Source: Neolewinella aurantiaca (GTDB lineage Bacteria > Bacteroidota > Bacteroidia > Chitinophagales > Saprospiraceae). Taken from it: a DNA stretch of 64,000 bases. Both the position numbers and the translations under genes were made by a program. This document shows positions 1 through 64,000 of the stretch, piece by piece. The DNA lies in NCBI RefSeq assembly GCF_008014675.1, contig NZ_VOXD01000033.1:1-64000 (forward strand), given 5' to 3'. Under the pieces are notes generated by a model. The model saw nothing but the letters and a program-made list of their open reading frames with translations, made no database searches and was not told the DNA's origin. Within the stretch, counting starts at the first letter, position 1, and every line of letters starts with the position of its first letter.

Positions 1-12
1 ACGACGATTAGT

Positions 13-74
13 CCGTTCTGGTCCCCCCGGCCCCTGTTCCGCTACGCTCCACAGGGGCCGGGGGACCAGAACGG
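13..74. repeat. Large GC-rich palindrome (nested-hairpin repeat, copy 1)
   Basis: Arms at 13-37 and 51-74 are complementary over 24 bp with a single bulged C. The 13-nt loop is TCCGCTACGCTCC. No T run follows, so it is not a typical intrinsic terminator. It lies just upstream of a reading frame that starts inside a conserved domain. The CGCTACGCT loop recurs in palindromes near 2.27, 45.27 and 61.55 kb, which suggests a repeat family. Confidence 0.75.
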
Positions 75-183
75 AAAGAAGAAACTCCACTTTTAAACTG
101 TCCGGCTAAAGCCGACCACCTCAGTAGACATCCCAATTCAGTTTGAAGGAGGTTCTGCCCAGATTTCCGATAGAAATGGTAAC

Positions 184-1506
184 TTGTTGCTTTACACCAA
201 CGGATGCGAAATATACAACGCTTCTCATCAGTTAATGGAAAATGGTGATCACCTCAACCCCGGATTTATCTACGATCTGATTTGCACTGACGATAGAAGG
301 GGGTATGCAAACTCTCACCAATCCGCTACGATACTACCATGGCCAGGAGACGATACTAAGTATATCCTTTTTCATAAGACACTAGAGTTCGATGAAGATC
401 AAGTGGATGGAGAGTTTTCCGATAATCGTCGTACAATGATGACGGTCATCGACATGAAACTGGGGGAAGGATTAGGAGCAGTCACCATCAAGAATGATTT
501 GTTCGATACTACCCGGGTGGAGCCCACCATGTACTTTAACCGTCACGCAAATGGAGAAGACTGGTGGATGCTTAGCCCTCATCGTAGCATTGATGTTTTT
601 TCTATTTTCCTGATTGATAGTGCAGGCGTTCATTTTCAATTTACGCAGCAAACAGGGCTGATCGACTCAAAGTGGACGAGAGGTGGCGACCAAGGCTTGT
701 TTAATCCGGCGGGCGACCAGTTTTACCGCTGGAACGGCAAGCAAGGAATGCAGTTGTTCGATTTTGACCGGGAAACAGGAATGCTGAGTAATTTTCGACA
801 CATTCCGCTGTCTTTGGCTGACCAGACCATTGGGCAGAATGCATCGGGAGGTATGGGGGTGTCACCAAGCGGTCAGTACGCTTACACAAGCAATGTGTAC
901 GATATTTTTCAGTACGACCTCTGGGCTGAAGATGTCGGGGCCAGCCGTCTCACGGTCGGGGAAGTCGGTAACCCCGATAACCTGCCACAGGGCTTGCAGC
1001 CTTCGGCCTTCAGCTTTCAGTTGGGCCCAGACTGTAAGTTGTACTCCTTTGCCATAACGGGCGATGCTCACCACGTGATCCACAACCCCGACGAACGCGG
1101 CCTGGCGTGTGGTTGGGAACAGGGGGGGCTGCAACTGCCATTTCCAGTCTTTCGCGACCAGATTTACTATCCCAACTTTCGGCTCGGCCCTCTGGGCGAC
1201 GAGGGCAGTCCCTGCGCTGAACCTATTGTGACCTCCACGGATGGCCCCACAATGGAGCCAACAAACTTGTCCGTTTATCCTAATCCCGCTACGGGGCCGG
1301 TCACACTGTCTTTGGCCGCACGTGCTGGAATGTTACAACTTCGCTGGGAGCTGATAACGGGCCAGGGCCGAATAGTCAGAACAGCGATCCTGGGTTTTGG
1401 GGAGGACGTCTCCGTTCAATTGGAGGGGCTGCCCGCTGGGATGTATTTCTGGCGATTGTCCGGGCAGGGGCATCTGGTTGATTCGGGCAAGTTGATAGTC
1501 GAGTAA
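184..1506 (+). CDS. T9SS type A sorting domain protein, 5'-truncated
   Basis: The protein ends in a type A T9SS C-terminal sorting domain: LSVYPNPATGPV starts about 80 residues from the end, followed by a beta-rich stretch with LPAGMYFWRLSG and GKLIVE. Such cargo crosses the outer membrane by the type IX system. The N-terminal part resembles Saprospiria cargo that opens with an ISD-x-NG-x-LLxYTNGC motif. The frame is open from 97 and already encodes IPIQFEGGSAQISDRNGN before the first possible start (TTG at 184). A TAA at 94-96 and the palindrome at 13-74 lie directly upstream. No signal peptide is present, so the real 5' end is missing: either the gene was broken by the palindrome or it is a remnant. 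The first half is AT-richer than the C-terminal half. Function of the central domain is unknown. Confidence 0.7.
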   Translation: MLLYTNGCEIYNASHQLMENGDHLNPGFIYDLICTDDRRGYANSHQSATILPWPGDDTKYILFHKTLEFDEDQVDGEFSDNRRTMMTVIDMKLGEGLGAVTIKNDLFDTTRVEPTMYFNRHANGEDWWMLSPHRSIDVFSIFLIDSAGVHFQFTQQTGLIDSKWTRGGDQGLFNPAGDQFYRWNGKQGMQLFDFDRETGMLSNFRHIPLSLADQTIGQNASGGMGVSPSGQYAYTSNVYDIFQYDLWAEDVGASRLTVGEVGNPDNLPQGLQPSAFSFQLGPDCKLYSFAITGDAHHVIHNPDERGLACGWEQGGLQLPFPVFRDQIYYPNFRLGPLGDEGSPCAEPIVTSTDGPTMEPTNLSVYPNPATGPVTLSLAARAGMLQLRWELITGQGRIVRTAILGFGEDVSVQLEGLPAGMYFWRLSGQGHLVDSGKLIVE

Positions 1507-1746
1507 GTAGTGGTTATACCCTGCTGTAGCTACACGGGGTCCGCGACCTCATTCTGTTGAAATTTCTGACGTTTTTCTTTAGATTTCCAGCACCGGCTAT
1601 TCTCCGTCTCCTTAGCTGGTTACGATTTCATAACTGAATAGATAGAAACCTACCGTTTAGATCGCGTTATGTTTAACTGAACATTCTTATAAGGACTAGA
1701 TTTACAGGCTCCATAGCAATGAAATCCTCCACCTCAACCCGAACTT

Positions 1747-1899
1747 CTACTTCTTTGGAGGCGCCTTTCGGGTCGTCTTCGTACTTTTTGAAGGTTTCAG
1801 AGAAGGAGTATTACCTGGAGTACTCTTGTTATCTCTCTGGCGTCTGTCGGGTTTGCCGGTTGACTTGGCTATCCTTTTCGGTCCTGGTTTAAGTGGCAT
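1747..1899 (-). CDS. Possible small lysine-rich protein (50 aa)
   Basis: An ATG at 1899-1897 on the minus strand opens a 50-codon frame that ends in TAG. The product is strongly basic: about one third Lys/Arg, with motifs such as KPGPKR, KSTGKPDRR and TRKAPPKK, and no hydrophobic core. It resembles short Lys/Ser/Thr/Pro-rich nucleic-acid-binding tails rather than a folded enzyme. The 40 nt before the ATG are AT-rich, as is usual for Bacteroidota leaders. I do not recognise a family, and chance is possible at this length. Confidence 0.27.
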   Translation of the reverse strand: MPLKPGPKRIAKSTGKPDRRQRDNKSTPGNTPSLKPSKSTKTTRKAPPKK

Positions 1900-2226
1900 G
1901 ATATTTTATGTTTTACTTTTAATAATACGCACCCTTAAAACAAACGGCAGGTTTGAGAAGTTGCAAGAAGCTTAGTAAAGTTGGGATAAGCTATGTGTAA
2001 CATAGTGAACACTATTAGCTATAATGTTTCACCAAGGCAGGCCATCTGTCTCAAAAAGCCCGACTATTAGGCCTGATGATCAACTCTTACCCGCAAAATC
2101 TGAAACACTACTGGCAGGTACTGTTTCAACCTTCATTGTGCCGAAATCCACCTGACAGAATACTACGCTGGGACAGATTTCCCTGCCAGGGAACGATCCT
2201 CCCTCTAAATTCCGTACCTTGAACCC

Positions 2227-2317
2227 GGGCGCAAACCAGATTGTCACTCAACCCCCTCCCAGCCTCCCCACACCGCTGCGCTGGGGAGGAGCAATCGCGA
2301 CAATCTGGTTTGCGCCC
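2227..2317. repeat. Nested palindrome (repeat family, copy 2)
   Basis: Outer arms of 19 bp match perfectly (2227-2245 and 2299-2317). Inside them an 8-bp stem, CCTCCCCA/TGGGGAGG (2263-2270, 2282-2289), closes a loop containing CGCTGCGCT. The nested architecture and the CGCTRCGCT loop match the palindrome at 13-74. It sits between genes, about 150 nt upstream of the GH3 gene. Confidence 0.7.
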
Positions 2318-2406
2318 CCTTCCACCCGGCCTACTTTAACAAAGGTTTTTCCATCGTTTAAGAATCAAGTCGTAAGCGGAGAGCGTTCTCTGTAAACCTC
2401 CGCTCC

Positions 2407-2424
2407 GCATCCTGCGACCGCGCC
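2407..2424 (+). repeat. Dispersed short repeat, TGCATCCTGCG variant
   Basis: Sequence GCATCCTGCGACCGCGCC matches the window-wide consensus TGCA(T)CCTGCG-N-CCGCGCC. It lies 45 nt upstream of the GH3 start codon, in the likely 5' leader. Confidence 0.6.
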
Positions 2425-2468
2425 GTACTATTATTGTCAGATAGCTTTACCCCAGTCTTTCCCGAGTT

Positions 2469-5456
2469 ATGAACATGATCCCGCGTATTCTTTCCCTGAT
2501 CCTGCTGTGTGCAGCCAGTACCCTAACCGCCCAACAGTCATACAGGGGCGACCTTTCCACGCATACCGCAGAGGAGGGGCGTTGGGTAGATTCCGTTTTT
2601 GCCACCATGAACCTGGACCGTCAGCTGGGGCAACTCATTATGCTGCGGGCACACTCGGACCGGGGAGCAGACCATGTCGCTCACGTGAAGGCCGAGATAA
2701 AAAAGTACCACGTCGGCGGACTCTGCTTTTTTCAGGGGACACCCGAAAAGCAACTGGCCCTGACCAACGAATACCAGGCGCTGAGCAGCCTGCCGATGAT
2801 GGTGAGTATGGACGCGGAATGGGGGCTGGGGATGCGCCTGCCCGACCATACGATCAGCTTCCCGAAGCAGATCGCGCTCGGAGCGATCCGTAACAACGAA
2901 CTCATCTACGATATGGGCGCTGAGATTGCCCGGCAGATGCACCGTATGGGAGTGAATGTCAGCTTCAGTCCCGTGCTGGACGTCAACAACAACCCCAATA
3001 ATCCGGTCATCAATACGCGTAGTTTCGGCGAAGACCGCTACAACGTTATGGCCAAAGGATACCAGTACATGAAAGGCCTGCAGGACAATGGCATCCTGGC
3101 CAGCGCCAAGCACTTTCCCGGTCACGGAGATACGGGCACCGACAGCCACTACGACCTGCCGGTGATAACCCATGACCGCGCCCGCCTCGACAGCCTCGAG
3201 CTTTACCCGTTCAAAGCGTTGATCCGTTACGGTATCGGGTCGATCATGGCTGCTCACCTGCAAATACCGGCGCTGGACGACCGGAAAAACCGCCCGACTT
3301 CTATGAGCCTCCCGGTCATTACCGACTTACTACGTCACGAACTCGGCTTTACGGGATTGGTGTTTACCGATGGGTTGGAAATGAAAGGTGTAACCAACCA
3401 TTACAGTAACGGGGAAGTTGAAGCCGAAGCGATTATGGCCGATTCCGACATCTTACTCTTGCCGGAAAGCACGCCGGCAGCCATCACTGCGATAAAGAGG
3501 TACATCGCTGAGGGGAAGATCACGGAGGCGGATATCGAGAAGAAGGTCCGTCGGATTTTGTTGAGTAAATACCGGCTTGGCCTGAACCGACTTACGTTTC
3601 CCAGTCCGCGAAACCTCCGCGGCGAGTTGAACAGCCCGGAGGCTTACAGCCTGAAGCAGCGTCTGTTCGAAAACGCTATGACCCTGGTGCGCGATAGTGA
3701 AAAACTAGTGCCTGTACAACCAAAAGCACGGGGCAAAGTCGTGACCGTTCACATCGGGCAGCAAAGTCCTACTCCGTTCAGCCGGCGGGTCGATGACTAC
3801 GTAAAGACAACACATTACAGTACTTCTTACAAGGTCTCCGGGGCCGACCGCCAGCGGATCGAAAATGCCGTTGGCGAAGGAGATCAGGTGATTGTGGCAC
3901 TGTATTCCGATGGCAGCCGCTTCCTCGAGAAAGTTCCCGTGGGGCCGGAGGTGCTGGGGCTTCTCCGGGCGCTGGATGCTAAAGCCGAACTGGTACTTTC
4001 GGTATTCGGCAATCCTTACAGCCTGGCCGGGCTCGATGGTTTTGGGACCGTATTGATGGCTTACAGCCGCGATGATGTAGCCCAGGATGCCGCGGCTCAG
4101 GGTTTATTCGGGGCCAATAAGATTAACGGTCGCCTGCCGGTGACGGCAAGCCCCTCGGCGGCGTTCAACGCCGGCCTGGAAACCTCGCCCGCCTTCCGGA
4201 TGGGCTACGCCAACCCGGAAGCAGTAGGTATAGACGGTAACCTGCTGGATGCCAAAATAACCACCCTGGCGAATCAGGCAATGAGCCGCAAGGCGACCCC
4301 AGGCATGGTAGTGCTGGTAGGGCGCAACGGAAAGATTGTTTACGAAAAAGGCTTTGGCCGCCATACGTACAGCCGGAGCTCCCGGAAGGTAGACCCCAGT
4401 GATATTTATGACCTGGCCAGCCTCACCAAAGTATGTGCCACCACCCTTTCAATCATGAAGTTGGTGGAAGAAGGAAAACTCAACCTCGATGTCCCGATTA
4501 GTAACTACATGCCCGAATTGGTGGGCACCGAGGTGGAATTTCTAACCCTGAGACCGATTCTGGCTCATCGTGCAGGCCTGCGCAGTTGGGTCCCTTTTTA
4601 CGTGGAAACCCTGAACGCAAACGGGAAACCGAGCTCGCAGTATTACCGGAGTCAGAGAACAGGGGATTTCCAGATTGAAGTCGCCGAAAAATTATTTATG
4701 CACAAGAGCTACGTTGATTCGATGTGGCATAAAATATACACCAATGAGTTGCCCAACGAGGGGCAGTACCGCTACAGCGACCTTGGTTTTTACATTATGG
4801 CTAAGTTGATTGACCAAATCTCGGGCCTTACGGTAGACGAGTACGCTGCACGTAATTTTTACCGCCCTATGGGCCTTGAAACGATGACTTACCGCCCGCT
4901 GAGGAGCTTTCCTAAGAGCCGCATACCGCCGACGGAGAACGATAATTACTTCCGTCATGCGCAGGTTCACGGAACGGTCCATGATATGGGCGCTGCTATG
5001 CTTGGTGGCGTAAGCGGACACGCTGGCTTGTTCGGGTCGGCACGGGATATTGCAACCATCTTCCAGATGTTGTTGCAGGAAGGCAACTACGGCGGGGTAC
5101 AGTACCTGCGCCCCGAGACCGTCCGCCTCTTTGCGCACCGGTATGCTGATGAAACACGCCGTGGGCTTGGCTTTGATATGAAGCAACTCAACGAAAACCG
5201 GAGTATGAACATTTCACCCTTTGCCTCCGAGAAAGCATTTGGTCACCTCGGGTTTACGGGAATTGCTGCCTGGGCGGACCCCGTAGAGGACATAGTTTTT
5301 GTCGTGCTCTCTAACCGGACTTACCCGAGCATGAACAACAATACGTTCGGGAAACTGGACACGAGGCTACGACTACACTCCGCCTGTTACGAGAGCATCA
5401 TGAAGGGGAAATCCTTTGAAGGTCGGGGCGGGTTCGGGTTCAGTAAAGCGCCCTGA
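2469..5456 (+). CDS. GH3 beta-N-acetylhexosaminidase fused to serine beta-lactamase-fold hydrolase
   Basis: Secreted two-domain protein of 995 aa with a signal peptide (about 1-21, ending LTAQ). Residues about 35-380 form a glycoside hydrolase family 3 domain of NagZ type: KHFPGHG at 214-220 with D225-S226-H227, and the likely nucleophile Asp301 in FTDGLEM. A region of about 200 residues like the GH3 C-terminal domain follows. Residues about 600-980 are a beta-lactamase/transpeptidase-like serine hydrolase with S651-L-T-K654, a YSD triplet at 769-771 in place of YxN, and an HxG-like GHLGFTG near the C-terminus. Known NagZ enzymes remove GlcNAc from muropeptides. The second domain could act on peptides or esters, so cell-wall recycling in the periplasm is a reasonable inference. 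The gene stands alone, with no clear operon partner. Confidence 0.9.
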   Translation: MNMIPRILSLILLCAASTLTAQQSYRGDLSTHTAEEGRWVDSVFATMNLDRQLGQLIMLRAHSDRGADHVAHVKAEIKKYHVGGLCFFQGTPEKQLALTNEYQALSSLPMMVSMDAEWGLGMRLPDHTISFPKQIALGAIRNNELIYDMGAEIARQMHRMGVNVSFSPVLDVNNNPNNPVINTRSFGEDRYNVMAKGYQYMKGLQDNGILASAKHFPGHGDTGTDSHYDLPVITHDRARLDSLELYPFKALIRYGIGSIMAAHLQIPALDDRKNRPTSMSLPVITDLLRHELGFTGLVFTDGLEMKGVTNHYSNGEVEAEAIMADSDILLLPESTPAAITAIKRYIAEGKITEADIEKKVRRILLSKYRLGLNRLTFPSPRNLRGELNSPEAYSLKQRLFENAMTLVRDSEKLVPVQPKARGKVVTVHIGQQSPTPFSRRVDDYVKTTHYSTSYKVSGADRQRIENAVGEGDQVIVALYSDGSRFLEKVPVGPEVLGLLRALDAKAELVLSVFGNPYSLAGLDGFGTVLMAYSRDDVAQDAAAQGLFGANKINGRLPVTASPSAAFNAGLETSPAFRMGYANPEAVGIDGNLLDAKITTLANQAMSRKATPGMVVLVGRNGKIVYEKGFGRHTYSRSSRKVDPSDIYDLASLTKVCATTLSIMKLVEEGKLNLDVPISNYMPELVGTEVEFLTLRPILAHRAGLRSWVPFYVETLNANGKPSSQYYRSQRTGDFQIEVAEKLFMHKSYVDSMWHKIYTNELPNEGQYRYSDLGFYIMAKLIDQISGLTVDEYAARNFYRPMGLETMTYRPLRSFPKSRIPPTENDNYFRHAQVHGTVHDMGAAMLGGVSGHAGLFGSARDIATIFQMLLQEGNYGGVQYLRPETVRLFAHRYADETRRGLGFDMKQLNENRSMNISPFASEKAFGHLGFTGIAAWADPVEDIVFVVLSNRTYPSMNNNTFGKLDTRLRLHSACYESIMKGKSFEGRGGFGFSKAP

Positions 5457-5523
5457 TCGGAAAAGCATAGAGGCTTTATCCGGCTTTGACCTTACGCTCT
5501 GTTGAACCCTCGTTGTTGATCTG

Positions 5524-6243
5524 TCACTCCAATTCTTTTTGCACTAATGCCAGCGTGCTGCGGGCTTGTTCGATGGCCTCTGTATAAGCGTCGATGGTGG
5601 AACTGATACTGAACTGGTTGTAGACGACGTGATTCATAGCGGCCCGTTTTACGGTCAGATCGGTCAGGTTAGGTAGGATGTCCGGACTCTGCTGGTTATA
5701 AGCCGCAAAGTTGAAGTTTTGTACTATGAAAGGTAGCAGGAAATTATCGCGGTAGCGGGTTACGTCGTCATTGTTGTGCTCAACCAGGCTGTAGGACCTT
5801 GTGTACAATTCGGTCAGGTTGCGAACGATGTCGTCGTTGCGAATGAGCTCCATACGGCCGGTGCTTTCCAGGGCCCGGAAAGTGACCAGGCTGGGGTTGA
5901 AGTTGATTGTACTGGTAAGACTTATAAACGAAGCTGCCATACCTGCGGTCTGGCCCGGAGTGGGATTCTGCTCGCTAAAAAAAACGCTTATTTGCTGGCA
6001 GGCGTCGATTTGATCCTGGCGTTGTTCGAGGTCAGCTTCCAAAGCTTCCAGATCGCTGGTCAGGTCTTTGACGATGTCGTTGAGATAGGCGCTTTCGCGG
6101 GCTCCGTCTTTGTATCCGTTAAACCATTCGGTGATGGCAACCGAAAGCAGAATACCAACGATGATGATGGAGATTTCGAGCAGTGCTTTTCTGAGCCAGG
6201 AGCGTTTGGCGGGGGGAGTTGAAGCAGGTGGCTTGGTAACCAT
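5524..6243 (-). CDS. DUF6090-like single-pass membrane protein
   Basis: A 239-aa protein with a short Pro-rich N-terminus, one membrane segment (about 21-38, LLEISIIIVGILLSVAIT) and then a long, mostly helical region rich in charged residues (KDLTSDLEALEADLEQRQ). This layout, with the EW-x-N motif right after the membrane segment, is typical of the uncharacterised DUF6090 family common in Bacteroidota. The start at 6243 is chosen because the membrane segment follows directly. An upstream ATG would run antisense through the start of the neighbouring divergent transporter gene. The spacing to that gene is 84 nt, so both promoters must lie there. Function unknown. Confidence 0.8.
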   Translation of the reverse strand: MVTKPPASTPPAKRSWLRKALLEISIIIVGILLSVAITEWFNGYKDGARESAYLNDIVKDLTSDLEALEADLEQRQDQIDACQQISVFFSEQNPTPGQTAGMAASFISLTSTINFNPSLVTFRALESTGRMELIRNDDIVRNLTELYTRSYSLVEHNNDDVTRYRDNFLLPFIVQNFNFAAYNQQSPDILPNLTDLTVKRAAMNHVVYNQFSISSTIDAYTEAIEQARSTLALVQKELE

Positions 6244-6327
6244 AAGGCGAAATATGGGTTTGAGTATTTCAAATATACGGTACGGCGGTGAGCCGTACCT
6301 TCGCGTTTCAGGCAAGCCAGTCGACAC

Positions 6328-8706
6328 ATGAGTAAACAAAAATTCGGAACAGCCCCGGTATTCTTCACCGCCATCAGCACCATCCTGGGAGCAATCATGT
6401 TCCTCCGGTTCGGGTTTGCGGTAGGTATGGTTGGGTTGGCGGGTACTATGGTCCTCATCCTGATTGGCCATGCCGTTACGATTCCTACGGCGATGGCCAT
6501 CGCCGAAATCGCCACCAACCAGAAGGTAGAAGGCGGCGGAGAATACTACATCATTTCCCGGAGTTTCGGCTTAGTGATTGGTTCAACGATCGGGATGGCG
6601 CTCTATATGTCTCAGGCGATTTCGGTAGCGTTTTACATCATGGCTTTTACGGAAGCCTTCCGGCCGTTGGTCGATTGGGTGCTAGCTACCTATTCACTCC
6701 TTCCGTGGGCAGACTGGCTGCTGTCTCAGCCGCAGACGATTGGTATTCCTGCTCTGTTGCTGCTGACCGGCCTGATCCTCTCCAAAGGGGCAGACCTGGG
6801 CGTGAAGGTGCTCTACAGCGTGGTGTTCACGCTGGGTATTGCGCTGGCCGCTTTCTTTTTGGGAAGCACGGAGTATGCTGAGAACAACGACATCAACTTC
6901 TTCAACAGGTATACAGGTACGGTAGCAGAGAGCCAGGCAACCATCGACGGAATAACCCAGGCTGACCCTTCCGATACCGTGTCTTTTGGGGGCGAAGAAG
7001 TGGGGCTTCGCGAAGCACCCTCCGCTGCACCTGCGTCCGCGCCTGCTCCGAAACCAGTTGTTCCCAATATCAGTTTTTTTACCGTTTTTGCCATCATTTT
7101 TCCTGCTTTTACCGGCATGACGGCGGGCGTGGGATTGAGTGGAGACCTCAAGGATCCCGGGCGCAGCATTCCGTTGGGAACCCTTGCCGCGACGATTGGC
7201 GGAATGGTGATTTATTTCTTCATGGCGTGGAAACTGTCGGTTTCCGCTTCTCCGGAAATGCTGGCTGATACCAACCGCCTGGTGATGGCCGACATCGCAT
7301 GGCAGGGTTGGTGGATTATCCCACTGGGACTCGCCGCCGCAACGATCAGTTCTGCCCTCGGGTCAATTCTGGTCGCGCCCAGAACGTTGCAAGCTATTGC
7401 CGCAGATGAAATTTTCCCCGCTCCGGCACTCAATAACTGGATCAGCAAAGGGAAGGGCGAAAACAACGAGCCCTACAACGCCAGCCTGATTACCGTGCTG
7501 CTGGCTGCTTTTTTCATCATGCTGGGAGCGCTGGACAGTGTCGCCGAGATCATCTCGATGTTCTTCATGGTTACTTACGGCTCGCTTTGCCTGATCAGTT
7601 TCCTCAACCACTTCGCGGCCGATCCGAGCTACCGCCCCACTTTCCGCTCCAAGTGGTATGTCTCCCTTTTTGGCGCGCTTGCCTGTTTCGGGCTAATGTT
7701 TTTCATGAACTCGACTTACGCTGCGCTGGCGGTGGTCCTGATCGGGATCCTCTACGTTTACATCGCCTACGCTAACCCGGACAAGCGGAGCATGGCCCTC
7801 ATCTTTCAGGGGGTTATTTTCCAGTTCAGCCGGCGGCTGCAAATTTTTCTGCAAAAGGCCGATAAGGAGGAAAAGAAGAGCTGGCGCCCGAGTGTGATCG
7901 CAGCCAGCGATGCCACGTTTACCCGCCTGGGAGCCTTCGATTTACTGCGCTGGCTGAGCCAGAAGTACGGATTCGGAACTTACCTGCATTACGTAAATGG
8001 CTACCTGAGCCACGAAAAAAGTGAAGAGGCCGCACAAATTAAAAAACGGATCATCCGGATGGCCGAAGCGACCGACAGCCGCATCTATGTGGACACCATC
8101 GTCTCGCCTTCTTACACTTCAGCTATCGCCCAAACGGTACAGTTTCCGGGCATTGCAGGTACCGAAAACAATCTTTTGCTGCTGGAATATTCCAAGAACA
8201 ACAAAGAAGGCTTGTCGGACATCATCGACAATTTCAAGCTCATCAAGTCGGTTGATTTCAACGTAGGAATTCTTGGCTTGTCGGAGCGGGGCTTCGGACT
8301 GAAAAAAACGATCCACGTATGGATCACAAGGGCGCACTACGAAAGTGCCAACCTGATGATTTTGCTGGCTTACGTGATGACGGGACATCCCGACTGGCAA
8401 GGTGCGCAGATCAAACTCTTTGCGGTCTTCGAAGAATCCAAGATGGCTGCCGAAGAGCAGGCGCTTTACGACCTCATCGAAACCGGTCAGTTGCCCATCA
8501 GTCGCAACAATATCGACGTGTTGTGCCGGATGGACGACACGGACTCCAAGGCCGTCATCGCCCGCAAATCGGGCGAAGCAGACCTCGTTATCCTCGGCTT
8601 CCGGGACAAAGCCCTCAAGCGTATCGGCGAAGATTACTTTGCGGGCTACGATGAGATTGGTAACGTCCTGTTCGTGAATGCGAGTGAGGAGGTGGAAATC
8701 CGTTAA
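6328..8706 (+). CDS. SLC12-type (cation-chloride cotransporter-like) APC permease
   Basis: Inner-membrane transporter of 792 aa. About twelve membrane segments fill residues 10-480. GGGEYYIISRS (69-79) and GLSGDLKDPGRSIP (about 270-283) are hallmarks of the cation-chloride cotransporter branch of the APC superfamily. The remaining 300 residues form a soluble C-terminal domain like that of SLC12 proteins (ESANLMILLAYVMTGH). In eukaryotes the family moves Na/K with Cl; the bacterial substrate is not known. An Ala/Pro stretch (APASAPAPKP, from residue 234) sits in a loop just before the conserved segment. It is encoded by a copy of the dispersed 19-bp repeat, so it looks like an in-frame insertion. 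The gene is divergent from the DUF6090-like gene. Confidence 0.85.
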   Translation: MSKQKFGTAPVFFTAISTILGAIMFLRFGFAVGMVGLAGTMVLILIGHAVTIPTAMAIAEIATNQKVEGGGEYYIISRSFGLVIGSTIGMALYMSQAISVAFYIMAFTEAFRPLVDWVLATYSLLPWADWLLSQPQTIGIPALLLLTGLILSKGADLGVKVLYSVVFTLGIALAAFFLGSTEYAENNDINFFNRYTGTVAESQATIDGITQADPSDTVSFGGEEVGLREAPSAAPASAPAPKPVVPNISFFTVFAIIFPAFTGMTAGVGLSGDLKDPGRSIPLGTLAATIGGMVIYFFMAWKLSVSASPEMLADTNRLVMADIAWQGWWIIPLGLAAATISSALGSILVAPRTLQAIAADEIFPAPALNNWISKGKGENNEPYNASLITVLLAAFFIMLGALDSVAEIISMFFMVTYGSLCLISFLNHFAADPSYRPTFRSKWYVSLFGALACFGLMFFMNSTYAALAVVLIGILYVYIAYANPDKRSMALIFQGVIFQFSRRLQIFLQKADKEEKKSWRPSVIAASDATFTRLGAFDLLRWLSQKYGFGTYLHYVNGYLSHEKSEEAAQIKKRIIRMAEATDSRIYVDTIVSPSYTSAIAQTVQFPGIAGTENNLLLLEYSKNNKEGLSDIIDNFKLIKSVDFNVGILGLSERGFGLKKTIHVWITRAHYESANLMILLAYVMTGHPDWQGAQIKLFAVFEESKMAAEEQALYDLIETGQLPISRNNIDVLCRMDDTDSKAVIARKSGEADLVILGFRDKALKRIGEDYFAGYDEIGNVLFVNASEEVEIR
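7026..7043 (+). repeat. Dispersed short repeat inside transporter gene
   Basis: TGCACCTGCGTCCGCGCC matches the consensus exactly. Read in frame it encodes APASAP in an extramembrane loop of the SLC12-type transporter. Confidence 0.65.
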
Positions 8707-8717
8707 GTTTTTTTCCC

Positions 8718-8736
8718 GGGCACGGATGCAGGTGCA
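8718..8736 (-). repeat. Dispersed short repeat after transporter gene
   Basis: On the minus strand TGCACCTGCATCCGTGCCC has two mismatches to the consensus. It starts 12 nt after the transporter stop codon. Confidence 0.5.
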
Positions 8737-8919
8737 GGGCCAGGTTGCTGAAGGGGAACGTACGTCAGGGTGAGTTCGGAATGTATGCCATAATTTTACC
8801 TTCTCCGGGCAGCCCAATCGCTACACTTACCCGGTTGGGCAGGGTTAAAGTGGTCTGATGTCGGCAGTCACTTGAACCTCAGGAGGCTCATTTCAATTTA
8901 GTTGTTACAAATTTCGGTT

Positions 8920-9396
8920 ATGCCAACGCACAACATTTCTTACGACGCCCATCCATCACCAGCAGCACTGAGTGCTGAGGACCAGGAACTGCTGGAGGCC
9001 GCAAAAGGAGCTCTGCCCAATTCTTACTCTCCTTATTCCAACTTTCAGGTGGCTGCCGCTGCCCGGTTGGAAGACGGTACCGTCGTCACCGGTTGGAATA
9101 CCGAAAACGCTGCTTACCCAATGTGCATCTGCGCCGAGCCGGCGACCCTGGCGGCGGCCGCCAGCCAGCGGCCCGGAATGCCCGTCGTTGCAATGGCCAT
9201 CACGGTAAAGTCGGCCAACCACGTGCTCGATCAGCCCGCGAGCCCCTGCGGCTCCTGCCGGCAACAACTGCACGAGCACGAGTCGCGCTTCGGAACCAAA
9301 ATGAAGCTCATCCTCCGTGGAGAAAGCGGACCGGTTTTCGTTTTCGAATCGGCAGGTGATATTCTACCCTTCGGTTTTTCGGGGAAGTTGCTCTGA
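8920..9396 (+). CDS. cdd: Cytidine deaminase
   Basis: A 158-aa cytoplasmic enzyme that deaminates cytidine or deoxycytidine to uridine in pyrimidine salvage. Zinc ligands and catalytic acid are in place: C71-A-E73 and P109-C110-G-S-C113, with the substrate-binding N-x-E (GWNTENAA) at 60-62. Length fits a family that is usually 130-160 aa. The ATG at 8920 is preferred to a TTG 18 nt upstream. The gene stands alone and converges on serA, with a shared hairpin between them. Confidence 0.92.
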   Translation: MPTHNISYDAHPSPAALSAEDQELLEAAKGALPNSYSPYSNFQVAAAARLEDGTVVTGWNTENAAYPMCICAEPATLAAAASQRPGMPVVAMAITVKSANHVLDQPASPCGSCRQQLHEHESRFGTKMKLILRGESGPVFVFESAGDILPFGFSGKLL

Positions 9397-9407
9397 GGTA
9401 GAAACTA

Positions 9408-9440
9408 AAATGCCAGCAACCCTGTGTGGTTACTGGCATT
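9408..9440. terminator. Hairpin between convergent cdd and serA
   Basis: AATGCCAGCAACC and GGTTACTGGCATT pair with one mismatch around a 6-nt loop. It sits between the two convergent stop codons with A/T-rich flanks, so it can end transcripts from both sides. Confidence 0.6.
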
Positions 9441-9463
9441 CTAGCTTAATGGCTTCCTGCGTC

Positions 9464-10402
9464 TTATTTCTTGAAGTGCGCAATAATCTGATCCGCAAGT
9501 TCAGTACCGATGTTGTACTGCGCTTCGCCGGTGGCAGCGCCGATGTGTGGCGTTACGCTGATCTTCGGGTTCTCGAGAAGGTCACGGCGTGGGTTGGGCT
9601 CGCCTACGAATACGTCAAGGGCCGCACCGCGGACTTTACCAGATTCGAGCGCAGCGAGCAGGGCATCTTCGTTGATGACACCTCCACGGCTGGTGTTGGC
9701 GAGGATGACGCCGTCCTTCATTTTGGCGAGTTCATCTTCTCCGATGAGGTTGCCGCCGGGAACGTGGATGGTGATGTAGTCGGACTCGGCCAGCATTTTG
9801 TCCATGCTGACAACGGGTACGTCGACCATCACTTTCTGACCCATCAAATCGATTTCGATGGCTTCGGTTTCTTTGACGAGGTCTACGGGCAAAACGTTCA
9901 TGCCCAGACCGATCGCAATGCGCGCAGCTTCGACGCCGATACGGCCGAAACCGAGGATGCCGAGCGTACGGCCGCGCAGCTGCTGGCCGCCGGCGTAAGA
10001 CTTCTTGAGTTTCTTGAACTCGCTGCCTTCGGCGCGCAACTCGAAGTTGGAGCGCTGTACGTCGCGGCTCAGGCCGAAGAAGTGAGCAAAGACGAGCTCG
10101 GCAACACTGGCGCTGGAAGCGGCGGGGGTGTTGTAAGTCGGGATGCCCTTGGTCTTGGCGTAGGCGTGGTCGATGTTGTCGATGCCCACACCACCGCGGC
10201 AGATCACCTTCAGGTTCGGGCTGGCGTCGATCAGTTCCTGCCGCACCTTGGTGGCGGAGCGGACGCAGATGACGTCGAAATCGTTGAGTTTGGTCATCAG
10301 CTCATCCTGGGGGATGTGATCCGTGACGACTTCGAAGCCAGCGGCTTCGAGTTGGGCTTTACCGTTGGGGGCAATTCCGTCGTTGGCAAGTACTCTGATC
10401 AT
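9464..10402 (-). CDS. serA: D-3-phosphoglycerate dehydrogenase (short, ACT-less)
   Basis: A 312-aa D-isomer-specific 2-hydroxyacid dehydrogenase. The NAD-binding GILGFGRIG lies at 148-156 and the catalytic trio is visible: Arg239 (NTSRGG), Glu268 (VGEPNP) and His286 (TPHIGAAT). It probably oxidises 3-phosphoglycerate in the first step of serine synthesis. The C-terminal ACT domain of E. coli SerA is absent, so allosteric control by serine through that domain is not expected. Other 2-hydroxyacid substrates cannot be excluded, and no serB or serC lies nearby. The leader includes a degenerate copy of the dispersed repeat. Confidence 0.88.
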   Translation of the reverse strand: MIRVLANDGIAPNGKAQLEAAGFEVVTDHIPQDELMTKLNDFDVICVRSATKVRQELIDASPNLKVICRGGVGIDNIDHAYAKTKGIPTYNTPAASSASVAELVFAHFFGLSRDVQRSNFELRAEGSEFKKLKKSYAGGQQLRGRTLGILGFGRIGVEAARIAIGLGMNVLPVDLVKETEAIEIDLMGQKVMVDVPVVSMDKMLAESDYITIHVPGGNLIGEDELAKMKDGVILANTSRGGVINEDALLAALESGKVRGAALDVFVGEPNPRRDLLENPKISVTPHIGAATGEAQYNIGTELADQIIAHFKK

Positions 10403-10431
10403 TACGTTTAGTTTTCTTGGGGGTTAAAGTC

Positions 10432-10450
10432 GGGCTCGTTAGCAGGTGCA
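10432..10450 (-). repeat. Degenerate dispersed repeat upstream of serA
   Basis: On the minus strand TGCACCTGCTAACGAGCCC shares the TGCACCTGC core and GCCC end, with four mismatches to the consensus. It lies in the serA leader directly after CTTTG. Confidence 0.35.
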
Positions 10451-10617
10451 AAGAAACGTAAAAAGATGGGGCTAGTAAGCGGAAATAGTCGGCTTTTTAC
10501 GGTGGCTCTCCACCCCGGCCGCAGTACACTCCGTGTGCAAGTGGCTGCGGTGCCGAGTAGACCTTCGCGCTCGGAGAGCACGACGACCGCTCGCAGCCGG
10601 AGGCTGCATCGACCGGG

Positions 10618-13314
10618 TTACCAACTTTCGACGGGGAAGACCAACTCCACCCGCGTACCGGCCACCTCGCCTTCCGCGTCGAGTACATCCGCAACCTCCA
10701 TCCGCCCCTTCATCGTTTTCAGCCGGGCCTGGGTAACGTCCAGCGCGACGGATTTGTGGCTGGTCGGGCGGCTGGCTTTCCGTGCGGCGGCGGCGTTGCG
10801 GCCGATACCGTTGTCGGAAACCGTACACTGCATCCTGCGGCCGCGCATAATGAAACTTACGCTGATGTGCCCGGCCCGGCCCTCCAGCGGGGACAGTCCG
10901 TGGAGCACCGCGTTTTCGAGGAACGGCTGCAGTAGCATCGAGGGCATGCTCACCTCTTCGGGGTCCACGTTTTCTGGTGGGGAGATGGTGTAGGTGAAGT
11001 CGAACGGTTGGCAGAAGCGCTCCATTTCGAGGTACTCCGTCAGGGTGCTGATTTCCTGGCTGAGCGGTATTGTTTCGCGGCGGCTGTTGTTCAGGATGCC
11101 CCGCATCAGCTTGGCGAAGCGCCCGATCTGGCGGCGGGCTTCGGCGTCGTTTTTTCCGTCTACTAAACCTCTGATGCCGTTCAGGGCATTGAAGATGAAA
11201 TGCGGATTCATCTGTAGTTGCAGCGCTTTTTGCTCCAGGCTGAGGAGTTGGTTTTGGGCTTCAATTTCTTCGCGCTTCCGGGCCTCGGAACGTTGAATGC
11301 GCCGGTAGAAAAAATAAAAAGCAGCGACCATAAGCGCGATGCCCGCCAGTGCCATAAGCGACCAAACCCAGCCTTGCCGCCAAAAGGGAGTCGCTACAGC
11401 GAAGGTATATTCGGCTGTCTCGCCCCAGGTTTTGCCGCCGTCGGTAGTCGCCCGGACTTCAAAGGTGTAATTCCCGGCTGAAAGGGAAGTGTACCTGACC
11501 GACGTCTCGTCGGTCACCGGCGACCATTCTTTCTCGTAAGGTGCGAGCCGCCACTGAAAGCGGACACGGTCGGGGTAAGTAAGGTCTACGGCTCCGAAGC
11601 GGAAATTGAGGTGGTTGTTGCCGGCAGCCAGATGCGGAATTCCGTTCTCAAGGACGTAATCTTCTTCTTCAATTGGTTCGTAAAACAAGTCGATGCGACT
11701 GATATTGACGGGAGGAGGAGCAACGTAGCCATCGGCGTCATCGGGAAGGACCGACACGAGCCCGTTGGTGGTGCCGAACCACATCCTTTCGCCGTCGTAG
11801 GCCGAGGAGATGACGCTTGCGGCAGGAAATCCCTCCGCCTTTCCGTAGCGGCGGAACCAGTCTGGTCGGCCATCCCGGTCGAGGTAAATGCGTACGAGGT
11901 CCCGATCGGTTCCCAGCCATATCTCAGCGCCGTTGTTGTTCCGTTGCCTGGTGTAGCCTTGCGGGACAAGTATAGTGTTGATGTCGGTCGGCATCACCCC
12001 GAATCTGGAGGGTAGGGGAGCGAAGCGGACTTTGTCCATCATCAGGTCCGTATAGTACAACCCGTAGCCAGCGACCGCAACCCACAGCTGGGTGCCGGAG
12101 CGAACGCCCATTGCGGTTACGGGCCCGCGGGGCAACCCCGTTTCGGAACCATAAATGGCTACCATCGTGTCAACTTCCTGATCCCAACGGTAGACGTTAC
12201 CGAGCTTGTCGCCCAAGATGATGTTTCCTCGTGGCCCGTAGGTTGCAGCGGTGAAATTGGTCAGGGGGATATCTTCGTCTGGGCCAAAGTTCTCGACCTG
12301 AAAGGTCGAATCCGCTGGCCTGATCATACAAATTCCCTGGTCGTAGCTCACCGCCCAGAGGATCTCTTCCCTACTTGGGAGAGAAGTAAGGAACTGGTTG
12401 CCGGGCAGCCCGTCCCGAAAGGTGAGGTGGCTTACTTTCAGGCTGTCGTTGAGGACGTAGATGCCCCGGTCTGCGGTAGTGATGAAGAGCCCGTAGCCCG
12501 GTACTTCGTTCAGGGAGGTTATCTCGGTTCGGGGTGGAACCACGTCCGTAAGCGGCGGATAAAACCTGCTGGAATCATAGCGTTGCAGGCCATCCTTGCC
12601 CAGCGCCAGCCACAGGCCTCCGTCGTAGGCGGCATAAATATCCGTGATGCGCCGGCCTGCGGGGCCGTCTTTACCGGGAGGGGAATACTGGATTTCGGAG
12701 GGGACCATCCGTGCAAGGCCGCCGTTGGTCGCTATCCACACCCGTCCCTGCCGGTCCTGAATCAGGGCGCGGACGCGGGTGCCGGGTAAGTTGAGGGGAG
12801 CGGTGAAATGCCCGTTGGGCTCACCGTTTTTACCGATGAGATAGAGACCATCCTCAGTGCCCAACAATTGCTCTCCTGAGGGCAGTTTGAGCTCAGCGGT
12901 AACGGAGAGGTTCTTTCCGCCCGGAAGGCGAACGTTCTTTGGGGCGGCGGGCTCCGGCGCTTCAACTTTCTCTGCACCTGCGTCTGCGCCCGAAAACAGG
13001 TTTTTTACGGCAGAGAAGCGCGATGTTCCGGTGTTGGTCCTGACGGTCAATCCCCGGCCATCGCTATACACCGACCTGACGAAATTGTCGGAGAGCCCCT
13101 CTGCGGTAGAGAAAACGGTGAAGCTTTTGCCATCGAACCGGGCTACTCCGCCTCCGTTGGTGCCAACCCAGAGGTAGCCGTTGTCGTCTTCGGCCAGAGC
13201 GGTTACGTCGGTAGCGGGCAGGCCATCGGCGACCGTCCACTGCAGAAAAGCATAAGACTGGGCCTGCAGGAAACCACAGGTGAGGGAGAGGATGAAGATC
13301 AGGTGGAGGCGCAC
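10618..13314 (-). CDS. Propeller / Y_Y_Y sensor histidine kinase, LytS (His_kinase) type
   Basis: An 898-aa membrane sensor. A signal peptide (about 1-18) leads into a long periplasmic region of two-component-regulator propeller repeats (WVGTNGGGVARFDG, WIATNGGLARM, WFGTTNGLVS), then a Y_Y_Y domain (about 560-650). One membrane segment follows (about 655-675), then a cytoplasmic LytS-type kinase with MNPHFIFNALNGIRG (His705) and an ATP-binding DNGIGRN. Such kinases usually act on a LytTR regulator, but none is encoded next to it, so the partner is elsewhere. A linker near residue 110 (GADAGAE) is encoded by the dispersed repeat, and GTRVRAL by a related 21-bp sequence. The downstream lipoprotein-kinase order on the minus strand suggests possible co-transcription from the lipoprotein gene. 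Confidence 0.88.
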   Translation of the reverse strand: MRLHLIFILSLTCGFLQAQSYAFLQWTVADGLPATDVTALAEDDNGYLWVGTNGGGVARFDGKSFTVFSTAEGLSDNFVRSVYSDGRGLTVRTNTGTSRFSAVKNLFSGADAGAEKVEAPEPAAPKNVRLPGGKNLSVTAELKLPSGEQLLGTEDGLYLIGKNGEPNGHFTAPLNLPGTRVRALIQDRQGRVWIATNGGLARMVPSEIQYSPPGKDGPAGRRITDIYAAYDGGLWLALGKDGLQRYDSSRFYPPLTDVVPPRTEITSLNEVPGYGLFITTADRGIYVLNDSLKVSHLTFRDGLPGNQFLTSLPSREEILWAVSYDQGICMIRPADSTFQVENFGPDEDIPLTNFTAATYGPRGNIILGDKLGNVYRWDQEVDTMVAIYGSETGLPRGPVTAMGVRSGTQLWVAVAGYGLYYTDLMMDKVRFAPLPSRFGVMPTDINTILVPQGYTRQRNNNGAEIWLGTDRDLVRIYLDRDGRPDWFRRYGKAEGFPAASVISSAYDGERMWFGTTNGLVSVLPDDADGYVAPPPVNISRIDLFYEPIEEEDYVLENGIPHLAAGNNHLNFRFGAVDLTYPDRVRFQWRLAPYEKEWSPVTDETSVRYTSLSAGNYTFEVRATTDGGKTWGETAEYTFAVATPFWRQGWVWSLMALAGIALMVAAFYFFYRRIQRSEARKREEIEAQNQLLSLEQKALQLQMNPHFIFNALNGIRGLVDGKNDAEARRQIGRFAKLMRGILNNSRRETIPLSQEISTLTEYLEMERFCQPFDFTYTISPPENVDPEEVSMPSMLLQPFLENAVLHGLSPLEGRAGHISVSFIMRGRRMQCTVSDNGIGRNAAAARKASRPTSHKSVALDVTQARLKTMKGRMEVADVLDAEGEVAGTRVELVFPVESW
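10829..10846 (+). repeat. Dispersed short repeat, TGCATCCTGCG variant, in kinase gene
   Basis: TGCATCCTGCGGCCGCGC matches the variant consensus. It lies inside the ATPase domain of the kinase gene (antisense to it), where it encodes RGRRMQ, so coincidence is more likely here than for linker copies. Confidence 0.35.
12765..12784 (-). repeat. Repeat-like 20-mer shared with the RND gene
   Basis: The plus-strand 20-mer GGGCGCGGACGCGGGTGCCG occurs again, identical, in the RND transporter gene (62153-62172). Its reverse complement is a GCACCCGCG variant of the dispersed repeat. In both unrelated genes it encodes GTRVRAL. Confidence 0.5.
12973..12991 (+). repeat. Dispersed short repeat inside kinase gene
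   Basis: TGCACCTGCGTCTGCGCCC differs from the consensus at one position. On the coding (minus) strand it encodes GADAGAE within an Ala/Pro/Glu-rich linker of the propeller region. Confidence 0.6.
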
Positions 13315-13405
13315 GACTGCAAGATAGAGGTCAGCGTGCAGAAAGCAGAGTGTAGAATTCAGTGTGCAAAATCCAGGTGGTAAAACGCTGCTTTCTGCTA
13401 TCTGT

Positions 13406-13942
13406 TTACTTCAGCTTCCGGCCTCCAATCACTTTACCGTTCACATCGGAACTGCGGAGTCGTTTGAGCGGAATCATCAGGCTGGCGTAGGCGTCGGATG
13501 AGTTGACCGTCCATTTTTTACCGGCATAGGTGACTGATCCGTTGCGTCGGTTCCAGTCGGCGGCCATGATCACGTAGCGGTTGCCAGCCTTGGGGTTAGG
13601 ACCGAAGACCAGGAAATTATCATCGTTACTTTCAAAACTCACCGCCATACGTTGGGTCTTCGGCGAGAAAACAAAAACACCGGGCGTGTTGCGCTTAAAG
13701 ACGAGCTGTTCTACTTCCCGTCCGTCGACAATCTTTACCTGGCCGTTGCGGATTTCGGAGTTGCCGTTGCGCAACTCGCGGGTAAGCACCAGATCCTCGG
13801 AGAGGTAGAACTGAATTCGTTTGAGTTCGTCCTGGCTCCAGTTTTGGTCATCCACAAGCCGTTGGGTCAACGGACTGAGTTTGGGGCCACAGCTGGAAAA
13901 TAAAACGGTGAAGAGCGCAAGGGCTGAAAGTAGTCTGGTCAT
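13406..13942 (-). CDS. Conserved hypothetical lipoprotein
   Basis: A 178-aa protein with a lipoprotein signal peptide and the lipobox cysteine at residue 18 (LFSSCGP). The mature part begins with an SPLTQRLVDDQNWSQDELKRIQFYLSEDL stretch. This layout, in which the N-terminal helix leads into YLSEDLVLTREL, is one I associate with a Bacteroidota lipoprotein family without assigned function. The rest is predicted beta-rich, with no catalytic motif I can identify. It lies 91 nt upstream of the kinase gene on the same strand. That gap holds an inverted repeat (GCAGAAAGCAG at 13338, CTGCTTTCTGC at 13388), which may separate the two transcripts. Confidence 0.75.
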   Translation of the reverse strand: MTRLLSALALFTVLFSSCGPKLSPLTQRLVDDQNWSQDELKRIQFYLSEDLVLTRELRNGNSEIRNGQVKIVDGREVEQLVFKRNTPGVFVFSPKTQRMAVSFESNDDNFLVFGPNPKAGNRYVIMAADWNRRNGSVTYAGKKWTVNSSDAYASLMIPLKRLRSSDVNGKVIGGRKLK

Positions 13943-14133
13943 GGCTGAGGTTTTTAAGTTCAGACAAAAGACGCCGCTTGCTGGTTTAAAGTCTATTTAG
14001 GAGCGGATTTTTAAGGTTAAATTAACTAAGGACCCGTAGCTCCGGAGCCGGCAGGGGGGCGGGGCTTTTTCAGTTGCCGGCAAATCCGCTGGGCGGGCCG
14101 CTGGCCCAATCACTCCGGCTTAGGTATAGTGTT

Positions 14134-14141
14134 TATCTTTG
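14134..14141 (+). promoter_or_regulatory. TAnnTTTG promoter element for yicC-gmk
   Basis: TATCTTTG matches the Bacteroidota -7 element and lies 34 nt upstream of the yicC start. No clear -33 TTTG is visible. Confidence 0.5.
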
Positions 14142-14175
14142 CCGCCTATTCATCCCTTATCGTCAAAGCATCCTC

Positions 14176-15060
14176 ATGCTCCTATCAATGACCGGTTACG
14201 GTCGCGCAACTCACAGCCACGCCGGCAAAACCTACACCGTCGAGATTCGCTCGCTCAACAGCAAGCAGAACGACTTACGGTTACGGAGTTCCCAGCACCT
14301 CCACAAATATGAAATGGACCTGCGCCGTCTCATCCTCGATCAGGTGCAGCGTGGAAAGATGGAAGTTAACGTGGACATTGCCGACGAATCCGGTGGCGGT
14401 GGCGTAAAAATCAATACTGTTCTTCTCAACCGTCTCTACGGCGAAGTCTGGGGCGCAATCAATCCCGAAGTACAAAAGCCTGGCCACGCCGAAGGACTGT
14501 ACGCAGCTCTGCTGAGGATACCCGGAATGGTGGAGGCCGGAAGCAACCGGCTGGAAGAGAGCGACTGGGAGCAACTGAAGATCGCCGCCAATAACGCAGT
14601 GGCTCACCTCAACGAGTACCGCACGCAGGAAGGAGAGGTGATGGCTAAAGACCTCGCCGCCAGCGCCAAAGGAATCGCTGACCTGCTGGAAGAGGTAGCA
14701 CCCTACGAGGAAGTGCGTGTAGAGTCTGTCCGGACCCGGATGGAGAAGCACCTCAAAGATTACCTCGGCCGCGGTAATGTGGACAAGAACCGCTACGAAC
14801 AGGAGATTCTCTTCTATCTCGAAAAGATGGACATCAATGAGGAGAAAGTACGCCTGAAGCAAAACTGCGAGTACTTCCTGGAAATACTCGGCAACGAGGA
14901 TTCGGTTAAGGGCCGGAAGCTCAACTTCATCAGTCAGGAAATTGGCCGGGAAGTGAATACGCTCGGGGCTAAGGCTTACGCCGCCGAAATTCAAAAACTG
15001 GTGGTCAACATGAAAGAACACCTGGAAATGATCAAAGAACAACTTGCCAACGTTGCCTGA
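14176..15060 (+). CDS. yicC: YicC family endoribonuclease
   Basis: A 294-aa protein that begins with the family hallmark SMTGYGRA and ends with the conserved C-terminal block (QEIGREVNTLGAKA, then VNMKEHLEMIKEQLANV). YicC homologues are cytoplasmic endoribonucleases that act in RNA turnover. The start at ATG 14176 gives MLLSMTGYG, the usual family N-terminus; longer upstream extensions lack similarity. It is followed after 2 nt by gmk, an order found in many bacteria, so the two genes are surely co-transcribed, probably from the TATCTTTG element at 14134. Confidence 0.92.
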   Translation: MLLSMTGYGRATHSHAGKTYTVEIRSLNSKQNDLRLRSSQHLHKYEMDLRRLILDQVQRGKMEVNVDIADESGGGGVKINTVLLNRLYGEVWGAINPEVQKPGHAEGLYAALLRIPGMVEAGSNRLEESDWEQLKIAANNAVAHLNEYRTQEGEVMAKDLAASAKGIADLLEEVAPYEEVRVESVRTRMEKHLKDYLGRGNVDKNRYEQEILFYLEKMDINEEKVRLKQNCEYFLEILGNEDSVKGRKLNFISQEIGREVNTLGAKAYAAEIQKLVVNMKEHLEMIKEQLANVA

Positions 15061-15062
15061 AT

Positions 15063-15656
15063 ATGGAGGATACAGTTAAAGGGAAAATGCTGATTTTTAC
15101 CGCTCCGTCCGGAGCCGGGAAAACGACGATTGTACGTCACTTACTCAAGAATTTCGACGAGCTGGCTTTTTCAGTGTCGGCTACCAACCGGCCAATCCGG
15201 AAGGGGGAAACGGACGGAGAGTCGTACCACTTTTTATCGACCCAGGAATTCATGGACCGCGTTGAAAACGGGGAATTCATCGAGTACGAAGAGGTTTATC
15301 CGGGCCGTTTCTACGGAACCCTGCATTCCGAAGTAGAACGCATCTGGGCCCTGGGCCGGGCTATTGTTTTCGACATCGAGGTGAAGGGAGCTACGAACCT
15401 TAAGCAGTTCTACCCGAAGGAAAGCATGGCTGTTTTCGTTAATCCCCCGAATTCCGATGTCCTCTTCCAACGCCTGCGCAACCGCAGTACGGAAACCGAG
15501 GATGAAATCCGGGATCGTATTGCCCGTGCTGCCGAAGAGCTCTCTTACGTCGACTCTTTCGACCGCGTGCTCATCAACGATGACCTGCAGGTTGCCTTCG
15601 CCGAAGCAGAAGATATTGTAGAAGATTTTCTGGGCCTGAAGGCCGAAGAAGAGTAG
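15063..15656 (+). CDS. gmk: Guanylate kinase
   Basis: A 197-aa cytoplasmic enzyme that phosphorylates GMP to GDP with ATP. The P-loop APSGAGKTT is at 14-22. The GMP-binding region follows (SVSATNRPIRKGETDGESYHF shows the expected TR-x-x-R-x-GE-x-x-G-x-x-Y pattern, with Asn for Thr). FIEYEEVYPGRFYGT matches the family. Length is normal. The start codon lies 2 nt after the yicC stop, indicating translational coupling. Confidence 0.95.
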   Translation: MEDTVKGKMLIFTAPSGAGKTTIVRHLLKNFDELAFSVSATNRPIRKGETDGESYHFLSTQEFMDRVENGEFIEYEEVYPGRFYGTLHSEVERIWALGRAIVFDIEVKGATNLKQFYPKESMAVFVNPPNSDVLFQRLRNRSTETEDEIRDRIARAAEELSYVDSFDRVLINDDLQVAFAEAEDIVEDFLGLKAEEE

Positions 15657-15886
15657 TTGCAACAAGGGGGGATGTTCTTTGCGCGTACTAAAATGGCGCA
15701 AAAAACTTATCACAAAACCCTAACAAAACTAACCGGAAATATCATTTTGGGCTTGGTTGTCGTCCCGTAACCGGAGAGGCTCAAGCGGAACAACTTCATG
15801 GAGAATCGGGAGTTTTTACCCCCGACAGCGTGGCACTCGTGTGCCACCAAAACAACAACTTTTTCATTCCCCACAAAGAACTTCCA

Positions 15887-16333
15887 ATGAAATTTCTTCT
15901 TCCACTTTTTGCCTTCCTTGCCGTATTTACTTTCAGCAGCTGCGACGACGATGAGACCATCGTAACCATCGACAGCTCGCAGCCCAACAACTTCGTCGCT
16001 GCCCGCAGCGGAAGCCTCACCGCACAAAACGGAACACCTACTGCCGGTACCGTTGAGCTTGGCGAAGACGACGATGCCCGCACGTTCCTCCGTCTCGGCA
16101 ACGACTTCACCACCGAGCAGGGAACCGGTACCGTTACCGTTTACCTCTCTACTTCAGATACCTTCACCCCCAGCCCAGGAACCGGTAACCCCGACCTGAT
16201 CCTGGTAGGAGGTCTGAACTCGAACGGTGAGCAGTTTTTCCAGATCGACCGTGACGTGCCTGCTAGTTTCACTCACGTAATCCTCTGGTGTGCTTCGGCC
16301 AACATCCCGTTTGGTAACGCTCGTATCCAGTAA
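15887..16333 (+). CDS. DM13-domain lipoprotein
   Basis: A 148-aa lipoprotein with lipobox cysteine at 19 (FTFSSCDDD) and an acidic start. The mature part (about 35-148) reads as a DM13 domain: RSGSLTAQNGTPTAGTVEL, then TFLRLGNDFTTEQGTGTVTVYLS, and the family-typical end VILWCASANIPFG with its conserved cysteine at 135. DM13 domains are predicted to take part in electron transfer or hydroxylation, but their chemistry is little known. An upstream ATG 57 nt away would put the signal peptide internal, so 15887 is preferred. A GTGGCAC-TCGT-GTGCCAC hairpin (15830-15847) lies in the leader. A strong terminator separates it from the following barrel gene. Confidence 0.8.
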   Translation: MKFLLPLFAFLAVFTFSSCDDDETIVTIDSSQPNNFVAARSGSLTAQNGTPTAGTVELGEDDDARTFLRLGNDFTTEQGTGTVTVYLSTSDTFTPSPGTGNPDLILVGGLNSNGEQFFQIDRDVPASFTHVILWCASANIPFGNARIQ

Positions 16334-16403
16334 GTAAAGCTGCTGCACAGATCATCGTTCCCAACCCGATGATACCACGGTGCCTCCGGGCACCCCATCT
16401 ACG

Positions 16404-16450
16404 GCGACGGCCATTGCAGCTTAACGGCTGGTGGCCGTCGCTCTTTTTTC
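16404..16450 (+). terminator. Intrinsic terminator after DM13 gene
   Basis: GCGACGGCC (16404-16412) pairs perfectly with GGCCGTCGC (16433-16441), followed by TCTTTTTT. A classic intrinsic terminator. Confidence 0.85.
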
Positions 16451-16467
16451 CCTCCCAAGCTAAAATT

Positions 16468-17316
16468 ATGATCTCCAGAATTATCACCTCTGTATTTGTT
16501 CTCTTTCTTTTCGGTTCGCTGTATGGCCAGAGTGGCTGGCTGAAGCCCAAAGGAAGTGGCTATGCGCAACTCTCCGCCGCATTTTTGTCTTCCGATAATT
16601 ACTACAATACCGACGGAAACCAGCTGACCACGAATGAATATCAATCCTACGCGCTTACGGCTTATGCTGAGTATGGGGTCACCGACCGGTTCAACCTGTT
16701 GCTGAACGGGCCACTGCTTCGTCGTCAGTCTTTCTCGTCGACCGAGGCTACTTACGGTGTCGGTGACGTCCGGGTCGGTGGCAAGTACGCGTTGCTTTCC
16801 GGTGCCTGGCCTGTTTCGCTGGCCCTTGAAGCCGATATTCCTTTGTCTCCGCAAAACCAGTTCGCCCGCAATAAGGAGCAGCTTACCCCTGGCATCATCG
16901 ATCAGATCAACCTGCCGGCCAGCGACGGAGAGTTCAATTTCTGGGGGACGCTGGCTGCGTCCCGCTCACTGTCTGACCGGTCTTTCGTATCGGCGTTTGG
17001 CGCGTTCAACGTCCGGACGAAAGGGCTGAGCCACCAGGTAAAGGCCGGCGTGGAAGCCGGATACAGATTTTTTGATAAGCTGTACGTCATGGGGCAACTC
17101 AGTGCGCTGCGCTCCCTCGGCGAACCAAAGGAAGGACTTTCTTTTGTGCGGGGAGAAGGCGTTGCCTACACCGCCGCGGGTATTACCCTGTTTTACGAAA
17201 TCGACGAACACTTCAACCTGTTGGTTTCGGGAACTACGTATAACGACCTGGTTTTTTCCAGGAAAAACATTTATAGCGGGGCAGCACTCAATCTGGGTGT
17301 AGCTTACCAGTGGTAG
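16468..17316 (+). CDS. Outer-membrane beta-barrel protein (transporter-like)
   Basis: A 282-aa secreted protein with a signal peptide (MISRIITSVFVLFLFGSLYGQ) and alternating beta-strand pattern to a C-terminal aromatic (VAYQW), typical of outer-membrane barrels. Phrases such as YAEYGVTDRFNLLLNGPLL and VGDVRVGGKYALL are common in Bacteroidota proteins annotated only as transporter. The start at 16468 follows from the signal peptide; the frame is open further upstream through the terminator. It lies in the region of the MbnP/MbnH-like genes, so a link to metal handling is possible but unproven. Confidence 0.75.
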   Translation: MISRIITSVFVLFLFGSLYGQSGWLKPKGSGYAQLSAAFLSSDNYYNTDGNQLTTNEYQSYALTAYAEYGVTDRFNLLLNGPLLRRQSFSSTEATYGVGDVRVGGKYALLSGAWPVSLALEADIPLSPQNQFARNKEQLTPGIIDQINLPASDGEFNFWGTLAASRSLSDRSFVSAFGAFNVRTKGLSHQVKAGVEAGYRFFDKLYVMGQLSALRSLGEPKEGLSFVRGEGVAYTAAGITLFYEIDEHFNLLVSGTTYNDLVFSRKNIYSGAALNLGVAYQW

Positions 17317-17323
17317 CAGTTTC

Positions 17324-17342
17324 GGGCGCTGACGCAGGTGCA
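17324..17342 (-). repeat. Dispersed short repeat after barrel gene
   Basis: On the minus strand TGCACCTGCGTCAGCGCCC matches the consensus with one change. It begins 8 nt after the stop codon of the barrel gene. Confidence 0.65.
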
Positions 17343-17482
17343 GGGGAGGGTTTGGGGAAAAGCCTGCTCTCCCCTGTACAGGCTTCCGGATTAAAGGCCG
17401 AGACCCTGACCTGAAAATCCTCCTTGCCCGTTTTATGTCTTTTGTCAGACAGATCCATGTCGGAATATCCGAGCAAAGAATT

Positions 17483-17490
17483 TACCTTTG
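17483..17490 (+). promoter_or_regulatory. TAnnTTTG promoter element
   Basis: TACCTTTG lies only 9 nt before the ATG at 17500, which supports that start and suggests a very short or absent leader. Confidence 0.55.
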
Positions 17491-17499
17491 TGGCGTTAG

Positions 17500-17892
17500 A
17501 TGAAAGCTACAATAGTCACCATTATGCTCACAATGTTGCTTCTCGCTCAGGCGGGGAGGACATCGTTGATGCTGCAATGGCAGACATTGGCCAACGAAAG
17601 CTTTACGGCGCTTTTTTGCGTTAACAACGATTGGGAAACCGACGTACCTATGTGTGCCGGTTCCTGTCAGCTCCCGGAACTTTTCCAGGAAATGACCTCC
17701 GGCGAGGGCGGCGATGAATTCAGCGCCTCCTTCCCCTCCACCACTTCACCTTATTGCCAGTTGCCGGTACGTATTACACCGTTGCAACCGGTTCTTCCTG
17801 CGGTTTTAACCGTTCCTGCGCCCGCCACTGTGCCGTTTTATACGCCTGGTGATTATGTGGGTAGCGTATTTGAGCCACCCGCAATGGGCTAA
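17500..17892 (+). CDS. Small membrane-anchored Cys-containing protein of copper module
   Basis: A 130-aa protein with one N-terminal hydrophobic segment (about 4-18) and three cysteines in a pattern FC-x11-C-x3-C (40, 52, 56; ALFCVNN, PMCAGSCQLPE). Short Bacteroidota proteins with this FCxNK-x-(K/P)-x-x-C-x-G-x-C layout often stand beside metal-related genes, and a metal or redox role for the cysteines is an inference. The C-terminal half is Pro/Val-rich with no fold I recognise; part of it (VPAPATVP) is encoded by a sequence that resembles the dispersed repeat. The TACCTTTG element at 17483 fixes the start. Confidence 0.65.
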   Translation: MKATIVTIMLTMLLLAQAGRTSLMLQWQTLANESFTALFCVNNDWETDVPMCAGSCQLPELFQEMTSGEGGDEFSASFPSTTSPYCQLPVRITPLQPVLPAVLTVPAPATVPFYTPGDYVGSVFEPPAMG

Positions 17893-18243
17893 CCGGCACG
17901 TACGCACCTCTCCTTTTCTGAAAGTCTCGACCTATGGCTTGGTTTGTCCGCACTGCCGGGTAAACACTGGATCCGTCGGACCCGATGCTGCTCAGCCCCG
18001 ATTGTCCTGGTCTGGATCGTAGCGGGTTTTTCTGCCGGAAGGTGAAAAGCGTATTAACCAACTTCATCAATTGGTATGGCCGCGACGAAGCTCCGGCCCA
18101 GCAGCCAAAGACAGACCCTGCCGGTACGTATGCTGGCGCTGTCGTCTCCGGTGTGGCGCCGGATCAAATCGTAAATCTACCTGACTCATCACTCCGTTTC
18201 TCCCGCCCGTCGTGAGGGGGGCGGGCGGGTAAAATCATCAACT
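17893..18243. other. Intergenic region before CDACGCG barrel
   Basis: About 350 nt with no convincing frame. A G/C-rich inverted sequence (CCCGCCC then GGGCGGGCGGG, about 18208-18231) lies just before the next start codon and could fold in the leader. The motif GCCGGTACGTAT occurs at 18123 and, with one change, in the preceding gene near 17763. Nothing else is recognisable. Confidence 0.4.
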
Positions 18244-19155
18244 ATGCGTTTCCGTATTATTCTGCTACTGGCAGTGACCCAGATCTCCTTTTCCAGCCTG
18301 TCGGCCTGCGATGCCTGCGGTTGCGGAATTGGCGGAGGAGGTTTCGGCCTACTGTCCGTTTATCGCAACAACTACGTTGGTATCGGCTACGGTCATTTGC
18401 CCTTCAAAAGCCGGCTCACAAGTGGAGAATATACCGGAACGGAGGATGCCTTTCACCAGGTGGAACTTTCTGTACGCTACGAAGTACTGAGGGGTTGGCG
18501 GGTCGATGCCTTTTTGCCTTACCGTCACCACACACGTACCGGTCCCGCGGGCGACCAGTCGTTGAGCGGAATCGGGGACGCACGCCTGGGCCTTGCTTAC
18601 GTACTGGCCGATAACCGCCCCCTCGGCGCGCAGGGCGGAAGCTGGTACCTCGAGGTGGGGCCGGTGGTCAGCCTGCCCACGGGAGCGTACGACGATGATC
18701 TGCTGGACAGCGAATTTCTGCCCGACAACTTCAACCTCGGTAAGGGAGCCGTGGGCTACGGCTTGCAATCAACGATGGTACTAAGCTCCGGAACTTACGG
18801 AGTAGCCATCAACGCCCGGCACCAGCGGTACGGTAAGAGCACTGCGTATTACCGCTTCGGTGAAGAGACTTCTGCCGGAGCCCGCTTGTTCGGGCAGTTC
18901 GCGCACGATCCGCACTGGAAGTTCATCCCCTTTGCCGGGATAAACTACGAATACACCGCAGCGAACCGGACCGTCGATGATCAGCCCGTGCACGCGACCG
19001 GAGGTCGCGCGTGGCTGGCTTCGGCAGGTGCCAATGTCCGCTACGATGACATAACGATTAGCTACAGTGCCGGCATCCCGCTCAGTCAGAATTACTCCGA
19101 CGGACAAGCGGAGGCCGGGCTTACAACCAACCTTCAGCTCACGCTGAATTTTTAA
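18244..19155 (+). CDS. Outer-membrane beta-barrel with N-terminal CDACGCG motif
   Basis: A 303-aa secreted protein. A signal peptide (about 1-21) is followed at once by C22-D-A-C25-G-C27-G and a Gly run. The three closely spaced cysteines at the mature N-terminus suggest a metal (copper) site or covalent linkage. The rest is an alternating beta pattern ending in LQLTLNF, typical of an outer-membrane barrel. It directly precedes an MbnP homologue, so a role in copper passage or loading is a reasonable hypothesis. Known family members are annotated only as transporter or hypothetical. No cleavage-site Cys lipobox is evident, although C22 could also be lipidated. Confidence 0.75.
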   Translation: MRFRIILLLAVTQISFSSLSACDACGCGIGGGGFGLLSVYRNNYVGIGYGHLPFKSRLTSGEYTGTEDAFHQVELSVRYEVLRGWRVDAFLPYRHHTRTGPAGDQSLSGIGDARLGLAYVLADNRPLGAQGGSWYLEVGPVVSLPTGAYDDDLLDSEFLPDNFNLGKGAVGYGLQSTMVLSSGTYGVAINARHQRYGKSTAYYRFGEETSAGARLFGQFAHDPHWKFIPFAGINYEYTAANRTVDDQPVHATGGRAWLASAGANVRYDDITISYSAGIPLSQNYSDGQAEAGLTTNLQLTLNF

Positions 19156-19182
19156 ACCCAACTCTTTTCAATCCACGAACCC

Positions 19183-19201
19183 TGCACCTGCGTCCTCGCC
19201 C
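19183..19201 (+). repeat. Dispersed short repeat upstream of mbnP homologue
   Basis: TGCACCTGCGTCCTCGCCC has one mismatch to the consensus. It lies between the CDACGCG barrel gene and the MbnP homologue, 52 nt before the latter's start. Confidence 0.65.
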
Positions 19202-19252
19202 AAAACAACTATGCGAGCCAGGCTCATTCTGCAACGCTTAATAATTCAAACA

Positions 19253-20122
19253 ATGAAAACTTATTCCCTTTACTTTTTCCTTTTTGCGGCGGCACTCTTT
19301 GCCTTTACTGGCTGTGACGACGACGATGACATCAGCCCTGTTCTTGAGGGAGGCACTTTCGAAGTAGAATTCGAAAACGTTTTTGGCCCGCAGGACAACC
19401 AGCGGAGCTTCTCGCTCAGCGACGTAGGCAGCACCGATTACGGCTTTACCAACTCTATGGGCCAGGATTACAACATCACTTTCCTGCGCTACTACATCAG
19501 CGAAGTCGTACTTGAAGGCCCCGATGGCGAACGCTTCGAAGACCCAATGAGCGTTAGCGCAACGGGAGCCGAAGGTTACTACCTCATCAGTGCCGATGAC
19601 CCGTCCAGCATGACGTTCGATCTCGAGAACGTCCCCGCCGGACGTTACAATAAGATCAGCTTCCTGCTCGGAGTAGACAGCACCGGCGTGCAGGAAGGTG
19701 CTGCCGGCGGCAGCCTTGACCCCGCCACCAGCGGGATGTTCTGGAGCTGGAACGCAGGTTATGTAGCCTTCAAGATAGAAGGTCAGAGTGCTGCCAGCGC
19801 CGGTGGAGCCAGCGGCAATACGATCGAGAACACCAACGATAAAGGCATCGTGTTCCACCTTGGCGGCTGGAAAGACATCGACGGTACCGCTTTCCGGAAC
19901 AACAACCAACGGGTAACCCTGGAATTCGATACCAACGCCAGCGTAGGCGCAGGCCTGGAACCGACCGCTCACCTGGAGCTGGACGTAGACGCGGTGTTCA
20001 ACGGTCCTGAAACAACGATTGATTTTGCCAACAGCAATGTGAATGTTCACCGCCCTGTAGACGGAGCCGACATGGCAGTAAACGCAGCCGCTGCGTTCCG
20101 TTATGACCACATTCACCAGTAG
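19253..20122 (+). CDS. MbnP-family copper-binding lipoprotein
   Basis: A 289-aa lipoprotein (lipobox C21, FAFTGCDDDDD) that reads as MbnP throughout. FEVEFENVFG opens the mature part, then FLRYYISEVVLEGPDG, the Trp-rich GMFWSWNAGYVAFKIEG (Trp164, Trp166) and FHLGGW (His202, Trp206). In methanotrophs MbnP is a periplasmic copper-binding protein in which the partner MbnH converts a tryptophan to kynurenine. The MbnH homologue follows at 20228, so the pair is intact. The start at 19253 is set by the signal peptide; an upstream ATG at 19211 adds an unlikely basic extension. Acidic residues after the lipobox suggest surface or outer-membrane placement. Confidence 0.88.
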   Translation: MKTYSLYFFLFAAALFAFTGCDDDDDISPVLEGGTFEVEFENVFGPQDNQRSFSLSDVGSTDYGFTNSMGQDYNITFLRYYISEVVLEGPDGERFEDPMSVSATGAEGYYLISADDPSSMTFDLENVPAGRYNKISFLLGVDSTGVQEGAAGGSLDPATSGMFWSWNAGYVAFKIEGQSAASAGGASGNTIENTNDKGIVFHLGGWKDIDGTAFRNNNQRVTLEFDTNASVGAGLEPTAHLELDVDAVFNGPETTIDFANSNVNVHRPVDGADMAVNAAAAFRYDHIHQ

Positions 20123-20160
20123 ACCCCTCCTGAAACCCTGATTCCCATGACGGCGGGTGG

Positions 20161-20207
20161 CCGGTGGTTCGTAAATAATTTACGACCGCCGGTCTACTCC
20201 CGTTTTT
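20161..20207 (+). terminator. Hairpin with T run between mbnP and mbnH homologues
   Basis: CCGGTGGTTCGTAAA (20161-20175) pairs with TTTACGACCGCCGG (20179-20192) with one bulge, and TTTTT follows at 20203. It may reduce transcription of the MbnH homologue relative to MbnP. Confidence 0.65.
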
Positions 20208-20227
20208 CAGAATAAAAAATCACCGTC

Positions 20228-21235
20228 ATGCGTCCGCTTGTATTTGCTCTGTGTTTTATGCTTTTTGCCGGTTGCCAGCCCGGCGAAACCCAATCGGATA
20301 CGTCGTTCACTTTTGTACAGCCTGAGCATTTTCCTCCGGCGACCTACGATTTTGAGCGAAACCCCGTCACCGAGGCCGGGTTTAAACTGGGCAAACGCTT
20401 ATTCGAGGACGTGCGCCTCTCCTCCGATAATTCAGTGAGCTGCTCTACCTGTCACCAGCAGGCGGTTGCTTTTTCTGATCCGCAGCACCGGCTGAGCCTT
20501 GGTGTGGAAGAGAGGGTCGGGACGCGCAATGCTCCCGGGCTTTTCAACCTTGCGTTCACCAGCGAATTTATGCTCGATGGTGGCATTACCCACCTCGATT
20601 TTGTACCGATCAATGCCATTACCAGCGAGGTGGAAATGGACGAAACCCTTGAGAACGTAGTGGCTAAACTCCGGGCAAATGCCGGATACCGGGAAGCATT
20701 TCAGGATGCTTTCGGAGAGGACACGATCACCTCCGGACTAATGTTGCAGGCGCTGAGCCAGTACCAGAATATGCTCGTCTCGGACCGCAGTAAATACGAT
20801 GATGTGGTGACAGGACGTAACGATGCTGCTTTCTCAGCAGCGGAATTGCGCGGCGAGGCATTCTTCAAAAACAATTGTGCCTCCTGCCATGCGGGGGTGC
20901 TCTTCACCGATCAGAGTTACCGCAATAACGGACTTGCGGGCGACGGCGCGCAGGATGCAGGGCGGAGCTTGATTAGCGAGGTCGGAACGGACATCGGTAA
21001 GTTCCGGGTACCTTCTTTGCGAAACGTAAGTCGTACGGCTCCCTATATGCACGACGGGCGCTTTGAAACCCTGGATGAGGTACTACTGCATTATCGCGAC
21101 GGCGTTGTGTCGTCATCTACCCTCGATCCCGGACTGGAGGGCGGAATAGCAATGACTTCCGATGAAATGGCCGACGTGATCGCTTTCCTGGAAACCCTTA
21201 CCGATTGGGAGTTTGTGCAGGACCCCCGGTTTTAG
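20228..21235 (+). CDS. MbnH-like di-heme cytochrome c peroxidase family lipoprotein
   Basis: A 335-aa lipoprotein (C16 in LFAGCQPGE) with two c-type heme motifs: CSTCH at 72-76 and CASCH at 217-221. FSDPQHRLSLGVEERVGTRNAP and the LxxMLDGG-like stretch fit the bacterial cytochrome c peroxidase/MauG family. Next to an MbnP homologue it is best read as MbnH, which oxidises tryptophan on MbnP to create the copper site. It probably acts in the periplasm or at the outer membrane. The C-terminal MTSDEMADVIAFLETLTD matches the end of the family. A terminator-like hairpin precedes it, so it may be expressed at a lower level than MbnP. Confidence 0.88.
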   Translation: MRPLVFALCFMLFAGCQPGETQSDTSFTFVQPEHFPPATYDFERNPVTEAGFKLGKRLFEDVRLSSDNSVSCSTCHQQAVAFSDPQHRLSLGVEERVGTRNAPGLFNLAFTSEFMLDGGITHLDFVPINAITSEVEMDETLENVVAKLRANAGYREAFQDAFGEDTITSGLMLQALSQYQNMLVSDRSKYDDVVTGRNDAAFSAAELRGEAFFKNNCASCHAGVLFTDQSYRNNGLAGDGAQDAGRSLISEVGTDIGKFRVPSLRNVSRTAPYMHDGRFETLDEVLLHYRDGVVSSSTLDPGLEGGIAMTSDEMADVIAFLETLTDWEFVQDPRF

Positions 21236-21301
21236 CCATAAATCAATTCGGACGAACATCCGGCGGAGTACATCAGGTTATACCTGAAAGCCAACCCGTA
21301 C

Positions 21302-22828
21302 GTGAAAAAAATTACATACCTCGCAGTAGGTCTCGCATTGCTTCTTATTGTTATTTATGCTGCCGGTAAGATCATCGCTAATAGCAAGCTGAACCAACTG
21401 ATCGAATCCTCCAATGAGGAAGGAAACCTGCTTTCCGTCGGGGAGCGAAGCCTTTCGTTTAACTTACTCAACTTTGGTCTGGAACTCGACAGCGTCAGGC
21501 TGGACCAAAGAGTCGGGCCCCGTCGGGTATCCGGATCCATCGGCAGCGTTTCGCTCAGCGGCCTTAGCCTGCTGAAAGCGATTGGTGGAAGCATCGACAT
21601 CGACGACCTGCTGCTGGAGGGGGCTGATCTGGACATCCATCCCGCGCAAATGCGCGAGGATTCAACGAAAGATGACAGGGAAGACAAGAAGAAAATAACC
21701 CTGCACGAACTACGTCTGGTAAACAGCCGTGTTTTGAGTTACGACGAAGAAGGAACCCTGAAAGCAAAGATTGACGGCCTGAACATCAGCGGTGCCTTAC
21801 AACTTCCCCTTGCACCTGCGACCGCGCCCAAAATGCAGCTCTCGGCCAGTAAAGTCTTATTTCCTGCCACCGACGACACCGACCAGATAATAGATTCTCT
21901 GGAGATTAACGTAGAAAAGCGAACAGTGGAGATTGGTGATTTCAGGATTGCCCCGAAGATGGCAACCCGGGCGTTTCTGACTTCAATCGAGTACAAAAGA
22001 GCATGGCAGGCTCTACACCTCAAAGACGTAAAAGCAAGCGACGTACCTTTCGATAGCCTCCTCGCCGGAGGTCGTTCGGTGTTTCCCGAAATAACCATCG
22101 GTGATCTGAGTTTTGCGATCTACGAAAACCCCAGCCTGGAGCGTTCCCCGAACGAACCGTACAAGAAGTTCCCGATCGAAAAGTTCCGGCAGTTAGGTGA
22201 GGAAATATGGCTCCAATCGCTGACGGTGGAACAGGCCAACATCGCTTACGGCGTCCATAAAGAAGGGGCTGAAAGACCAGACATCACCTTCTCCGGAAGC
22301 ATCAAAGCCGGTAACTTCAGCACGTGGAAACAGAATAAGCCCGCTTTTATGGAGATAGACTGTCTTTTCGAGAAGACGTCTCCTCTTAAGGTTCGCTTTG
22401 AGCTTGACCAACGCGGAGACGGGCGCGATTTCACCACTACAGGAACCCTAAGGGATTACGACCTTCCCAAGATAAACCCGCTGATGATTGTTGCGGCGAA
22501 CGCCGATATAGAAAAAGGATACATCACGGAACTAAACCATAATTTCAGCATCGAAAACGGAGTGGCGAAGGGGGATTTGCTGCTGAGATACAACAATCTG
22601 GAAGTGAAAATGACGGGCAAAAATGCCTGGTTCATTAACCTTATCGAAGATCTCGCTATCCGCGATTCCAATCCGCGCAACGATGGCGACCTTGTTGTCG
22701 GAACAGTACATGCGGAGCACATCCCGACAAAGTCTTTCTTCAATATCTACTGGAAATCCCTGGTGTCAGGGATGAAAAGCTCAGTAGCGGGGAAGGTCTT
22801 CATCCCCGAAGAGATTACCCCGGAGTAA
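21302..22828 (+). CDS. AsmA/DUF748-like membrane-anchored protein
   Basis: A 508-aa protein with one N-terminal membrane segment (about 5-20) and a long extracytoplasmic part built of short beta strands (NFGLELDSVRLDQ, SLSGLSLLKAIGGSIDIDDLLLEGADLDIH). This layout is that of AsmA/DUF748-type proteins, which bridge the periplasm and have been linked to lipid transport and envelope integrity. The start is GTG at 21302, the only one that gives the membrane segment. A dispersed repeat copy encodes LAPATAP around residue 171, in a loop between strands. The family assignment is moderate; I see no catalytic motif. Confidence 0.65.
   Translation: MKKITYLAVGLALLLIVIYAAGKIIANSKLNQLIESSNEEGNLLSVGERSLSFNLLNFGLELDSVRLDQRVGPRRVSGSIGSVSLSGLSLLKAIGGSIDIDDLLLEGADLDIHPAQMREDSTKDDREDKKKITLHELRLVNSRVLSYDEEGTLKAKIDGLNISGALQLPLAPATAPKMQLSASKVLFPATDDTDQIIDSLEINVEKRTVEIGDFRIAPKMATRAFLTSIEYKRAWQALHLKDVKASDVPFDSLLAGGRSVFPEITIGDLSFAIYENPSLERSPNEPYKKFPIEKFRQLGEEIWLQSLTVEQANIAYGVHKEGAERPDITFSGSIKAGNFSTWKQNKPAFMEIDCLFEKTSPLKVRFELDQRGDGRDFTTTGTLRDYDLPKINPLMIVAANADIEKGYITELNHNFSIENGVAKGDLLLRYNNLEVKMTGKNAWFINLIEDLAIRDSNPRNDGDLVVGTVHAEHIPTKSFFNIYWKSLVSGMKSSVAGKVFIPEEITPE
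21811..21829 (+). repeat. Dispersed short repeat inside AsmA-like gene
   Basis: TGCACCTGCGACCGCGCCC is a full consensus copy. In frame it encodes APATAP, in a likely surface loop. Confidence 0.7.
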
Positions 22829-22848
22829 TAACTGCGGGGAGATTGTAA

Positions 22849-22880
22849 CGTCGCCGGGCAGCAACTGCTACCCGGCGACG
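22849..22880. terminator. Bidirectional hairpin between convergent genes
   Basis: CGTCGCCGGG (22849-22858) pairs perfectly with CCCGGCGACG (22871-22880) between the stops of the AsmA-like gene and fumC. No strong T run on either side. Confidence 0.6.
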
Positions 22881-22894
22881 CTTCAATGCGGTAA

Positions 22895-24283
22895 TTATCC
22901 GATCATGTCCTCGGGGCGAACCCAGGCGTCGAACTCATCGGCGGTCAGGAAACCGAGCTCAAGCGCAGCAGCTTTGAGGGTGGTGTCTTCAGCGTAAGCT
23001 TTCTTGGCAATTTTGCCGGCTTTGTCGTACCCGATCTTCGTGTTGAGAGCGGTTACAAGCATGAGGCTGTTCTCGAGGTGCTCTTTGATCTTTTTCTCGT
23101 TGGGCATAATACCGACGGCACAGTTTTTCTCGAAACTGCGGGCAGCATCACCGATCAACCGGGCGCTCATCAGGAAGTTGAAGATCATCATCGGCTTGAA
23201 GACGTTGAGCTCGAAGTGGCCGGTCATGCCACCTACATTGATCGCTACGTCGTTACCAACTACCTGAGCCATTGCCATAGTGAGGGCTTCGGACTGGGTC
23301 GGGTTCACCTTGCCGGGCATGATGGAACTGCCCGGCTCGTTGGCCGGGATGATGATTTCGCCGATTCCGGAACGGGGGCCGCTGGAAAGCATACGAACGT
23401 CGTTACCGATTTTCATCAGGCTTACGGCGACGGTTTTCAGTGCACCGTGGGCTTCTACGATAGCATCGTGTGCTGCCAGTGCTTCGAATTTGTTTTCGGC
23501 GGTACGGAAGGGCAGGCCGGTCAGTTCGGCAATTTCACCGGCAACGTGCTCGGCGTAGCCTTTCGGGGTGTTCAGCCCGGTTCCTACGGCGGTTCCACCC
23601 AGGGCCAGCTCGCTCAGGTGGTCGAGGGTATTCTTGATCGCTTTGATGCCGTGGTTCAATTGGCTTACGTAACCACTGAATTCCTGACCCAAGGTAAGTG
23701 GGGTCGCGTCCATAAAGTGGGTGCGACCGATCTTGACCACGTCGGCCATCGCTTCAGACTTTGCCTGCAGGGTGTCACGAAGTTGCTCCAGACCAGGGAT
23801 GGTGTTCTCGACGATCATTTTGTAGGCGGCAATGTGCATTGCCGTGGGGAAAGTATCGTTGGACGACTGGCTTTTGTTGACGTCGTCATTAGGGTGAAGC
23901 GCCTTTTTAGCATCGGTCAGGGAACCACCCGCAAGGACATGGCCACGGTTGGCGATTACCTCGTTGCAGTTCATATTGGACTGGGTGCCGGAGCCGGTTT
24001 GCCATACTACCAGAGGGAACTCTCCGTCGAGCTCTCCCGCCAGGATTTCATCGGCAACTTTGCCGATAAGGTTCGATTTGCTCTCGTCCAGTACCCCCAG
24101 TGCGGCATTGGTACGGGCTGCCGCTTTTTTCAGGATAGCGAACGCGCGGATGATTTCGACGGGCATTTGCTGGCCGCCGATCTCGAAGTTGGTGAAGCTG
24201 CGTTGGGTCTGAGCACCCCAATAGCGGTCTGCGGGGACTTCTACTGGGCCTATTGAATCGTTTTCGGTGCGGTAGTTGGACAT
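22895..24283 (-). CDS. fumC: Class II fumarate hydratase
   Basis: A 462-aa cytoplasmic TCA-cycle enzyme that interconverts fumarate and L-malate; the iron-independent class II form. The fumarase/aspartase signature [10 protein letters not shown] is at 318-327 with catalytic Ser319, and the [11 protein letters not shown] segment with His189 is present. [12 protein letters not shown] (140-150) also fits the family. Length is normal. The leader ACTAAC-AAACTAAAAGACTAA is nearly identical to that of etfA. An inverted repeat (GTTAGTCTTTCGGG at 24303, CCCGAACAGACTAAC at 24341) surrounds the probable promoter region. Confidence 0.95.
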
Positions 24284-24310
24284 GATTTTAGTCTTTTAGT
24301 TTGTTAGTCT
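24284..24310 (-). promoter_or_regulatory. fumC leader with ACTAA repeats, shared with etfA
   Basis: On the minus strand ACTAACAAACTAAAAGACTA continues to AAATC and the ATG. The etfA leader (55320-55342) is the same apart from one base change and a 2-nt gap. A-rich leaders are usual in Bacteroidota, but this level of identity is unusual. Confidence 0.5.
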
Positions 24311-24374
24311 TTCGGGTTACCTGTCCGCGAAGGTACGGCCCCCGAACAGACTAACGAACTAACCATCCACCGAA

Positions 24375-25136
24375 CTATAAAGCGGACATTCCGCCATCGA
24401 CACTGTACTGCCCGCCGGTCAGGAACGTAGCGTCGTCTCCGGCAAGAAACAGTACAAGTTTAGCGACGTCGTTTTCACTGGCGTAGCGGCCAAGAGGGAT
24501 CTGGCTTTCGAACTGCGACTTAACCGCGTCACCCTTTCCGCCGCCGAAACCGTCTTCAATACTGCGCATCATCCGGTTGTCTACCGGGCTGGGGTGAACC
24601 GTATTGACCCGGATATTACTGGCGGCACCTTCCAGTGCTGCGACTTTCATGAGGCCGATAACGGCGTGTTTGCTAGTTACGTAGCCACTCATGTTGGGAG
24701 TGCCGCCGTGGCCGGCTACGGAGCTGGTGATGATGATGCTTCCACCGTCGGCCATTTCCTTCATCACGTACTTCAGGCCCAGGTAAACGCCGAGAATGTT
24801 GACGTGGATAACTTTGTGGAATGCCTCTTCGGGATAATCCACAATAGGCATTACCGGGCCTTCGATGCCGGCGTTGTTAAAGAATACGTCAATACCTCCC
24901 ATTGCCGCTTTTGCCTCCTTCACGTAAGCCTGTACTTCTTCGCTTTTAGTTACATCGGCAGTATGGATGTAGAGGCGGTCAGAGTCCAGTTTTTCTTTGG
25001 TCTTTTTGAGGTCCTCTCCGTTGATGTCGACGAGCATTACGTACGCACCTGCATCGAGGAATTGCCGGGCTGTTTCGGTTCCGATACCGCCGGAACCACC
25101 GGTTATGAGTACTCTTTTACCACTGAAATTTGTCAT
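24375..25136 (-). CDS. SDR family NAD(P)-dependent oxidoreductase
   Basis: A 253-aa classical short-chain dehydrogenase. The cofactor loop TGGSGGIG is at 12-19, NNAG at 87-90, and the catalytic set is Asn113, Ser139, Tyr152 and Lys156 (YVTSK). Asp37 after the second strand (MLVDING) suggests NAD preference. The end, FLTGGQYSVDGGMSAL, is typical. Substrate unknown; family members reduce 3-oxoacyl, sugar or alcohol groups. An ATG 18 nt upstream (25154) is an alternative start that adds MGKKII. It is downstream of fumC's promoter region on the same strand but with its own leader. Confidence 0.88.
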   Translation of the reverse strand: MTNFSGKRVLITGGSGGIGTETARQFLDAGAYVMLVDINGEDLKKTKEKLDSDRLYIHTADVTKSEEVQAYVKEAKAAMGGIDVFFNNAGIEGPVMPIVDYPEEAFHKVIHVNILGVYLGLKYVMKEMADGGSIIITSSVAGHGGTPNMSGYVTSKHAVIGLMKVAALEGAASNIRVNTVHPSPVDNRMMRSIEDGFGGGKGDAVKSQFESQIPLGRYASENDVAKLVLFLAGDDATFLTGGQYSVDGGMSAL

Positions 25137-25547
25137 GATGATTTTCTTTCCCATACGCCATTCGACTTCATTGTGTTCGTTAAGGAAGGTGGACTATTTT
25201 AATTTTTTTTAATTTTTTCTTCGTTGACTGTAAGCTGAGTACGAAGCCAGGTGCCTGAAGAGCAGATAAGGTGAAACTTCATATATAGGATTCGTACGGT
25301 CAGGGCCCGACGCCTGAAAAAGACAATCAGGCGCGAACGCAGGATGCAAAGATGGTTTCAAGGAAGAGCCAGTAGTACAGGGTGACCGGGAGACGGGGCC
25401 AATTGCCCAAACGCACGAATTCCGGGCAGTGAATGTTAATTCTCATACTACAACTGTAATTTAAATTCATTCTTTGTCTTTCAGCCCCTAACTTTAGGGC
25501 CCTTCCGGGGGCTTTTATGCCCCGGCCAAACCCCCAAACCAACACCC
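25137..25547. other. Intergenic region between divergent SDR and iorA
   Basis: About 400 nt with no credible gene. It has an A/T tract (25196-25220), one dispersed repeat copy (25330-25348) and A/T-rich sequence with TAACTTTAGG at 25488, a near match to a -7 element for the plus-strand iorA gene. Confidence 0.5.
25330..25348 (-). repeat. Dispersed short repeat, TGCATCCTGCG variant
   Basis: On the minus strand TGCATCCTGCGTTCGCGCC, preceded by CCATCTT. The copy at 31051 has the same CCATCTT prefix and CGCGCCTGA end, so these two copies share about 27 aligned bases. Confidence 0.65.
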
Positions 25548-26015
25548 ATGGCTAACTTTTCAATCAGTGTAAACGGCAAAAGCCACGAGGTAGACGTCGA
25601 TCCTAAAACCCCGCTCCTTTGGGCCATTCGTGACGAACTTGGCTACGTAGGTACCAAATTCGGCTGCGGCATCGGACAGTGCGGAGCGTGTACTGTTCAC
25701 GTAGACGGCGTAGCTATGCGCTCGTGCCAGATGACCGTAGAGAACATCGCTTCGCGGAACAGCGAAATCACAACCATCGAAGGATTATCCGAAAACGGAG
25801 ACCACCCCGTTCAGCAGGCCTGGCTTGAGCACGACGTGCCGCAGTGCGGCTACTGTCAGGCCGGGCAGATTATGAGTGCAGCTTCGCTGCTCAGCAACAT
25901 CCCTAACCCTTCGGACGAAGACATAAGTGCGGGAATGGCCGGCAATATTTGTCGTTGTGGTACTTATAAAAGGATTCATGCTGCGGTTAAGACTGCCGCC
26001 ACGAAGATGAGCTAG
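25548..26015 (+). CDS. iorA: (2Fe-2S) subunit of isoquinoline 1-oxidoreductase-type enzyme
   Basis: A 155-aa iron-sulfur subunit of the xanthine oxidase family. Cys40, 45, 48 and 60 (GCGIGQCGAC and SC) bind the plant-type ferredoxin cluster. Cys100, 103, 135 and 137 (QCGYCQAGQ, GNICRCGTY) bind the second cluster. It passes electrons from the molybdenum subunit encoded by the next gene; with a Tat signal on that partner, the complex probably acts in the periplasm and hands electrons to a cytochrome. The substrate could be an N-heterocycle or an aldehyde. The symbol follows the best-known relative and is not a claim about substrate. Confidence 0.88.
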   Translation: MANFSISVNGKSHEVDVDPKTPLLWAIRDELGYVGTKFGCGIGQCGACTVHVDGVAMRSCQMTVENIASRNSEITTIEGLSENGDHPVQQAWLEHDVPQCGYCQAGQIMSAASLLSNIPNPSDEDISAGMAGNICRCGTYKRIHAAVKTAATKMS

Positions 26016-26044
26016 AAAGCCGCCGCATCATCCAGGTTGCCGTA

Positions 26045-26063
26045 GCAAGGGCAAAGCCCTTGC
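26045..26063. repeat. Perfect short hairpin between iorA and iorB
   Basis: GCAAGGGC-AAA-GCCCTTGC, an 8-bp perfect stem in the 123-nt gap between the two subunit genes. No T run follows. It may tune the relative amount of the two subunits. Confidence 0.5.
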
Positions 26064-26138
26064 TCACTTCCTGTGAGGAATAGCTGGCGCTCAGCCTCTC
26101 AACAATCCCTCTTTTCCATCCCACACCAAGATAAAATT

Positions 26139-28331
26139 ATGACCACCAATACTAACCGAAGAAACTTTCTTAAAGTCTCCGCCGCCGCCGGGGGAGGCTT
26201 TCTTCTCGGCTTTTCCATACTTACCTCCTGCGAGCAGAAAGCTGTGGCAACCATGACTCCCGAATTGGTAATGCCCGCCGAGTTTACCGAATTCGCCGGC
26301 TTCATCAGAATAGCCGAAAACGGGGTAGTAACCATCATGAACCCCAATCCGGAAATTGGCCAGAACGTAAAAACTTCAATGCCAATGCTGATTGCCGAAG
26401 AGCTTGATGTCGATTGGAATAATGTGATCGTTGAACAGGGTAAGCTGGACACCGAGCACTTCACCCGCCAGATTGCTGGCGGCAGCCAGAGTATCCGTCA
26501 GGGCTGGACGCCCCTGCGTACCACCGGAGCTACTGCCCGCGCCATGCTCCTTGCCGCCGCAGCTCAGAAGCTGGAAACGGACGTTTCTGAATTGCGCACC
26601 GAAAACGGCATGATTTACGGCCCCGGTGATAAGGAAATCAGCTACGGCGAAGTAGCTGCACTCGCTGTAACCATACCCGTGCCGGATGAAGTAGAGCTGA
26701 AAAAACCTGAGGATTTCAAAATCATCGGAAAAAATACCAAAAACGTCGATGGACGCAAGATTGCCACCGGCAAGCCACTCTTCGGAATGGATGTCCGGCG
26801 TGAAGGAATGCTTTACGCCGGGGTTATTCAGCCCCCGGCCTTCGGGATGGAACTGAGCTCCTTCAATGCTGATGCTGCCCTGGCAATGCCAGGCATAGTC
26901 GACGTGATCGAGATTGATTGTGCGCCGGAAGGAAAAGAGTTGCAGTGGACCGATAGTGCAACGGTCCGCAAACAAATAGCTGTTGTCGGCAACTCCACCT
27001 GGCAGGTAATGCAGGCCAAAAAAGCCGTCGAGGTAGAATGGAAGCGCGTCTCGCCCGCTGAAAGTAACGCCGGGCACCGAAGCAAAATGACCGACTTGCT
27101 CGCGACGGGAAAAGTTGCCGAAGCCCGCCGTGACGGCAACCCTGAGGCGGCCTTTAAAAGCGCCGCCAAAGTAATTGAGTCTACTTACTCCGCTCCCTTC
27201 CTGCCTCACAACACGATGGAGCCGATGAACTTCTTCGCCCACGTCACGGACGAAAAAGCGGAACTTCACGGGCCAATCCAAACCCCCGAATTCCTGGAGA
27301 AGACCATTGCTAGCCTGTTCGATATGGACCCGGCAGACATAGAAGTGGGCATGACGCGCATGGGAGGAGGCTTCGGCCGCCGCCTGTACGGGAGCTTTGC
27401 CGTTGAGGCCGCTTTGATCTCGAAGGCGGTGAAAGCTCCGGTGAAACTCGTGTATAGCCGTGAGGATGACATGACCCAGGGTACTTACCGCCCGGATTAC
27501 CTCGTGAACTACCGCGCCGGCCTCGATGAGAACGGCCAGCTCATTGCGTTCCACGTGCGTGGAACCGGTACTGCGGGCAGCCCCGTTTTCGAAAACCGGT
27601 TTCCCGCCGGAGCCGTAGACAATTACCTGGCCGAAAACATCAGCCTCGACTCCAACATCAGTACCGGCGCGTGGCGTGCGCCACGCTCGAACTTCATCGC
27701 CGGTGCAGAGCAGGCTTTTCTCGACGAAGTCGCTCAGGCGGCGGGGAAGGACCCCATCGACTTCCGGCTCGAACTCTTTGACCGGGCAATGGAGAAACCC
27801 GTGGGGGAAAACAATGATTACGACGCTGAGCGTTACGCTGGCGTCATCAAACTCGCCCGCGAAAAATCGGGATGGAAGGGCAGTGAAGGTGAAGGCGTTT
27901 ACCGTGGCTTTGCGGCTTATTACTGCCACAACTCCTACGTTGCTCAGGTACTTGACGTTACGATGGAAGGCGATAAGCCTAAAGTTGGCCGTGTATGCTG
28001 TACCGTGGATTGCGGTATCGTCGTGAATCCCGAAGGTGCGCTCAACCAGATCGAGGGTGGTATCATCGACGGAATCGGGCACGCGCTCTTCGGCGAAATG
28101 ACCTTCACCGAGGGCAAACCGGACCACGAGAACTTCAACACTTACCGGCTCATCCGTCATCCGGAGGCACCGTCTTCAATCGACGTTCACTTCGTCGATA
28201 ACGGTATTGCTCCCACCGGGCTCGGGGAGCCGTCTTTGCCGCCCGTGATCGGGGCGCTGGCCAATGCACTGAGCGCGGCAAAAGGTGAGCGCGTATACGA
28301 TCAGCCGTTCACGAAAAGCCTGCGCGGGTAA
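26139..28331 (+). CDS. iorB: Molybdopterin-binding subunit, isoquinoline 1-oxidoreductase beta type
   Basis: A 730-aa molybdenum hydroxylase large subunit. A Tat signal (NRRNFLK at 6-12, then a hydrophobic segment ending in a possible lipobox, LTSC) points to folded export. RMGGGFGRRLYG is the MoCo-binding glycine-rich motif, and GTYRPDYL and GAWRAPRSNF fit the family. GLGEP near the C-terminus contains the likely catalytic Glu697. The family hydroxylates N-heterocycles or oxidises aldehydes using water as oxygen donor. It pairs with the (2Fe-2S) subunit upstream. No accessory XdhC-like or MoCo gene is nearby. The start at 26139 places the Tat motif at the N-terminus. Confidence 0.88.
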   Translation: MTTNTNRRNFLKVSAAAGGGFLLGFSILTSCEQKAVATMTPELVMPAEFTEFAGFIRIAENGVVTIMNPNPEIGQNVKTSMPMLIAEELDVDWNNVIVEQGKLDTEHFTRQIAGGSQSIRQGWTPLRTTGATARAMLLAAAAQKLETDVSELRTENGMIYGPGDKEISYGEVAALAVTIPVPDEVELKKPEDFKIIGKNTKNVDGRKIATGKPLFGMDVRREGMLYAGVIQPPAFGMELSSFNADAALAMPGIVDVIEIDCAPEGKELQWTDSATVRKQIAVVGNSTWQVMQAKKAVEVEWKRVSPAESNAGHRSKMTDLLATGKVAEARRDGNPEAAFKSAAKVIESTYSAPFLPHNTMEPMNFFAHVTDEKAELHGPIQTPEFLEKTIASLFDMDPADIEVGMTRMGGGFGRRLYGSFAVEAALISKAVKAPVKLVYSREDDMTQGTYRPDYLVNYRAGLDENGQLIAFHVRGTGTAGSPVFENRFPAGAVDNYLAENISLDSNISTGAWRAPRSNFIAGAEQAFLDEVAQAAGKDPIDFRLELFDRAMEKPVGENNDYDAERYAGVIKLAREKSGWKGSEGEGVYRGFAAYYCHNSYVAQVLDVTMEGDKPKVGRVCCTVDCGIVVNPEGALNQIEGGIIDGIGHALFGEMTFTEGKPDHENFNTYRLIRHPEAPSSIDVHFVDNGIAPTGLGEPSLPPVIGALANALSAAKGERVYDQPFTKSLRG

Positions 28332-28357
28332 GCTCAGGTTACCGTACCGGAAACGCA

Positions 28358-28398
28358 AAGGCCAGCCTTCCCCTGAGGGGAGGCTGGCCTTGCTTTTT
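28358..28398 (+). terminator. Strong intrinsic terminator after iorB
   Basis: AAGGCCAGCCTTCCCC pairs with GGGGAGGCTGGCCTT around a TGA loop, and GCTTTTT follows. One of the clearest terminators in the window. Confidence 0.9.
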
Positions 28399-28429
28399 GG
28401 CCCCCGGAGCCGGGCCCTGATGGTATCAT

Positions 28430-28448
28430 TGCACCTGCGTTCGCGCCT
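28430..28448 (+). repeat. Dispersed short repeat between convergent genes
   Basis: TGCACCTGCGTTCGCGCCT fits the consensus. It lies just beyond the iorB terminator and 18 nt from the stop of the convergent lipoprotein gene. Confidence 0.7.
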
Positions 28449-28466
28449 TCTGCACGATGTTGCTGC

Positions 28467-28949
28467 TTATTCCACTTTGAGGGAGTCCAGCGCTTGAACG
28501 ACCTCATTGAGTCCGTTTTTCAGGATGTTGTTCAATTCATCGCCCTCCGGGAGGTCGTCGATCAGGCCGTTGACGGCCCTCTTCATCTCTCTTTTAGAGG
28601 GTAATTCGTCGGCGAATTCTTCAAGGGCTTCTTCTACTTCTGCTTTGGTGGGGGCCTCTTCGGCGAACTCCTCGATGGCTTTGTCGATGGCCTCGGAGAT
28701 CTCAGCGTCGGTTGGCCAGTCGGCCAGGGTTTCTTCCAGTTCGCGGCGTGCTTCGGCTTGCTCGTCGGCTGGCATCTTCGCGATACGCTTCTCGGCTATT
28801 TCGCGGAACTCTTCTTTGGAGGGCATTTTGTCCTGCATCTTGCGGGCGAAGTTTTTCATCGCGTCGCTATCGACCAATCCGTCGCTGGTGCAGGAAAAAG
28901 TAAGGGTGAAAAGGAAAACAGGAAGTAGGGTGAGTAGGAGCTTGCGCAT
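28467..28949 (-). CDS. Repeat lipoprotein with P-[ST]-x-x-E motifs, paralogue A
   Basis: A 160-aa lipoprotein (signal peptide ending FTLTFSC) whose mature part consists of degenerate helical repeats: MPSKEEFREIAE, WPTDAEISEAID, APTKAEVEEALE, LPSKREMKRAVN and LPEGDELNNILK. Each has a Pro at a helix cap, an acid and a hydrophobic pattern. The product is highly charged and probably all-helical. It is a tandem paralogue of the next gene on the same strand (29076-29555). I do not recognise the family; a periplasmic binding or chaperone-like role would be a guess. Confidence 0.75.
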   Translation of the reverse strand: MRKLLLTLLPVFLFTLTFSCTSDGLVDSDAMKNFARKMQDKMPSKEEFREIAEKRIAKMPADEQAEARRELEETLADWPTDAEISEAIDKAIEEFAEEAPTKAEVEEALEEFADELPSKREMKRAVNGLIDDLPEGDELNNILKNGLNEVVQALDSLKVE

Positions 28950-29075
28950 AGTTATCAGGGGTTATTTGCTGCATAGGTAGCGGCGGAAACCCAATGGGTA
29001 CGAGTTTGCTCGACGAAACAGGGCGGATCGTCGATCAACGCTCCGCCCCCGATTCAGGCAATATAGAATGAGAAA

Positions 29076-29555
29076 TCAGTCTTTTGCTCTGGCCCGGATC
29101 TCATCGGCCTGAGCTTCCATTTCGTCGAGGCTTTTCTCCACCAGACCGTTCACTTTGCTGCCGGAGGGCGCCTCGTCCATTGCACCGCGGATCATTTTAC
29201 TGATCATGGAGCCACCGGGGGCTTCGTCGAGTTCTCTCAAAGCTTCGTTGATTTCGGAGCGGGATGGGAGGTCGTTGACGGCTTCGGAAATAGCTTCGGT
29301 GATTTCGCCGTCGGTGGGCCATTCGGCAAGCGTTTCTTCGAGGCTTTTGCGGGCTTCGGCCTGCTCTTCGGCGGGCATTCTGACGATCTGCTCTTCGGCG
29401 ATTTTCTTGAATTCTTCTTTGGTGGGCAGCACTTCTTTCTGGAAACGTTCGGCGTATTCCTGAACGAGAGCGGCGTCAATATTGCCGTCGGCGCCGCAAC
29501 TGGTGAAGGCCAAAGTCAATAGGAGGAGAGGGATAAGGTTTAGCAAAGAGCGCAT
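29076..29555 (-). CDS. Repeat lipoprotein with P-[ST]-x-x-E motifs, paralogue B
   Basis: A 159-aa lipoprotein (LAFTSCGAD) with the same architecture as its downstream neighbour: LPTKEEFKKIAE, WPTDGEITEAIS, LPSRSEINEALR, APGGSMISKMIR and APSGSKVNGLVE. The segment from RMPAEEQAEAR to EAI is nearly the same in both proteins, so they arose by tandem duplication and then diverged towards the C-terminus. They are separated by 126 nt. CACCTTTG on the minus strand (29568-29575) resembles a -7 element directly upstream of the start. Function unknown. Confidence 0.75.
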   Translation of the reverse strand: MRSLLNLIPLLLLTLAFTSCGADGNIDAALVQEYAERFQKEVLPTKEEFKKIAEEQIVRMPAEEQAEARKSLEETLAEWPTDGEITEAISEAVNDLPSRSEINEALRELDEAPGGSMISKMIRGAMDEAPSGSKVNGLVEKSLDEMEAQADEIRARAKD

Positions 29556-29621
29556 AGCAAAGGTGGTTTTGTCCCTTTATGCGCAAAAGCGGGGTGCTGT
29601 TACACCGGCGTGGTTTTTTTT

Positions 29622-29639
29622 GGCGCGGCCGCGGGTGCA
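29622..29639 (-). repeat. Dispersed short repeat, GCACCCGCG variant
   Basis: On the minus strand TGCACCCGCGGCCGCGCC, with one mismatch in the core, followed by a run of A (T on the plus strand). Located between the repeat lipoprotein B start and the end of the DUF4385 gene. Confidence 0.55.
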
Positions 29640-29675
29640 GGGAAGGGTTGATGGCTATGTTCTGGCCTTTTGTGC

Positions 29676-30170
29676 TTACCGTCCGTACTGGTTGATGAAT
29701 TCCTGCCGCAGCCGGAGGTACTCAGGATGAGTTTTGGCCGCGTCCCACTTTTCTTTGAAAATGCGTGCGGCTTCGGCTTTTACGGGGTCTTCGGGCTGGC
29801 GTGGCAGTTCGGCGCGGCCGTGTGCACCGCTTATACCTTTTTTACCGGCAGGTACGGGGCCGTCGTATTTTTTGCCTCCTTTATGGTTGGCGTACCGGCG
29901 GGCCCGGGTGAAGCCCATCTGAAGAAACTTGCGGGCCATGTCGGCTCCGACGAAGTCCTTTTCTTTCAGGTAGCCGAGGAACAACTCCCATATTTTTTCT
30001 GACGAAACCCGTGCTGTTTCAGGGTCTTTGAAACGCCAAAAGGGAAGGATTTCTGATTTGTATGGCTCAACCGAAAGAACGCCCTGCTCTCCGCGTCCGA
30101 TGGCGTAGAGATCAGGGCGTTCCCGGAAGTCTGTAGTATTGAAGTCGATTGAATAGTCGAAAGCTCTCAT
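29676..30170 (-). CDS. DUF4385 family protein
   Basis: A 164-aa cytoplasmic protein. The segment from RPDLYAIGRGEQGVL through VEPYKSEILPFWRF, then VGADMARKFLQMGFTRARRYANHKGG, is the conserved core of DUF4385, a family of unknown function found in many bacteria and some phages. No catalytic motif is known to me. Its ATG overlaps the TGA of a 50-codon gene upstream (ATGA), so the two are translationally coupled. Confidence 0.85.
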   Translation of the reverse strand: MRAFDYSIDFNTTDFRERPDLYAIGRGEQGVLSVEPYKSEILPFWRFKDPETARVSSEKIWELFLGYLKEKDFVGADMARKFLQMGFTRARRYANHKGGKKYDGPVPAGKKGISGAHGRAELPRQPEDPVKAEAARIFKEKWDAAKTHPEYLRLRQEFINQYGR

Positions 30171-30319
30171 GATGTTTCGGGTTCATCGCTGTTGTCGGAT
30201 TGAGCAATGTCGGGCAAGGGAAGATCGGCATCTCCGGTATTGGCCGCGAAGCGGGCAAGTCGGTAATCCTTAGGCTTATAGCTGCTGGGGATGGTTGAGA
30301 AGTTGTTTTCGTCTTTCAT
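30167..30319 (-). CDS. Small protein coupled to DUF4385 gene (50 aa)
   Basis: A 50-aa frame from ATG at 30319, with its TGA overlapping the DUF4385 ATG. The product begins MKDENNFSTIPSSYKPKDYR, continues LARFAANTGDADLPLPDIAQ and ends in an acidic SDNSDEPETS tail. It has no hydrophobic segment. The 4-nt ATGA overlap and sensible codon use argue that it is real. It may be an accessory subunit of the DUF4385 protein; function unknown. Confidence 0.6.
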   Translation of the reverse strand: MKDENNFSTIPSSYKPKDYRLARFAANTGDADLPLPDIAQSDNSDEPETS

Positions 30320-30346
30320 GCCTCTGATGAATTTTAAATATTAAGG

Positions 30347-30378
30347 TATGGGGAAGTGATAATGGCCACTTCCCCATA
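30347..30378 (-). terminator. Hairpin downstream of pfpI
   Basis: TATGGGGAAGTG (30347-30358) pairs perfectly with CACTTCCCCATA (30367-30378). It lies 19 nt after the PfpI stop on the minus strand. No long T run. Confidence 0.6.
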
Positions 30379-30396
30379 ATTGTTCAGACGGCATAA

Positions 30397-30939
30397 TTAG
30401 GCAGGTACGCCGGCAAAGACTTCCAGCATTGCTTTGTTGAAGGCCGGGATATCGCCTGGGTTACGGCTTGAGACGAGGTTGGCATCGACGACTACTTCTT
30501 TGTCGATGTAGTCTGCTCCGGCGTTTCTCACGTCGTAACGGATAGATTCGTAACAGGTCATTGAGCGGCCCTTGATTACTTTGGCGTTGATCATTGTCTG
30601 GCTGCCGTGGCAGATTACGGCCACAGGTTTGTCAGCGCGGAAGAACGATCGGACAAAAGCAAGTGCCTGTTCGTTGATGCGCAGGGAATCGGGGCTTAGT
30701 ACGCCGCCGGGCAGGAGCAGAGCGTCGTAAGCAGCAGGGTCGGCGTTGTCCAGTACAACTTCTACATCGTAGCTGCCACCCCAGTCGTCGCCATCCCAGG
30801 CTTTGATGCTGCCGCTTTCGGGGCTGACCAGGTGTACGGTGGCACCGGCGTCTTCGAGGGCTTTGCGTGGTTCGGTGTATTCGACTTCTTCGAAGCCGTT
30901 GGTAATCAGAGCGGCTACCTTCAGATTGGAAATATCCAT
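30397..30939 (-). CDS. DJ-1/PfpI family protein (type 1 glutamine amidotransferase-like)
   Basis: A 180-aa cytoplasmic protein of the PfpI/YhbO branch. The nucleophile elbow AVICHGSQ contains Cys110 and His111, and Glu17/Glu18 (NGFEEVEYTEP) completes the conserved site. LLLPGGVLSPDSLR also matches. Members have been described as proteases, glyoxalases or protein/nucleotide deglycases; activity cannot be fixed from sequence. Probable stress-protection role. A leader rich in A/T with ACTAAA precedes the ATG. Confidence 0.9.
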   Translation of the reverse strand: MDISNLKVAALITNGFEEVEYTEPRKALEDAGATVHLVSPESGSIKAWDGDDWGGSYDVEVVLDNADPAAYDALLLPGGVLSPDSLRINEQALAFVRSFFRADKPVAVICHGSQTMINAKVIKGRSMTCYESIRYDVRNAGADYIDKEVVVDANLVSSRNPGDIPAFNKAMLEVFAGVPA

Positions 30940-31050
30940 GATTTTAAGAATTTAGTTTACTAATGCTGGTGGTAAAACGGATGCCGATATTTCAGAGTTC
31001 GGTTTTGCGGGGGTGTATGTTGTCGGATCCAATTTATCAAAAGCCATCTT

Positions 31051-31069
31051 TGCATCCTGCGGCCGCGCC
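31051..31069 (+). repeat. Dispersed short repeat, TGCATCCTGCG variant
   Basis: TGCATCCTGCGGCCGCGCC is a full variant copy, with the CCATCTT prefix seen also at 25330. It lies 46 nt upstream of the TACCTTTG element of rlmD. Confidence 0.7.
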
Positions 31070-31114
31070 TGAACATCCTGTCAAACTGTCGATAAAAACC
31101 TCCTTCATTCCATG

Positions 31115-31122
31115 TACCTTTG
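31115..31122 (+). promoter_or_regulatory. TAnnTTTG promoter element for rlmD
   Basis: TACCTTTG followed by CGGCG, 86 nt upstream of the rlmD start. Confidence 0.5.
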
Positions 31123-31208
31123 CGGCGCTGGAAAGTCAGCGGTCAAATAGTCGCAGCTGCTGCAGCGGGCTAAAAGACCAAAGAACTAACGAATAAACAG
31201 ACCAAAAC

Positions 31209-32639
31209 ATGGGCCGTAACCGCCGTAACCGCTTCCCTGAACGCATCGATAACGTAACCATCACTGGTCTGGCCGATAAAGGCTTCTGCGTTGGGAAGAC
31301 CGACGAGGGAATGGTAGTCTTTGTGGAAAAAGTTGTGCCCGGCGACGTAGTGGATGTGCGCCCATTCCGCAAGAAGAAGAAAGTACTCTTCGCGGCACCG
31401 CTCGAGTTTCATAAGAAGAGCGAAGACCGGGTGGAACCCTTCTGTCAGCACTTTGGCGTCTGTGGTGGTTGCAAATGGCAAAACTTCAGCTACGAAGGCC
31501 AGCTGCGCGAAAAAGACCGCATTGTCCGCGATGCCCTCACTCGCATCGGCAAGGTTGAGGTCGGCGAATGGGAGCCGATTTTGGGTAGCGAAGAGACCAG
31601 CTTCTACCGCAACAAATTGGAATTCGGCGTCGCCAACCGCCGCTGGCTTACCGCCGATGAAGTCGGCGACGACACCGTTACCAACGAAACGGATGTCATC
31701 GGTTTCCATAAAGCAGGTGCCTACGATAAACTGATCGACATCGAGAAGTGTCACCTTCAGTTCGGACCCAGCAACGAGCTGCGCAACGGCATCCGTGCCC
31801 TGGCAATTGAAATGCAGATCCCGTTCTTCGACATGCGCGAGCGTGTTGGCCTCTTCCGGCAGTTCATGATCCGGACCACCACCACGGGAGAGTGCATGCT
31901 CGTTCTTGCCTTTTTCGAAAACGATCAGGACCAGATTAAGCCTTTCCTGGACGCGGTTATGGAGAAATTCGGAGAGCACATCACCAGCCTCTACTACTGC
32001 ATAAACGGCAAGATCAATGAGTACATGATGGACCTGGAGATGCACCTCTTTGCGGGTACCTCCACCATTCGCGAAACACTCGGACACGTGAAGTTTCACA
32101 TCGGCCCTAAGTCTTTCTTTCAGACCAACAGTCGCCAGGGTAAACGCCTTTATGACATCACGGCCGAGTACGCCGGGCTCACCGGCAACGAGAATGTTTA
32201 CGACCTCTATACCGGGATCGGTTCCATCGGTCAGTACGTGGCTAAAGACGCAAAGTCGGTTGTAGGTATCGAGGAAATCGCCGCCGCGATCGACGACGCT
32301 AAGATCAATGCCGAACTTAACGGATTGGACAACTGCACCTGGTACGCCGGGCGTACCGAAAACATCCTCACTCCTGAGTTTGCGGCCAAACACGGCCGCC
32401 CCGACGTACTCATCACCGACCCGCCCCGGGCGGGTATGCACCCCAAAGTAATTCCGATGCTACTGGAGCTCGCCGCTCCCGTTATCGTTTACGTTTCCTG
32501 CAACCCTGGTACCCAGGCGCGGGACCTGGCGCTGCTGTCCGAGAAGTACAAAGTCGTTAAGGCGCGGGCCGTGGATATGTTCCCGCAGACGAGCCATTGT
32601 GAGTCGGTAGTGCGGTTGGAACTGATTACTCCGCAATAG
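31209..32639 (+). CDS. rlmD: 23S rRNA (uracil(1939)-C(5))-methyltransferase
   Basis: A 476-aa RNA methyltransferase of the RumA/TrmA family. An N-terminal TRAM domain (about 10-65) is followed by iron-sulfur cysteines (Cys79, C85-G-G-C88) and a C-terminal SAM-dependent Rossmann domain (NVYDLYTGIGSIGQYVA). TDPPRAGMH and the catalytic VSCNPGTQARD with nucleophile Cys431 fit the family. It probably methylates U1939, though some family members act on U747 or tRNA. The last 14 nt overlap the 3' end of convergent comF. Confidence 0.9.
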   Translation: MGRNRRNRFPERIDNVTITGLADKGFCVGKTDEGMVVFVEKVVPGDVVDVRPFRKKKKVLFAAPLEFHKKSEDRVEPFCQHFGVCGGCKWQNFSYEGQLREKDRIVRDALTRIGKVEVGEWEPILGSEETSFYRNKLEFGVANRRWLTADEVGDDTVTNETDVIGFHKAGAYDKLIDIEKCHLQFGPSNELRNGIRALAIEMQIPFFDMRERVGLFRQFMIRTTTTGECMLVLAFFENDQDQIKPFLDAVMEKFGEHITSLYYCINGKINEYMMDLEMHLFAGTSTIRETLGHVKFHIGPKSFFQTNSRQGKRLYDITAEYAGLTGNENVYDLYTGIGSIGQYVAKDAKSVVGIEEIAAAIDDAKINAELNGLDNCTWYAGRTENILTPEFAAKHGRPDVLITDPPRAGMHPKVIPMLLELAAPVIVYVSCNPGTQARDLALLSEKYKVVKARAVDMFPQTSHCESVVRLELITPQ

Positions 32640-33336
32640 CAAGTGTCGCTACTCCCAGCTTCAGGCCTTCATGGCTGGCCAGCAGGATGTTCCCGCAGAA
32701 GTCGACCGTAGCTCCGGTAGTAAGCACATCGTCGACCAGGAGCAAGTGCTTGCCGGCGAAGTCTCCTTCTCCGGTTCCGAAGGATTCCCGGGTGTTTTCC
32801 ACCCGTTCGTAGCGGGTCCGTTTGGTTTGTGAACCCTTGAATACGACTCGCTTCAGTGCTTTGGGGTAAACGGGCTTGCGAAGCACCGTGGCCATTCCTT
32901 CCGCAATCTTCTCGGCCTGGTTGTAACCCCGTTCGTGCCTCCGGTTGGGGTGAATCGGGACAGGGACGATGCCGTCGAGGTCCTGCAGCGCAGGGTGATC
33001 TTTGATCAATTCCGCGAGCTGTTCGCCGAGCTGGACGCCGACCTCCGGCCGGTGATAATACTTGAGGGCATGAATCAGCTGCTGGCAGACGGTCCCCGTA
33101 TTGAACGCCAGAAGCGCCGCGCCAAAGGTTACGGGAAGCCGGCCGACCATACGATCGGTTACGCCGTTCTCCGGCATGAGCCAGTGGTTGGTAAGGGCTA
33201 GATCATTGTTGCAGGGAATGCAAAGCTGGGGGCGTTGCCCCGCCACAACTGCCCGCTGGCAGTTGAGACAAAGACGGGGAAAGAGCAAAGTCATCAGCCC
33301 GTCGCCGAGGGTATGAAAAGTCCGTTTAATCGACAT
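32626..33336 (-). CDS. comF: ComF family phosphoribosyltransferase-like protein
   Basis: A 236-aa protein with an N-terminal zinc-binding pair of Cys motifs (RLCLNCQ, LCIPCNN) and a C-terminal phosphoribosyltransferase domain with the PRPP loop LLLVDDVLTTGAT and PVPIHPNRRHERGYNQAE. ComF helps natural DNA uptake in some bacteria. The start at 33336 is chosen because the Cys domain is then near the N-terminus; it overlaps the last 11 nt of the upstream beta-barrel gene, suggesting translational coupling. The 3' end overlaps rlmD by 14 nt. Confidence 0.88.
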   Translation of the reverse strand: MSIKRTFHTLGDGLMTLLFPRLCLNCQRAVVAGQRPQLCIPCNNDLALTNHWLMPENGVTDRMVGRLPVTFGAALLAFNTGTVCQQLIHALKYYHRPEVGVQLGEQLAELIKDHPALQDLDGIVPVPIHPNRRHERGYNQAEKIAEGMATVLRKPVYPKALKRVVFKGSQTKRTRYERVENTRESFGTGEGDFAGKHLLLVDDVLTTGATVDFCGNILLASHEGLKLGVATLAIAE

Positions 33337-34117
33337 ATGTCCACTTGCGCAGAAAGCGCAACCCGAAGGAAATTTCAATGGTGAAGTTCCGGATGGCGCG
33401 GGCGGGCAGGGTGCGCAGGGTTCCCGATCCGTCGATTACGTTGTCGATTTCTCCTGACTCGTACTGGAAGCTAAAGTCAGGGTGGCCCTGTAGCTCTACC
33501 GTTCCGCCTAGTTTTTCTGATATCGGGAAGAGGACACCTGCTCCGAAGCTTGCTCCGTAGGTAATGTCTTTGATGAAGTCAGGACTGTCCAGGGGGTAAT
33601 TCAGCCGGAAGGAGGTACCGGCGGTTTGCTCGAGGATGTCGTAATCGCTGAGGTTGGTCTTGACGTTGTAATCAGCTCTGAGCCCGAGGATATAGTAGAA
33701 GTCTCCCAGCCGGGAATAACCGAAAACGGATTTAGCACCGAGGCCCAGCGAGACGTTGTAGAACCTGAAATCATCGCTGGGTAGGGTTACCTGCCCTCCG
33801 TTGAAGGTGATGCCCCGCCGGCGGCTGATTTTGCTGCCCCGCGTGTGATAGCCCAGTTGACCGTAGAAACTGAAACGACCCTGTGAAGGGATAGACTCGA
33901 AGTAAAGGTCACCGTGGTAACCGATCAGAAGCTCTGTTTCCAGGCCGCTCCAGTCCTGATTTCCCAGGCTCAATCCTCCCTTTACCCCGAAGAGATAGCC
34001 TCCCCAATCTATGCCGTATTCTCCTTCCTGGTCCAGATCCTGAGCGGTGGCCAGGTTGAAGGGTAGGAAGAGAGCGAAAACAAAAAACAGGGTTGAGCTG
34101 ATACGACGCACGGGCAT
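33326..34117 (-). CDS. Outer-membrane beta-barrel protein
   Basis: A 263-aa secreted protein. The signal peptide ends at about residue 26 (LPFNLATAQ), then an acidic linker and alternating beta strands (LFGVKGGLSLGNQDW, FYGQLGYHTRGSK, YNVSLGLGAKSVFG) lead to ISFGLRFLRKWTYVD. The layout is that of Bacteroidota outer-membrane beta-barrel proteins of unknown function. It is distantly PorT-like in size, but I cannot support that name. The start at 34117 follows from the signal peptide. Its stop overlaps the comF start. Confidence 0.75.
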   Translation of the reverse strand: MPVRRISSTLFFVFALFLPFNLATAQDLDQEGEYGIDWGGYLFGVKGGLSLGNQDWSGLETELLIGYHGDLYFESIPSQGRFSFYGQLGYHTRGSKISRRRGITFNGGQVTLPSDDFRFYNVSLGLGAKSVFGYSRLGDFYYILGLRADYNVKTNLSDYDILEQTAGTSFRLNYPLDSPDFIKDITYGASFGAGVLFPISEKLGGTVELQGHPDFSFQYESGEIDNVIDGSGTLRTLPARAIRNFTIEISFGLRFLRKWTYVD

Positions 34118-34223
34118 GAGTTTGGTTGATCGGCTAAGGTAGCAAGTAAAAGTATAACAAGGAGCCACCGGTGAACTGCAGATATTTGTTGTTTGCAGGC
34201 CACCGGTGGCTTCGGTATTCGTC

Positions 34224-35609
34224 TTACCGTACCCGGAGTCGTTGTCCGATAGAGATGTTGTTGCCGGTGAGGCCGTTGAGTTGCTTCAGGGCGTCTACCG
34301 TCAGGCCGTAGCGCCGGCTGATGGCGTAAAGTGTTTCTCCGGCAGAGACGGCGTGGTACTGCTCAGCAGTACCGTTCGAGGGGCCGTTGGGGTTGGCTAC
34401 TTCCGGTGGCACCACTGCCGGAGGAACGGGCTGAGGGGTGGTTGTTGGTGGGGTGGGCGATGGGTTGTACGGAGGGTAGGTCGGCGTGGTCGGCGTCGGA
34501 TTGTACGGAGGCTGAGGATTGGTGGTCGGTGTATCCGTAGGGTCATCGACGATGATCTGACCATTATTATCGGTAGGGATGGTAGGAGTAGGAGGTAATG
34601 TTTCGTCTATCACTCCTTCTAACCGTGGTGCTTCGCGTAGCTTGCTTCCTCTTAGCTTCACCTTCTCGCCGGTGGCGGGGTCTGAAGTTTCCTGCAGGCG
34701 GTTCCGCCGGGCAAGTATGTCGAGACGAAGACCGTAGCGCTGGGCTATGTCAAACAGGTCTTCCCCTTCTTCGGTGACGTGGTAAGCTTCGCGGCCACGG
34801 TATGCTCTGCGTTTTTTCTGGAGGTAAACCCGGTCGCCGGAAGGTACTTCCTGGTTTTCCTGGCGGAGGTTTTCGTTGTATTCCAGCAGGCGACTTACAC
34901 TTACATCTACCTGGCGGGCTACTTCCTGAACACTGATCGGTGCGTCGTTTATGAAGTAGCTCACGTCGTTGGTGCGGAGGATGCCCCGTTGTAATTCCTC
35001 AACCGGGGTAAGGACGATTTCAGGGTCATCGATCACGATACTCGACTGGTCGTACTGGTTGAGGTTGTACCGTTCGATGAGTGAGATAAGAAGCTGAGGG
35101 TAGTTGGGGTTGGTGGCGTACCCCGACGTACGCAATCCTTCGGCCCATGCCCGGTAATCAGTAGGGTCTAACCGGAAAAGGAATCCGTAACGGAAAGATT
35201 TTGCCGGGTCACGAAGAAATTCGGAATGGGCGACGAAACTGGCATCTGCATTACGGTACTGACGGAAACAGCTTTTGATCAGCTTACCCTGGTCATTGTA
35301 ATCATCATCTTCTTTGTAGTATTCTTCACCGTTCCATTGGCTTCCACACTTAATCCCGAAGTGATTGTTCGCAGAGCGGGCGAGCTTGCTTCTGCCGGCA
35401 TCGCTTTCCAGAATGCCCTGCGCCAGCTTGATGCTGGCGGGGACTCCGCTGCGCTCCATTTCACTCATAGCGATTTTCTTGAAACGCTTGATGTAATCTT
35501 CCTGATCAGCTTCGGACGAAGTCAGGATTATCTCCGGGGAGGAGGTATTTGCTGCGGAGAACCCCAGGGTTCCCAAAAATAACAGGAAGGTTAAAACGTG
35601 CTTAATCAT
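34224..35609 (-). CDS. Secreted glucosaminidase with LysM domains
   Basis: A 461-aa secreted peptidoglycan hydrolase. After a signal peptide (about 1-20) comes a GH73-type glucosaminidase domain (about 40-190) with SGVPASIKLAQGILESDAG, NNHFGIKC and GYATNPNYPQLL. Two LysM-type modules follow (AYHVTEEGEDLFDIAQRYG and YHAVSAGETLYAISRRYG), linked by a long Pro/Thr-rich spacer (about 325-400). It probably cuts the glycan strand at GlcNAc and binds peptidoglycan through LysM. The same catalytic domain occurs in the gene at 47884. The start at 35609 (MIKHVL) gives a normal signal peptide; an ATG 27 nt upstream is possible. Confidence 0.88.
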   Translation of the reverse strand: MIKHVLTFLLFLGTLGFSAANTSSPEIILTSSEADQEDYIKRFKKIAMSEMERSGVPASIKLAQGILESDAGRSKLARSANNHFGIKCGSQWNGEEYYKEDDDYNDQGKLIKSCFRQYRNADASFVAHSEFLRDPAKSFRYGFLFRLDPTDYRAWAEGLRTSGYATNPNYPQLLISLIERYNLNQYDQSSIVIDDPEIVLTPVEELQRGILRTNDVSYFINDAPISVQEVARQVDVSVSRLLEYNENLRQENQEVPSGDRVYLQKKRRAYRGREAYHVTEEGEDLFDIAQRYGLRLDILARRNRLQETSDPATGEKVKLRGSKLREAPRLEGVIDETLPPTPTIPTDNNGQIIVDDPTDTPTTNPQPPYNPTPTTPTYPPYNPSPTPPTTTPQPVPPAVVPPEVANPNGPSNGTAEQYHAVSAGETLYAISRRYGLTVDALKQLNGLTGNNISIGQRLRVR

Positions 35610-35663
35610 GTCTCTTGTGCTCTTGAGTAAATACATAGATATAAATAGCTCCGTTGGGGGGCA

Positions 35664-35700
35664 GGCGCGCTTAGCGCGCCGGGCACCTCCCCGAAGGGTG
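35664..35700. repeat. GC-rich palindromic element
   Basis: GGCGCGC-TTA-GCGCGCC (35664-35680) is a perfect 7-bp stem, and GGCACC-TCCCCGAA-GGGTGC lies directly after it. The element sits between the adhesin gene and the LysM gene without a T run. Confidence 0.5.
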
Positions 35701-35842
35701 CATGGCTCCCCGATCGGAATGGATAAGTATGGAACGGCAAAGTAAAGGGTAATGAGGGTGTTGATGCCTCACTTTTTTAGTTTGTTAAGGATTTTTACCG
35801 GGAGGTTAGCATATTGATAGCAGTTGGTTGCCGCCTGCCAAG

Positions 35843-38800
35843 TTAACGCATCAGCAACACATCACCCGTAATTTCCACTTTCCGACCTCCTGAAAGCTCT
35901 ACAATAACCTTAAAGATGTAGACGTCTTGCTCGTAGACGTTCCCGTCGGGATGGTGGCCATCCCAGCCCCAGTTACCGTCGTTCGGGGTGACGGACTCTT
36001 CCATAAAGTAGACCATTTCTCCCCACCGGCTGAAAATGGCGAAGTCACTAAAGCTGAGCACTGTGGAGCGGGCGTATATCCGGAAGAGGTCGTTGACGCC
36101 ATCGCCATTGGGGCTGAATACATTCGGCGCATAAATCGGTACGTAATCATCGACGATGATCTCTACCATAGCCGTCGCCGTACAGCCGAATTCATCCATC
36201 GTGGTAATCTCGTAGGTGGTGTTCTTGCCGGGGGAAACGAAAAAGTTGTCGGATTGAAACAGACTGTCCGGACCGGGAGAGAGCAGGTACCCCGTACCGT
36301 TCAGGTTGGTCAGGAGCTGCAGGCGAACACTGTCACCTTCCGCAATAATGGCACGGCGGGGACTGACGATCAGTTCTCCGCGGGGCGGAGCTTCGAAGTC
36401 GAAGCGTTCGCTCAGCAGGCAGCCGTTCATATCCTCGATCTGTAGCACCGAAGCACCAACCGGTAGTTGCAACGAGTCGGGCAGGTCGGGCAGGGGACGA
36501 TAATTCTGGTCTGCGCTGGTTCGGAAAAGGTATGGGCCAACGCCGCCCTGTACCTCCTGCAGCACCAGATAAGGCAGCGTATCTACACAGTTTGCCTCTA
36601 CCCGGCTCACCTGGGTTTCCAGTGACTCCGGAGCGACCAGAGTAACCTCGGCCTCTGCGGTACAGCCGCGCCTGCTGGTCACGCTTACGCTGTAATCTCC
36701 GGCAGGCAGGTTCTGAAGTACGGCTGAACTGCTCCCGTTGTCCCAACTGTAAATATAAGGCCTTTGGCCTCCGTTGGGGATTGCTATTATGGCCCCGTCT
36801 GAGCCTCCTGCACAGCTGACGGCATAGGCATCGTCGCCACTTAGTATTTCTATGTTTGCCGCGAGGTCTGTTTCTCTTATCTGCACGGTTCCCTGGCTGC
36901 CTACCTGGCAGCCATCACCGCCGGCTACGGCCAGAATGCTGACCTGGGTACCCACGGGAATTTGCCGGTTGATGGTGATCGAGCCATTCAGCAATGATAT
37001 GGTATCCGTTGGGTCAGAGCTCAATACAACAGTGGCTATTCCGCTGCCATCGTAACTCAGTACCAGGTTTGGGGAGCCTCCCGGGCAAACGATTCCATCG
37101 CCGGAAAGCCGCACCGTAGGGACGGCATAATTACGAACCGTTACGAATACAAGGCTGTCGCAGCCGTATTGGTCTGCTATGTCGAGTTGGGTTAGTACCG
37201 ATGTGGCGGGACGAACAAAGGTGACATCACCGTACACGAGCGTATCTCCCGTACAGATGGTGGTGTCCAGAAACCCTATTACTTCGGGCGGGAAGCTCAG
37301 GTTTACCATCACGGTCGTATCGCAGCCGGAGGATGAAGAGATAGGTAGCCTGACGGTTCCCTGTGGCCTGTTCACGTCGAAGAACTGACCGTAATAGTTC
37401 AAGCGGGAATACCGGCAAATTGTCGTGTCGAGGGTGCCGAGGGCTGGCTCCCGAAAGCTCACATTCACCATTACCGTACTGTCACAACCATTTGCCGAAG
37501 GTGTTGGTACCACCACGGGGCCCGAAGTCCGGTTCTCATGGAAGAACTGCCCGAAGAAGTTGAGCCGCTGCCCGGGGCACAGGGTCGTATCGAGGGCGCT
37601 GAACGCAGGTGCATAGAATTGGATGGAAACATTGATCGTGCTGTCGCAGCCCGCCGCCGAGGGCATCGGGGTGAGTACTTCCCCGGTCAGCCGGTTGGCG
37701 TTGAAAACCTGACCAAACAATCTCAGTTGATTGCCGATGCACAGTGTTGTATCCAGGTAGCTTACTGCCGGAGCAGCATAGCTGATGTTTACCATCAGGA
37801 AACTATCGCAGCCCCCCGCCGAAGGAAACGGCAGCGAAATTATATCCGAGAGCCGGTTTTCGTCGAAAACCTCACCAAAGAGGTTGAGCGGTGTTTCCGG
37901 GCAGAGCACAGTGTCGAGCTGCCCCACAGCGGGAGGCAGAAGCACGACGGGAAGGGTTCGGCCTACGGGGCGTGAACAACCGTTGCCGTCCGTTATGTCA
38001 AGAATTCGGATAACCACATCATTAAGGTCAGTAAGACCCAATTCGGCGGCACAGATCATCTCTGACCCCGAAGAATTCCGGTTGATGGTCATCTCCTGCT
38101 CTGGCCCTCCATTTTGGCTGAAGACGTAATCGATGGCGAAGGGAGGGGTTCCCGCCAGGTTCAGTTGCAAACTGACACAGTCGTCTTCGCAGGCGGGGCT
38201 CAGCCCCGTCGTCGATAACGATGGTATATCAGTAAAAGGCGTGATGTTTACACCATCGGTTGCTTCGCAACCGGATTCATCGACGATGGTGACGGTGTAG
38301 GAGCCGGGAGCCAACATGCCTATACTCGCCGTAGTGTCGCCGTTGCTCCAGCGGTAGGTCACCACGCCGAAGGGGTTGACGGGCGTCGCGGTCGCTGCTC
38401 CGCGGGCGTTGCCGCAATCCGGTTGGGTAGAAGTAGTTAATAGCCCGATCATACAAGGGCCCGGGTTGACGATGGCAGTACACTGGGTCGTACAGCCGTT
38501 TTGATCGGTCAGGATCAGGTTGTAGGTCCCTGGCCCCAGACCGTTGATGGTTGTGTCTGAGTTGGCGCTGATAACAAAGTCTCCCAGGTCTCCGCTGAGC
38601 TGCATAACGTTCCCTGTACCTGCGTTCGCGACTGAAACTGTTCCGTCCATGATACTGGCCAGTGTTTCTGCCGTTGCCGAGCAACTCAAGGTCAGTTGCG
38701 GTGGCTGCGTGATGACGAAATTATTGTTCGCTACGCAACCGTTGGCGTCGGTTACCTCAAGGGAATAGTTGCCGGCAATCAAGCCTCCCACGAGACTGTC

Positions 38801-41005
38801 GTTGGGAAGGCTGTCTACCGACCAGTTGTAAGTTAGGGGATATGCTCCTCCCGAAACGATTGCCGCAAGACCTCCGGTACTGTCCCCAAAACAATTGATT
38901 TGCTCGGTCAGCGTAAGGTCGACTCCGAACGGTTCCGGGTTATCGAGAACGACCACAATTGTATCCAGGGGGCAATCTGTCCGGTCAGAAACATGTATCC
39001 GGTAGGTGCCGGCGGGCAGGTCATTGACGACCCAGCGGCCATCGTATGCATCTACGTCCCAGTCGACAACGAGGCCGGGGCTGGCGCCGGTAATATCCAG
39101 CCGGATACTGCCATTATTTTCATCATTACAGCCGGGCGGGTCAAAGTCAACGGTAGCAGCGAGGGTACAGGGAGGAGGGACGATCGAAAACACACAGCTT
39201 CCCGTACAACCTTCGGTATTGTAAGTGCTTACGGTGTAGTCTCCGGCGAGCAGGCCTGTGATCTCAACGGTCGGTACGGTCGTTACAAACATTGAATCGA
39301 GCGGCCCGGATATGGTAACGAACCAATCTGGCCCGCTATCGAAATTCAACGTTACCTGTCCGTCACCAAAAATAGAGACAGGGTTGGTGGGGGTACAGTT
39401 GGGAAAGATATCGCAGTTGGCTTCGCCGATGGTGGCAACACACGTCCGGCTGCATCCGGTCTGGTCAGTAATCTCAAAAAAATAAGTGCCGGAAGGCAGG
39501 TCGTAGATCGTATCGCCGCTGGCAACTATGAGGTCATTTACGGCGGGCAGCGAATCTCCGGCCTGATCTACCGCAACGTAGCTCAACAGGAAGTCCGGAG
39601 TGCCACCGCTTAGCTCGAGTCCGATTTTACCGTCGTCCAGGAAGGGTAGCGTTTCGTCTACACCTCCGCAGTTGAAGGTGAAAGACGGTTCCGAAATTAT
39701 GTTGACGGAACCACTGACTTCGCAAAGCCGGCTGTCGGTTACCGTATAGGTATAGGTTCCCGGGCCAAGACCGGTGAGTTCGGGCTCGGTTGAGCCATCC
39801 ACGCCTGGTCCTTCCCATACGAGCATCGGGTTATGGTCGCCGGAGAAAGTCAAAGTAATGCCTCCGTTGAGGTTGCCATCGCAATCGCTGTTGATGACCT
39901 CAAGAATTTCTGCCGCTAGGTCGGAGCAATCGGGTTGGGGGATGATCAGGGTGCAATCTTCGGTACACATACTCTCCAGATCGAATACGGTGAAAACGTA
40001 AGTCCCTGCGGGCAGCCCGGTTAGGGTGGTAACCCCGTCGTTTATATTATTGAGGTTACCGCTTACCGGACCGGTCCAGCTGAGGTTATAGTCTCCCAGC
40101 CCGGCGAGGATGTCGATGTTTATCGTTCCGTCGGAGCCGCCGATAGTTGTTGGAGCGGTGAAGTCCGAGCAGGCAAAGGCGACATTGTCTAGTTGGGTGA
40201 TGTTAGCATCCCAGTAGGCTGTGCAGCCGTAAAGGTCCATAATTTCGGCGCTGTAAATACCCGGCGTAAGGCCGGATATCATCGGCCCGGTTGCGGTGAA
40301 CCCGTTGGGTCCGGTCCAGTTGATAGTAGTGCCGGTGCCATCTTCGGCTACACAATAGAAGCTTTCTGTCCGGAAAGAGTGCAGCCTTACGGAGCCTCCG
40401 GAGCCATTACACCCTATATCGCGTGCATCGACAGTAAAATAAGGGATATTGGGAGGGGCGCAGGATGGGCGGAAATCATAGGTACACTCCTCGTAACAAC
40501 CAATGATGTTGCCATCGAAATCAGTGTCTGGCTGCAGATCGCCGTCAAAATCCTGCACACTCCAGACCTGAACGGTATAAATTCCGGGGGGTACACATTC
40601 GTTGAAAACATTGTCTCCTACAAGTATATAGGCTTCATAAGAAGTTCCGTCTGGCTGGTTTGGAGAGAAAACGGATTGAACAGGAAGGTGAGAAAAGCTG
40701 GCGCGGGAAATCTCGAAAGTATCCGTCCCGCTGTAAATTCTACTGTAATAAAGGTTGGCTCCGTTGGCCGTCCATGTCATAAAAGCGCCATTTCCGGGAT
40801 TGTTATCTCCAGACGAGGGTGTTTCCCCTTCACAAGTGATGGAGAGGCCGATAGAGGGATCACATGGCATTTTCAAAGGGGATGGGGCGAAAGAAGCTCC
40901 AGATATGCGGTGTAATTCCAGGTCGCTTTTTAGGTCCTGGCTATGTTGAGCGGGCAAAAAATCCCCAATCATACACAGCATCAGGCAAAATAAAATCGGT
41001 TTCAT
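35843..41005 (-). CDS. Giant gliding-motility-associated (T9SS type B) adhesin with SprB-like repeats
   Basis: A 1720-aa secreted surface protein. A signal peptide (MKPILFCLMLCMIGDFLPAQ) precedes many SprB-like modules (GLPAGTYVFTVFD, GLAPGSYTVTIVDESGC, NLPAGDYSVSVTSRRGC). Then come five tandem repeats of about 53 residues, each starting LDTT(L/I)C and holding GCD(S/T), encoded at about 37130-37950. The last 90 residues are the gliding motility-associated C-terminal domain (APNVFSPNGDGVNDLFRI, IFSRWGEMVY, WDG), a type B T9SS signal. It is thus exported by T9SS and probably acts as an adhesin. The start at 41005 fits the signal peptide; 41029 is an alternative. Two sequences resembling the dispersed repeat lie inside (37594-37613 and 38615-38633). 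Confidence 0.9.
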   Translation of the reverse strand: MKPILFCLMLCMIGDFLPAQHSQDLKSDLELHRISGASFAPSPLKMPCDPSIGLSITCEGETPSSGDNNPGNGAFMTWTANGANLYYSRIYSGTDTFEISRASFSHLPVQSVFSPNQPDGTSYEAYILVGDNVFNECVPPGIYTVQVWSVQDFDGDLQPDTDFDGNIIGCYEECTYDFRPSCAPPNIPYFTVDARDIGCNGSGGSVRLHSFRTESFYCVAEDGTGTTINWTGPNGFTATGPMISGLTPGIYSAEIMDLYGCTAYWDANITQLDNVAFACSDFTAPTTIGGSDGTINIDILAGLGDYNLSWTGPVSGNLNNINDGVTTLTGLPAGTYVFTVFDLESMCTEDCTLIIPQPDCSDLAAEILEVINSDCDGNLNGGITLTFSGDHNPMLVWEGPGVDGSTEPELTGLGPGTYTYTVTDSRLCEVSGSVNIISEPSFTFNCGGVDETLPFLDDGKIGLELSGGTPDFLLSYVAVDQAGDSLPAVNDLIVASGDTIYDLPSGTYFFEITDQTGCSRTCVATIGEANCDIFPNCTPTNPVSIFGDGQVTLNFDSGPDWFVTISGPLDSMFVTTVPTVEITGLLAGDYTVSTYNTEGCTGSCVFSIVPPPCTLAATVDFDPPGCNDENNGSIRLDITGASPGLVVDWDVDAYDGRWVVNDLPAGTYRIHVSDRTDCPLDTIVVVLDNPEPFGVDLTLTEQINCFGDSTGGLAAIVSGGAYPLTYNWSVDSLPNDSLVGGLIAGNYSLEVTDANGCVANNNFVITQPPQLTLSCSATAETLASIMDGTVSVANAGTGNVMQLSGDLGDFVISANSDTTINGLGPGTYNLILTDQNGCTTQCTAIVNPGPCMIGLLTTSTQPDCGNARGAATATPVNPFGVVTYRWSNGDTTASIGMLAPGSYTVTIVDESGCEATDGVNITPFTDIPSLSTTGLSPACEDDCVSLQLNLAGTPPFAIDYVFSQNGGPEQEMTINRNSSGSEMICAAELGLTDLNDVVIRILDITDGNGCSRPVGRTLPVVLLPPAVGQLDTVLCPETPLNLFGEVFDENRLSDIISLPFPSAGGCDSFLMVNISYAAPAVSYLDTTLCIGNQLRLFGQVFNANRLTGEVLTPMPSAAGCDSTINVSIQFYAPAFSALDTTLCPGQRLNFFGQFFHENRTSGPVVVPTPSANGCDSTVMVNVSFREPALGTLDTTICRYSRLNYYGQFFDVNRPQGTVRLPISSSSGCDTTVMVNLSFPPEVIGFLDTTICTGDTLVYGDVTFVRPATSVLTQLDIADQYGCDSLVFVTVRNYAVPTVRLSGDGIVCPGGSPNLVLSYDGSGIATVVLSSDPTDTISLLNGSITINRQIPVGTQVSILAVAGGDGCQVGSQGTVQIRETDLAANIEILSGDDAYAVSCAGGSDGAIIAIPNGGQRPYIYSWDNGSSSAVLQNLPAGDYSVSVTSRRGCTAEAEVTLVAPESLETQVSRVEANCVDTLPYLVLQEVQGGVGPYLFRTSADQNYRPLPDLPDSLQLPVGASVLQIEDMNGCLLSERFDFEAPPRGELIVSPRRAIIAEGDSVRLQLLTNLNGTGYLLSPGPDSLFQSDNFFVSPGKNTTYEITTMDEFGCTATAMVEIIVDDYVPIYAPNVFSPNGDGVNDLFRIYARSTVLSFSDFAIFSRWGEMVYFMEESVTPNDGNWGWDGHHPDGNVYEQDVYIFKVIVELSGGRKVEITGDVLLMR

Positions 41006-41055
41006 AAAAGGGAGGCGTGTACTGATCAAGCCAAAGAAGTCAATCTAATGCAATT

Positions 41056-41063
41056 CAAAGATA
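41056..41063 (-). promoter_or_regulatory. TAnnTTTG promoter element for giant adhesin
   Basis: CAAAGATA on the plus strand is TATCTTTG on the minus strand, 50 nt upstream of the chosen adhesin start. Confidence 0.5.
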
Positions 41064-41270
41064 GCCACGAAAAAGCTAAATGCACATTAGTTTAACATTC
41101 AATGGGTTAAACTAATCTGGATGTTGGGTAGCAAAGACGCGGTAAACGGTTGTTTTTGAGGGGGGAGCGGTTCCTCGTATAGCCTCAAAAATGACGCATT
41201 ACCAGCCTTTTTTTTAAAAAGCGATAATTCCTCAACGCCAACCTTCACAAAATACTTACTTATCTTGTTG

Positions 41271-41278
41271 TAAGTTTG
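41271..41278 (+). promoter_or_regulatory. TAnnTTTG promoter element for acpP
   Basis: TAAGTTTG, 98 nt upstream of acpP. It is followed by CACCGCGGTTCGG, which resembles a shortened dispersed repeat directly at the expected start of the transcript. Confidence 0.55.
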
Positions 41279-41376
41279 CACCGCGGTTCGGAGTCACATG
41301 CAGTGAGAAGAATTTGCTAAAGTTGCCCGTAAGGGTTTTCTTTGCGCCGCAATTGTTCATTAAACGCCAATAAGTT

Positions 41377-41616
41377 ATGGCTAGCATTGAGAAAAAAGTA
41401 ATACAAATCATTGTCGACAAGCTCGGCGTAGACGAAGCTGAAGTCACCTCGGAGGCAAGCTTCCAAAACGATCTCGGAGCAGACAGTCTTGACACTGTCG
41501 AGTTGATCATGGAATTCGAAAAAGAATTCGATATCAGCATTCCGGACGAGCAGGCGGAGAATATCCAAACTGTCGGCCATGCTGTTACCTACCTGGAAAG
41601 CAGCGTGGAAAAGTAA
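41377..41616 (+). CDS. acpP: Acyl carrier protein
   Basis: A 79-aa acidic four-helix protein that carries fatty-acyl chains as thioesters on phosphopantetheine. The attachment site is Ser37 in [15 protein letters not shown]. Length and sequence are typical. It is followed by a strong terminator and then fabF with its own promoter element, so acpP can be expressed at the usual high level independent of fabF. Confidence 0.96.
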
Positions 41617-41637
41617 TTGTTCCCATTTACTTTCTTT

Positions 41638-41686
41638 CCGCCGCCCGACGTTCCTGCCCCGGCAGGCCACGGGCGGCGGTTTTTTG
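41638..41686 (+). terminator. Intrinsic terminator after acpP
   Basis: CCGCCGCCCG (41638-41647) pairs with CGGGCGGCGG (41670-41679), an inner CCTGCC/GGCAGG stem is nested, and TTTTTT follows. Confidence 0.9.
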
Positions 41687-41737
41687 TTTAAGAAGGGCTC
41701 CTCTCTTCCCGGAGTCCCCCCCTTACCCGCGGCAAAG

Positions 41738-41745
41738 TATATTTG
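41738..41745 (+). promoter_or_regulatory. TAnnTTTG promoter element for fabF
   Basis: TATATTTG, 27 nt upstream of the fabF ATG and downstream of the acpP terminator. Confidence 0.55.
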
Positions 41746-41772
41746 CCCCTCACAATCCAAAAGATTTAACCC

Positions 41773-43038
41773 ATGAAGCGCGTAGTAGTGACCGGTATCG
41801 GTGCCCTCACGGCCATCGGGAACAACGTCCCCGAATACCTCGAAGGCCTGAAAAGTGGTAAAAGTGGTGCACAGCCCATTACCCAGTTCGATCCTGAACA
41901 ATTCAAGACTCAGTTTGCCTGTGAAGTCACCAACTGGGACCCTACAGACAGATTGGATAAACGCGCCATCCGGCGCCTCGACCGCTATATCGTTATGGCG
42001 CTCTACGCTGCCGATGAAGCGCTGAAAATGGCGGGCATAAATAATGAGGCTGGAGAGAGAATCTTTGACCTTGACCCAGACCGCGCCGGCGCAATCGTTG
42101 CCTCTGGTATTGGCGGCCTTGGTACGCTCGAAAAAGAAATAATGGATTTTGCGGATGGCAGCGGTACACCGCGCTACAATCCTTTCATGATTCCAAAGAT
42201 GATTGCCAACATGGGGGCTGGTCATATCAGTATGGAGCATAACCTGCGTGGCCCCAGCTACGCAACCGTCAGTGCCTGCGCATCCGGAGGCCACGCCTTA
42301 GCCGCTGCAGCCGACGACATCCGGCTCGGCCGGGCCGACCTGATGATCACCGGTGGCTCCGAAGCAGTAGTGACTAAAGTTGGCATCGGTGGCTTCAACA
42401 GCATGAAGGCGCTGAGTACCCGCAACGACGACTACAAAACAGCCAGCCGCCCTTACGACGCCGAACGCGACGGATTCGTTCTCGGTGAAGGTGCAGGAAT
42501 CATTATTCTGGAAAGCCTCGACCACGCCCTGGCCCGCGGCGCTACCATCCTCGCAGAAGTAGCAGGTTACGCCGCCAGTTCGGATGCCTACCACATCTCG
42601 GCGCCTCACCCCGAAGGCGCGGGTGCTAAAATGGCGATGATCAATGCCCTGAAGTACGCTGAACTCAAGGCCTCTGATGTAGACTACATCAATACCCACG
42701 GTACCTCCACTCCGCTTGGAGATACTGCAGAACTGAAAGCCATTCAACTTGCCTTCGGCGAAGACGTCTACGACCTCAATATCAGCTCTACCAAGTCGAT
42801 GACCGGTCACCTGCTTGGAGCCGCCGCTGCAGTAGAATCAGTCGCCTGTATCCTGGCAATTCAGCACAATTTCGTACCCCCAACCATCAATCACTTCACG
42901 GACGACCCCGAAATTGACCCTAAACTGGACTTAACCTTCAATAAGTCGGTCGAAAAGCCCGTGAATGTTGCGCTTTCTAATACCTTTGGGTTCGGAGGTC
43001 ATAATTCGGCCACAATATTCAAGCGCTACAACCCCTAA
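41773..43038 (+). CDS. fabF: 3-oxoacyl-[acyl-carrier-protein] synthase II
   Basis: A 421-aa cytoplasmic condensing enzyme that adds two-carbon units from malonyl-ACP to the growing acyl chain. The catalytic triad is visible: Cys169 (SACASGGHA), His309 (NTHGTSTPLGD) and His346 (MTGHLLGAA). The Gly-rich NTFGFGGHNS near the C-terminus is also present. Located after acpP and just before rnc, the conserved acpP-fabF-rnc order of many bacteria. The rnc start is only 6 nt downstream. Confidence 0.96.
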   Translation: MKRVVVTGIGALTAIGNNVPEYLEGLKSGKSGAQPITQFDPEQFKTQFACEVTNWDPTDRLDKRAIRRLDRYIVMALYAADEALKMAGINNEAGERIFDLDPDRAGAIVASGIGGLGTLEKEIMDFADGSGTPRYNPFMIPKMIANMGAGHISMEHNLRGPSYATVSACASGGHALAAAADDIRLGRADLMITGGSEAVVTKVGIGGFNSMKALSTRNDDYKTASRPYDAERDGFVLGEGAGIIILESLDHALARGATILAEVAGYAASSDAYHISAPHPEGAGAKMAMINALKYAELKASDVDYINTHGTSTPLGDTAELKAIQLAFGEDVYDLNISSTKSMTGHLLGAAAAVESVACILAIQHNFVPPTINHFTDDPEIDPKLDLTFNKSVEKPVNVALSNTFGFGGHNSATIFKRYNP

Positions 43039-43044
43039 TACAAG

Positions 43045-43788
43045 GTGATCAAAACGATCAGACGAATTTATAATTTTTACTTCAGCCCGGAGAAGGATTT
43101 TGTCCGTCGGCTACGACGTCTCCTTGGCTTTACGCCCGCTTACCTCAAAATCTTCAAGCTTGCTTTTCATCACAAAAGCAGTAACGATGGCGCTAAAAGC
43201 TCGCCTTACGGAGGGCAAAGTAACGAGCGCCTCGAATATCTGGGAGACGCCGTGCTCGGGACAATCGTTGCGGAATACCTCTACAAGAAGTACCCCACCG
43301 AAGACGAAGGCTTCCTGACCAAAATGCGCTCCAAGATCGTGAAGCGCAAAAGCCTCAACGAGATCGGGTTTAATATGGGGCTCGACGAAATCCTCTCCAC
43401 CTACAACAATACCCGGATCGCGAAGTCCATGCTAGGTAATGCTGTGGAAGCACTTGTAGGTGCAGTTTACGTAGAGCAGGGATATGCGCTGACGACGAAG
43501 TTCGTCGTTCGCCGGATGCTGAAAAATTACGTTGATGTGGAAGGTTTGGAAACCTTCGATGACAATTATAAAAGCCAATTGCTGGAATACTGTCAGAAAA
43601 ACGGCCAGCGGGTGGATTACAAAATCCTCAAACGCTTCAAACAAGACAAACGCGACCGCTTCCGCGTCGCTGTCCTGGTAGACGGAGCAAAACTGGCCGT
43701 AGGCGAAGACTACAATAAAAAATCTGCGGAGCAGATTGCGTCTAAGCGGGCGCTCCAGGGGATGGGAATGGCGGTTACCCAGAAGTGA
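43045..43788 (+). CDS. rnc: Ribonuclease III
   Basis: A 247-aa endonuclease for double-stranded RNA in rRNA and mRNA processing. The signature NERLEYLGDAVL is at 60-71, with the metal-binding acidic residues of the family, and LGNAVEALVGAVY contains the second acidic site. A dsRNA-binding domain fills the C-terminal 80 residues (KSQLLEYCQKNG ... KKSAEQIASKRALQ). The start is GTG at 43045, 6 nt after fabF; no ATG fits. The N-terminal 25 residues are basic. Confidence 0.94.
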   Translation: MIKTIRRIYNFYFSPEKDFVRRLRRLLGFTPAYLKIFKLAFHHKSSNDGAKSSPYGGQSNERLEYLGDAVLGTIVAEYLYKKYPTEDEGFLTKMRSKIVKRKSLNEIGFNMGLDEILSTYNNTRIAKSMLGNAVEALVGAVYVEQGYALTTKFVVRRMLKNYVDVEGLETFDDNYKSQLLEYCQKNGQRVDYKILKRFKQDKRDRFRVAVLVDGAKLAVGEDYNKKSAEQIASKRALQGMGMAVTQK

Positions 43789-43951
43789 GTTAGCGGATTG
43801 GAGCGTTGCGGCCGCAAGCAGCATTCGTAGTGCCAGGCTTTCTCATCCGAGGAAGCCGTGCAACTCATAGTTCATTCGAAGTACCGTGCCCGGCTCGGCG
43901 ATCAGAAACGAGAGCAGGAACTCTGCGACTCACTTTTACCCTAACGTGCTT

Positions 43952-43970
43952 TGCACCTGCGGTCTCGCCC
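43952..43970 (+). repeat. Dispersed short repeat upstream of sensor kinase
   Basis: TGCACCTGCGGTCTCGCCC, one mismatch to the consensus, 71 nt upstream of the kinase start and preceded by CTT. Confidence 0.65.
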
Positions 43971-44017
43971 ATTTACTTTTCCCTTCCTAACAAATACCTT
44001 ACCCCGCGCCGCAACGT

Positions 44018-44025
44018 TACCTTTG
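44018..44025 (+). promoter_or_regulatory. TAnnTTTG promoter element for sensor kinase
   Basis: TACCTTTG, 16 nt upstream of the kinase ATG, so the transcript probably has a very short leader. Confidence 0.5.
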
Positions 44026-44041
44026 TGAGTCGATTCAGCAT

Positions 44042-45214
44042 ATGAGCATCTTACCTTCTTCATCCCGTTGGCCCCTTTATCTGGCAATTGCCGGGTTAAT
44101 TGTTGTAGGTGCGTCTGTTTGGTATACAAACGTTCTGGCCAATAAACTCGCAGAAATCGAGAAGAAGAATGTGAGTTTATACAGTCAGGTATTGCAGAGA
44201 CTGCAGTTCTTTGACCCTAATGAAGACGATGGGGATGTGATGGACGATGTATCCATAGAGCAGGAAATTCTTGCCAATATGGAAACCGTACCCCGGCTCC
44301 TTGTGAATTCCTTTACGAATGAAATAGACGATGCTCAGGGGTTTGGAGAGAGTAATCTTGATACTCTTTATCTTAAAAGCGTCCTGGAACGATGGGTTGA
44401 AAGTGGGGTGGAGCCTATCCAAATCGATGCGCAGTTGTTGTATGTAGGTGAAAGCTGGTTGTTGCAACAGTTACGGTATTTTCCTTACGTGCAGTTGTTC
44501 CTGATTACATCATTCGTCATCATCGGTGTTCTCGGCATCAACCAAACCAGAAAGGCCGAGCAAAACCGCGTCTGGGTCGGCCTCGCCAAAGAAACCGCGC
44601 ACCAATTGGGAACCCCCATCAGTGCCATCATGGGCTGGGTCGAGCACCTGAAAATGATGTACGCCGATGACGACGACATCATGGAAGTATCCAACGAATT
44701 GGCTTACGATGTAGACCGCCTCAGTATGGTGGCCAATCGGTTCAGTAAGATCGGTGCAACGCCAGAACTTGAGCCAGCCAACATCTACGCAGAGCTGAAT
44801 AAATGCCGCGATTACATGCAAAAGAGAGCGCCCCGTAAGGTCGCTTTTGATTTTCCCAACGCTGATGCCGGCAACGCCCAGGTATCAATCAATCCCCTGC
44901 TTTTCGACTGGGTTTTCGAGAACCTGCTCCGCAATGCGCTCGACGCGATGGACGGCAAAGGCAAGCTCACCGGACGCATTCGAGAGGAGGATACAAAGAT
45001 CCATATTGACATAACGGACACCGGAAAGGGAATTGCGCCGAAGAACGTCCGCAAGGTGTTTAACCCGGGCTTTACGACCAAAAAGCGTGGCTGGGGGCTG
45101 GGACTGAGCCTCGTCAAACGCATCGTGCAGGAGTACCATAACGGTAAAATTGCGGTCAGCCATTCCGAAGTAGGGAAAGGGACTACGTTTACGATTACAC
45201 TACCCAGGGTTTAG
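44042..45214 (+). CDS. Two-pass membrane sensor histidine kinase
   Basis: A 390-aa kinase. Two membrane segments (about 10-32 and 150-167) flank an extracytoplasmic sensor of about 115 residues. The H box ETAHQLGTPISAI has His187; the N box (ENLLRNALDAMDG) and glycine-rich ATP-binding loops (DTGKGIAP, WGLGLSLVKRIV) follow. It is an ordinary transmitter kinase, and HQLGTP instead of HELRTP is seen in a Bacteroidota subgroup. No response regulator gene is adjacent, so the partner is unknown. Confidence 0.88.
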   Translation: MSILPSSSRWPLYLAIAGLIVVGASVWYTNVLANKLAEIEKKNVSLYSQVLQRLQFFDPNEDDGDVMDDVSIEQEILANMETVPRLLVNSFTNEIDDAQGFGESNLDTLYLKSVLERWVESGVEPIQIDAQLLYVGESWLLQQLRYFPYVQLFLITSFVIIGVLGINQTRKAEQNRVWVGLAKETAHQLGTPISAIMGWVEHLKMMYADDDDIMEVSNELAYDVDRLSMVANRFSKIGATPELEPANIYAELNKCRDYMQKRAPRKVAFDFPNADAGNAQVSINPLLFDWVFENLLRNALDAMDGKGKLTGRIREEDTKIHIDITDTGKGIAPKNVRKVFNPGFTTKKRGWGLGLSLVKRIVQEYHNGKIAVSHSEVGKGTTFTITLPRV

Positions 45215-45227
45215 AATCTGGAATCAT

Positions 45228-45319
45228 GGAGTCTGAAGAGCCACCGCACGTATTGTTTGCTGCGCTGTGCTTGCTCACCCTGGGCGAACAAGCGTAGCGT
45301 AATGAGCGGCTCCAGACTC
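45228..45319. repeat. Imperfect nested palindrome (repeat family, copy 3)
   Basis: GAGTCTGAAGAGCC (45229-45242) pairs imperfectly with GGCTCCAGACTC (45308-45319). The centre has GCTTG...CAAGC with CACCCTGGGCGAACAAGCG and GCGTAGCG. The copy inside the RND gene (61481-61625) has the same GAGTCTGG-type flanks and a CGCTACGCT/AGCGTAGCG core. It lies between the kinase stop and mnmE. Confidence 0.6.
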
Positions 45320-45331
45320 GTCTCCCAACCT

Positions 45332-45339
45332 TACCTTTG
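45332..45339 (+). promoter_or_regulatory. TAnnTTTG promoter element for mnmE
   Basis: TACCTTTG ends only 5 nt before the mnmE ATG, which suggests a leaderless or almost leaderless transcript. Confidence 0.5.
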
Positions 45340-45344
45340 CCGCT

Positions 45345-46742
45345 ATGCAAGAAACCATCGTCGCCATAGCTACGCCCACCGGAGAGGGAGCCATCGGAAT
45401 CGTTCGTTTGTCGGGCAGGGATTGTATTGCCCTGGTCGATGATTTTTTTCCGGCGCGGACGCTGGTGCAAAGTGAGGCCCGAAAAGCATGGTTCGGCATC
45501 ATTACCGATGAGGAGGGTAGGGCGATCGACGAAGTCGTCGTCACCCTTTACCGCGCTCCGGCGAGCTATACGGGGGAAGACTCGGTCGAGATCAGCTGCC
45601 ACGGCAGCCCCTTCATCCTCAGTCGGGTGGTACAGCTTTGTTTAGACGCTGGTGCGCGCATGGCCGCCCCGGGCGAGTTCTCCCAACGCGCTTTCCTGAA
45701 CGGAAAGCTCGACCTCAGCCAGGCGGAAGCCGTCGCCGATCTCATCGCCAGCCAGTCTGCCGCAGCTCACCGGATTGCCCTGCACCAGCTCCGGGGTGGC
45801 GTTTCCAACGAAATAAAAGACCTCCGCCAGAAGCTGATCGACTTCGCCAGCCTCATCGAGCTGGAGCTCGACTTCGGAGAAGAGGACGTCGAGTTTGCCG
45901 ACCGCAACCAACTCCGCGACCTCGTCGAGAAAATCCGTGCCCGGATCACTCAGCTCACCACCAGTTTCCGCTTGGGCAACGCCATCAAGCTGGGCATCAC
46001 TACGGTGATCGCCGGCCGGCCGAATGCGGGTAAGTCTACGCTCCTCAACGCCCTCCTCAACGAGGAGCGTGCCATTGTATCCCACATTCCGGGAACCACC
46101 CGCGATACCATCGAGGAAACGCTGAACATCGGCGGCGTTACCTTCCGCCTCGTCGATACCGCCGGCATTCGCGAAGCCTCCGATACCATCGAGGCTATCG
46201 GCGTAGAGCGGGCCATCGAACGGGTGCGGACGAGCCAGCTGCTCGTCTATGTTTTCGACGTCGTCGAAACCAACCCTGAAACCCTCGCCAGCGATCTTGA
46301 CCGCCTGTACCGCGAAGACCTGCAACTGATCGTTGTCGCCAATAAAATGGACCTCAACCCATACACGAAGTACGAACAGTACTTTGGGGACGACTACGCC
46401 GGGAAGTGGGCCGTAGACAAGGAAGACTTCATCCCGATGGTTGCAAAAGACCGGGCCAACCTGGGGTATTTACAAGATCGCCTCCTCGCTACGGCCACCG
46501 GCGGCACAGCTGGTTTAGACCAACAGCAGGTTGTGCTTTCCAACGCCCGCCACTACGATGCGCTCCGCCGCGCCGACGAAGCACTGGTCCGGGTACTGGA
46601 TGGTTTGAACGTTGGCATCAGCCAGGATTTTGTAGCGATGGACATCCGCCAGAGCCTGCGGGAGTTGGGGGAGATTACCGGAGAAATTACCACAGATGAT
46701 TTGCTCGGAAATATCTTTTCAAACTTTTGCATAGGTAAGTAG
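45345..46742 (+). CDS. mnmE: tRNA modification GTPase MnmE
   Basis: A 465-aa GTPase that, with MnmG, makes the 5-carboxymethylaminomethyl group at U34 of some tRNAs. The N-terminal formyl-tetrahydrofolate-binding domain (GEGAIGIVRLSG) leads to a helical region, into which the G domain is inserted: P-loop GRPNAGKST from Gly224, then GTTRDTIEE, DTAGIRE and NKMD. The C-terminus CIGK (Cys462) is the family hallmark. Length is normal. No mnmG nearby. Confidence 0.95.
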   Translation: MQETIVAIATPTGEGAIGIVRLSGRDCIALVDDFFPARTLVQSEARKAWFGIITDEEGRAIDEVVVTLYRAPASYTGEDSVEISCHGSPFILSRVVQLCLDAGARMAAPGEFSQRAFLNGKLDLSQAEAVADLIASQSAAAHRIALHQLRGGVSNEIKDLRQKLIDFASLIELELDFGEEDVEFADRNQLRDLVEKIRARITQLTTSFRLGNAIKLGITTVIAGRPNAGKSTLLNALLNEERAIVSHIPGTTRDTIEETLNIGGVTFRLVDTAGIREASDTIEAIGVERAIERVRTSQLLVYVFDVVETNPETLASDLDRLYREDLQLIVVANKMDLNPYTKYEQYFGDDYAGKWAVDKEDFIPMVAKDRANLGYLQDRLLATATGGTAGLDQQQVVLSNARHYDALRRADEALVRVLDGLNVGISQDFVAMDIRQSLRELGEITGEITTDDLLGNIFSNFCIGK

Positions 46743-47073
46743 TCATGCGTTTTAAGCCTGATATGCTACCGTTCCGTAAAAATATCGTCACATTGCAACT
46801 TTTCTTCAGAGAAATGGCGCTTCGTAAATTGTGTAACCTTTTTGCGTGATTTTGTATTTTTAGGCATTGTGTAATCTTATTGGTGTCGAAAAAGGACCTA
46901 AATGTGTTGTTAGGGTATTGTCTCCCTTGCGTTGCTGCTAAGTGACTTACTTTCAGTGCTTTCGTCGGAAAGAACAGGCATCGTATCTTTGATGTTAACG
47001 GATTAAGAGCTTTGACCAGAAAATTGAAACTACTCTCTTATTACATTGGTCTCTCTTCTAAAGGTTGCATAAC
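46743..47073. other. AT-rich intergenic region upstream of the small gene pair
   Basis: About 330 nt that is clearly AT-richer than its neighbours, with no credible gene. A TATCTTTG element at 46984-46991 points towards the small gene pair. Confidence 0.5.
46984..46991 (+). promoter_or_regulatory. TAnnTTTG promoter element
   Basis: TATCTTTG, 82 nt upstream of the likely start of the small gene pair. Confidence 0.4.
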
Positions 47074-47307
47074 GTGAATACAGATTTTAACGACAACCAG
47101 TATTTTGCTGGCGAAAGAACATCAGGAGCCATGGCCCACGCCGCTCCCCAAATTTCCTCAGGGATTTCCACCAAGCGTACGATTCCTTACGGAATGGATG
47201 AAGCGGAGTACGAGTCGTACGTAATTGGCTGTCAGGATACGCTGGAAGCGTGCAATGACTATCTTGCGTTTTATACTCAACATGCCAATGCCCCCTTTGC
47301 CGTTTAA
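47074..47307 (+). CDS. Small protein, first gene of an overlapping pair (antitoxin-like position)
   Basis: A 77-aa soluble protein from a GTG at 47074 (a TTG at 47065 is an alternative). It has a flexible N-terminal half (MNTDFNDNQYFAGERTSG) and a likely helical C-terminal half (YGMDEAEYESYVIGCQDTLE). It has no similarity I can name. The next gene starts inside it and overlaps by 26 nt in another frame. That arrangement, with a promoter-like element upstream, is typical of toxin-antitoxin operons. The role is an inference from layout only. Confidence 0.5.
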   Translation: MNTDFNDNQYFAGERTSGAMAHAAPQISSGISTKRTIPYGMDEAEYESYVIGCQDTLEACNDYLAFYTQHANAPFAV

Positions 47308-47647
47308 GAGCTTTCATATTTATGAAGCCAGACCTAAATCCAACCTACCCGATCAGTTTGTAATTAGTATTACTTCCGCCACTTATGTGAGCCGTCAGGA
47401 AACAAGCTTTTTAACCGTCGTGCCTTTGCGCGAATTTCAGATCACTTACGATCACCCCCTCATTGTAATTGTCGACCCGGCCGCTAACCGCGATATTGAA
47501 CTCGTTCGCCCCTTGGCTGCATATGTCAGTTCCATCCAGTCTATCCCTTCCCATTTGTACATTCCTCATAGCCAGGGAGAGATTTCTGAAGTGGTCAAAA
47601 AGGAATTAAAGAAAAAGCTCAACGGCTGGCTTGATCTGGGGAGTTGA
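47282..47647 (+). CDS. Small protein, second gene of overlapping pair (possible MazF/PemK- or CcdB-like fold)
   Basis: A 121-aa protein starting at ATG 47282 within the preceding gene. Strand-rich segments FVISITSATYVSRQETSFL, TVVPL, HPLIVIVDPA and ELVRPLAAYVSSIQSIPS, then a C-terminal helix VVKKELKKKLNGWLDLG, resemble the beta-barrel-plus-helix order of MazF/PemK or CcdB toxins. I see no decisive catalytic motif, so this is a fold guess. If true, the pair would be an mRNA-cleaving or gyrase-directed toxin with an unrecognised antitoxin. The longer reading from a TTG at 47225 is unlikely. Confidence 0.5.
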   Translation: MPMPPLPFKSFHIYEARPKSNLPDQFVISITSATYVSRQETSFLTVVPLREFQITYDHPLIVIVDPAANRDIELVRPLAAYVSSIQSIPSHLYIPHSQGEISEVVKKELKKKLNGWLDLGS

Positions 47648-47651
47648 AAAA

Positions 47652-47680
47652 GCCCGTCCCTCCCGCGGGGAGAAACGGGC
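47652..47680 (+). terminator. Hairpin after the small gene pair
   Basis: GCCCGT (47652-47657) pairs with ACGGGC (47675-47680) with an inner CCC/GGG stem. It begins 4 nt after the stop. No T run follows. Confidence 0.5.
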
Positions 47681-47883
47681 GCATACACTCAAAACGTCAA
47701 AACCTAAATGGCTTGCAACGAGCAGGGTGGCGGCTGTCCTCACGGTACATCCGGTCTTCAGTCTTCATCTCGCTCTCAACGGATTACTACTCTGAATTCA
47801 GAGACCTTTATTGGATCGCCGCCAATACCCCCTGTCGTTATTTCTTGTGCTCTTTTGTTGTCTGATACAGCGGCGGTGCTGTC

Positions 47884-48651
47884 CTACAGCCGGTCGTAAC
47901 GCCACAGCTCCAGGTCCTCGATCATCCGGACGAGTTTGTCGCCATAGCGGGGGTCTGTTGCGTAGCCTGCTTTCCGCAGGCCGTGCGACCAGTTTTTATA
48001 GTCGGTTTTTGCCAGAGTGAAGAGGCTTTTGTAGCGCGACTTCATCAGTACCTTAGAGTGTTCCCGGTAGCTCTCTTCGGGTGTTTCGAAATTGCGGAAG
48101 AAGTCTTTGTGGTGATCGTCGGAATGGTTCGAGCAGTGCCCTTTGCGGCACTTCTTGCTGAAGCATTTGATGCCGAAGTGGTTGTTGTTCTTCCGGGCAA
48201 GGGTGCTCCGCCCGGTCCCGCTTTCCAGCAGCCCCTGGGCAAGCGTTATACTGGCGGGTATGCCGTGTGTTTCCATCTCGGCGAGCGCAACGAGCTTAAA
48301 GCGATCTACGTAAGCGAGCTGTTTCTTCTGGCGTGCGGTCCATTCTTTTGCCGGAGCAACGTAGCCCGTCAGCTTTGCTTCAGTAACGGCCTCTGCACCT
48401 GCGGCCCCGCCCGAAATCGTTGGGCCGCCCGCTGAATTATTGAATACTGAAGTCTCTTTTACCGATAGCCATCCGTCTCCACCCCCGATGGACACATTGA
48501 AACTGAACTCTCGTTGGGTAAACAAAAGGGTGAGACAAGCCAAAACTACAAGTTTTGTCCAGGGGCTGGTGACCTGTTTATGTACCCGCTGATAGAGTTC
48601 GTTCAAAAGAAGCTTCCAGCCGGTGGGTATGGGGAGTTGCGCTTGTTTCAT
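47884..48651 (-). CDS. Membrane-anchored glucosaminidase domain protein
   Basis: A 255-aa protein with a cytoplasmic N-terminus, one membrane segment (about 31-47) and an extracytoplasmic GH73-type glucosaminidase domain (about 110-255) with HGIPASITLAQGLLESGTG, NNHFGIKC and GYATDPRYGDKL. It is a close relative of the LysM protein at 34224 but has no LysM and stays anchored. It probably trims peptidoglycan glycan strands. A linker (GGAAGAEAV) before the domain is encoded by a dispersed repeat copy. Confidence 0.87.
   Translation of the reverse strand: MKQAQLPIPTGWKLLLNELYQRVHKQVTSPWTKLVVLACLTLLFTQREFSFNVSIGGGDGWLSVKETSVFNNSAGGPTISGGAAGAEAVTEAKLTGYVAPAKEWTARQKKQLAYVDRFKLVALAEMETHGIPASITLAQGLLESGTGRSTLARKNNNHFGIKCFSKKCRKGHCSNHSDDHHKDFFRNFETPEESYREHSKVLMKSRYKSLFTLAKTDYKNWSHGLRKAGYATDPRYGDKLVRMIEDLELWRYDRL
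48394..48412 (+). repeat. Dispersed short repeat inside glucosaminidase gene
   Basis: TGCACCTGCGGCCCCGCCC. On the coding (minus) strand it encodes GGAAGAE, in the linker between membrane segment and catalytic domain. Confidence 0.65.
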
Positions 48652-48805
48652 TTTGTTTTAATTGTGAGCGCAAGGTATACACTTTGCTTTAAGTTTGCAA
48701 CAAAACAAGATTTGTTTGTTAATTTTAATTCGTTTTGTTTGAATTTGATTCGTCGTTTACGCAAGCCTTAACCCTTTCTTAAGAGGCCTGTCCGGGCCTG
48801 CTGGT

Positions 48806-48813
48806 TAACTTTG
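48806..48813 (+). promoter_or_regulatory. TAnnTTTG promoter element for OmpH gene
   Basis: TAACTTTG, 23 nt upstream of the OmpH-like ATG. Confidence 0.55.
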
Positions 48814-48836
48814 CGGTCTTACAATTCCCCTGTTTT

Positions 48837-49340
48837 ATGAAAAAGCTTTTTTTTGTTTTCCTGCTTACTGCCTTTTCCATCTCTTCTGCTTTTGCTCAGA
48901 AATACGGACACGTTAACTTCGGGAATCTTCTCAGTCTGATGCCTGAGGTTGCTACTGCCGAAGCCGAGCTTCAGACTTACGAAAAAGAGCAAATTGCTAT
49001 AGGAGAAAAGATGGTGGCAGACTTCAAGAAGGAATACGCCGAAACGGAAGCGAAGGTGAACGATATCACACCAAAGGAGTTGCAGACCATTCAGGCCAAG
49101 CTCGAAAAAGACCAGGTTGCTATCCAGAAATTTGAGCAGCAAATGGGCCGTAACGTAGAGATCAAGCGCCAGGAGTTGCTTGGCCCGATCATTCAGAGCG
49201 CCAAGGATGTAGTAAACACAATCGCCGAGGAACTGGGCTACGAACTGGTCTTTGATTCTTCGATCTTCGGTTCAATACTATTTGCTGAAGATACTACCGA
49301 TCTTTTGCCTGCGGTTAAAGAGCGCCTCGGTATCGAGTAA
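48837..49340 (+). CDS. OmpH/Skp family periplasmic chaperone
   Basis: A 167-aa secreted protein. A signal peptide (about 1-20, ending SAFAQ) is followed by YGHVNFGNLLSLMPEVATAE, the typical OmpH/Skp N-terminus, then a long charged coiled coil (about 45-125) and a small C-terminal domain. Skp trimers hold unfolded outer-membrane proteins in the periplasm. In Bacteroidota OmpH genes often follow bamA; here the gene stands alone and convergent to the amidase gene. Confidence 0.88.
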   Translation: MKKLFFVFLLTAFSISSAFAQKYGHVNFGNLLSLMPEVATAEAELQTYEKEQIAIGEKMVADFKKEYAETEAKVNDITPKELQTIQAKLEKDQVAIQKFEQQMGRNVEIKRQELLGPIIQSAKDVVNTIAEELGYELVFDSSIFGSILFAEDTTDLLPAVKERLGIE

Positions 49341-49347
49341 CACCGGT

Positions 49348-51012
49348 TTAAAAACCTTCCGGGTGTAAATCGTCCCACTGGGTAGCTGCCTGGTAGGCAG
49401 CTGCAATATTCACGAGGGACTGCTCACCGAAGAGCTTTCCCGTAAAGGTGATGCTGGTGGGCGTTCCTTCTTCGTTCATCCCGTTGGGTACCGTGATGCT
49501 CGGGTGCCCGGTCATATTGGTAATGAACAGACTGTTGGAGTGCCAGCTCGGGTTTACGTAGGCGTCTACATCAGCTTCGGCGAACGCTTTGTCTACATCT
49601 TCCATGAGTTGGCGGCGCAGCCGGCTGGCCTGTACGTAGGCGACGGCGGGCACGAAGTGCGCGGTCCGGAAAGCGTTGGGCCATGCGTTGGCTATTTGCC
49701 GTGTCAGTTCGTCGTCTTTGTTACTGCGGGTCAGAGATTCAAAGGCGGCCGCTGCTTCGACGTTGAGCATAAAACCGATGTTAGGTTCCTCCGGCAATTC
49801 GATCGGCACCAATTCGTAGCCCAGTTCTTTGAGCACCTCCAGGGCGGTGGAGTCCTGACTGCGGAACGGGTAATCCCGCTCCATTCTCGATTTATAATAT
49901 CCCAGGCGGGTTCCTGCTTTCACACGGGTAGTTGGCCATTCGTACTGAAAACCCGCTTCAATGGCGTGCGCATCGCGCGGGTCGTAGTTGGCAATGGCCG
50001 CGAGCACCAGTCCGGCATCGGCTGCAGAGCGGGTAATTGGGCCAATTTTATCCATACTCCAGCTCAGGGCCATCGCTCCGTGGCGGCTTACCCGCCCGAA
50101 GGTCGGGCGCAGACCGGTGGTGCCACAAACGGTGCTCGGGCTCACGATGCTGCCCAGCGTTTCGGTGCCGATGGCGAAGGGAACAAGGCCAGCCGCAACG
50201 GCGCTTGCGGAGCCGGCGCTCGAACCCGAACTACCCTTTTCCGTATCCCAGGGGTTGCGGGTCATCTCGCCGTACCAGACATCTCCCCAGGCCAGGGCGC
50301 CCATGCTGAGTTTTGCGATCAGGATGGCACCGGCATCGTCGAGTTGCTCGATGACCGACGCGTCCACATCAATAGTTTGGTCTTTGTAGGGGGCTGCGCC
50401 CCAGGTAGTAGGGTAACCTTTAGCGGCAAGCAGGTCTTTTGCACCGTAGGGAATGCCGTGCAGCGGGCCACGGTATTTCCCCGCGGCGAGTTCGGCGTCC
50501 AGAGCGTCGGCCCGGGCCAGTGCGCGTTCTTCGGTCAGGGTGATCACGCAGTGCAGTTCCGGTGCTTTCAGCTTCAGCCGTTTTATGAAAGCTTCGGTTA
50601 CTTCCCGGCAGCTCGCTTTGCGGTCTCTGATGAGGTGGCCCAGGCGCGCAACGGTCATCCATTTCAGCCAACCTCCGTCGGCGCAAAGTGGCGAAGAGAG
50701 AGGAGGCGGGGCCGCAGGTGCAGAGACGGTTTTTGAAGCAGGAAGCTGCTCCGCCCGCAGTACCGGGTTGAAGATCAGGGTAGGGGACAGGCCGTTGTTC
50801 AGCGGGGTTTGGCCCAACTCCTGCAGTGTTTCGCGTTGCCGCTCAAGGCCGGGTAGTGCGAGCTCGATCTCGTCGTCGTCCAGAAAATCGATGCCGAGGA
50901 CTTTGGCAGCGGTCTCTACGTCGCTTTTCGTGAGGGCTTCGTTGATGGCCATGCCGAAGGCGAAGATGAGCAGGGCGATGCCGGTAAGCAGTAGTGGCTT
51001 TGGGATATTCAT
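49348..51012 (-). CDS. Amidase signature family protein, membrane-anchored or secreted
   Basis: A 554-aa amidase. The catalytic triad Lys192 (PYGAKDL), Ser264 (SSGSSAGSAS) and Ser288 (GTETLGSIVSP) is intact. An N-terminal hydrophobic segment (about 7-22) indicates export or anchoring. The family hydrolyses amide bonds in many substrates; which one is open. The region from residue 98 (SAPAAPPPLSS) is a linker encoded by a dispersed repeat copy, placed just before the amidase domain begins at about 118. It converges on the OmpH gene, with 7 nt between stops. Confidence 0.87.
   Translation of the reverse strand: MNIPKPLLLTGIALLIFAFGMAINEALTKSDVETAAKVLGIDFLDDDEIELALPGLERQRETLQELGQTPLNNGLSPTLIFNPVLRAEQLPASKTVSAPAAPPPLSSPLCADGGWLKWMTVARLGHLIRDRKASCREVTEAFIKRLKLKAPELHCVITLTEERALARADALDAELAAGKYRGPLHGIPYGAKDLLAAKGYPTTWGAAPYKDQTIDVDASVIEQLDDAGAILIAKLSMGALAWGDVWYGEMTRNPWDTEKGSSGSSAGSASAVAAGLVPFAIGTETLGSIVSPSTVCGTTGLRPTFGRVSRHGAMALSWSMDKIGPITRSAADAGLVLAAIANYDPRDAHAIEAGFQYEWPTTRVKAGTRLGYYKSRMERDYPFRSQDSTALEVLKELGYELVPIELPEEPNIGFMLNVEAAAAFESLTRSNKDDELTRQIANAWPNAFRTAHFVPAVAYVQASRLRRQLMEDVDKAFAEADVDAYVNPSWHSNSLFITNMTGHPSITVPNGMNEEGTPTSITFTGKLFGEQSLVNIAAAYQAATQWDDLHPEGF
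50704..50722 (-). repeat. Dispersed short repeat inside amidase gene
   Basis: On the minus (coding) strand TGCACCTGCGGCCCCGCCT. In frame it encodes APAAPP, at the boundary between the N-terminal region and the amidase domain. Confidence 0.65.
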
Positions 51013-51178
51013 GCTGATACTGAGTTAGGGGGGAGGTGAAGATACGAACCTGCCGGTACGCATGGCGGAGGCAAGGAGATATTGTGTGCATCTCGTGACA
51101 CACACGTAGGTGTTGAGCAGGCAACTCCGCTTGCTTTTACGCTAAACCGGGATTGGCGCTCCGGTGACGACAATAAAA

Positions 51179-51263
51179 AAGCGTTCAGCATCCATATTTA
51201 AACATCCGGGCAGCACGTAGTGCTGAGTGAATGCTTAAATGTTGAATACTGAACGCCTGATGA
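51179..51263 (-). terminator. Long imperfect hairpin downstream of odhA
   Basis: GCGTTCAG...AAACAT pairs over about 25 nt with ATG...CTGAACGC, with an inner CAGCAC-GTA-GTGCTG stem. On the minus strand TTTTTT follows, as expected for the terminator of the 2-oxoglutarate dehydrogenase gene. It lies 49 nt beyond that stop. Confidence 0.7.
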
Positions 51264-51311
51264 TCGGGACCCGCTCACCGTTGGTGAGCCCCCGGAAACA
51301 ACTCAGAAGAA

Positions 51312-54098
51312 CTAAGCGAAGGCTTTTTCTACCAGAGCTGTCTGCTCTTTAACGTGTACTTTCTTGTAGCCGGTTGCGGGAGATGCGGTACCAGGGCGGC
51401 CAACGTAAGCAAGCTTAATGCCAAATGCCTCGTTGTACAGCATGTGCTCGCTGATGTAAGACCACGCACCTGCGTTGCGGCTTTCTTCCTGAACCCACAT
51501 CACTTCAGCGCCTTTGTAACGTTTCAGGATGGCTTGCATCTGTTTGGTCGGTAGCGGGAAGAGTTGCTCTAGCCTCACAATCGCCACGTCGTCGCGCTGG
51601 TTCTGTTCTTTGTACTGAGCCAGGTCGAAGTAGACCTTACCTGTGCAGAGGAGCAGGCGCTTGACCTTTTTGTTGCCGGTTTTGGTAACGGTCGGGTCGT
51701 CGAGGATTTCCTGGAAGCGGGTACCGGGGCCAAAGTCTTCGACCGGGCTGACCGCCATTGCGTGGCGCAGGCCTGATTTCGGGGCCATGTTGATGAGCGG
51801 CTTGCGGAAGTCCCAGGCAAGCTGACGGCGCATCAGGTGGAAGAAGTTTGCTGGCATCGTTACGTTGGTAACGATCATGTTGAACTCGGCACAGAGTTGA
51901 AGGAAGCGCTCGAGGCGGGCGCTGGAGTGCTCGGGGCCCTGGCCTTCGTAGCCGTGGGGCAGGAGGACAGCCAGGCCGTTCATCCGTGACCACTTCGACT
52001 CTCCGCTGGAGATGAACTGATCGAAGATGGTCATGGCGCCGTTGGCGAAATCACCAAACTGAGCTTCCCAGATAACGAGGTTGTCCGGGCTGGCGGTAGC
52101 GTAGCCGTACTCGAAACCGAGTACCGCAAATTCTGAGAGCAGGGAGTTGAAGATGAGTAGCTTGCCCTGGTCGTCGCTCAGGCCGTCGAGACGGTTGAGC
52201 TTCTGGTTACCGTCGGCACTGGTCAGTACAGCGTGCCGGTGGCTGAAAGTGCCACGGCGAACATCCTGACCGGACATCCGGACATTGTGACCGTCCATCA
52301 GCAGCGTTGCATAAGAGGTCAGTTCTCCCAGTGCCCAGTCGAGCTTATTCGCTTCGATGGATTTGCGGTAACCTTCAAAGAGGCGGTTAACTTTCTTCAC
52401 CGGCGCGAAATCTTCCGGCAGGGTGACCAGGTGGCTGAGGATCGACTTCACCTTGTCAAGCGCTACTCCTGTTTCAGGAGATTGCTCGAAGAATTTCATT
52501 TCCCAGTGGTCGCTCTCCAGTGCGCGCCATGCTTCTTCCGGCGGCTGGTAGCGGTAAGGGATGTCTTTGCTCTTTACGCTGGTGTGAATGTCTTGCAGAC
52601 GGTCCTTAAATTCTTTACCCAGCTTTTTGGCTTCTTTTTCAGCGATGTCTCCGCGCTCTACGAGTTGAGCGATGTAGAGTTTGCGGACATCAGGGTGCTT
52701 TTTTACTTTTTCGTACATCCCTGGCTGGGTGTAGCCGGGGTCGTCACCTTCGTTGTGGCCGTGCTTACGGTAACAAAGCATGTCGATGTAAACGTCGGAG
52801 TTGAACTTGTTGCGGTATTCAACGGCCAGGCGGGAGACATAGAGCACGGCTTCGGGGTCATCTCCGTTGACGTGGAAAACGGGCGACTGGGTAACCGACG
52901 CAACGCCGGTACAGTAGATGCTCGTCCGGGCATCATCCTGATCGGTGGTGAAGCCGATCTGGTTGTTGATTACGTAGTGGATGGTACCTCCGGTGGTGTA
53001 CGCATCGAGCTCACTCATCTGAGCGGTTTCGAAAACGACGCCTTGCCCTGCCACCGCAGCATCACCGTGGATGAGGATGGGGAGAATCTTATCGTAGTCG
53101 TTGCCGTAGAGCATATCTGCCTTCGCGCGGGCGAAGCCTTCCACTACGGGGCCTACTGCTTCGAGGTGACTTGGGTTGGGAGCGAGTTTTACGTGAACCT
53201 CTTTATCTGAGGTAGTCTTCATGATGCTGCTGAAGCCCATGTGGTACTTTACGTCACCGTCTCCTTTTACCTTATCGGGAACGACGCCCTCGAACTCCTG
53301 GAAGATGCTTTCGTAGCTTTTGCCCATGATGTTGGCAAGGACGTTGAGCCGGCCACGGTGGGCCATGCCGATCACTACTTCTTCGACGCCTTCAACGGCA
53401 GCCTGGTTGATGATGCCGTCGAGACCAACGATTGCCGCCTCTCCTCCTTCGAGGCCGAATCGCTTCTGTGCCGGGTACTTTACCTTCAGGAAGTCCTCGA
53501 AGCCTACGGCGTCGTTGAGTCGGGAGAGAATGTGTTCTTTGTCGGTTTTGCTGAGGCTGAAGGCGTTCTCCGGCTCGTGTTTTTCGATGCGGGTACGCAG
53601 CCAACGGCGCTTTTCGCGGAGGAAAATATGGTCGAACTCGACACCGAGAGCGCCCAGGTATACTTTATCGAGGTGAGCGATGATCTCCCGCAGGGTGCTG
53701 GGTGGGAGGAAGAGTTGCTCGGCAGCGTGGAAGACCACGTCGAGGTCGCTCTCGGCCAGCTCAAAGCGGGTGAGATCCAGAACTGCGTCAGGATCATCAA
53801 ATTCATTGATGGGGTCGATGGCAGCGTCCATGTGTCCACGAACGCGGTAGGCTTTGATGAGCGCGAAAACGCTTAGCTCTTTACGAACGTGCCCCCAATC
53901 GGTTGTGCCGTCTGCAGTTTTTGGCAGGGCTGCGGCGTTTGGCTCGTAGCTTCCGTTCTGGTTGGCCGATGCGTAATCGAAACCAAGGAAGAAATCTTTC
54001 CAGCTCTGATCTATAGATTCGGGATCGGTAAGGAACTGCTGGTATAGGTTCTCGATGTACCGCGGATTGGCGTTGGAAAGCTGAGAAAAGTTGCTCAT
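51312..54098 (-). CDS. sucA: 2-oxoglutarate dehydrogenase E1 component
   Basis: A 928-aa thiamine-diphosphate enzyme that decarboxylates 2-oxoglutarate and transfers the succinyl group to the E2 lipoyl domain in the TCA cycle. MSNFSQLSNANPRYIENLYQ is a typical E1 N-terminus, HRGRLNVLANIMGKS and GDAAVAGQGVVFET belong to the ThDP domain, and the C-terminal EESRNAGAWSYI is conserved. Length is normal. The E2 gene (sucB/odhB) is not adjacent. The start at 54098 fits the family; a longer frame to 54212 adds a basic extension that runs into AT-rich leader. Confidence 0.95.
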   Translation of the reverse strand: MSNFSQLSNANPRYIENLYQQFLTDPESIDQSWKDFFLGFDYASANQNGSYEPNAAALPKTADGTTDWGHVRKELSVFALIKAYRVRGHMDAAIDPINEFDDPDAVLDLTRFELAESDLDVVFHAAEQLFLPPSTLREIIAHLDKVYLGALGVEFDHIFLREKRRWLRTRIEKHEPENAFSLSKTDKEHILSRLNDAVGFEDFLKVKYPAQKRFGLEGGEAAIVGLDGIINQAAVEGVEEVVIGMAHRGRLNVLANIMGKSYESIFQEFEGVVPDKVKGDGDVKYHMGFSSIMKTTSDKEVHVKLAPNPSHLEAVGPVVEGFARAKADMLYGNDYDKILPILIHGDAAVAGQGVVFETAQMSELDAYTTGGTIHYVINNQIGFTTDQDDARTSIYCTGVASVTQSPVFHVNGDDPEAVLYVSRLAVEYRNKFNSDVYIDMLCYRKHGHNEGDDPGYTQPGMYEKVKKHPDVRKLYIAQLVERGDIAEKEAKKLGKEFKDRLQDIHTSVKSKDIPYRYQPPEEAWRALESDHWEMKFFEQSPETGVALDKVKSILSHLVTLPEDFAPVKKVNRLFEGYRKSIEANKLDWALGELTSYATLLMDGHNVRMSGQDVRRGTFSHRHAVLTSADGNQKLNRLDGLSDDQGKLLIFNSLLSEFAVLGFEYGYATASPDNLVIWEAQFGDFANGAMTIFDQFISSGESKWSRMNGLAVLLPHGYEGQGPEHSSARLERFLQLCAEFNMIVTNVTMPANFFHLMRRQLAWDFRKPLINMAPKSGLRHAMAVSPVEDFGPGTRFQEILDDPTVTKTGNKKVKRLLLCTGKVYFDLAQYKEQNQRDDVAIVRLEQLFPLPTKQMQAILKRYKGAEVMWVQEESRNAGAWSYISEHMLYNEAFGIKLAYVGRPGTASPATGYKKVHVKEQTALVEKAFA

Positions 54099-54306
54099 GG
54101 TATTAGTTGATCGGCGCGCAAAGGGATGATGGTTGCCCCTTGCAGGTAGCTTAGCTATTTGCTTAATACGCAGCAGAAAACCTGCTGTATAAATTCCCGC
54201 AAAGTTCCGCAAAAAAGCTGGGGTACGGGTGGTTTTTTGTGGTAAAATTTACGGAAAGTGAGACTTTTGACAATCTTTTCCAGCGAAAATTCGCTGGAAT
54301 GGCTTT

Positions 54307-54334
54307 TTTGACCGTCCGAAGGGGCCTATATTTG
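54307..54334 (+). promoter_or_regulatory. Promoter for etfB (TTTG and TATATTTG)
   Basis: TTTG at 54307-54310 and TATATTTG at 54327-54334 are 16 nt apart. This is the best two-part Bacteroidota promoter match in the window, 129 nt upstream of etfB. Confidence 0.6.
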
Positions 54335-54386
54335 CGCTCCGGCGAGCAAACATTTAATCTTTTTTGCTCCCGCAGGGTTCTTTCAA

Positions 54387-54404
54387 TGCACCCGCGTCTG
54401 CGCC
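54387..54404 (+). repeat. Dispersed short repeat, GCACCCGCG variant, in etfB leader
   Basis: TGCACCCGCGTCTGCGCC, two mismatches to the consensus, between the promoter and the etfB start. Confidence 0.6.
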
Positions 54405-54463
54405 ACTTTGTACTGATTGAGTGATGAGCAGGACGGAACCTTAAAGTCACATAACCGAAGTTT

Positions 54464-55198
54464 ATGAAAATGCTAGTTTGCGTCAGTAAGACGCCCGAAA
54501 CCACCACAAAGATTCAGCTGACTGCTGATAAGACCGACCTTGACAAGGGCGGTGTTCAGTACATTATGAACCCCTACGATGAATGGTACGCCCTGGTGCG
54601 TGCGTTGGAGCTGAAAGAAGCTGGTGGCGGTTCCGTCACAATTCTGAACGTTGGGCCGGCCGATAACGATTCCGTGATCCGGAAAGGTTTGGCGATTGGC
54701 GCTGATGATGCTATCCGGGTAAACAGCGAAGGAGGCGGCAGCCTTTACATCGCCAAGCAAATTGCGGCACAGGCGGAAGGATACGATATCGTATTCTTCG
54801 GTAAAGAAACGATCGATTACAACGGTTCCGAAGTCGGAGCTATGGTTGCCGAGCTACTCGGAGTTGCTTACGTAGGCGAAGCGAGCCACCTGGAAATGAA
54901 CGGCAACGTTGCTACAATTACCCGCGACATCGAGGGTGGCGTGGAAGTTGTTGAAGTGAGCACGCCGCTGGCGATCAGCGCTGCGAAAGGCATGGCCGAG
55001 CAACGTATCCCTAACATGCGCGGAATCATGATGGCGAAGCGCAAGCCGCTCAACGTTGTTGAGCCGGTCGATGCTCCTTCGACCACCGAAGTTGCCAGCT
55101 ACGAACTGCCCCCGGCCAAATCGGCCGTAAAATTGATCGATCCTGAAAATATGGACGAACTGGTACGGCTTCTGCACGAAGAAGCAAAGGTGATCTAG
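54464..55198 (+). CDS. etfB: Electron transfer flavoprotein subunit beta
   Basis: A 244-aa subunit that, with EtfA, carries electrons from acyl-CoA and other dehydrogenases to the quinone pool. KMLVCVSKTPETT, YIMNPYDEWYALVRALELKE and the AMP-binding segment fit the family; FGKETIDYNGSEVGAMVAELLG is conserved. Length is normal. It is followed after 144 nt by etfA with a separate leader. Confidence 0.94.
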   Translation: MKMLVCVSKTPETTTKIQLTADKTDLDKGGVQYIMNPYDEWYALVRALELKEAGGGSVTILNVGPADNDSVIRKGLAIGADDAIRVNSEGGGSLYIAKQIAAQAEGYDIVFFGKETIDYNGSEVGAMVAELLGVAYVGEASHLEMNGNVATITRDIEGGVEVVEVSTPLAISAAKGMAEQRIPNMRGIMMAKRKPLNVVEPVDAPSTTEVASYELPPAKSAVKLIDPENMDELVRLLHEEAKVI

Positions 55199-55319
55199 TC
55201 TGTTAGGTCGCTGCAGGGCACGCATATCTGGCCTGTCCAGAGTTACGGACCACCGGCGATGGCTGCCGCAAGGCGCGGACTACTCAATGGTTTAAACCTG
55301 ACCACTAACAGGTTAAATT

Positions 55320-55342
55320 ACTAACAGACTAAAAGACTAATC
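55320..55342 (+). promoter_or_regulatory. etfA leader with ACTAA repeats, shared with fumC
   Basis: ACTAACAGACTAAAAGACTA continues to ATC and the ATG. It is almost the same as the fumC leader (24284-24309 on the minus strand). The rlmD leader has a looser version (AAAGACC, AACTAACG, ACAGACC). Confidence 0.5.
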
Positions 55343-56302
55343 ATGGTATTGGTATTTGCAGAAGCAACAAACGGAAAGTTCAAAAAAGCTGCCCACGAGG
55401 TGGTAACATACGGTGCAAAAACGGCTGCGGCCCTTGGTTCCGATTGCGTAGCCCTTACGTTGGGCAACGTTGAAGACGCCGGCGACCTGGGTCGTTTTGG
55501 CGCAACAAAAGTTTATAACGTTTCAGCTCCTGAGCTGGCGGGTTTTGACAGTGGCGTGTTTACCGCTGCTATTGCCGGCGCGGCCCAGCAACTGGGAGCG
55601 AAGGTGATTGTGCTCTCGCACAACAGTACCGGTAAAAACCTGACCGGCCGCCTGGCGGCGCGGCTCGATGCTGGTTCTGCGCCGGGCGTGAAGGCTGTGC
55701 CCGTTGTCGACGGGGGTAAGTTTACCGTACGCAAAGCTGTTTTCTCCGGAAAGGCTTTCGCTGACGTTGAAATCCTGACCGACACGAAAGTGGTAAGCCT
55801 GGTCGGAAACTCGATCCCCGTAGAAGAGAGTGGCAGCGCCGTTGGTGTAGAGTCGCTTACGGTAGAGCTGCCCGCTCCGAAAGTTAAAGTATTAAGCACT
55901 AAGCGGGCTGAAGGAACAACGCCTCTGCCTGAGGCAGAGCTCGTCGTTTCCGGTGGCCGTGGCCTCAAAGGCCCGGAAAACTGGGGCGTGATCAATGACC
56001 TCGCGGATGCGCTTGGCGCAACGACGGCCTGCAGCCGTCCGGTAGCTGACAGCGACTGGCGCCCTCACCACGAGCACGTTGGGCAAACCGGGGTAGCTAT
56101 TCACCCTAACCTTTACATCGCTGCGGGCATTAGCGGAGCTATTCAGCACCTTGCCGGTGTGAACAGTTCGAAGACAATCGTAGTGATCAATAAAGATCCC
56201 GAAGCTCCTTTCTTCAAAGCTGCTGATTACGGTGTGGTGGGTGACCTCTTCGAAGTGCTGCCACGTCTTACCGAAGCCGTTAAGAAGTTCAAGAGCGCGT
56301 AA
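55343..56302 (+). CDS. etfA: Electron transfer flavoprotein subunit alpha
   Basis: A 319-aa FAD-binding subunit of the electron transfer flavoprotein. The FAD signature is present in the C-terminal domain: SRPVADSDWRPHHEHVGQTG, then LYIAAGISGAIQHLAGV and INKDPEAPFFKAADYGVVGD. The N-terminal domain (MVLVFAEATNGKFKKAAHE) pairs with EtfB. A strong terminator follows, so etfBA is a separate unit. Confidence 0.95.
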   Translation: MVLVFAEATNGKFKKAAHEVVTYGAKTAAALGSDCVALTLGNVEDAGDLGRFGATKVYNVSAPELAGFDSGVFTAAIAGAAQQLGAKVIVLSHNSTGKNLTGRLAARLDAGSAPGVKAVPVVDGGKFTVRKAVFSGKAFADVEILTDTKVVSLVGNSIPVEESGSAVGVESLTVELPAPKVKVLSTKRAEGTTPLPEAELVVSGGRGLKGPENWGVINDLADALGATTACSRPVADSDWRPHHEHVGQTGVAIHPNLYIAAGISGAIQHLAGVNSSKTIVVINKDPEAPFFKAADYGVVGDLFEVLPRLTEAVKKFKSA

Positions 56303-56348
56303 ACAGAACCGCTGTTTCTCTTCTGGTTCTGCCAGAAGACAAAGTGTG

Positions 56349-56382
56349 AACGCCCGGTCAGCCTTGCTGATCGGGCGTTTTA
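56349..56382 (+). terminator. Terminator after etfA
   Basis: AACGCCCGGTCAGC (56349-56362) pairs with GCTGATCGGGCGTTT (56366-56380) with one G-T pair, followed by T. Confidence 0.8.
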
Positions 56383-56428
56383 CGTTATTGCTGAATGGCT
56401 CGAGCTTACTGCAACAGGCAATGGCAGC

Positions 56429-56665
56429 TTGGACGGTCAGAATAGTTTCTGGTTTGGTGCTGCGCCCAACCCGGCCGATGATGTTATCAAGGTCACAGGT
56501 CTTACCGCCGGTGCCGAATGGTCGCTGACCTCTGCCAGAGGAAGAATTGTCGCACTAAAAGGTAGTGTTGCCGGAGGAGACCTGCTGTTGGGTGTAAGCT
56601 CCTTAAAGCCAGGTGTTTATTGGCTCAGGAGCAAGGAATTAGTAAGAAAAGTAGTGATTCGGTAA
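56429..56665 (+). pseudogene. Orphan T9SS sorting-domain remnant
   Basis: About 78 codons encode a full type A T9SS C-terminal sorting domain with nothing in front: GAAPNPADDVIKVTGL, then LTSARGRIVALKG and LKPGVYWLRSKELVRKVVIR. The frame remains open upstream into the etfA terminator (about 56381) but has no signal peptide and no ATG start. A sorting signal without cargo cannot function, so this is probably the tail of a deleted gene. It lies between etfA and rpsT. Confidence 0.6.
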
Positions 56666-56692
56666 AAGGAAAGCGCAAGAAAATTATTTTGT

Positions 56693-56724
56693 ATTGCGTA
56701 AATCAAAGATTACCCGTACCTTTG
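56693..56724 (+). promoter_or_regulatory. Promoter of rpsT
   Basis: TATTG (56692-56696), 20 nt, then TACCTTTG (56717-56724) and CGGACC. The rpsT ATG is 39 nt downstream. Confidence 0.6.
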
Positions 56725-56763
56725 CGGACCGATTCGGACCCCTGAATTCTAAAAAAGAAGAAA

Positions 56764-57018
56764 ATGGCACATCATAAGTCAGCAAAGAAGCGTATTCGTC
56801 AGGACGAAAAGAAGCGTCTTCACAACCGTTACTACAAGAAATCTACCCGTACTGCTCTTAAGAAAGTACGTGAAATGGAAGATAAGGCCGAGGCCGAGAA
56901 GCAGCTTCCGGCTCTTTTCAGCATGATCGACCGTCTTGCTAAGCGCAACCTCTTTCACCCAAACAAGGCTGCTAACCTGAAGTCTGGTCTGGCCCTTCAC
57001 GTTAAGAATCTCGGCTAG
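56764..57018 (+). CDS. rpsT: 30S ribosomal protein S20
   Basis: An 84-aa basic ribosomal protein with the typical start MAHHKSAKKRIRQDEKKRLHN and end NKAANLKSGLALHVKNL. It binds 16S rRNA early in 30S assembly. It is a single-gene unit with a clear promoter and terminator. Confidence 0.97.
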   Translation: MAHHKSAKKRIRQDEKKRLHNRYYKKSTRTALKKVREMEDKAEAEKQLPALFSMIDRLAKRNLFHPNKAANLKSGLALHVKNLG

Positions 57019-57041
57019 GAATTCTCCTGGGTTTACGAATT

Positions 57042-57078
57042 AAAAGCCTCTTCATCTTTACGGATGAAGAGGCTTTTT
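57042..57078. terminator. Bidirectional terminator between rpsT and ypdA-like gene
   Basis: AAAAGCCTCTTCATC pairs perfectly with GATGAAGAGGCTTTT around TTTACG. T runs lie on both strands, so it can serve both convergent genes. Confidence 0.9.
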
Positions 57079-57108
57079 GCGTGGCGGGAGGTTCTCATTA
57101 TTGTCGGT

Positions 57109-58089
57109 TTATTGACCGGCTTCGTGCTTTTTAGCGAGGATATTGTTCACGATGATGTCTCCGTGGTCTCTGGTGTTTTCGATGAATAGCTTAGCCGTAG
57201 CCAGGCCGCCGCAGGCGACCCCGGCCATGTAGACATCAGGCAGCGAGGTTTCCAGGGTATCGGGGTTGAATACAGGCTTGCAGGCTTCATCATCGCCGAT
57301 TTCGAGGCCGAGGGCTTCGAATAAGCTGTAATTCGGGGTGTAGCCGGTCATGGCGAGCACGAAATCGTTGGGGAGAGTAACCGGACCGTCTGGCGTCATC
57401 AGGTCTACTTCATCGGCACGTATTTCGCTTACGGTAGAGTTGAAATAAGCCTTGATGCTTCCTTCTTTGATGCGGTTGTCGATGTCGGGGCGGACCCAGT
57501 ATTTCACTCTGGGGTTAATTTCGGGACCCCGAACAGCCATCGTTACGCTGGCGGCTCCTTTGCGGTAACATTCCAGGGCCGCATCGGCGCCACTGTTGGC
57601 CGCTCCTACAACAAGTACGTGCTGGCGTATGTAGGCGTGGGGGTCGTCGTAATAGTGTTTCACTTTGGGCAGGTCCTCGCCCGGTACGTTCAGGTAGCGG
57701 GGCGTATCGTAGAAGCCGGTGGCAACACAAACGGCTTTGGCACGGTGGGTTCCTTTGCTCGTGGTAATCTCGTATCCTTCCCAGTCAGGAGACATCTGCT
57801 GCACTTCTTCGTAGAGGCTGATGTTGAGTTGTTGGCTCTCGACCAGGCGCCGGTAATACTCGAGTGCTTCGCCGCGCGTTGGCTTGTCGCGGTGACTAAT
57901 GAAGGGGATGTCGTGTATTTCCAGCTTCAGCGAGGTGCTGAAGAACGTCATGTTTACCGGGAAATTGAAGAGGCTGTTGACTACCATCCCTTTTTCGAGG
58001 ATCAGGTGAGTCAGGCCGGCTTTTTTGGCACTGATGGCTACGTTGATACCGGAGGGGCCTCCGCCGATTATTATTAGGTCGTAAATCAT
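57109..58089 (-). CDS. ypdA: YpdA family putative bacillithiol disulfide reductase
   Basis: A 326-aa FAD/NAD(P)-dependent oxidoreductase. The FAD motif GGGPSGIN is at 9-16 and the NADPH motif VVGAANSGADAA at about 157-168. KGMVVNSLFNFPVNMTFFSTS and the ending fit YpdA, which reduces oxidised bacillithiol in Firmicutes and some Bacteroidota. It lacks the CxxC of thioredoxin reductase. No bsh genes are nearby, so the thiol partner here is an inference. Confidence 0.88.
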   Translation of the reverse strand: MIYDLIIIGGGPSGINVAISAKKAGLTHLILEKGMVVNSLFNFPVNMTFFSTSLKLEIHDIPFISHRDKPTRGEALEYYRRLVESQQLNISLYEEVQQMSPDWEGYEITTSKGTHRAKAVCVATGFYDTPRYLNVPGEDLPKVKHYYDDPHAYIRQHVLVVGAANSGADAALECYRKGAASVTMAVRGPEINPRVKYWVRPDIDNRIKEGSIKAYFNSTVSEIRADEVDLMTPDGPVTLPNDFVLAMTGYTPNYSLFEALGLEIGDDEACKPVFNPDTLETSLPDVYMAGVACGGLATAKLFIENTRDHGDIIVNNILAKKHEAGQ

Positions 58090-58125
58090 GCTTTTGGGTA
58101 CGCATCAGCACGAAAAATGTTTTAG

Positions 58126-58144
58126 GGGCGCGCACGCAGGTGCG
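58126..58144 (-). repeat. Dispersed short repeat between ypdA and secreted protein gene
   Basis: On the minus strand CGCACCTGCGTGCGCGCCC, with one change at the first position. It lies 37 nt upstream of the ypdA start on the same strand. Confidence 0.65.
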
Positions 58145-58157
58145 GGGTGAGTTATAT

Positions 58158-58165
58158 TATATTTG
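58158..58165 (+). promoter_or_regulatory. TAnnTTTG promoter element
   Basis: TATATTTG, 66 nt upstream of the secreted protein start at 58232. Confidence 0.5.
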
Positions 58166-58231
58166 TTACGAACCCATAATTTTTATTCGCCGGGCTGAAT
58201 GCATTCCGCCCGTCCCCAATTTCTTTTTTCA

Positions 58232-58687
58232 ATGAATACATTTAAAACCCTGACCATTATCCTGCTGCTTTTTGCCGGCTGTTACAAAGCCACGGCACAA
58301 ACTGAGCCGGAGCTTCTGGTGGAGAAGTTCTTCGCGACCTACGAGGAAAGCGGATCAGCAGCCGCGCTGGACGAACTCTACGCTACCAGCAAGTGGATAA
58401 ACAAGGCTACAGATGCCGTTTTGCAGCTTAAGAACAAAATGGAAGGCCTCAACGAAGATTACGTCGGTAAGTACTACGGGTACGAACTGATCGTGGAGAA
58501 GAAGATTTCGGACAGCTTCGTTTTGCTCAGCTATATGGTGAAATTCGACCGGCAGCCAATCCGGTACACCTTCCAGTTCTATAAGCCGGACGATAAGTGG
58601 GTGACCTACAGCTTTCAGTATGACGGTAACCTGAGCACCGAACTCGAAGAAGCAGCAAAAATTTACTTCCTCGATTCAGGTAATTAA
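58232..58687 (+). CDS. Conserved hypothetical secreted protein
   Basis: A 151-aa protein with a signal peptide ending at about residue 22 (LLLFAGCYKATAQ; the Cys at 17 could also be a lipobox). The mature part, TEPELLVEKFFATYEESGSAAALDELYATSKW, then a beta-rich end (YGYELIVEKKI, FVLLSYMVKFDRQPIRYTFQFYKP), resembles NTF2-like folds. No catalytic residues can be named. The start at 58232 fits the signal peptide; the ATG at 58199 is less likely. Confidence 0.7.
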   Translation: MNTFKTLTIILLLFAGCYKATAQTEPELLVEKFFATYEESGSAAALDELYATSKWINKATDAVLQLKNKMEGLNEDYVGKYYGYELIVEKKISDSFVLLSYMVKFDRQPIRYTFQFYKPDDKWVTYSFQYDGNLSTELEEAAKIYFLDSGN

Positions 58688-58800
58688 CCCGGGTAGGGGG
58701 AAGGTGAGGAGGCTGATCGGTCTTCAGCGGTTAAGGAGAATACTACGTTCTGAATTCTGCCCTCCGCGCTTTGTTTGTGGGATCGTTAAGTAAGAGTGAT

Positions 58801-58808
58801 TACTTTTG
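58801..58808 (+). promoter_or_regulatory. TAnnTTTG promoter element, 4 nt before the ATG
   Basis: TACTTTTG followed by CCCC and the ATG at 58813. With a start of transcription about 7 nt after the element, the mRNA would begin at or inside the start codon. Confidence 0.5.
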
Positions 58809-58812
58809 CCCC

Positions 58813-59805
58813 ATGCCCAACCAGCCCAACCAAATCAATCAGCTTCGCGAGCGCTTTATTTCGGAACTCCGAGCAACCTTCAGTGATCAGGAACCACGTG
58901 GCCTGTACGCCCCGATCGATTACATTCTTGACCTCGGAGGTAAGCGTATCCGCCCCGTCGTTGCTCTGCTGGCAGCCCAAATGTTCGGAGACGAAGACCT
59001 GAAACAAAGCATGCCCGTAGCTCTGGCGGTGGAAGTCTTCCACAACTTCACCCTCCTGCACGATGACATCATGGACGACAGCCCGCTTCGGCGCGGGCAA
59101 CAGACTGTTCACGAAAAATGGGACATCAACACCGGAATACTCTCCGGAGACCTGATGCTCATTCAGGCCTACCAGCACCTCTGTGAAGTTTCCAATAAAA
59201 CAGCTCTGCCCGCGCTGCTGTGTACCTTCAACCGGGTGGCAACCGGTGTATGCGAAGGACAGCAATACGACGTCGATTTCGAAAGCCGCGACGACGTCAC
59301 GATTGCCGAGTACCTCATGATGATCGAGCTCAAAACAGCGGTACTCCTCGGCGGAGCGCTCGAAATGGGAGCGCTCTCTGCCGGGGCCAGCCAGGCTGAT
59401 GCCGATCACCTCTACGCCTTCGGGCGCCTCACCGGGCTGGCTTTCCAGCTGCAGGACGATCTGCTCGATACCTTCGGCGACAGCGCAAGCACCGGAAAGC
59501 TGCAGGGCAACGACATCATCAGAAACAAAAAAACGTTCCTCTTTCTCAAAGCCATGGAACTGCTGGACGAGGGAGGCCGCGAAGAGTTGAACCGTTTGTT
59601 TTCCGAAAGCCCGGAAGACCCGACCCCGAAAGTGGCGCGCGTTACGGAAATGATGATCTCAGTAGGCATTCCGGAAGAAGTGGCGCGGCTGAGAGACGAG
59701 TTCCAGGCAAAGGCCTACGCCCACCTCGACGCTGCCGGAGGCAGTACGGAGGTGAAAAAAGTGCTGCGTGCCCTGGCGGAAAGCCTGTTGCAACGAATCA
59801 GTTAA
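58813..59805 (+). CDS. Polyprenyl (trans-isoprenyl) diphosphate synthase
   Basis: A 330-aa prenyltransferase that condenses isopentenyl diphosphate with allylic diphosphates. The two Asp-rich motifs are D84-D-I-M-D88-D and D215-D-L-L-D219, and GGKRIRP is at 42-48. The product may be geranylgeranyl or a longer chain for quinones; chain length depends on residues before the first motif (FHNFTLLHDD), which suggest a medium to long product. It begins 4 nt after a TACTTTTG element. Convergent with the RND gene. Confidence 0.9.
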   Translation: MPNQPNQINQLRERFISELRATFSDQEPRGLYAPIDYILDLGGKRIRPVVALLAAQMFGDEDLKQSMPVALAVEVFHNFTLLHDDIMDDSPLRRGQQTVHEKWDINTGILSGDLMLIQAYQHLCEVSNKTALPALLCTFNRVATGVCEGQQYDVDFESRDDVTIAEYLMMIELKTAVLLGGALEMGALSAGASQADADHLYAFGRLTGLAFQLQDDLLDTFGDSASTGKLQGNDIIRNKKTFLFLKAMELLDEGGREELNRLFSESPEDPTPKVARVTEMMISVGIPEEVARLRDEFQAKAYAHLDAAGGSTEVKKVLRALAESLLQRIS

Positions 59806-59843
59806 GGAGAGGTGTTACATCATCTCCTTGAAGTACCCGGAAA

Positions 59844-62800
59844 TCACTCCCGTGGCCGCCGCAGAAAGAATACCGGCGAAATCAGCAGGATGACCAATAA
59901 TGAGAATACCAGCCCGCCGATAGTCCCCGCCGCCAGCGCATACCAGAATACTTCATTGCGCCCACCCAGAAGGAAGGGGATTAAACCGGCTGCGGTAGAA
60001 ATGACGGTAAGTACGATCGGTAGTATTTTATGCCTGATTGCGGTCGCGTAAAGCTGTGCTTCCATCCATTCCGGATTGCATTTTCGTAAGTAATTAAATT
60101 CATTAACGACAAGGATCAACCCGTTGACCGCCAGGCCGGTAACGAGTAGGAAGCTGGTGTATCCGCCCTGGTCTAACCGGACATTGAAGTAATAAAAGGT
60201 AATGAATATCCCAATGCATGAAATTGGGATTAAAAATATGATGTTAAGCGCCTGCCGGAGCGATTCAAACAGGACAGCACAGATGAAAAAGATCAATAAA
60301 ACCGCCAAGCCCATTAGGTAAGTCAGCTGCTTCGCCTCCTGATCGTAGGAAAAAGACCGTCGCTCGACGGTGAAGCCAAGTGGAAGGCCCGCGCGCAGGG
60401 TGTCGAGACACGCAGTAAGGTGTTTGTTGCCGAAGCGCGGGCTGCCGAGGTACTCGAAGGAGACGAGGCGGAGGTACTGCTGGTTTTCCTTATGCAGCGC
60501 CTGAGGCGCGACGCGTTTTTCCAGGCTGGCAACGGTGGAGAAATCAAACTGCATTGAATCACGGGGAACGGACCAGTTCTCCAGCCGCCAGCGGTCGTAT
60601 CGTCTGGGGTTTTCGGCGGTGAGGGCGACGGGGTCGCCGCCACTGAGGTAAAAGTTGGGCTGTTCGTTGCGGTTGAACCAGGCGAGGCTCGCGCTGAGGT
60701 CTGAAGGAGAGAGGCCTTGACGGGCGAGGTCGGGCGCACGGACGTTCAGTCGGTACTCGTAGCGGTCTTTCTCCCACCAGCTGATGTTGGCATCGGTGTT
60801 GACCTCCTGCACCCGCGGATGCTTGAGTAGGAGCTCCGCCAGGTGTCCGGACTGCTCGTCCAGCCCCGCCTGGTTGTATCCCTTGAGCGTAACGTTGAAG
60901 CTTACCGGGCGGCCGCCGGAGTCGTTGCTGAAGCCCTGCCCTACGCCGTAGATGTTCCACTTTACACCGCCGAAGTTGCTGGCGTAGGCCGTCAGGCGGT
61001 TCTTGAGTGTATAGGGAAAGCCGCTTGCCCCCCGACCCCCAAAGGGGGAGGGCGGAGGGAAGGTGATCTCCAACCGCGCGTTTTGCCCGGAATACACCTG
61101 GGCGGTGAAGCGCTCGATCTTATCTGGAAAGCGCCCCAGATAGGCTTCTACCTGCCCGACAACCTCGTTGAGCTGGGCCAGGGTAGCGCCGTCGGGCAAA
61201 GCCGCACCGACGTACAGCCGCGTTTCTTCCGGCGCGCGGTAGCCGCCGCCTTCGTAGACGTAGTAGCTGAAGAGCCGGAAGCTGCCGCCCAGGTATTTAT
61301 TGAGGTGGGGTCGGAGCTGGTCGCGGTAAAAGTCGGAGCCAATGGTTTTGTTGTACAGCGGGAAGTCGTCTACTTTATTCGGGAGCCACCAGAGAGGGAG
61401 GCCGAAGGCGAGGATGGTGGCCAGGAGGACCTTTTTTTTGTGGTTGAGGAGAAAGGAGAGGAGTTTGGAGTAGAGAGTTTGTAGTCGGGAGTCTGGAGTC
61501 GGGAGTTTGGAGTCACTGCCGTGAGCACCACTCAGTTCGCTACGCTCCTTCGCCTTGGGTGAGTAAGCGTAGCGTCGCGAACGGTGTTTGCGGTAGCGAC
61601 TCCCGACTCCCGACTCCCGACTCGAGCCTCCCGGCTCCCTGTTCCCTGCTCCTCCAACCAAACCCGGCACCAGCGTCAGCGCCACCAAAACGCTCGTAGC
61701 CAGATTGATGGCCATTACGCGGGCGAGTTCAAACAATTGGGTCCGGAGTTCGTCCGACAGGAACCAGATGACGGAAAGGCCGGCAAGGGTGGTGAGGGTT
61801 GCGCCGATGATGGCCGGGCCGAGGGCACCACCGGGGCGGCGCAGGCCGTCGAGCACGATGATGATGTTGTCGATCATGATGCCGAAGGAAACAGCGATGC
61901 CCGCGAAGGCGTAGAGGTTGAGCTCCACGCCGAAGAGCCAGTAACAGAGGAAGGCGAGGCCGAGGTTGACGGCGAGGCTGAAAACAACCACGCCAAGGCG
62001 GCGCACGCTGCGGTAGGCAATGAGCACGAAAAGCAGCAGAATGCCCATGCTGAGGGCGGTGCGGCTGCGCGTTTTGGCCAGCTCGTCGCGCAGAAAACGG
62101 GTCGCATCGTCTTCAAGAGAGAGGGCGTAACCGGCGCGCAGGTCGTTTTCGAGGGCGCGGACGCGGGTGCCGAGTTCGGATGCGAGGGCAATGCGGTTGG
62201 CATCGTCGGTGGCGTAAGCGAGAAGGCGGATGCTGTTCTCCCCGTTGATGCGGTAGAAGCCCCTTGGTGGCAGCGGAACCCGCTCAATGGTGGCGAGGTC
62301 TCCGAGACGAAGCTGGCGCTGGCTGGTGGCGGGCAGAGGGATGTTGGCCCATTGCCCTCCAGCGCCCGAGGGGGAAGTGCTGCCGTCGAGGTTTTGCCCC
62401 CCAGCCCCCAAAGGGGGAGTGCCGCCGTCGAGATAGGCGTAGAGTTTTTCGTTGCGCTCGGAAAGAAAGCCGAGGCCGCTGCGCTGAAAATAGCTTTGCA
62501 GGTGCGCCGTGATGGCCGCCTGACTAAGCCCGGCCGTAGCCACCCGCTCAGGGTTCAGGCTGATGCGCCAGTGCGGCCGGTTGCCGCCTGCCACCTCCAT
62601 CCGGTTGAGGCCCCGCAGCAGACTGAGGCGCGGCACCACCTGCTCGGAGGCGTAGCGGTAAAGCTCGGAGGGGTCAGCCGGACCGCTCAGGGTGTAGGTC
62701 ATCACCGGGAGGTCGGTCTTATTGTCGTCGTTGCCTGAAGTGTAGCTGAGGGTAGGGTAGCCGACGCCGTCCGGCAGCCCCGAATAAATGCGCCGAATCT

Positions 62801-63107
62801 GACTGGCGACGTTGAAGCGGATGAAGTCACCATCCGCATCCCGCCGCAACTTCAAGCTGATGCTGCCCCGCCCCGCCCGGCTGACGGAGGTGATCTCCTC
62901 CACGTCGCGCACCAGCGCGAAGGCGGCCTCCAGCGGAGCGGTCACCTGTCCCTCCAGGGCCTCCGGCCCTGCGCCCGACCAGGAATAGCTCACCCGCAGG
63001 TTCACCGCGCCGTTGCCCGGCTGCCAGCGGATGCTGAGGCGGGGGAGGAGGAGGTAGCCAACAATGGCCAGAGCGGTTAATAGGAGTATGGTGGGGTAGG
63101 GGCGCAT
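59844..63107 (-). CDS. RND family efflux permease (HAE1/CusA-like) with repeat insertions
   Basis: A 1087-aa inner-membrane pump with the two-fold RND layout: an N-terminal membrane segment (PYPTILLLTALAIVGYLLLP), periplasmic docking and pore domains, TM2-6 (FGIMIDNIIIVLDGLRRPGGALGPAIIGA) and a second half with TM8-12 (IPISCIGIFITFYYF). Adaptor and outer-membrane partners are not adjacent. Three low-complexity stretches interrupt conserved regions in frame: a doubled LDG(G/S)T-x-P-x-GAGGQ (62352-62432), about 60 residues of Ser/Arg/Gly-rich sequence between TM6 and TM7 (61481-61625) and PPPSPFGGRGASG (61028-61058). All are encoded by palindromic repeats. Function could therefore be impaired, though the frame is intact. 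GTRVRAL (62153-62170) matches a repeat variant also present in the LytS-type kinase gene. Confidence 0.85.
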   Translation of the reverse strand: MRPYPTILLLTALAIVGYLLLPRLSIRWQPGNGAVNLRVSYSWSGAGPEALEGQVTAPLEAAFALVRDVEEITSVSRAGRGSISLKLRRDADGDFIRFNVASQIRRIYSGLPDGVGYPTLSYTSGNDDNKTDLPVMTYTLSGPADPSELYRYASEQVVPRLSLLRGLNRMEVAGGNRPHWRISLNPERVATAGLSQAAITAHLQSYFQRSGLGFLSERNEKLYAYLDGGTPPLGAGGQNLDGSTSPSGAGGQWANIPLPATSQRQLRLGDLATIERVPLPPRGFYRINGENSIRLLAYATDDANRIALASELGTRVRALENDLRAGYALSLEDDATRFLRDELAKTRSRTALSMGILLLFVLIAYRSVRRLGVVVFSLAVNLGLAFLCYWLFGVELNLYAFAGIAVSFGIMIDNIIIVLDGLRRPGGALGPAIIGATLTTLAGLSVIWFLSDELRTQLFELARVMAINLATSVLVALTLVPGLVGGAGNREPGGSSRESGVGSRYRKHRSRRYAYSPKAKERSELSGAHGSDSKLPTPDSRLQTLYSKLLSFLLNHKKKVLLATILAFGLPLWWLPNKVDDFPLYNKTIGSDFYRDQLRPHLNKYLGGSFRLFSYYVYEGGGYRAPEETRLYVGAALPDGATLAQLNEVVGQVEAYLGRFPDKIERFTAQVYSGQNARLEITFPPPSPFGGRGASGFPYTLKNRLTAYASNFGGVKWNIYGVGQGFSNDSGGRPVSFNVTLKGYNQAGLDEQSGHLAELLLKHPRVQEVNTDANISWWEKDRYEYRLNVRAPDLARQGLSPSDLSASLAWFNRNEQPNFYLSGGDPVALTAENPRRYDRWRLENWSVPRDSMQFDFSTVASLEKRVAPQALHKENQQYLRLVSFEYLGSPRFGNKHLTACLDTLRAGLPLGFTVERRSFSYDQEAKQLTYLMGLAVLLIFFICAVLFESLRQALNIIFLIPISCIGIFITFYYFNVRLDQGGYTSFLLVTGLAVNGLILVVNEFNYLRKCNPEWMEAQLYATAIRHKILPIVLTVISTAAGLIPFLLGGRNEVFWYALAAGTIGGLVFSLLVILLISPVFFLRRPRE
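61028..61058. repeat. CCCCC-AAA-GGGGG palindrome inside RND gene
   Basis: CCCCCAAAGGGGG (61036-61048) with C- and G-rich flanks. On the coding strand it gives PPPSPFGGRG in the pore-domain region after LEITF. A nearly identical element lies at 62401-62417. Confidence 0.65.
61481..61625. repeat. Nested palindrome inside RND gene (repeat family, copy 4)
   Basis: Repeated GGGAGTC units (61487-61514) pair with repeated GACTCCC units (61598-61623). The centre TTCGCTACGCTCC / AAGCGTAGCG (61536-61573) forms a second stem with a CCTTGGGTGAG loop like the copy at 45228. The whole element is read through in frame. Confidence 0.7.
62153..62172 (-). repeat. Repeat-like 20-mer shared with the kinase gene
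   Basis: GGGCGCGGACGCGGGTGCCG on the plus strand, the same 20 bases as at 12765-12784. Its reverse complement is a GCACCCGCG variant of the dispersed repeat. Encodes GTRVRAL. Confidence 0.5.
62352..62432. repeat. Tandem 40-bp repeat with CCCCC-AAA-GGGGG palindrome inside RND gene
   Basis: Two similar units (62352-62390 and 62393-62432), each ending TGCCGTCGAG or CGCCGTCGAG. They encode two copies of an LDG(G/S)T-x-P-x-GAGGQ motif in the docking domain. Confidence 0.65.
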
Positions 63108-63200
63108 ATTAATACGGGCAAATTACAAGTTTCTGGCGAAAATTATTTTTATTTAGAGCCGTAATTTTGTTGGTGGCTATCTATTGCCTAATGCCGACTC

Positions 63201-63234
63201 GAAGTTTGGGGAAGTTTGGGGAAGTTTGGGGAAG
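63201..63234. repeat. 10-bp tandem repeat
   Basis: GAAGTTTGGG is repeated 3.4 times without error, in the gap between the RND gene and the small secreted protein. Such tracts can vary in length by slippage. Confidence 0.85.
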
Positions 63235-63343
63235 AGTCTGAAATACTTCCTCTAACTTGAAGCTGACAACAGGCTCCATCAAGCCTTTTAAATGATGCCC
63301 GGTGCCGGAATGGGTTAATGATGGCTAAGTAAATTCATCTATA

Positions 63344-63523
63344 ATGAAACGCTTACTTTTCTTATTTTTCATTTCTGCGGGGATTTTTTCAGTCTCAGCT
63401 ACGAGCACTGCTGCTCCTGCGTCTTTTGGTGGTGAGATCGAATATATGACAGACATTGATGACAATTGTAAAGGGCGAACGACTGCTTGCGCAGTTGTAA
63501 CTCCTGACAAAAATGAGCAGTAG
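63344..63523 (+). CDS. Short secreted protein (59 aa)
   Basis: A 59-aa frame with a clear signal peptide (MKRLLFLFFISAGIFSVSAT) and a mature part of about 39 residues with two cysteines (DDNCKGRTTAC). The length, signal peptide and position just upstream of a lipoprotein gene support it. Short secreted NVEALA-like proteins often precede DUF4221-type genes in Bacteroidota, and the ALA/APASFGG stretch with two Cys is compatible, but I cannot confirm the family. The DNA is AT-richer than most of the window. Confidence 0.6.
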   Translation: MKRLLFLFFISAGIFSVSATSTAAPASFGGEIEYMTDIDDNCKGRTTACAVVTPDKNEQ

Positions 63524-63602
63524 TGAACCAGTTCGCTAATTTTTGATGTGGCACCAGGTTGGCTAGAGTAGCTGATCTGGTGCTAACTACTTATATGACA
63601 GA

Positions 63603-64000
63603 ATGAATAATTTACTTTTACTGACCGTAGTTGTCTTTATGTTGTCTAGCTGTACAAGCGACGAATCGTTACAACTCTATAACGCTAGATTAGTAGACCA
63701 CTTTTCTATAGTTGTCCCTCCCGATTCTAAACATGTTCTAAAATCTTCAAAGTACCTAGCACCGGAAAATGCGATTTACGGCCTGAATTTTGATAATCAG
63801 TCAATATACATTAGCTACTTAAACGACGAAATGGGTAGGTACGAAAAAATAGAACTTGTTGAAGATGGACCTTCTGGTGTTGGCACAGCTTACTCATTGT
63901 CGGTTCATTCAAGAGATTCAATATTTTTAACTACCGGAGTAGGAATAGGTGGTTTGTCTGTCTTAAACCGTTCCGGAGATTTGCTGAAGACTCTTAAGTA
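63603..64000 (+). CDS. DUF4221-like lipoprotein, cut by window end
   Basis: The first 132 codons of a lipoprotein (MNNLLLLTVVVFMLSSCTSD, lipobox Cys17), open to the window end. YGLNFDNQSIYISYLND, VHSRDSIFLTTGVG and LSVLNRSGDLLKT match the beta-propeller-like repeats of DUF4221 proteins, which are common in Bacteroidota and often follow short NVEALA-type peptides. Function unknown. The start is 79 nt after the stop of the short secreted protein, so the two may share a transcript. AT content is higher than in the core genes, which may mark an accessory segment. Confidence 0.65.
   Translation, partial: MNNLLLLTVVVFMLSSCTSDESLQLYNARLVDHFSIVVPPDSKHVLKSSKYLAPENAIYGLNFDNQSIYISYLNDEMGRYEKIELVEDGPSGVGTAYSLSVHSRDSIFLTTGVGIGGLSVLNRSGDLLKTLK

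What the first reader, a model, noticed from the sequence alone, without database searches (positions are those of the whole stretch)
2407..62170. A dispersed ~19-bp repeat (TGCA[T]CCTGCG-N-CCGCGCCC) in about twenty places
Seen directly: near-identical copies at 2407, 7026, 8718, 12973, 17324, 19183, 21811, 25330, 28430, 29622, 31051, 43952, 48394, 50704, 54387 and 58126, with weaker ones at 10432, 10829, 12765, 37594, 38615 and 62153. Both orientations occur. Two length forms exist, TGCACCTGCG and TGCATCCTGCG; the third block varies only at two or three positions before GCGCC. About ten copies lie in the short gaps between genes, which make up a small fraction of the DNA. A 19-mer should not occur once by chance in 64 kb. 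It could be a protein-binding site, a chromosome-organisation or DNA-uptake sequence, or a minimal proliferating element. Some copies follow TCTTTG or CTTTG, so part of the pattern may reflect transcription-start context.
Basis: seen in the sequence. Interest (0 to 1): 0.88.

Follow-up and report, generated by a model that had tools for sequence, protein, structure and literature searches.

The report
Strand-spaced DNA tags in Lewinella genomes
A bacterium of the Lewinella group carries some two thousand copies of one short DNA sequence, evenly spaced on each DNA strand separately and spelled differently in related species, which looks like a tag for recognising its own kind's DNA.

Summary
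The repeat is real. All 22 listed places carry it; two more were missed (45452, 61666). A 44-bp matrix trained on this genome finds 301 sites above 18 bits in 861 kb (reversed-matrix control: 1), about 2,100 per genome by extrapolation. The genome is an unnamed Lewinella/Neolewinella.

The own spelling is abundant only in this genus. Relatives use other spellings, "dialects". Sites keep orthologous positions in 60 of 82 aligned cases, are fourfold enriched between genes, and occur in phage contigs.

The strongest new fact is spacing. Same-strand copies avoid each other within about 2-2.5 kb (9 pairs under 2 kb; strand-shuffled mean 63); opposite-strand copies do not. It recurs in G014 with another dialect (2 against 20). 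There is no bias to gene strand or contig strand.

Best reading (0.5): a self-DNA tag for natural transformation, like DNA uptake sequences but acting strand-specifically. No uptake assay was possible. Type IV pilus ATPases are not convincingly present and the Riemerella-type uptake pair was found in one genus member only, so the receptor is unknown. A Chi-like signal is the main rival; a mobile element is unlikely.

The parts
2407..2424 (+). core copy, TGCA-shifted form, upstream of ORF 2469
   Evidence: 15.6 bits; position conserved in 5 relatives
7026..7043 (+). core copy, coding (Ala-Pro linker)
   Evidence: 32.5 bits; conserved without indel in L058/L205
8719..8736 (-). core copy just after stop of ORF 6328-8706
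   Evidence: 27.3 bits; not seen in the L058 sequence aligned there
10433..10450 (-). core copy, intergenic
   Evidence: 24.5 bits; conserved in L207
10830..10847 (+). core copy, shifted form, coding
   Evidence: 15.8 bits; conserved in L206
12766..12783 (-). core copy, coding
   Evidence: 35.3 bits; conserved in L206
12973..12990 (+). core copy, coding (GADAGA, fast-evolving linker)
   Evidence: 40.4 bits; not present in the G003 ortholog
17325..17342 (-). core copy, intergenic, 8 bp after an ORF end
   Evidence: 44.0 bits; context
19183..19200 (+). core copy, intergenic
   Evidence: 37.8 bits
21811..21828 (+). core copy, inside ORF 21302-22828
   Evidence: 40.9 bits; ORF
25330..25347 (-). 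core copy, shifted form, divergent gap
   Evidence: 29.1 bits
28430..28447 (+). core copy, convergent gap
   Evidence: 29.8 bits
29622..29639 (-). core copy, intergenic
   Evidence: 39.4 bits
31052..31069 (+). core copy, shifted form, divergent gap
   Evidence: 25.5 bits
37595..37613 (-). variant with one extra base, coding
   Evidence: conserved in L084
38615..38632 (+). core copy, coding
   Evidence: 26.0 bits; conserved in L084
43952..43969 (+). core copy, intergenic
   Evidence: 34.9 bits
   Evidence: 34.7 bits
48394..48411 (+). core copy
   Evidence: 36.6 bits
50705..50722 (-). core copy
   Evidence: 36.7 bits
54387..54404 (+). core copy, divergent gap
   Evidence: 21.4 bits
58127..58144 (-). 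core copy, divergent gap
   Evidence: 28.7 bits
   Evidence: 32.7 bits
62154..62171 (-). core copy, inside ORF 59844-63107
   Evidence: 33.2 bits; ORF

Best explanation
The motif (about 40 bp, consensus YYCC...AACcttCcYTGCACCTGCGKCCGCGCCC..AAA) is a self-DNA tag that works like the DNA uptake sequences of Neisseriaceae and Pasteurellaceae. DNA carrying it is preferentially taken up or processed during transformation and recombined into the chromosome, and this recurrent transfer (molecular drive and/or selection) keeps about one copy per 5.7 kb on each strand. Unlike what is reported for known uptake sequences, the tag seems to be read on one strand or in one direction only, so a second same-strand copy within a transferred tract (about 2-3 kb) is redundant and lost, while the other strand is independent. 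Shown here: abundance, dialects, conserved positions, coding accommodation, strand-specific spacing, presence in phage contigs. Inferred: that uptake or recombination of transferred DNA is the cause; that recognition is strand-specific; the 2-3 kb tract length.
For: Abundance far above chance. Reciprocal dialects within the genus: CTGCGNCCGCGCC 608 in G000 and 44 in G014, CYGCGGCAGCGCC 13 in G000 and 659 in G014; further dialects de novo in G001 and G011. Orthologous sites kept in 60 of 82 aligned, non-independent cases. Intergenic enrichment, 169 of 301 sites in 13.6% of the DNA, and near-exclusion from one peptide frame (1 site; the other opposite-strand frames 32 and 40) parallel uptake sequences. 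Same-strand exclusion with regular spacing: CV 0.49 against 0.84 shuffled, replicated strongly in G014 and in the same direction in five smaller samples. No bias by contig strand (152/149 overall) or coding strand (63/69), which leaves free-DNA or end processing rather than transcription or replication. ComEC in 21 of 21 and DprA in 20 of 21 genus genomes. Phage contigs with 1.3-3.7 sites per 10 kb (host 3.5), as Haemophilus phage HP1 carries 17 uptake 9-mers in 32 kb. In Neisseria, uptake-sequence spacing matches conversion-fragment size (PMC2397512, passages).
Against: Searches for Saprospiraceae with natural competence and Lewinella with DNA uptake found no papers, so no transformation data. 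No convincing type IV pilus ATPase in the genus: partial hits of about 19-25 bits, a few marginally at the 24.9-bit cut-off, against 410-423 bits in three genomes of other genera. The Riemerella-type surface protein DUF5689 (1 of 21 genus genomes) and its receptor-like partner (1 of 17 searched) were found only in G011, so no receptor can be named. ComEC and DprA are also common in relatives that lack the own spelling. H. influenzae uptake is reported as orientation-independent (PMC1939737, passages), and HP1 shows four consecutive same-strand 9-mer pairs under 1 kb, so strand-specific exclusion is not seen there. In one search the G006 sample showed no alternation (under 2 kb 8 alternating, 7 same), and G007 gave no certain motif (9 and 4). 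Overall alternation was absent in the small G002 sample (7 and 8).
Confidence: 0.5

Rival explanations
1. A Chi-like recombination or self-protection signal: a nuclease-helicase entering at DNA ends reads the motif on one strand and switches to repair, so each strand needs a copy every few kb in host and phage DNA.
For: Strand specificity, equal strands, regular per-strand coverage, presence in phage contigs; largest site-free gap 10.9 kb in 861 kb.
Against: Known Chi sites are short (5-8 bp, recalled); this is about 30 bits over 44 columns. E. coli Chi follows replication direction (recalled); here strands are equal per contig. Maintaining some 2,000 long sites by selection for repair alone is demanding (inference).
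Confidence: 0.2
2. A binding site for a chromosome-organising protein, regularly spaced to structure the nucleoid.
For: Regular spacing, asymmetrical 40-bp footprint, intergenic preference.
Against: A double-strand binder should space all sites, but opposite-strand sites are not depleted and -+ pairs cluster (37 in the 0-500 bp bin against 13 expected). Dialect turnover and phage carriage are not expected.
Confidence: 0.12
3. A short proliferating element (REP/MITE-like) spread by copying.
For: Copy number of one spelling differs widely among species (3 to 1,025); close inverted pairs occur; two intergenic absent cases have 26 and 33 gap positions around the site; ++ neighbours are slightly more alike than random (z 2.4, n 31).
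Against: No information in flanks beyond about 40 bp, no consistent hairpin (10 sites, z -2.06 to +0.85); other neighbour classes no more alike than random apart from 6 short +- pairs; sites sit in frame in genes with one frame almost unused; no whole-motif insertion between matching flanks among 17 absent cases; low counts in several genomes are dialect differences. Transposases were not searched.
Confidence: 0.05
4. The same-strand gap is a by-product of deletion between close direct repeats, not of function.
For: Only same-strand copies are depleted.
Against: 69 same-strand neighbours under 3.5 kb are as alike as random pairs (22.8 against 22.7 of 42); depletion is nearly complete to 1.5 kb and ends near 3 kb, unlike slippage, which should fall off steadily (inference); close inverted pairs are enriched. 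It would not explain the motif itself.
Confidence: 0.1

Closest known systems
Neisseriaceae DNA uptake sequence (DUS) and its dialects
   Same: Thousands of copies, one per 1-3 kb, species dialects, intergenic enrichment, also in genes, inverted pairs (PMC3630211 and PMC2397512, passages)
   Different: Motif about 40 bp rather than 10-12; strand-specific exclusion; no convincing type IV pilus ATPase; no uptake test; close -+ pairs 44-300 bp apart rather than tight terminators
Pasteurellaceae uptake signal sequence (USS)
   Same: Core plus flanks, high abundance, relatively even distribution (PMC7811141, passages), carried by a host phage (HP1, 17 in 32 kb)
   Different: USS action reported as orientation-independent (PMC1939737, passages) and HP1 USS show no same-strand exclusion (n 17); different phylum, no known machinery
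Chi sites
   Same: Strand-specific, abundant, may be carried by phages (recalled)
   Different: Much longer motif, no strand bias along contigs, regular spacing
HIP1 of cyanobacteria
   Same: Highly iterated short sequence of unknown role (recalled)
   Different: HIP1 is an octameric palindrome (title in the reference list of PMC1939737); this is long and asymmetric

Membership tests
DUS/USS | Very abundant near-consensus motif dispersed genome-wide | tested here: met
   301 sites >18 bits in 861 kb, reversed-matrix control 1; 608 exact against 4
DUS/USS | Related species carry distinct dialects of one motif | tested here: met
DUS/USS | Intergenic enrichment with accommodation in tolerated peptides | tested here: met
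DUS/USS | Motif enhances uptake or transformation of DNA | not testable with these tools
   needs a competent strain
DUS/USS | Type IV pilus uptake machinery present | tested here: not met
   PF00437: only partial hits of about 19-25 bits in genus; other pilus proteins not searched
DUS/USS | Orientation-independent action | tested here: inconclusive
   spacing is strand-specific, an indirect sign against; action itself not measured
Riemerella-type Bacteroidota transformation | DUF5689 surface protein and outer-membrane partner | tested here: not met
   DUF5689 in 1 of 21 genus genomes; partner in 1 of 17
Riemerella-type Bacteroidota transformation | ComEC, DprA and DUF1343 (PF07075) proteins | tested here: met
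   21, 20 and 20 of 21 genus genomes; common elsewhere too
Chi | Recognised as single strand by RecBCD/AddAB | not testable with these tools
   -
REP/MITE | Palindromic or inverted-repeat structure | tested here: not met
   asymmetric matrix; 10 folded sites
REP/MITE | Clean insertions with target duplication | tested here: inconclusive
   none of 17 absent cases is a whole-motif insertion between matching flanks, but two intergenic ones have 26 and 33 gap positions; coding case
REP/MITE | Cognate transposase in genome | not tested
   -
Gene transfer agent packaging signal | Conserved vertical phage-like cluster | tested here: inconclusive
   portal PF04860 in 2 of 21 genus genomes; other portal families not tested
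HIP1 | Palindromic octamer | tested here: not met

The most novel reading that the evidence does not exclude
A pilus-independent, strand-read self-DNA tag: the motif is recognised on single-stranded incoming DNA after ComEC (for example at the DprA/RecA step or by an unknown factor), so host and phages each keep one copy per transferred tract on each strand. It would be a new origin of uptake-type sequences, in Bacteroidota, and one shown to act per strand.
Probability: 0.25. Interest if true: 0.93.

Novelty: new variant of a known kind. Interest (0 to 1): 0.82.

Why it matters
DNA uptake sequences are best known from Neisseriaceae and Pasteurellaceae, which use type IV pili (PMC7811141, passages). 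An independent origin in Bacteroidota without convincing pilus ATPases, with dialects and strand-specific spacing, would give a new test of drive against selection and would point to an unknown DNA receptor. The spacing rule makes a falsifiable prediction about transfer tract length. It would also give a handle for genetics in a group for which I found no transformation report.

Tried and rejected
Composite gene cassettes flanked by inverted repeats: suggested by alternating order; rejected because neighbouring copies are mostly no more alike than random (++ neighbours z 2.4 and 6 short +- pairs z 2.1 are the exceptions) and alternation follows from per-strand spacing. Terminators: close -+ pairs carry no T-run in the right place (read sequences) and nearly half the sites are coding. 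Transcription-linked role: coding strand equal. Type IV pilus, DUF5689 and phage-portal routes tested.

Other genera (100 kb each): G033 and G055 gave nothing of comparable strength; G025 was swamped by arrays and says nothing; G035 gave one weak alternating word (17 sites, 12 alternating, 4 same) that I did not follow up. De novo search failed in G006 (local arrays) and G007 (low-complexity words). Phage scans with two other dialects gave 69 and 49 stretches, none with two or more sites of that dialect, so single hits are background. Papers: searches; among their listings I saw no report of uptake sequences in Bacteroidota. Karlin et al. 1996 is not held. The toy simulation (one run of each setting) is illustrative only. 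The tblastn part found no G011 uptake-pair or neighbour gene in the fetched stretches except two cytochrome-type hits.
Full report
OBSERVATION. Every one of the 22 places listed carries the motif. A 44-column matrix trained on the genome's own copies (so in-sample) finds 301 sites above 18 bits and 294 above 20 bits in 860,767 bases, while the same matrix read backwards finds 1 and 0. The score distribution has a clear gap between sites and background. The window holds 23 matrix sites above 14 bits plus the 37595 variant. The exact 13-mer CTGCGNCCGCGCC occurs 608 times in the 6.0-Mb genome against 4 for the reversed pattern. Extrapolating 301 sites gives about 2,100 per genome.

WHOSE GENOME. 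The best named relatives of a window gene are Lewinella and Neolewinella (Saprospiraceae, Bacteroidota), the closest two at 90% protein identity. The window's species itself is unnamed.

ANATOMY. The motif is asymmetric and about 40 bp long: a 19-bp core TGCACCTGCG-K-CCGCGCC(C), a CT-rich stretch and AACC on its left, pyrimidines further left, and A-rich bases on its right. In 22 of 310 copies TGCA is shifted one base while AACC keeps its distance to CCTGCG. Ten folded sites show no consistent hairpin (z from -2.06 to +0.85).

WHERE IT SITS. With a home-made gene caller (643 genes, 86.3% coding), 169 of 301 sites are intergenic in 13.6% of the DNA. Of 167 intergenic sites with a gene on each side, 116 point their GCGCC end to the nearer gene and 51 away. 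In genes, 63 lie on the coding strand and 69 opposite. One of the six reading options is almost unused (1 site; the other opposite-strand frames hold 32 and 40, the same-strand frames 27, 15 and 25), and the used frames give peptides such as APAAAP, GADAGA, ARTQVQ, LHLRPR and CTCVRA, the last often at signal-peptide ends. This looks like accommodation, not random insertion.

STRAND-SPECIFIC SPACING. Along contigs, orientation alternates: +- 126, -+ 124, ++ 32, -- 27 among 315 sites above 14 bits. By distance, same-orientation neighbours are 1 of 38 below 300 bp, 1 of 39 at 0.3-1 kb, 5 of 56 at 1-2 kb, 15 of 52 at 2-3 kb, 10 of 46 at 3-4 kb, 19 of 59 at 4-6 kb and 8 of 19 beyond. Taken per strand, spacing averages 5.6 kb with CV 0.49 (strand-shuffle mean 0.84, sd 0.05). 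Same-strand neighbour pairs closer than 1 kb number 2 (shuffled 36, sd 4.4) and closer than 2 kb 9 (shuffled 62, sd 5.6). Opposite-strand pairs are not depleted, apart from 8 against 13 expected for +- within 500 bp, and -+ pairs within 500 bp are in excess (37 against 13). Counting all same-strand pairs below 2 kb against strand shuffles: G000 9 against 63.3; G014 2 against 19.9; G011 4 against 11.3; G001 3 against 8.2; G019 0 against 3.0; G005 3 against 6.8; G002 0 against 2.3. The last three samples are 100 kb each. G006, scanned with a matrix re-estimated from the own-genome one, did not show alternation (8 and 7 under 2 kb), and G007 gave no certain motif. Strand counts are equal overall (152/149) and close on each contig. 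So the process that spaces the sites seems to see one strand or one direction, yet ignores transcription and, as far as contigs can show, replication direction.

DISTRIBUTION AND DIALECTS. In a search of 60 genomes including my own, the 13-mer is abundant only within the genus: 3 to 1,025 copies in 20 genus relatives, at most 5 in each of 39 others. Some low counts reflect spelling. De novo motif search finds in G014 GCACCtGCGgCAGCGCCc (121 sites in 500 kb), in G001 ttttACCTGCGCtCCG.CG (49 in 300 kb), and in G011 a much changed form whose reverse is GGcTatCAAAGTAGCAAtG (67-69 in 200 kb). G019 uses TGCACCcGCGaCCGCGCC. The G014 spelling CYGCGGCAGCGCC occurs 659 times in G014 and 0 to 63 times in the other 18 genus genomes of that search, whereas G014 has 44 of the own spelling. 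Spellings of several low-count species were not worked out. Orthologous sites are retained in 60 of 82 aligned cases between species, 5 are weak and 17 absent by the own-dialect matrix; cases are not independent, and the matrix under-scores other dialects. None of the absent cases is a whole-motif insertion between matching flanks, but two intergenic ones have 26 and 33 gap positions around the site, so indels are not excluded there. The one absent coding case read in detail (12973) lies in a fast-evolving linker, with one residue of length difference at the site in the protein alignment and a 10-base gap in the DNA alignment. In 100-kb samples of four other genomes (three of the family, one of the order) two gave nothing comparable, one was swamped by arrays and one gave a weak unfollowed word.

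MACHINERY. ComEC is in 21 of 21 genus genomes and DprA in 20 of 21, the exception being 55% complete. PF00437 (PilB/PilT family) gives only short hits of about 19-25 bits in the genus, some marginally at the cut-off, against 410-423 bits in three genomes of other genera. Natural transformation in Bacteroidota has been shown in Riemerella anatipestifer, with an unusual protein set: DUF5689, a carboxypeptidase-regulatory-like outer-membrane protein, a helix-hairpin-helix protein and DUF1343 (PMC8459023; abstract and sections 19-20 read). DUF5689 is in 15 of 16 sampled other genera of the family (some weakly) but in only 1 of 21 genus genomes, G011. There it lies beside a TonB-receptor-like gene (weak plug and carboxypeptidase-regulatory matches, below Pfam cut-offs) that was likewise found in G011 alone among 17 genus genomes searched. 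G011 also has the most divergent dialect I identified. DUF1343 (PF07075) is in 20 of 21. The motif thus exists with and without this pair, which argues against DUF5689 being its reader, and the receptor, if any, is unknown.

PHAGES. A scan of viral contigs with TGCACCTGCGNCCGCGCC gives 59 stretches. Fifteen, from 14 contigs, carry two or more sites above 22 bits, with 1.3-3.7 sites per 10 kb above 14 bits; these stretches were found by having a copy, so density is biased upward. Of 20 proteins from six stretches, 12 match phage families, including portal, terminase, tape measure, tail fibre and endolysin in L224, L226, L241 and L242. That their hosts are Lewinella is inferred. Control scans with two other dialects give 69 and 49 stretches, none with two or more sites of that dialect. 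For comparison, Haemophilus phage HP1 has 17 copies of the uptake 9-mer in 32,000 bases, including four consecutive same-strand pairs under 1 kb, so HP1 parallels the phage carriage but not the strand-specific exclusion.

INTERPRETATION. Abundance, dialects, permissive placement, phage carriage and spacing on the kilobase scale of transfer tracts match DNA uptake sequences (PMC3630211, PMC2397512, PMC7811141 and PMC1939737, passages). Strand-specific exclusion and the lack of convincing pilus ATPases do not. The simplest account is a tag that helps incoming DNA to be taken up or recombined, read on one strand, with redundant same-strand copies lost. A toy model with strand-specific redundancy gives this pattern, and a strand-blind one does not; it is only an illustration. 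A Chi-like recombination signal would give the same statistics and is the main rival. I therefore claim that it works like an uptake sequence (0.5) and do not file it as a DUS or USS.

Noticed in passing
L213 (G011:C115) 2174-7102: TonB-receptor-like gene plus DUF5689 gene, the Riemerella-type uptake pair; DUF5689 was not found in the other 20 genus genomes nor the receptor in the other 16 searched.
   Followed up: partly
L220-L263 (IMG/VR contigs): Fifteen viral stretches carry two or more strong copies of the tag.
   Followed up: partly
window 48376-50740 and 25327-31072: Two inverted site pairs alike beyond the consensus (36 nt at 89%, 32 nt at 91%), perhaps local copying; not typical of neighbours overall.
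   Followed up: partly
window 61460-61652: GA/CT-rich array (GAGTCGGGAGT and reverse) with inverted arms; similar words are over-represented in G000 and G011 samples.
   Followed up: no
window 12-75 and 2227-2317: Inverted repeats (22 nt arms 91% and 34 nt arms 79% complementary), possibly terminators.
   Followed up: no
L185-L189 (G035:C49 1-100000): Weak dispersed word around CTATTGTAT, 17 sites, 12 alternating and 4 same in order.
   Followed up: no
L105-L109 (G019:C1 1-100000): Palindrome CGATAGCTATCG counted 8 times over both strands (each place counts twice) and TAGGCGGTAGGC repeats.
   Followed up: no
L110-L114 (G006:C73): Dense local arrays of other repeats (GAGGTCAAGACG, GACGTAAAACGT) that swamp motif discovery.
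   Followed up: no
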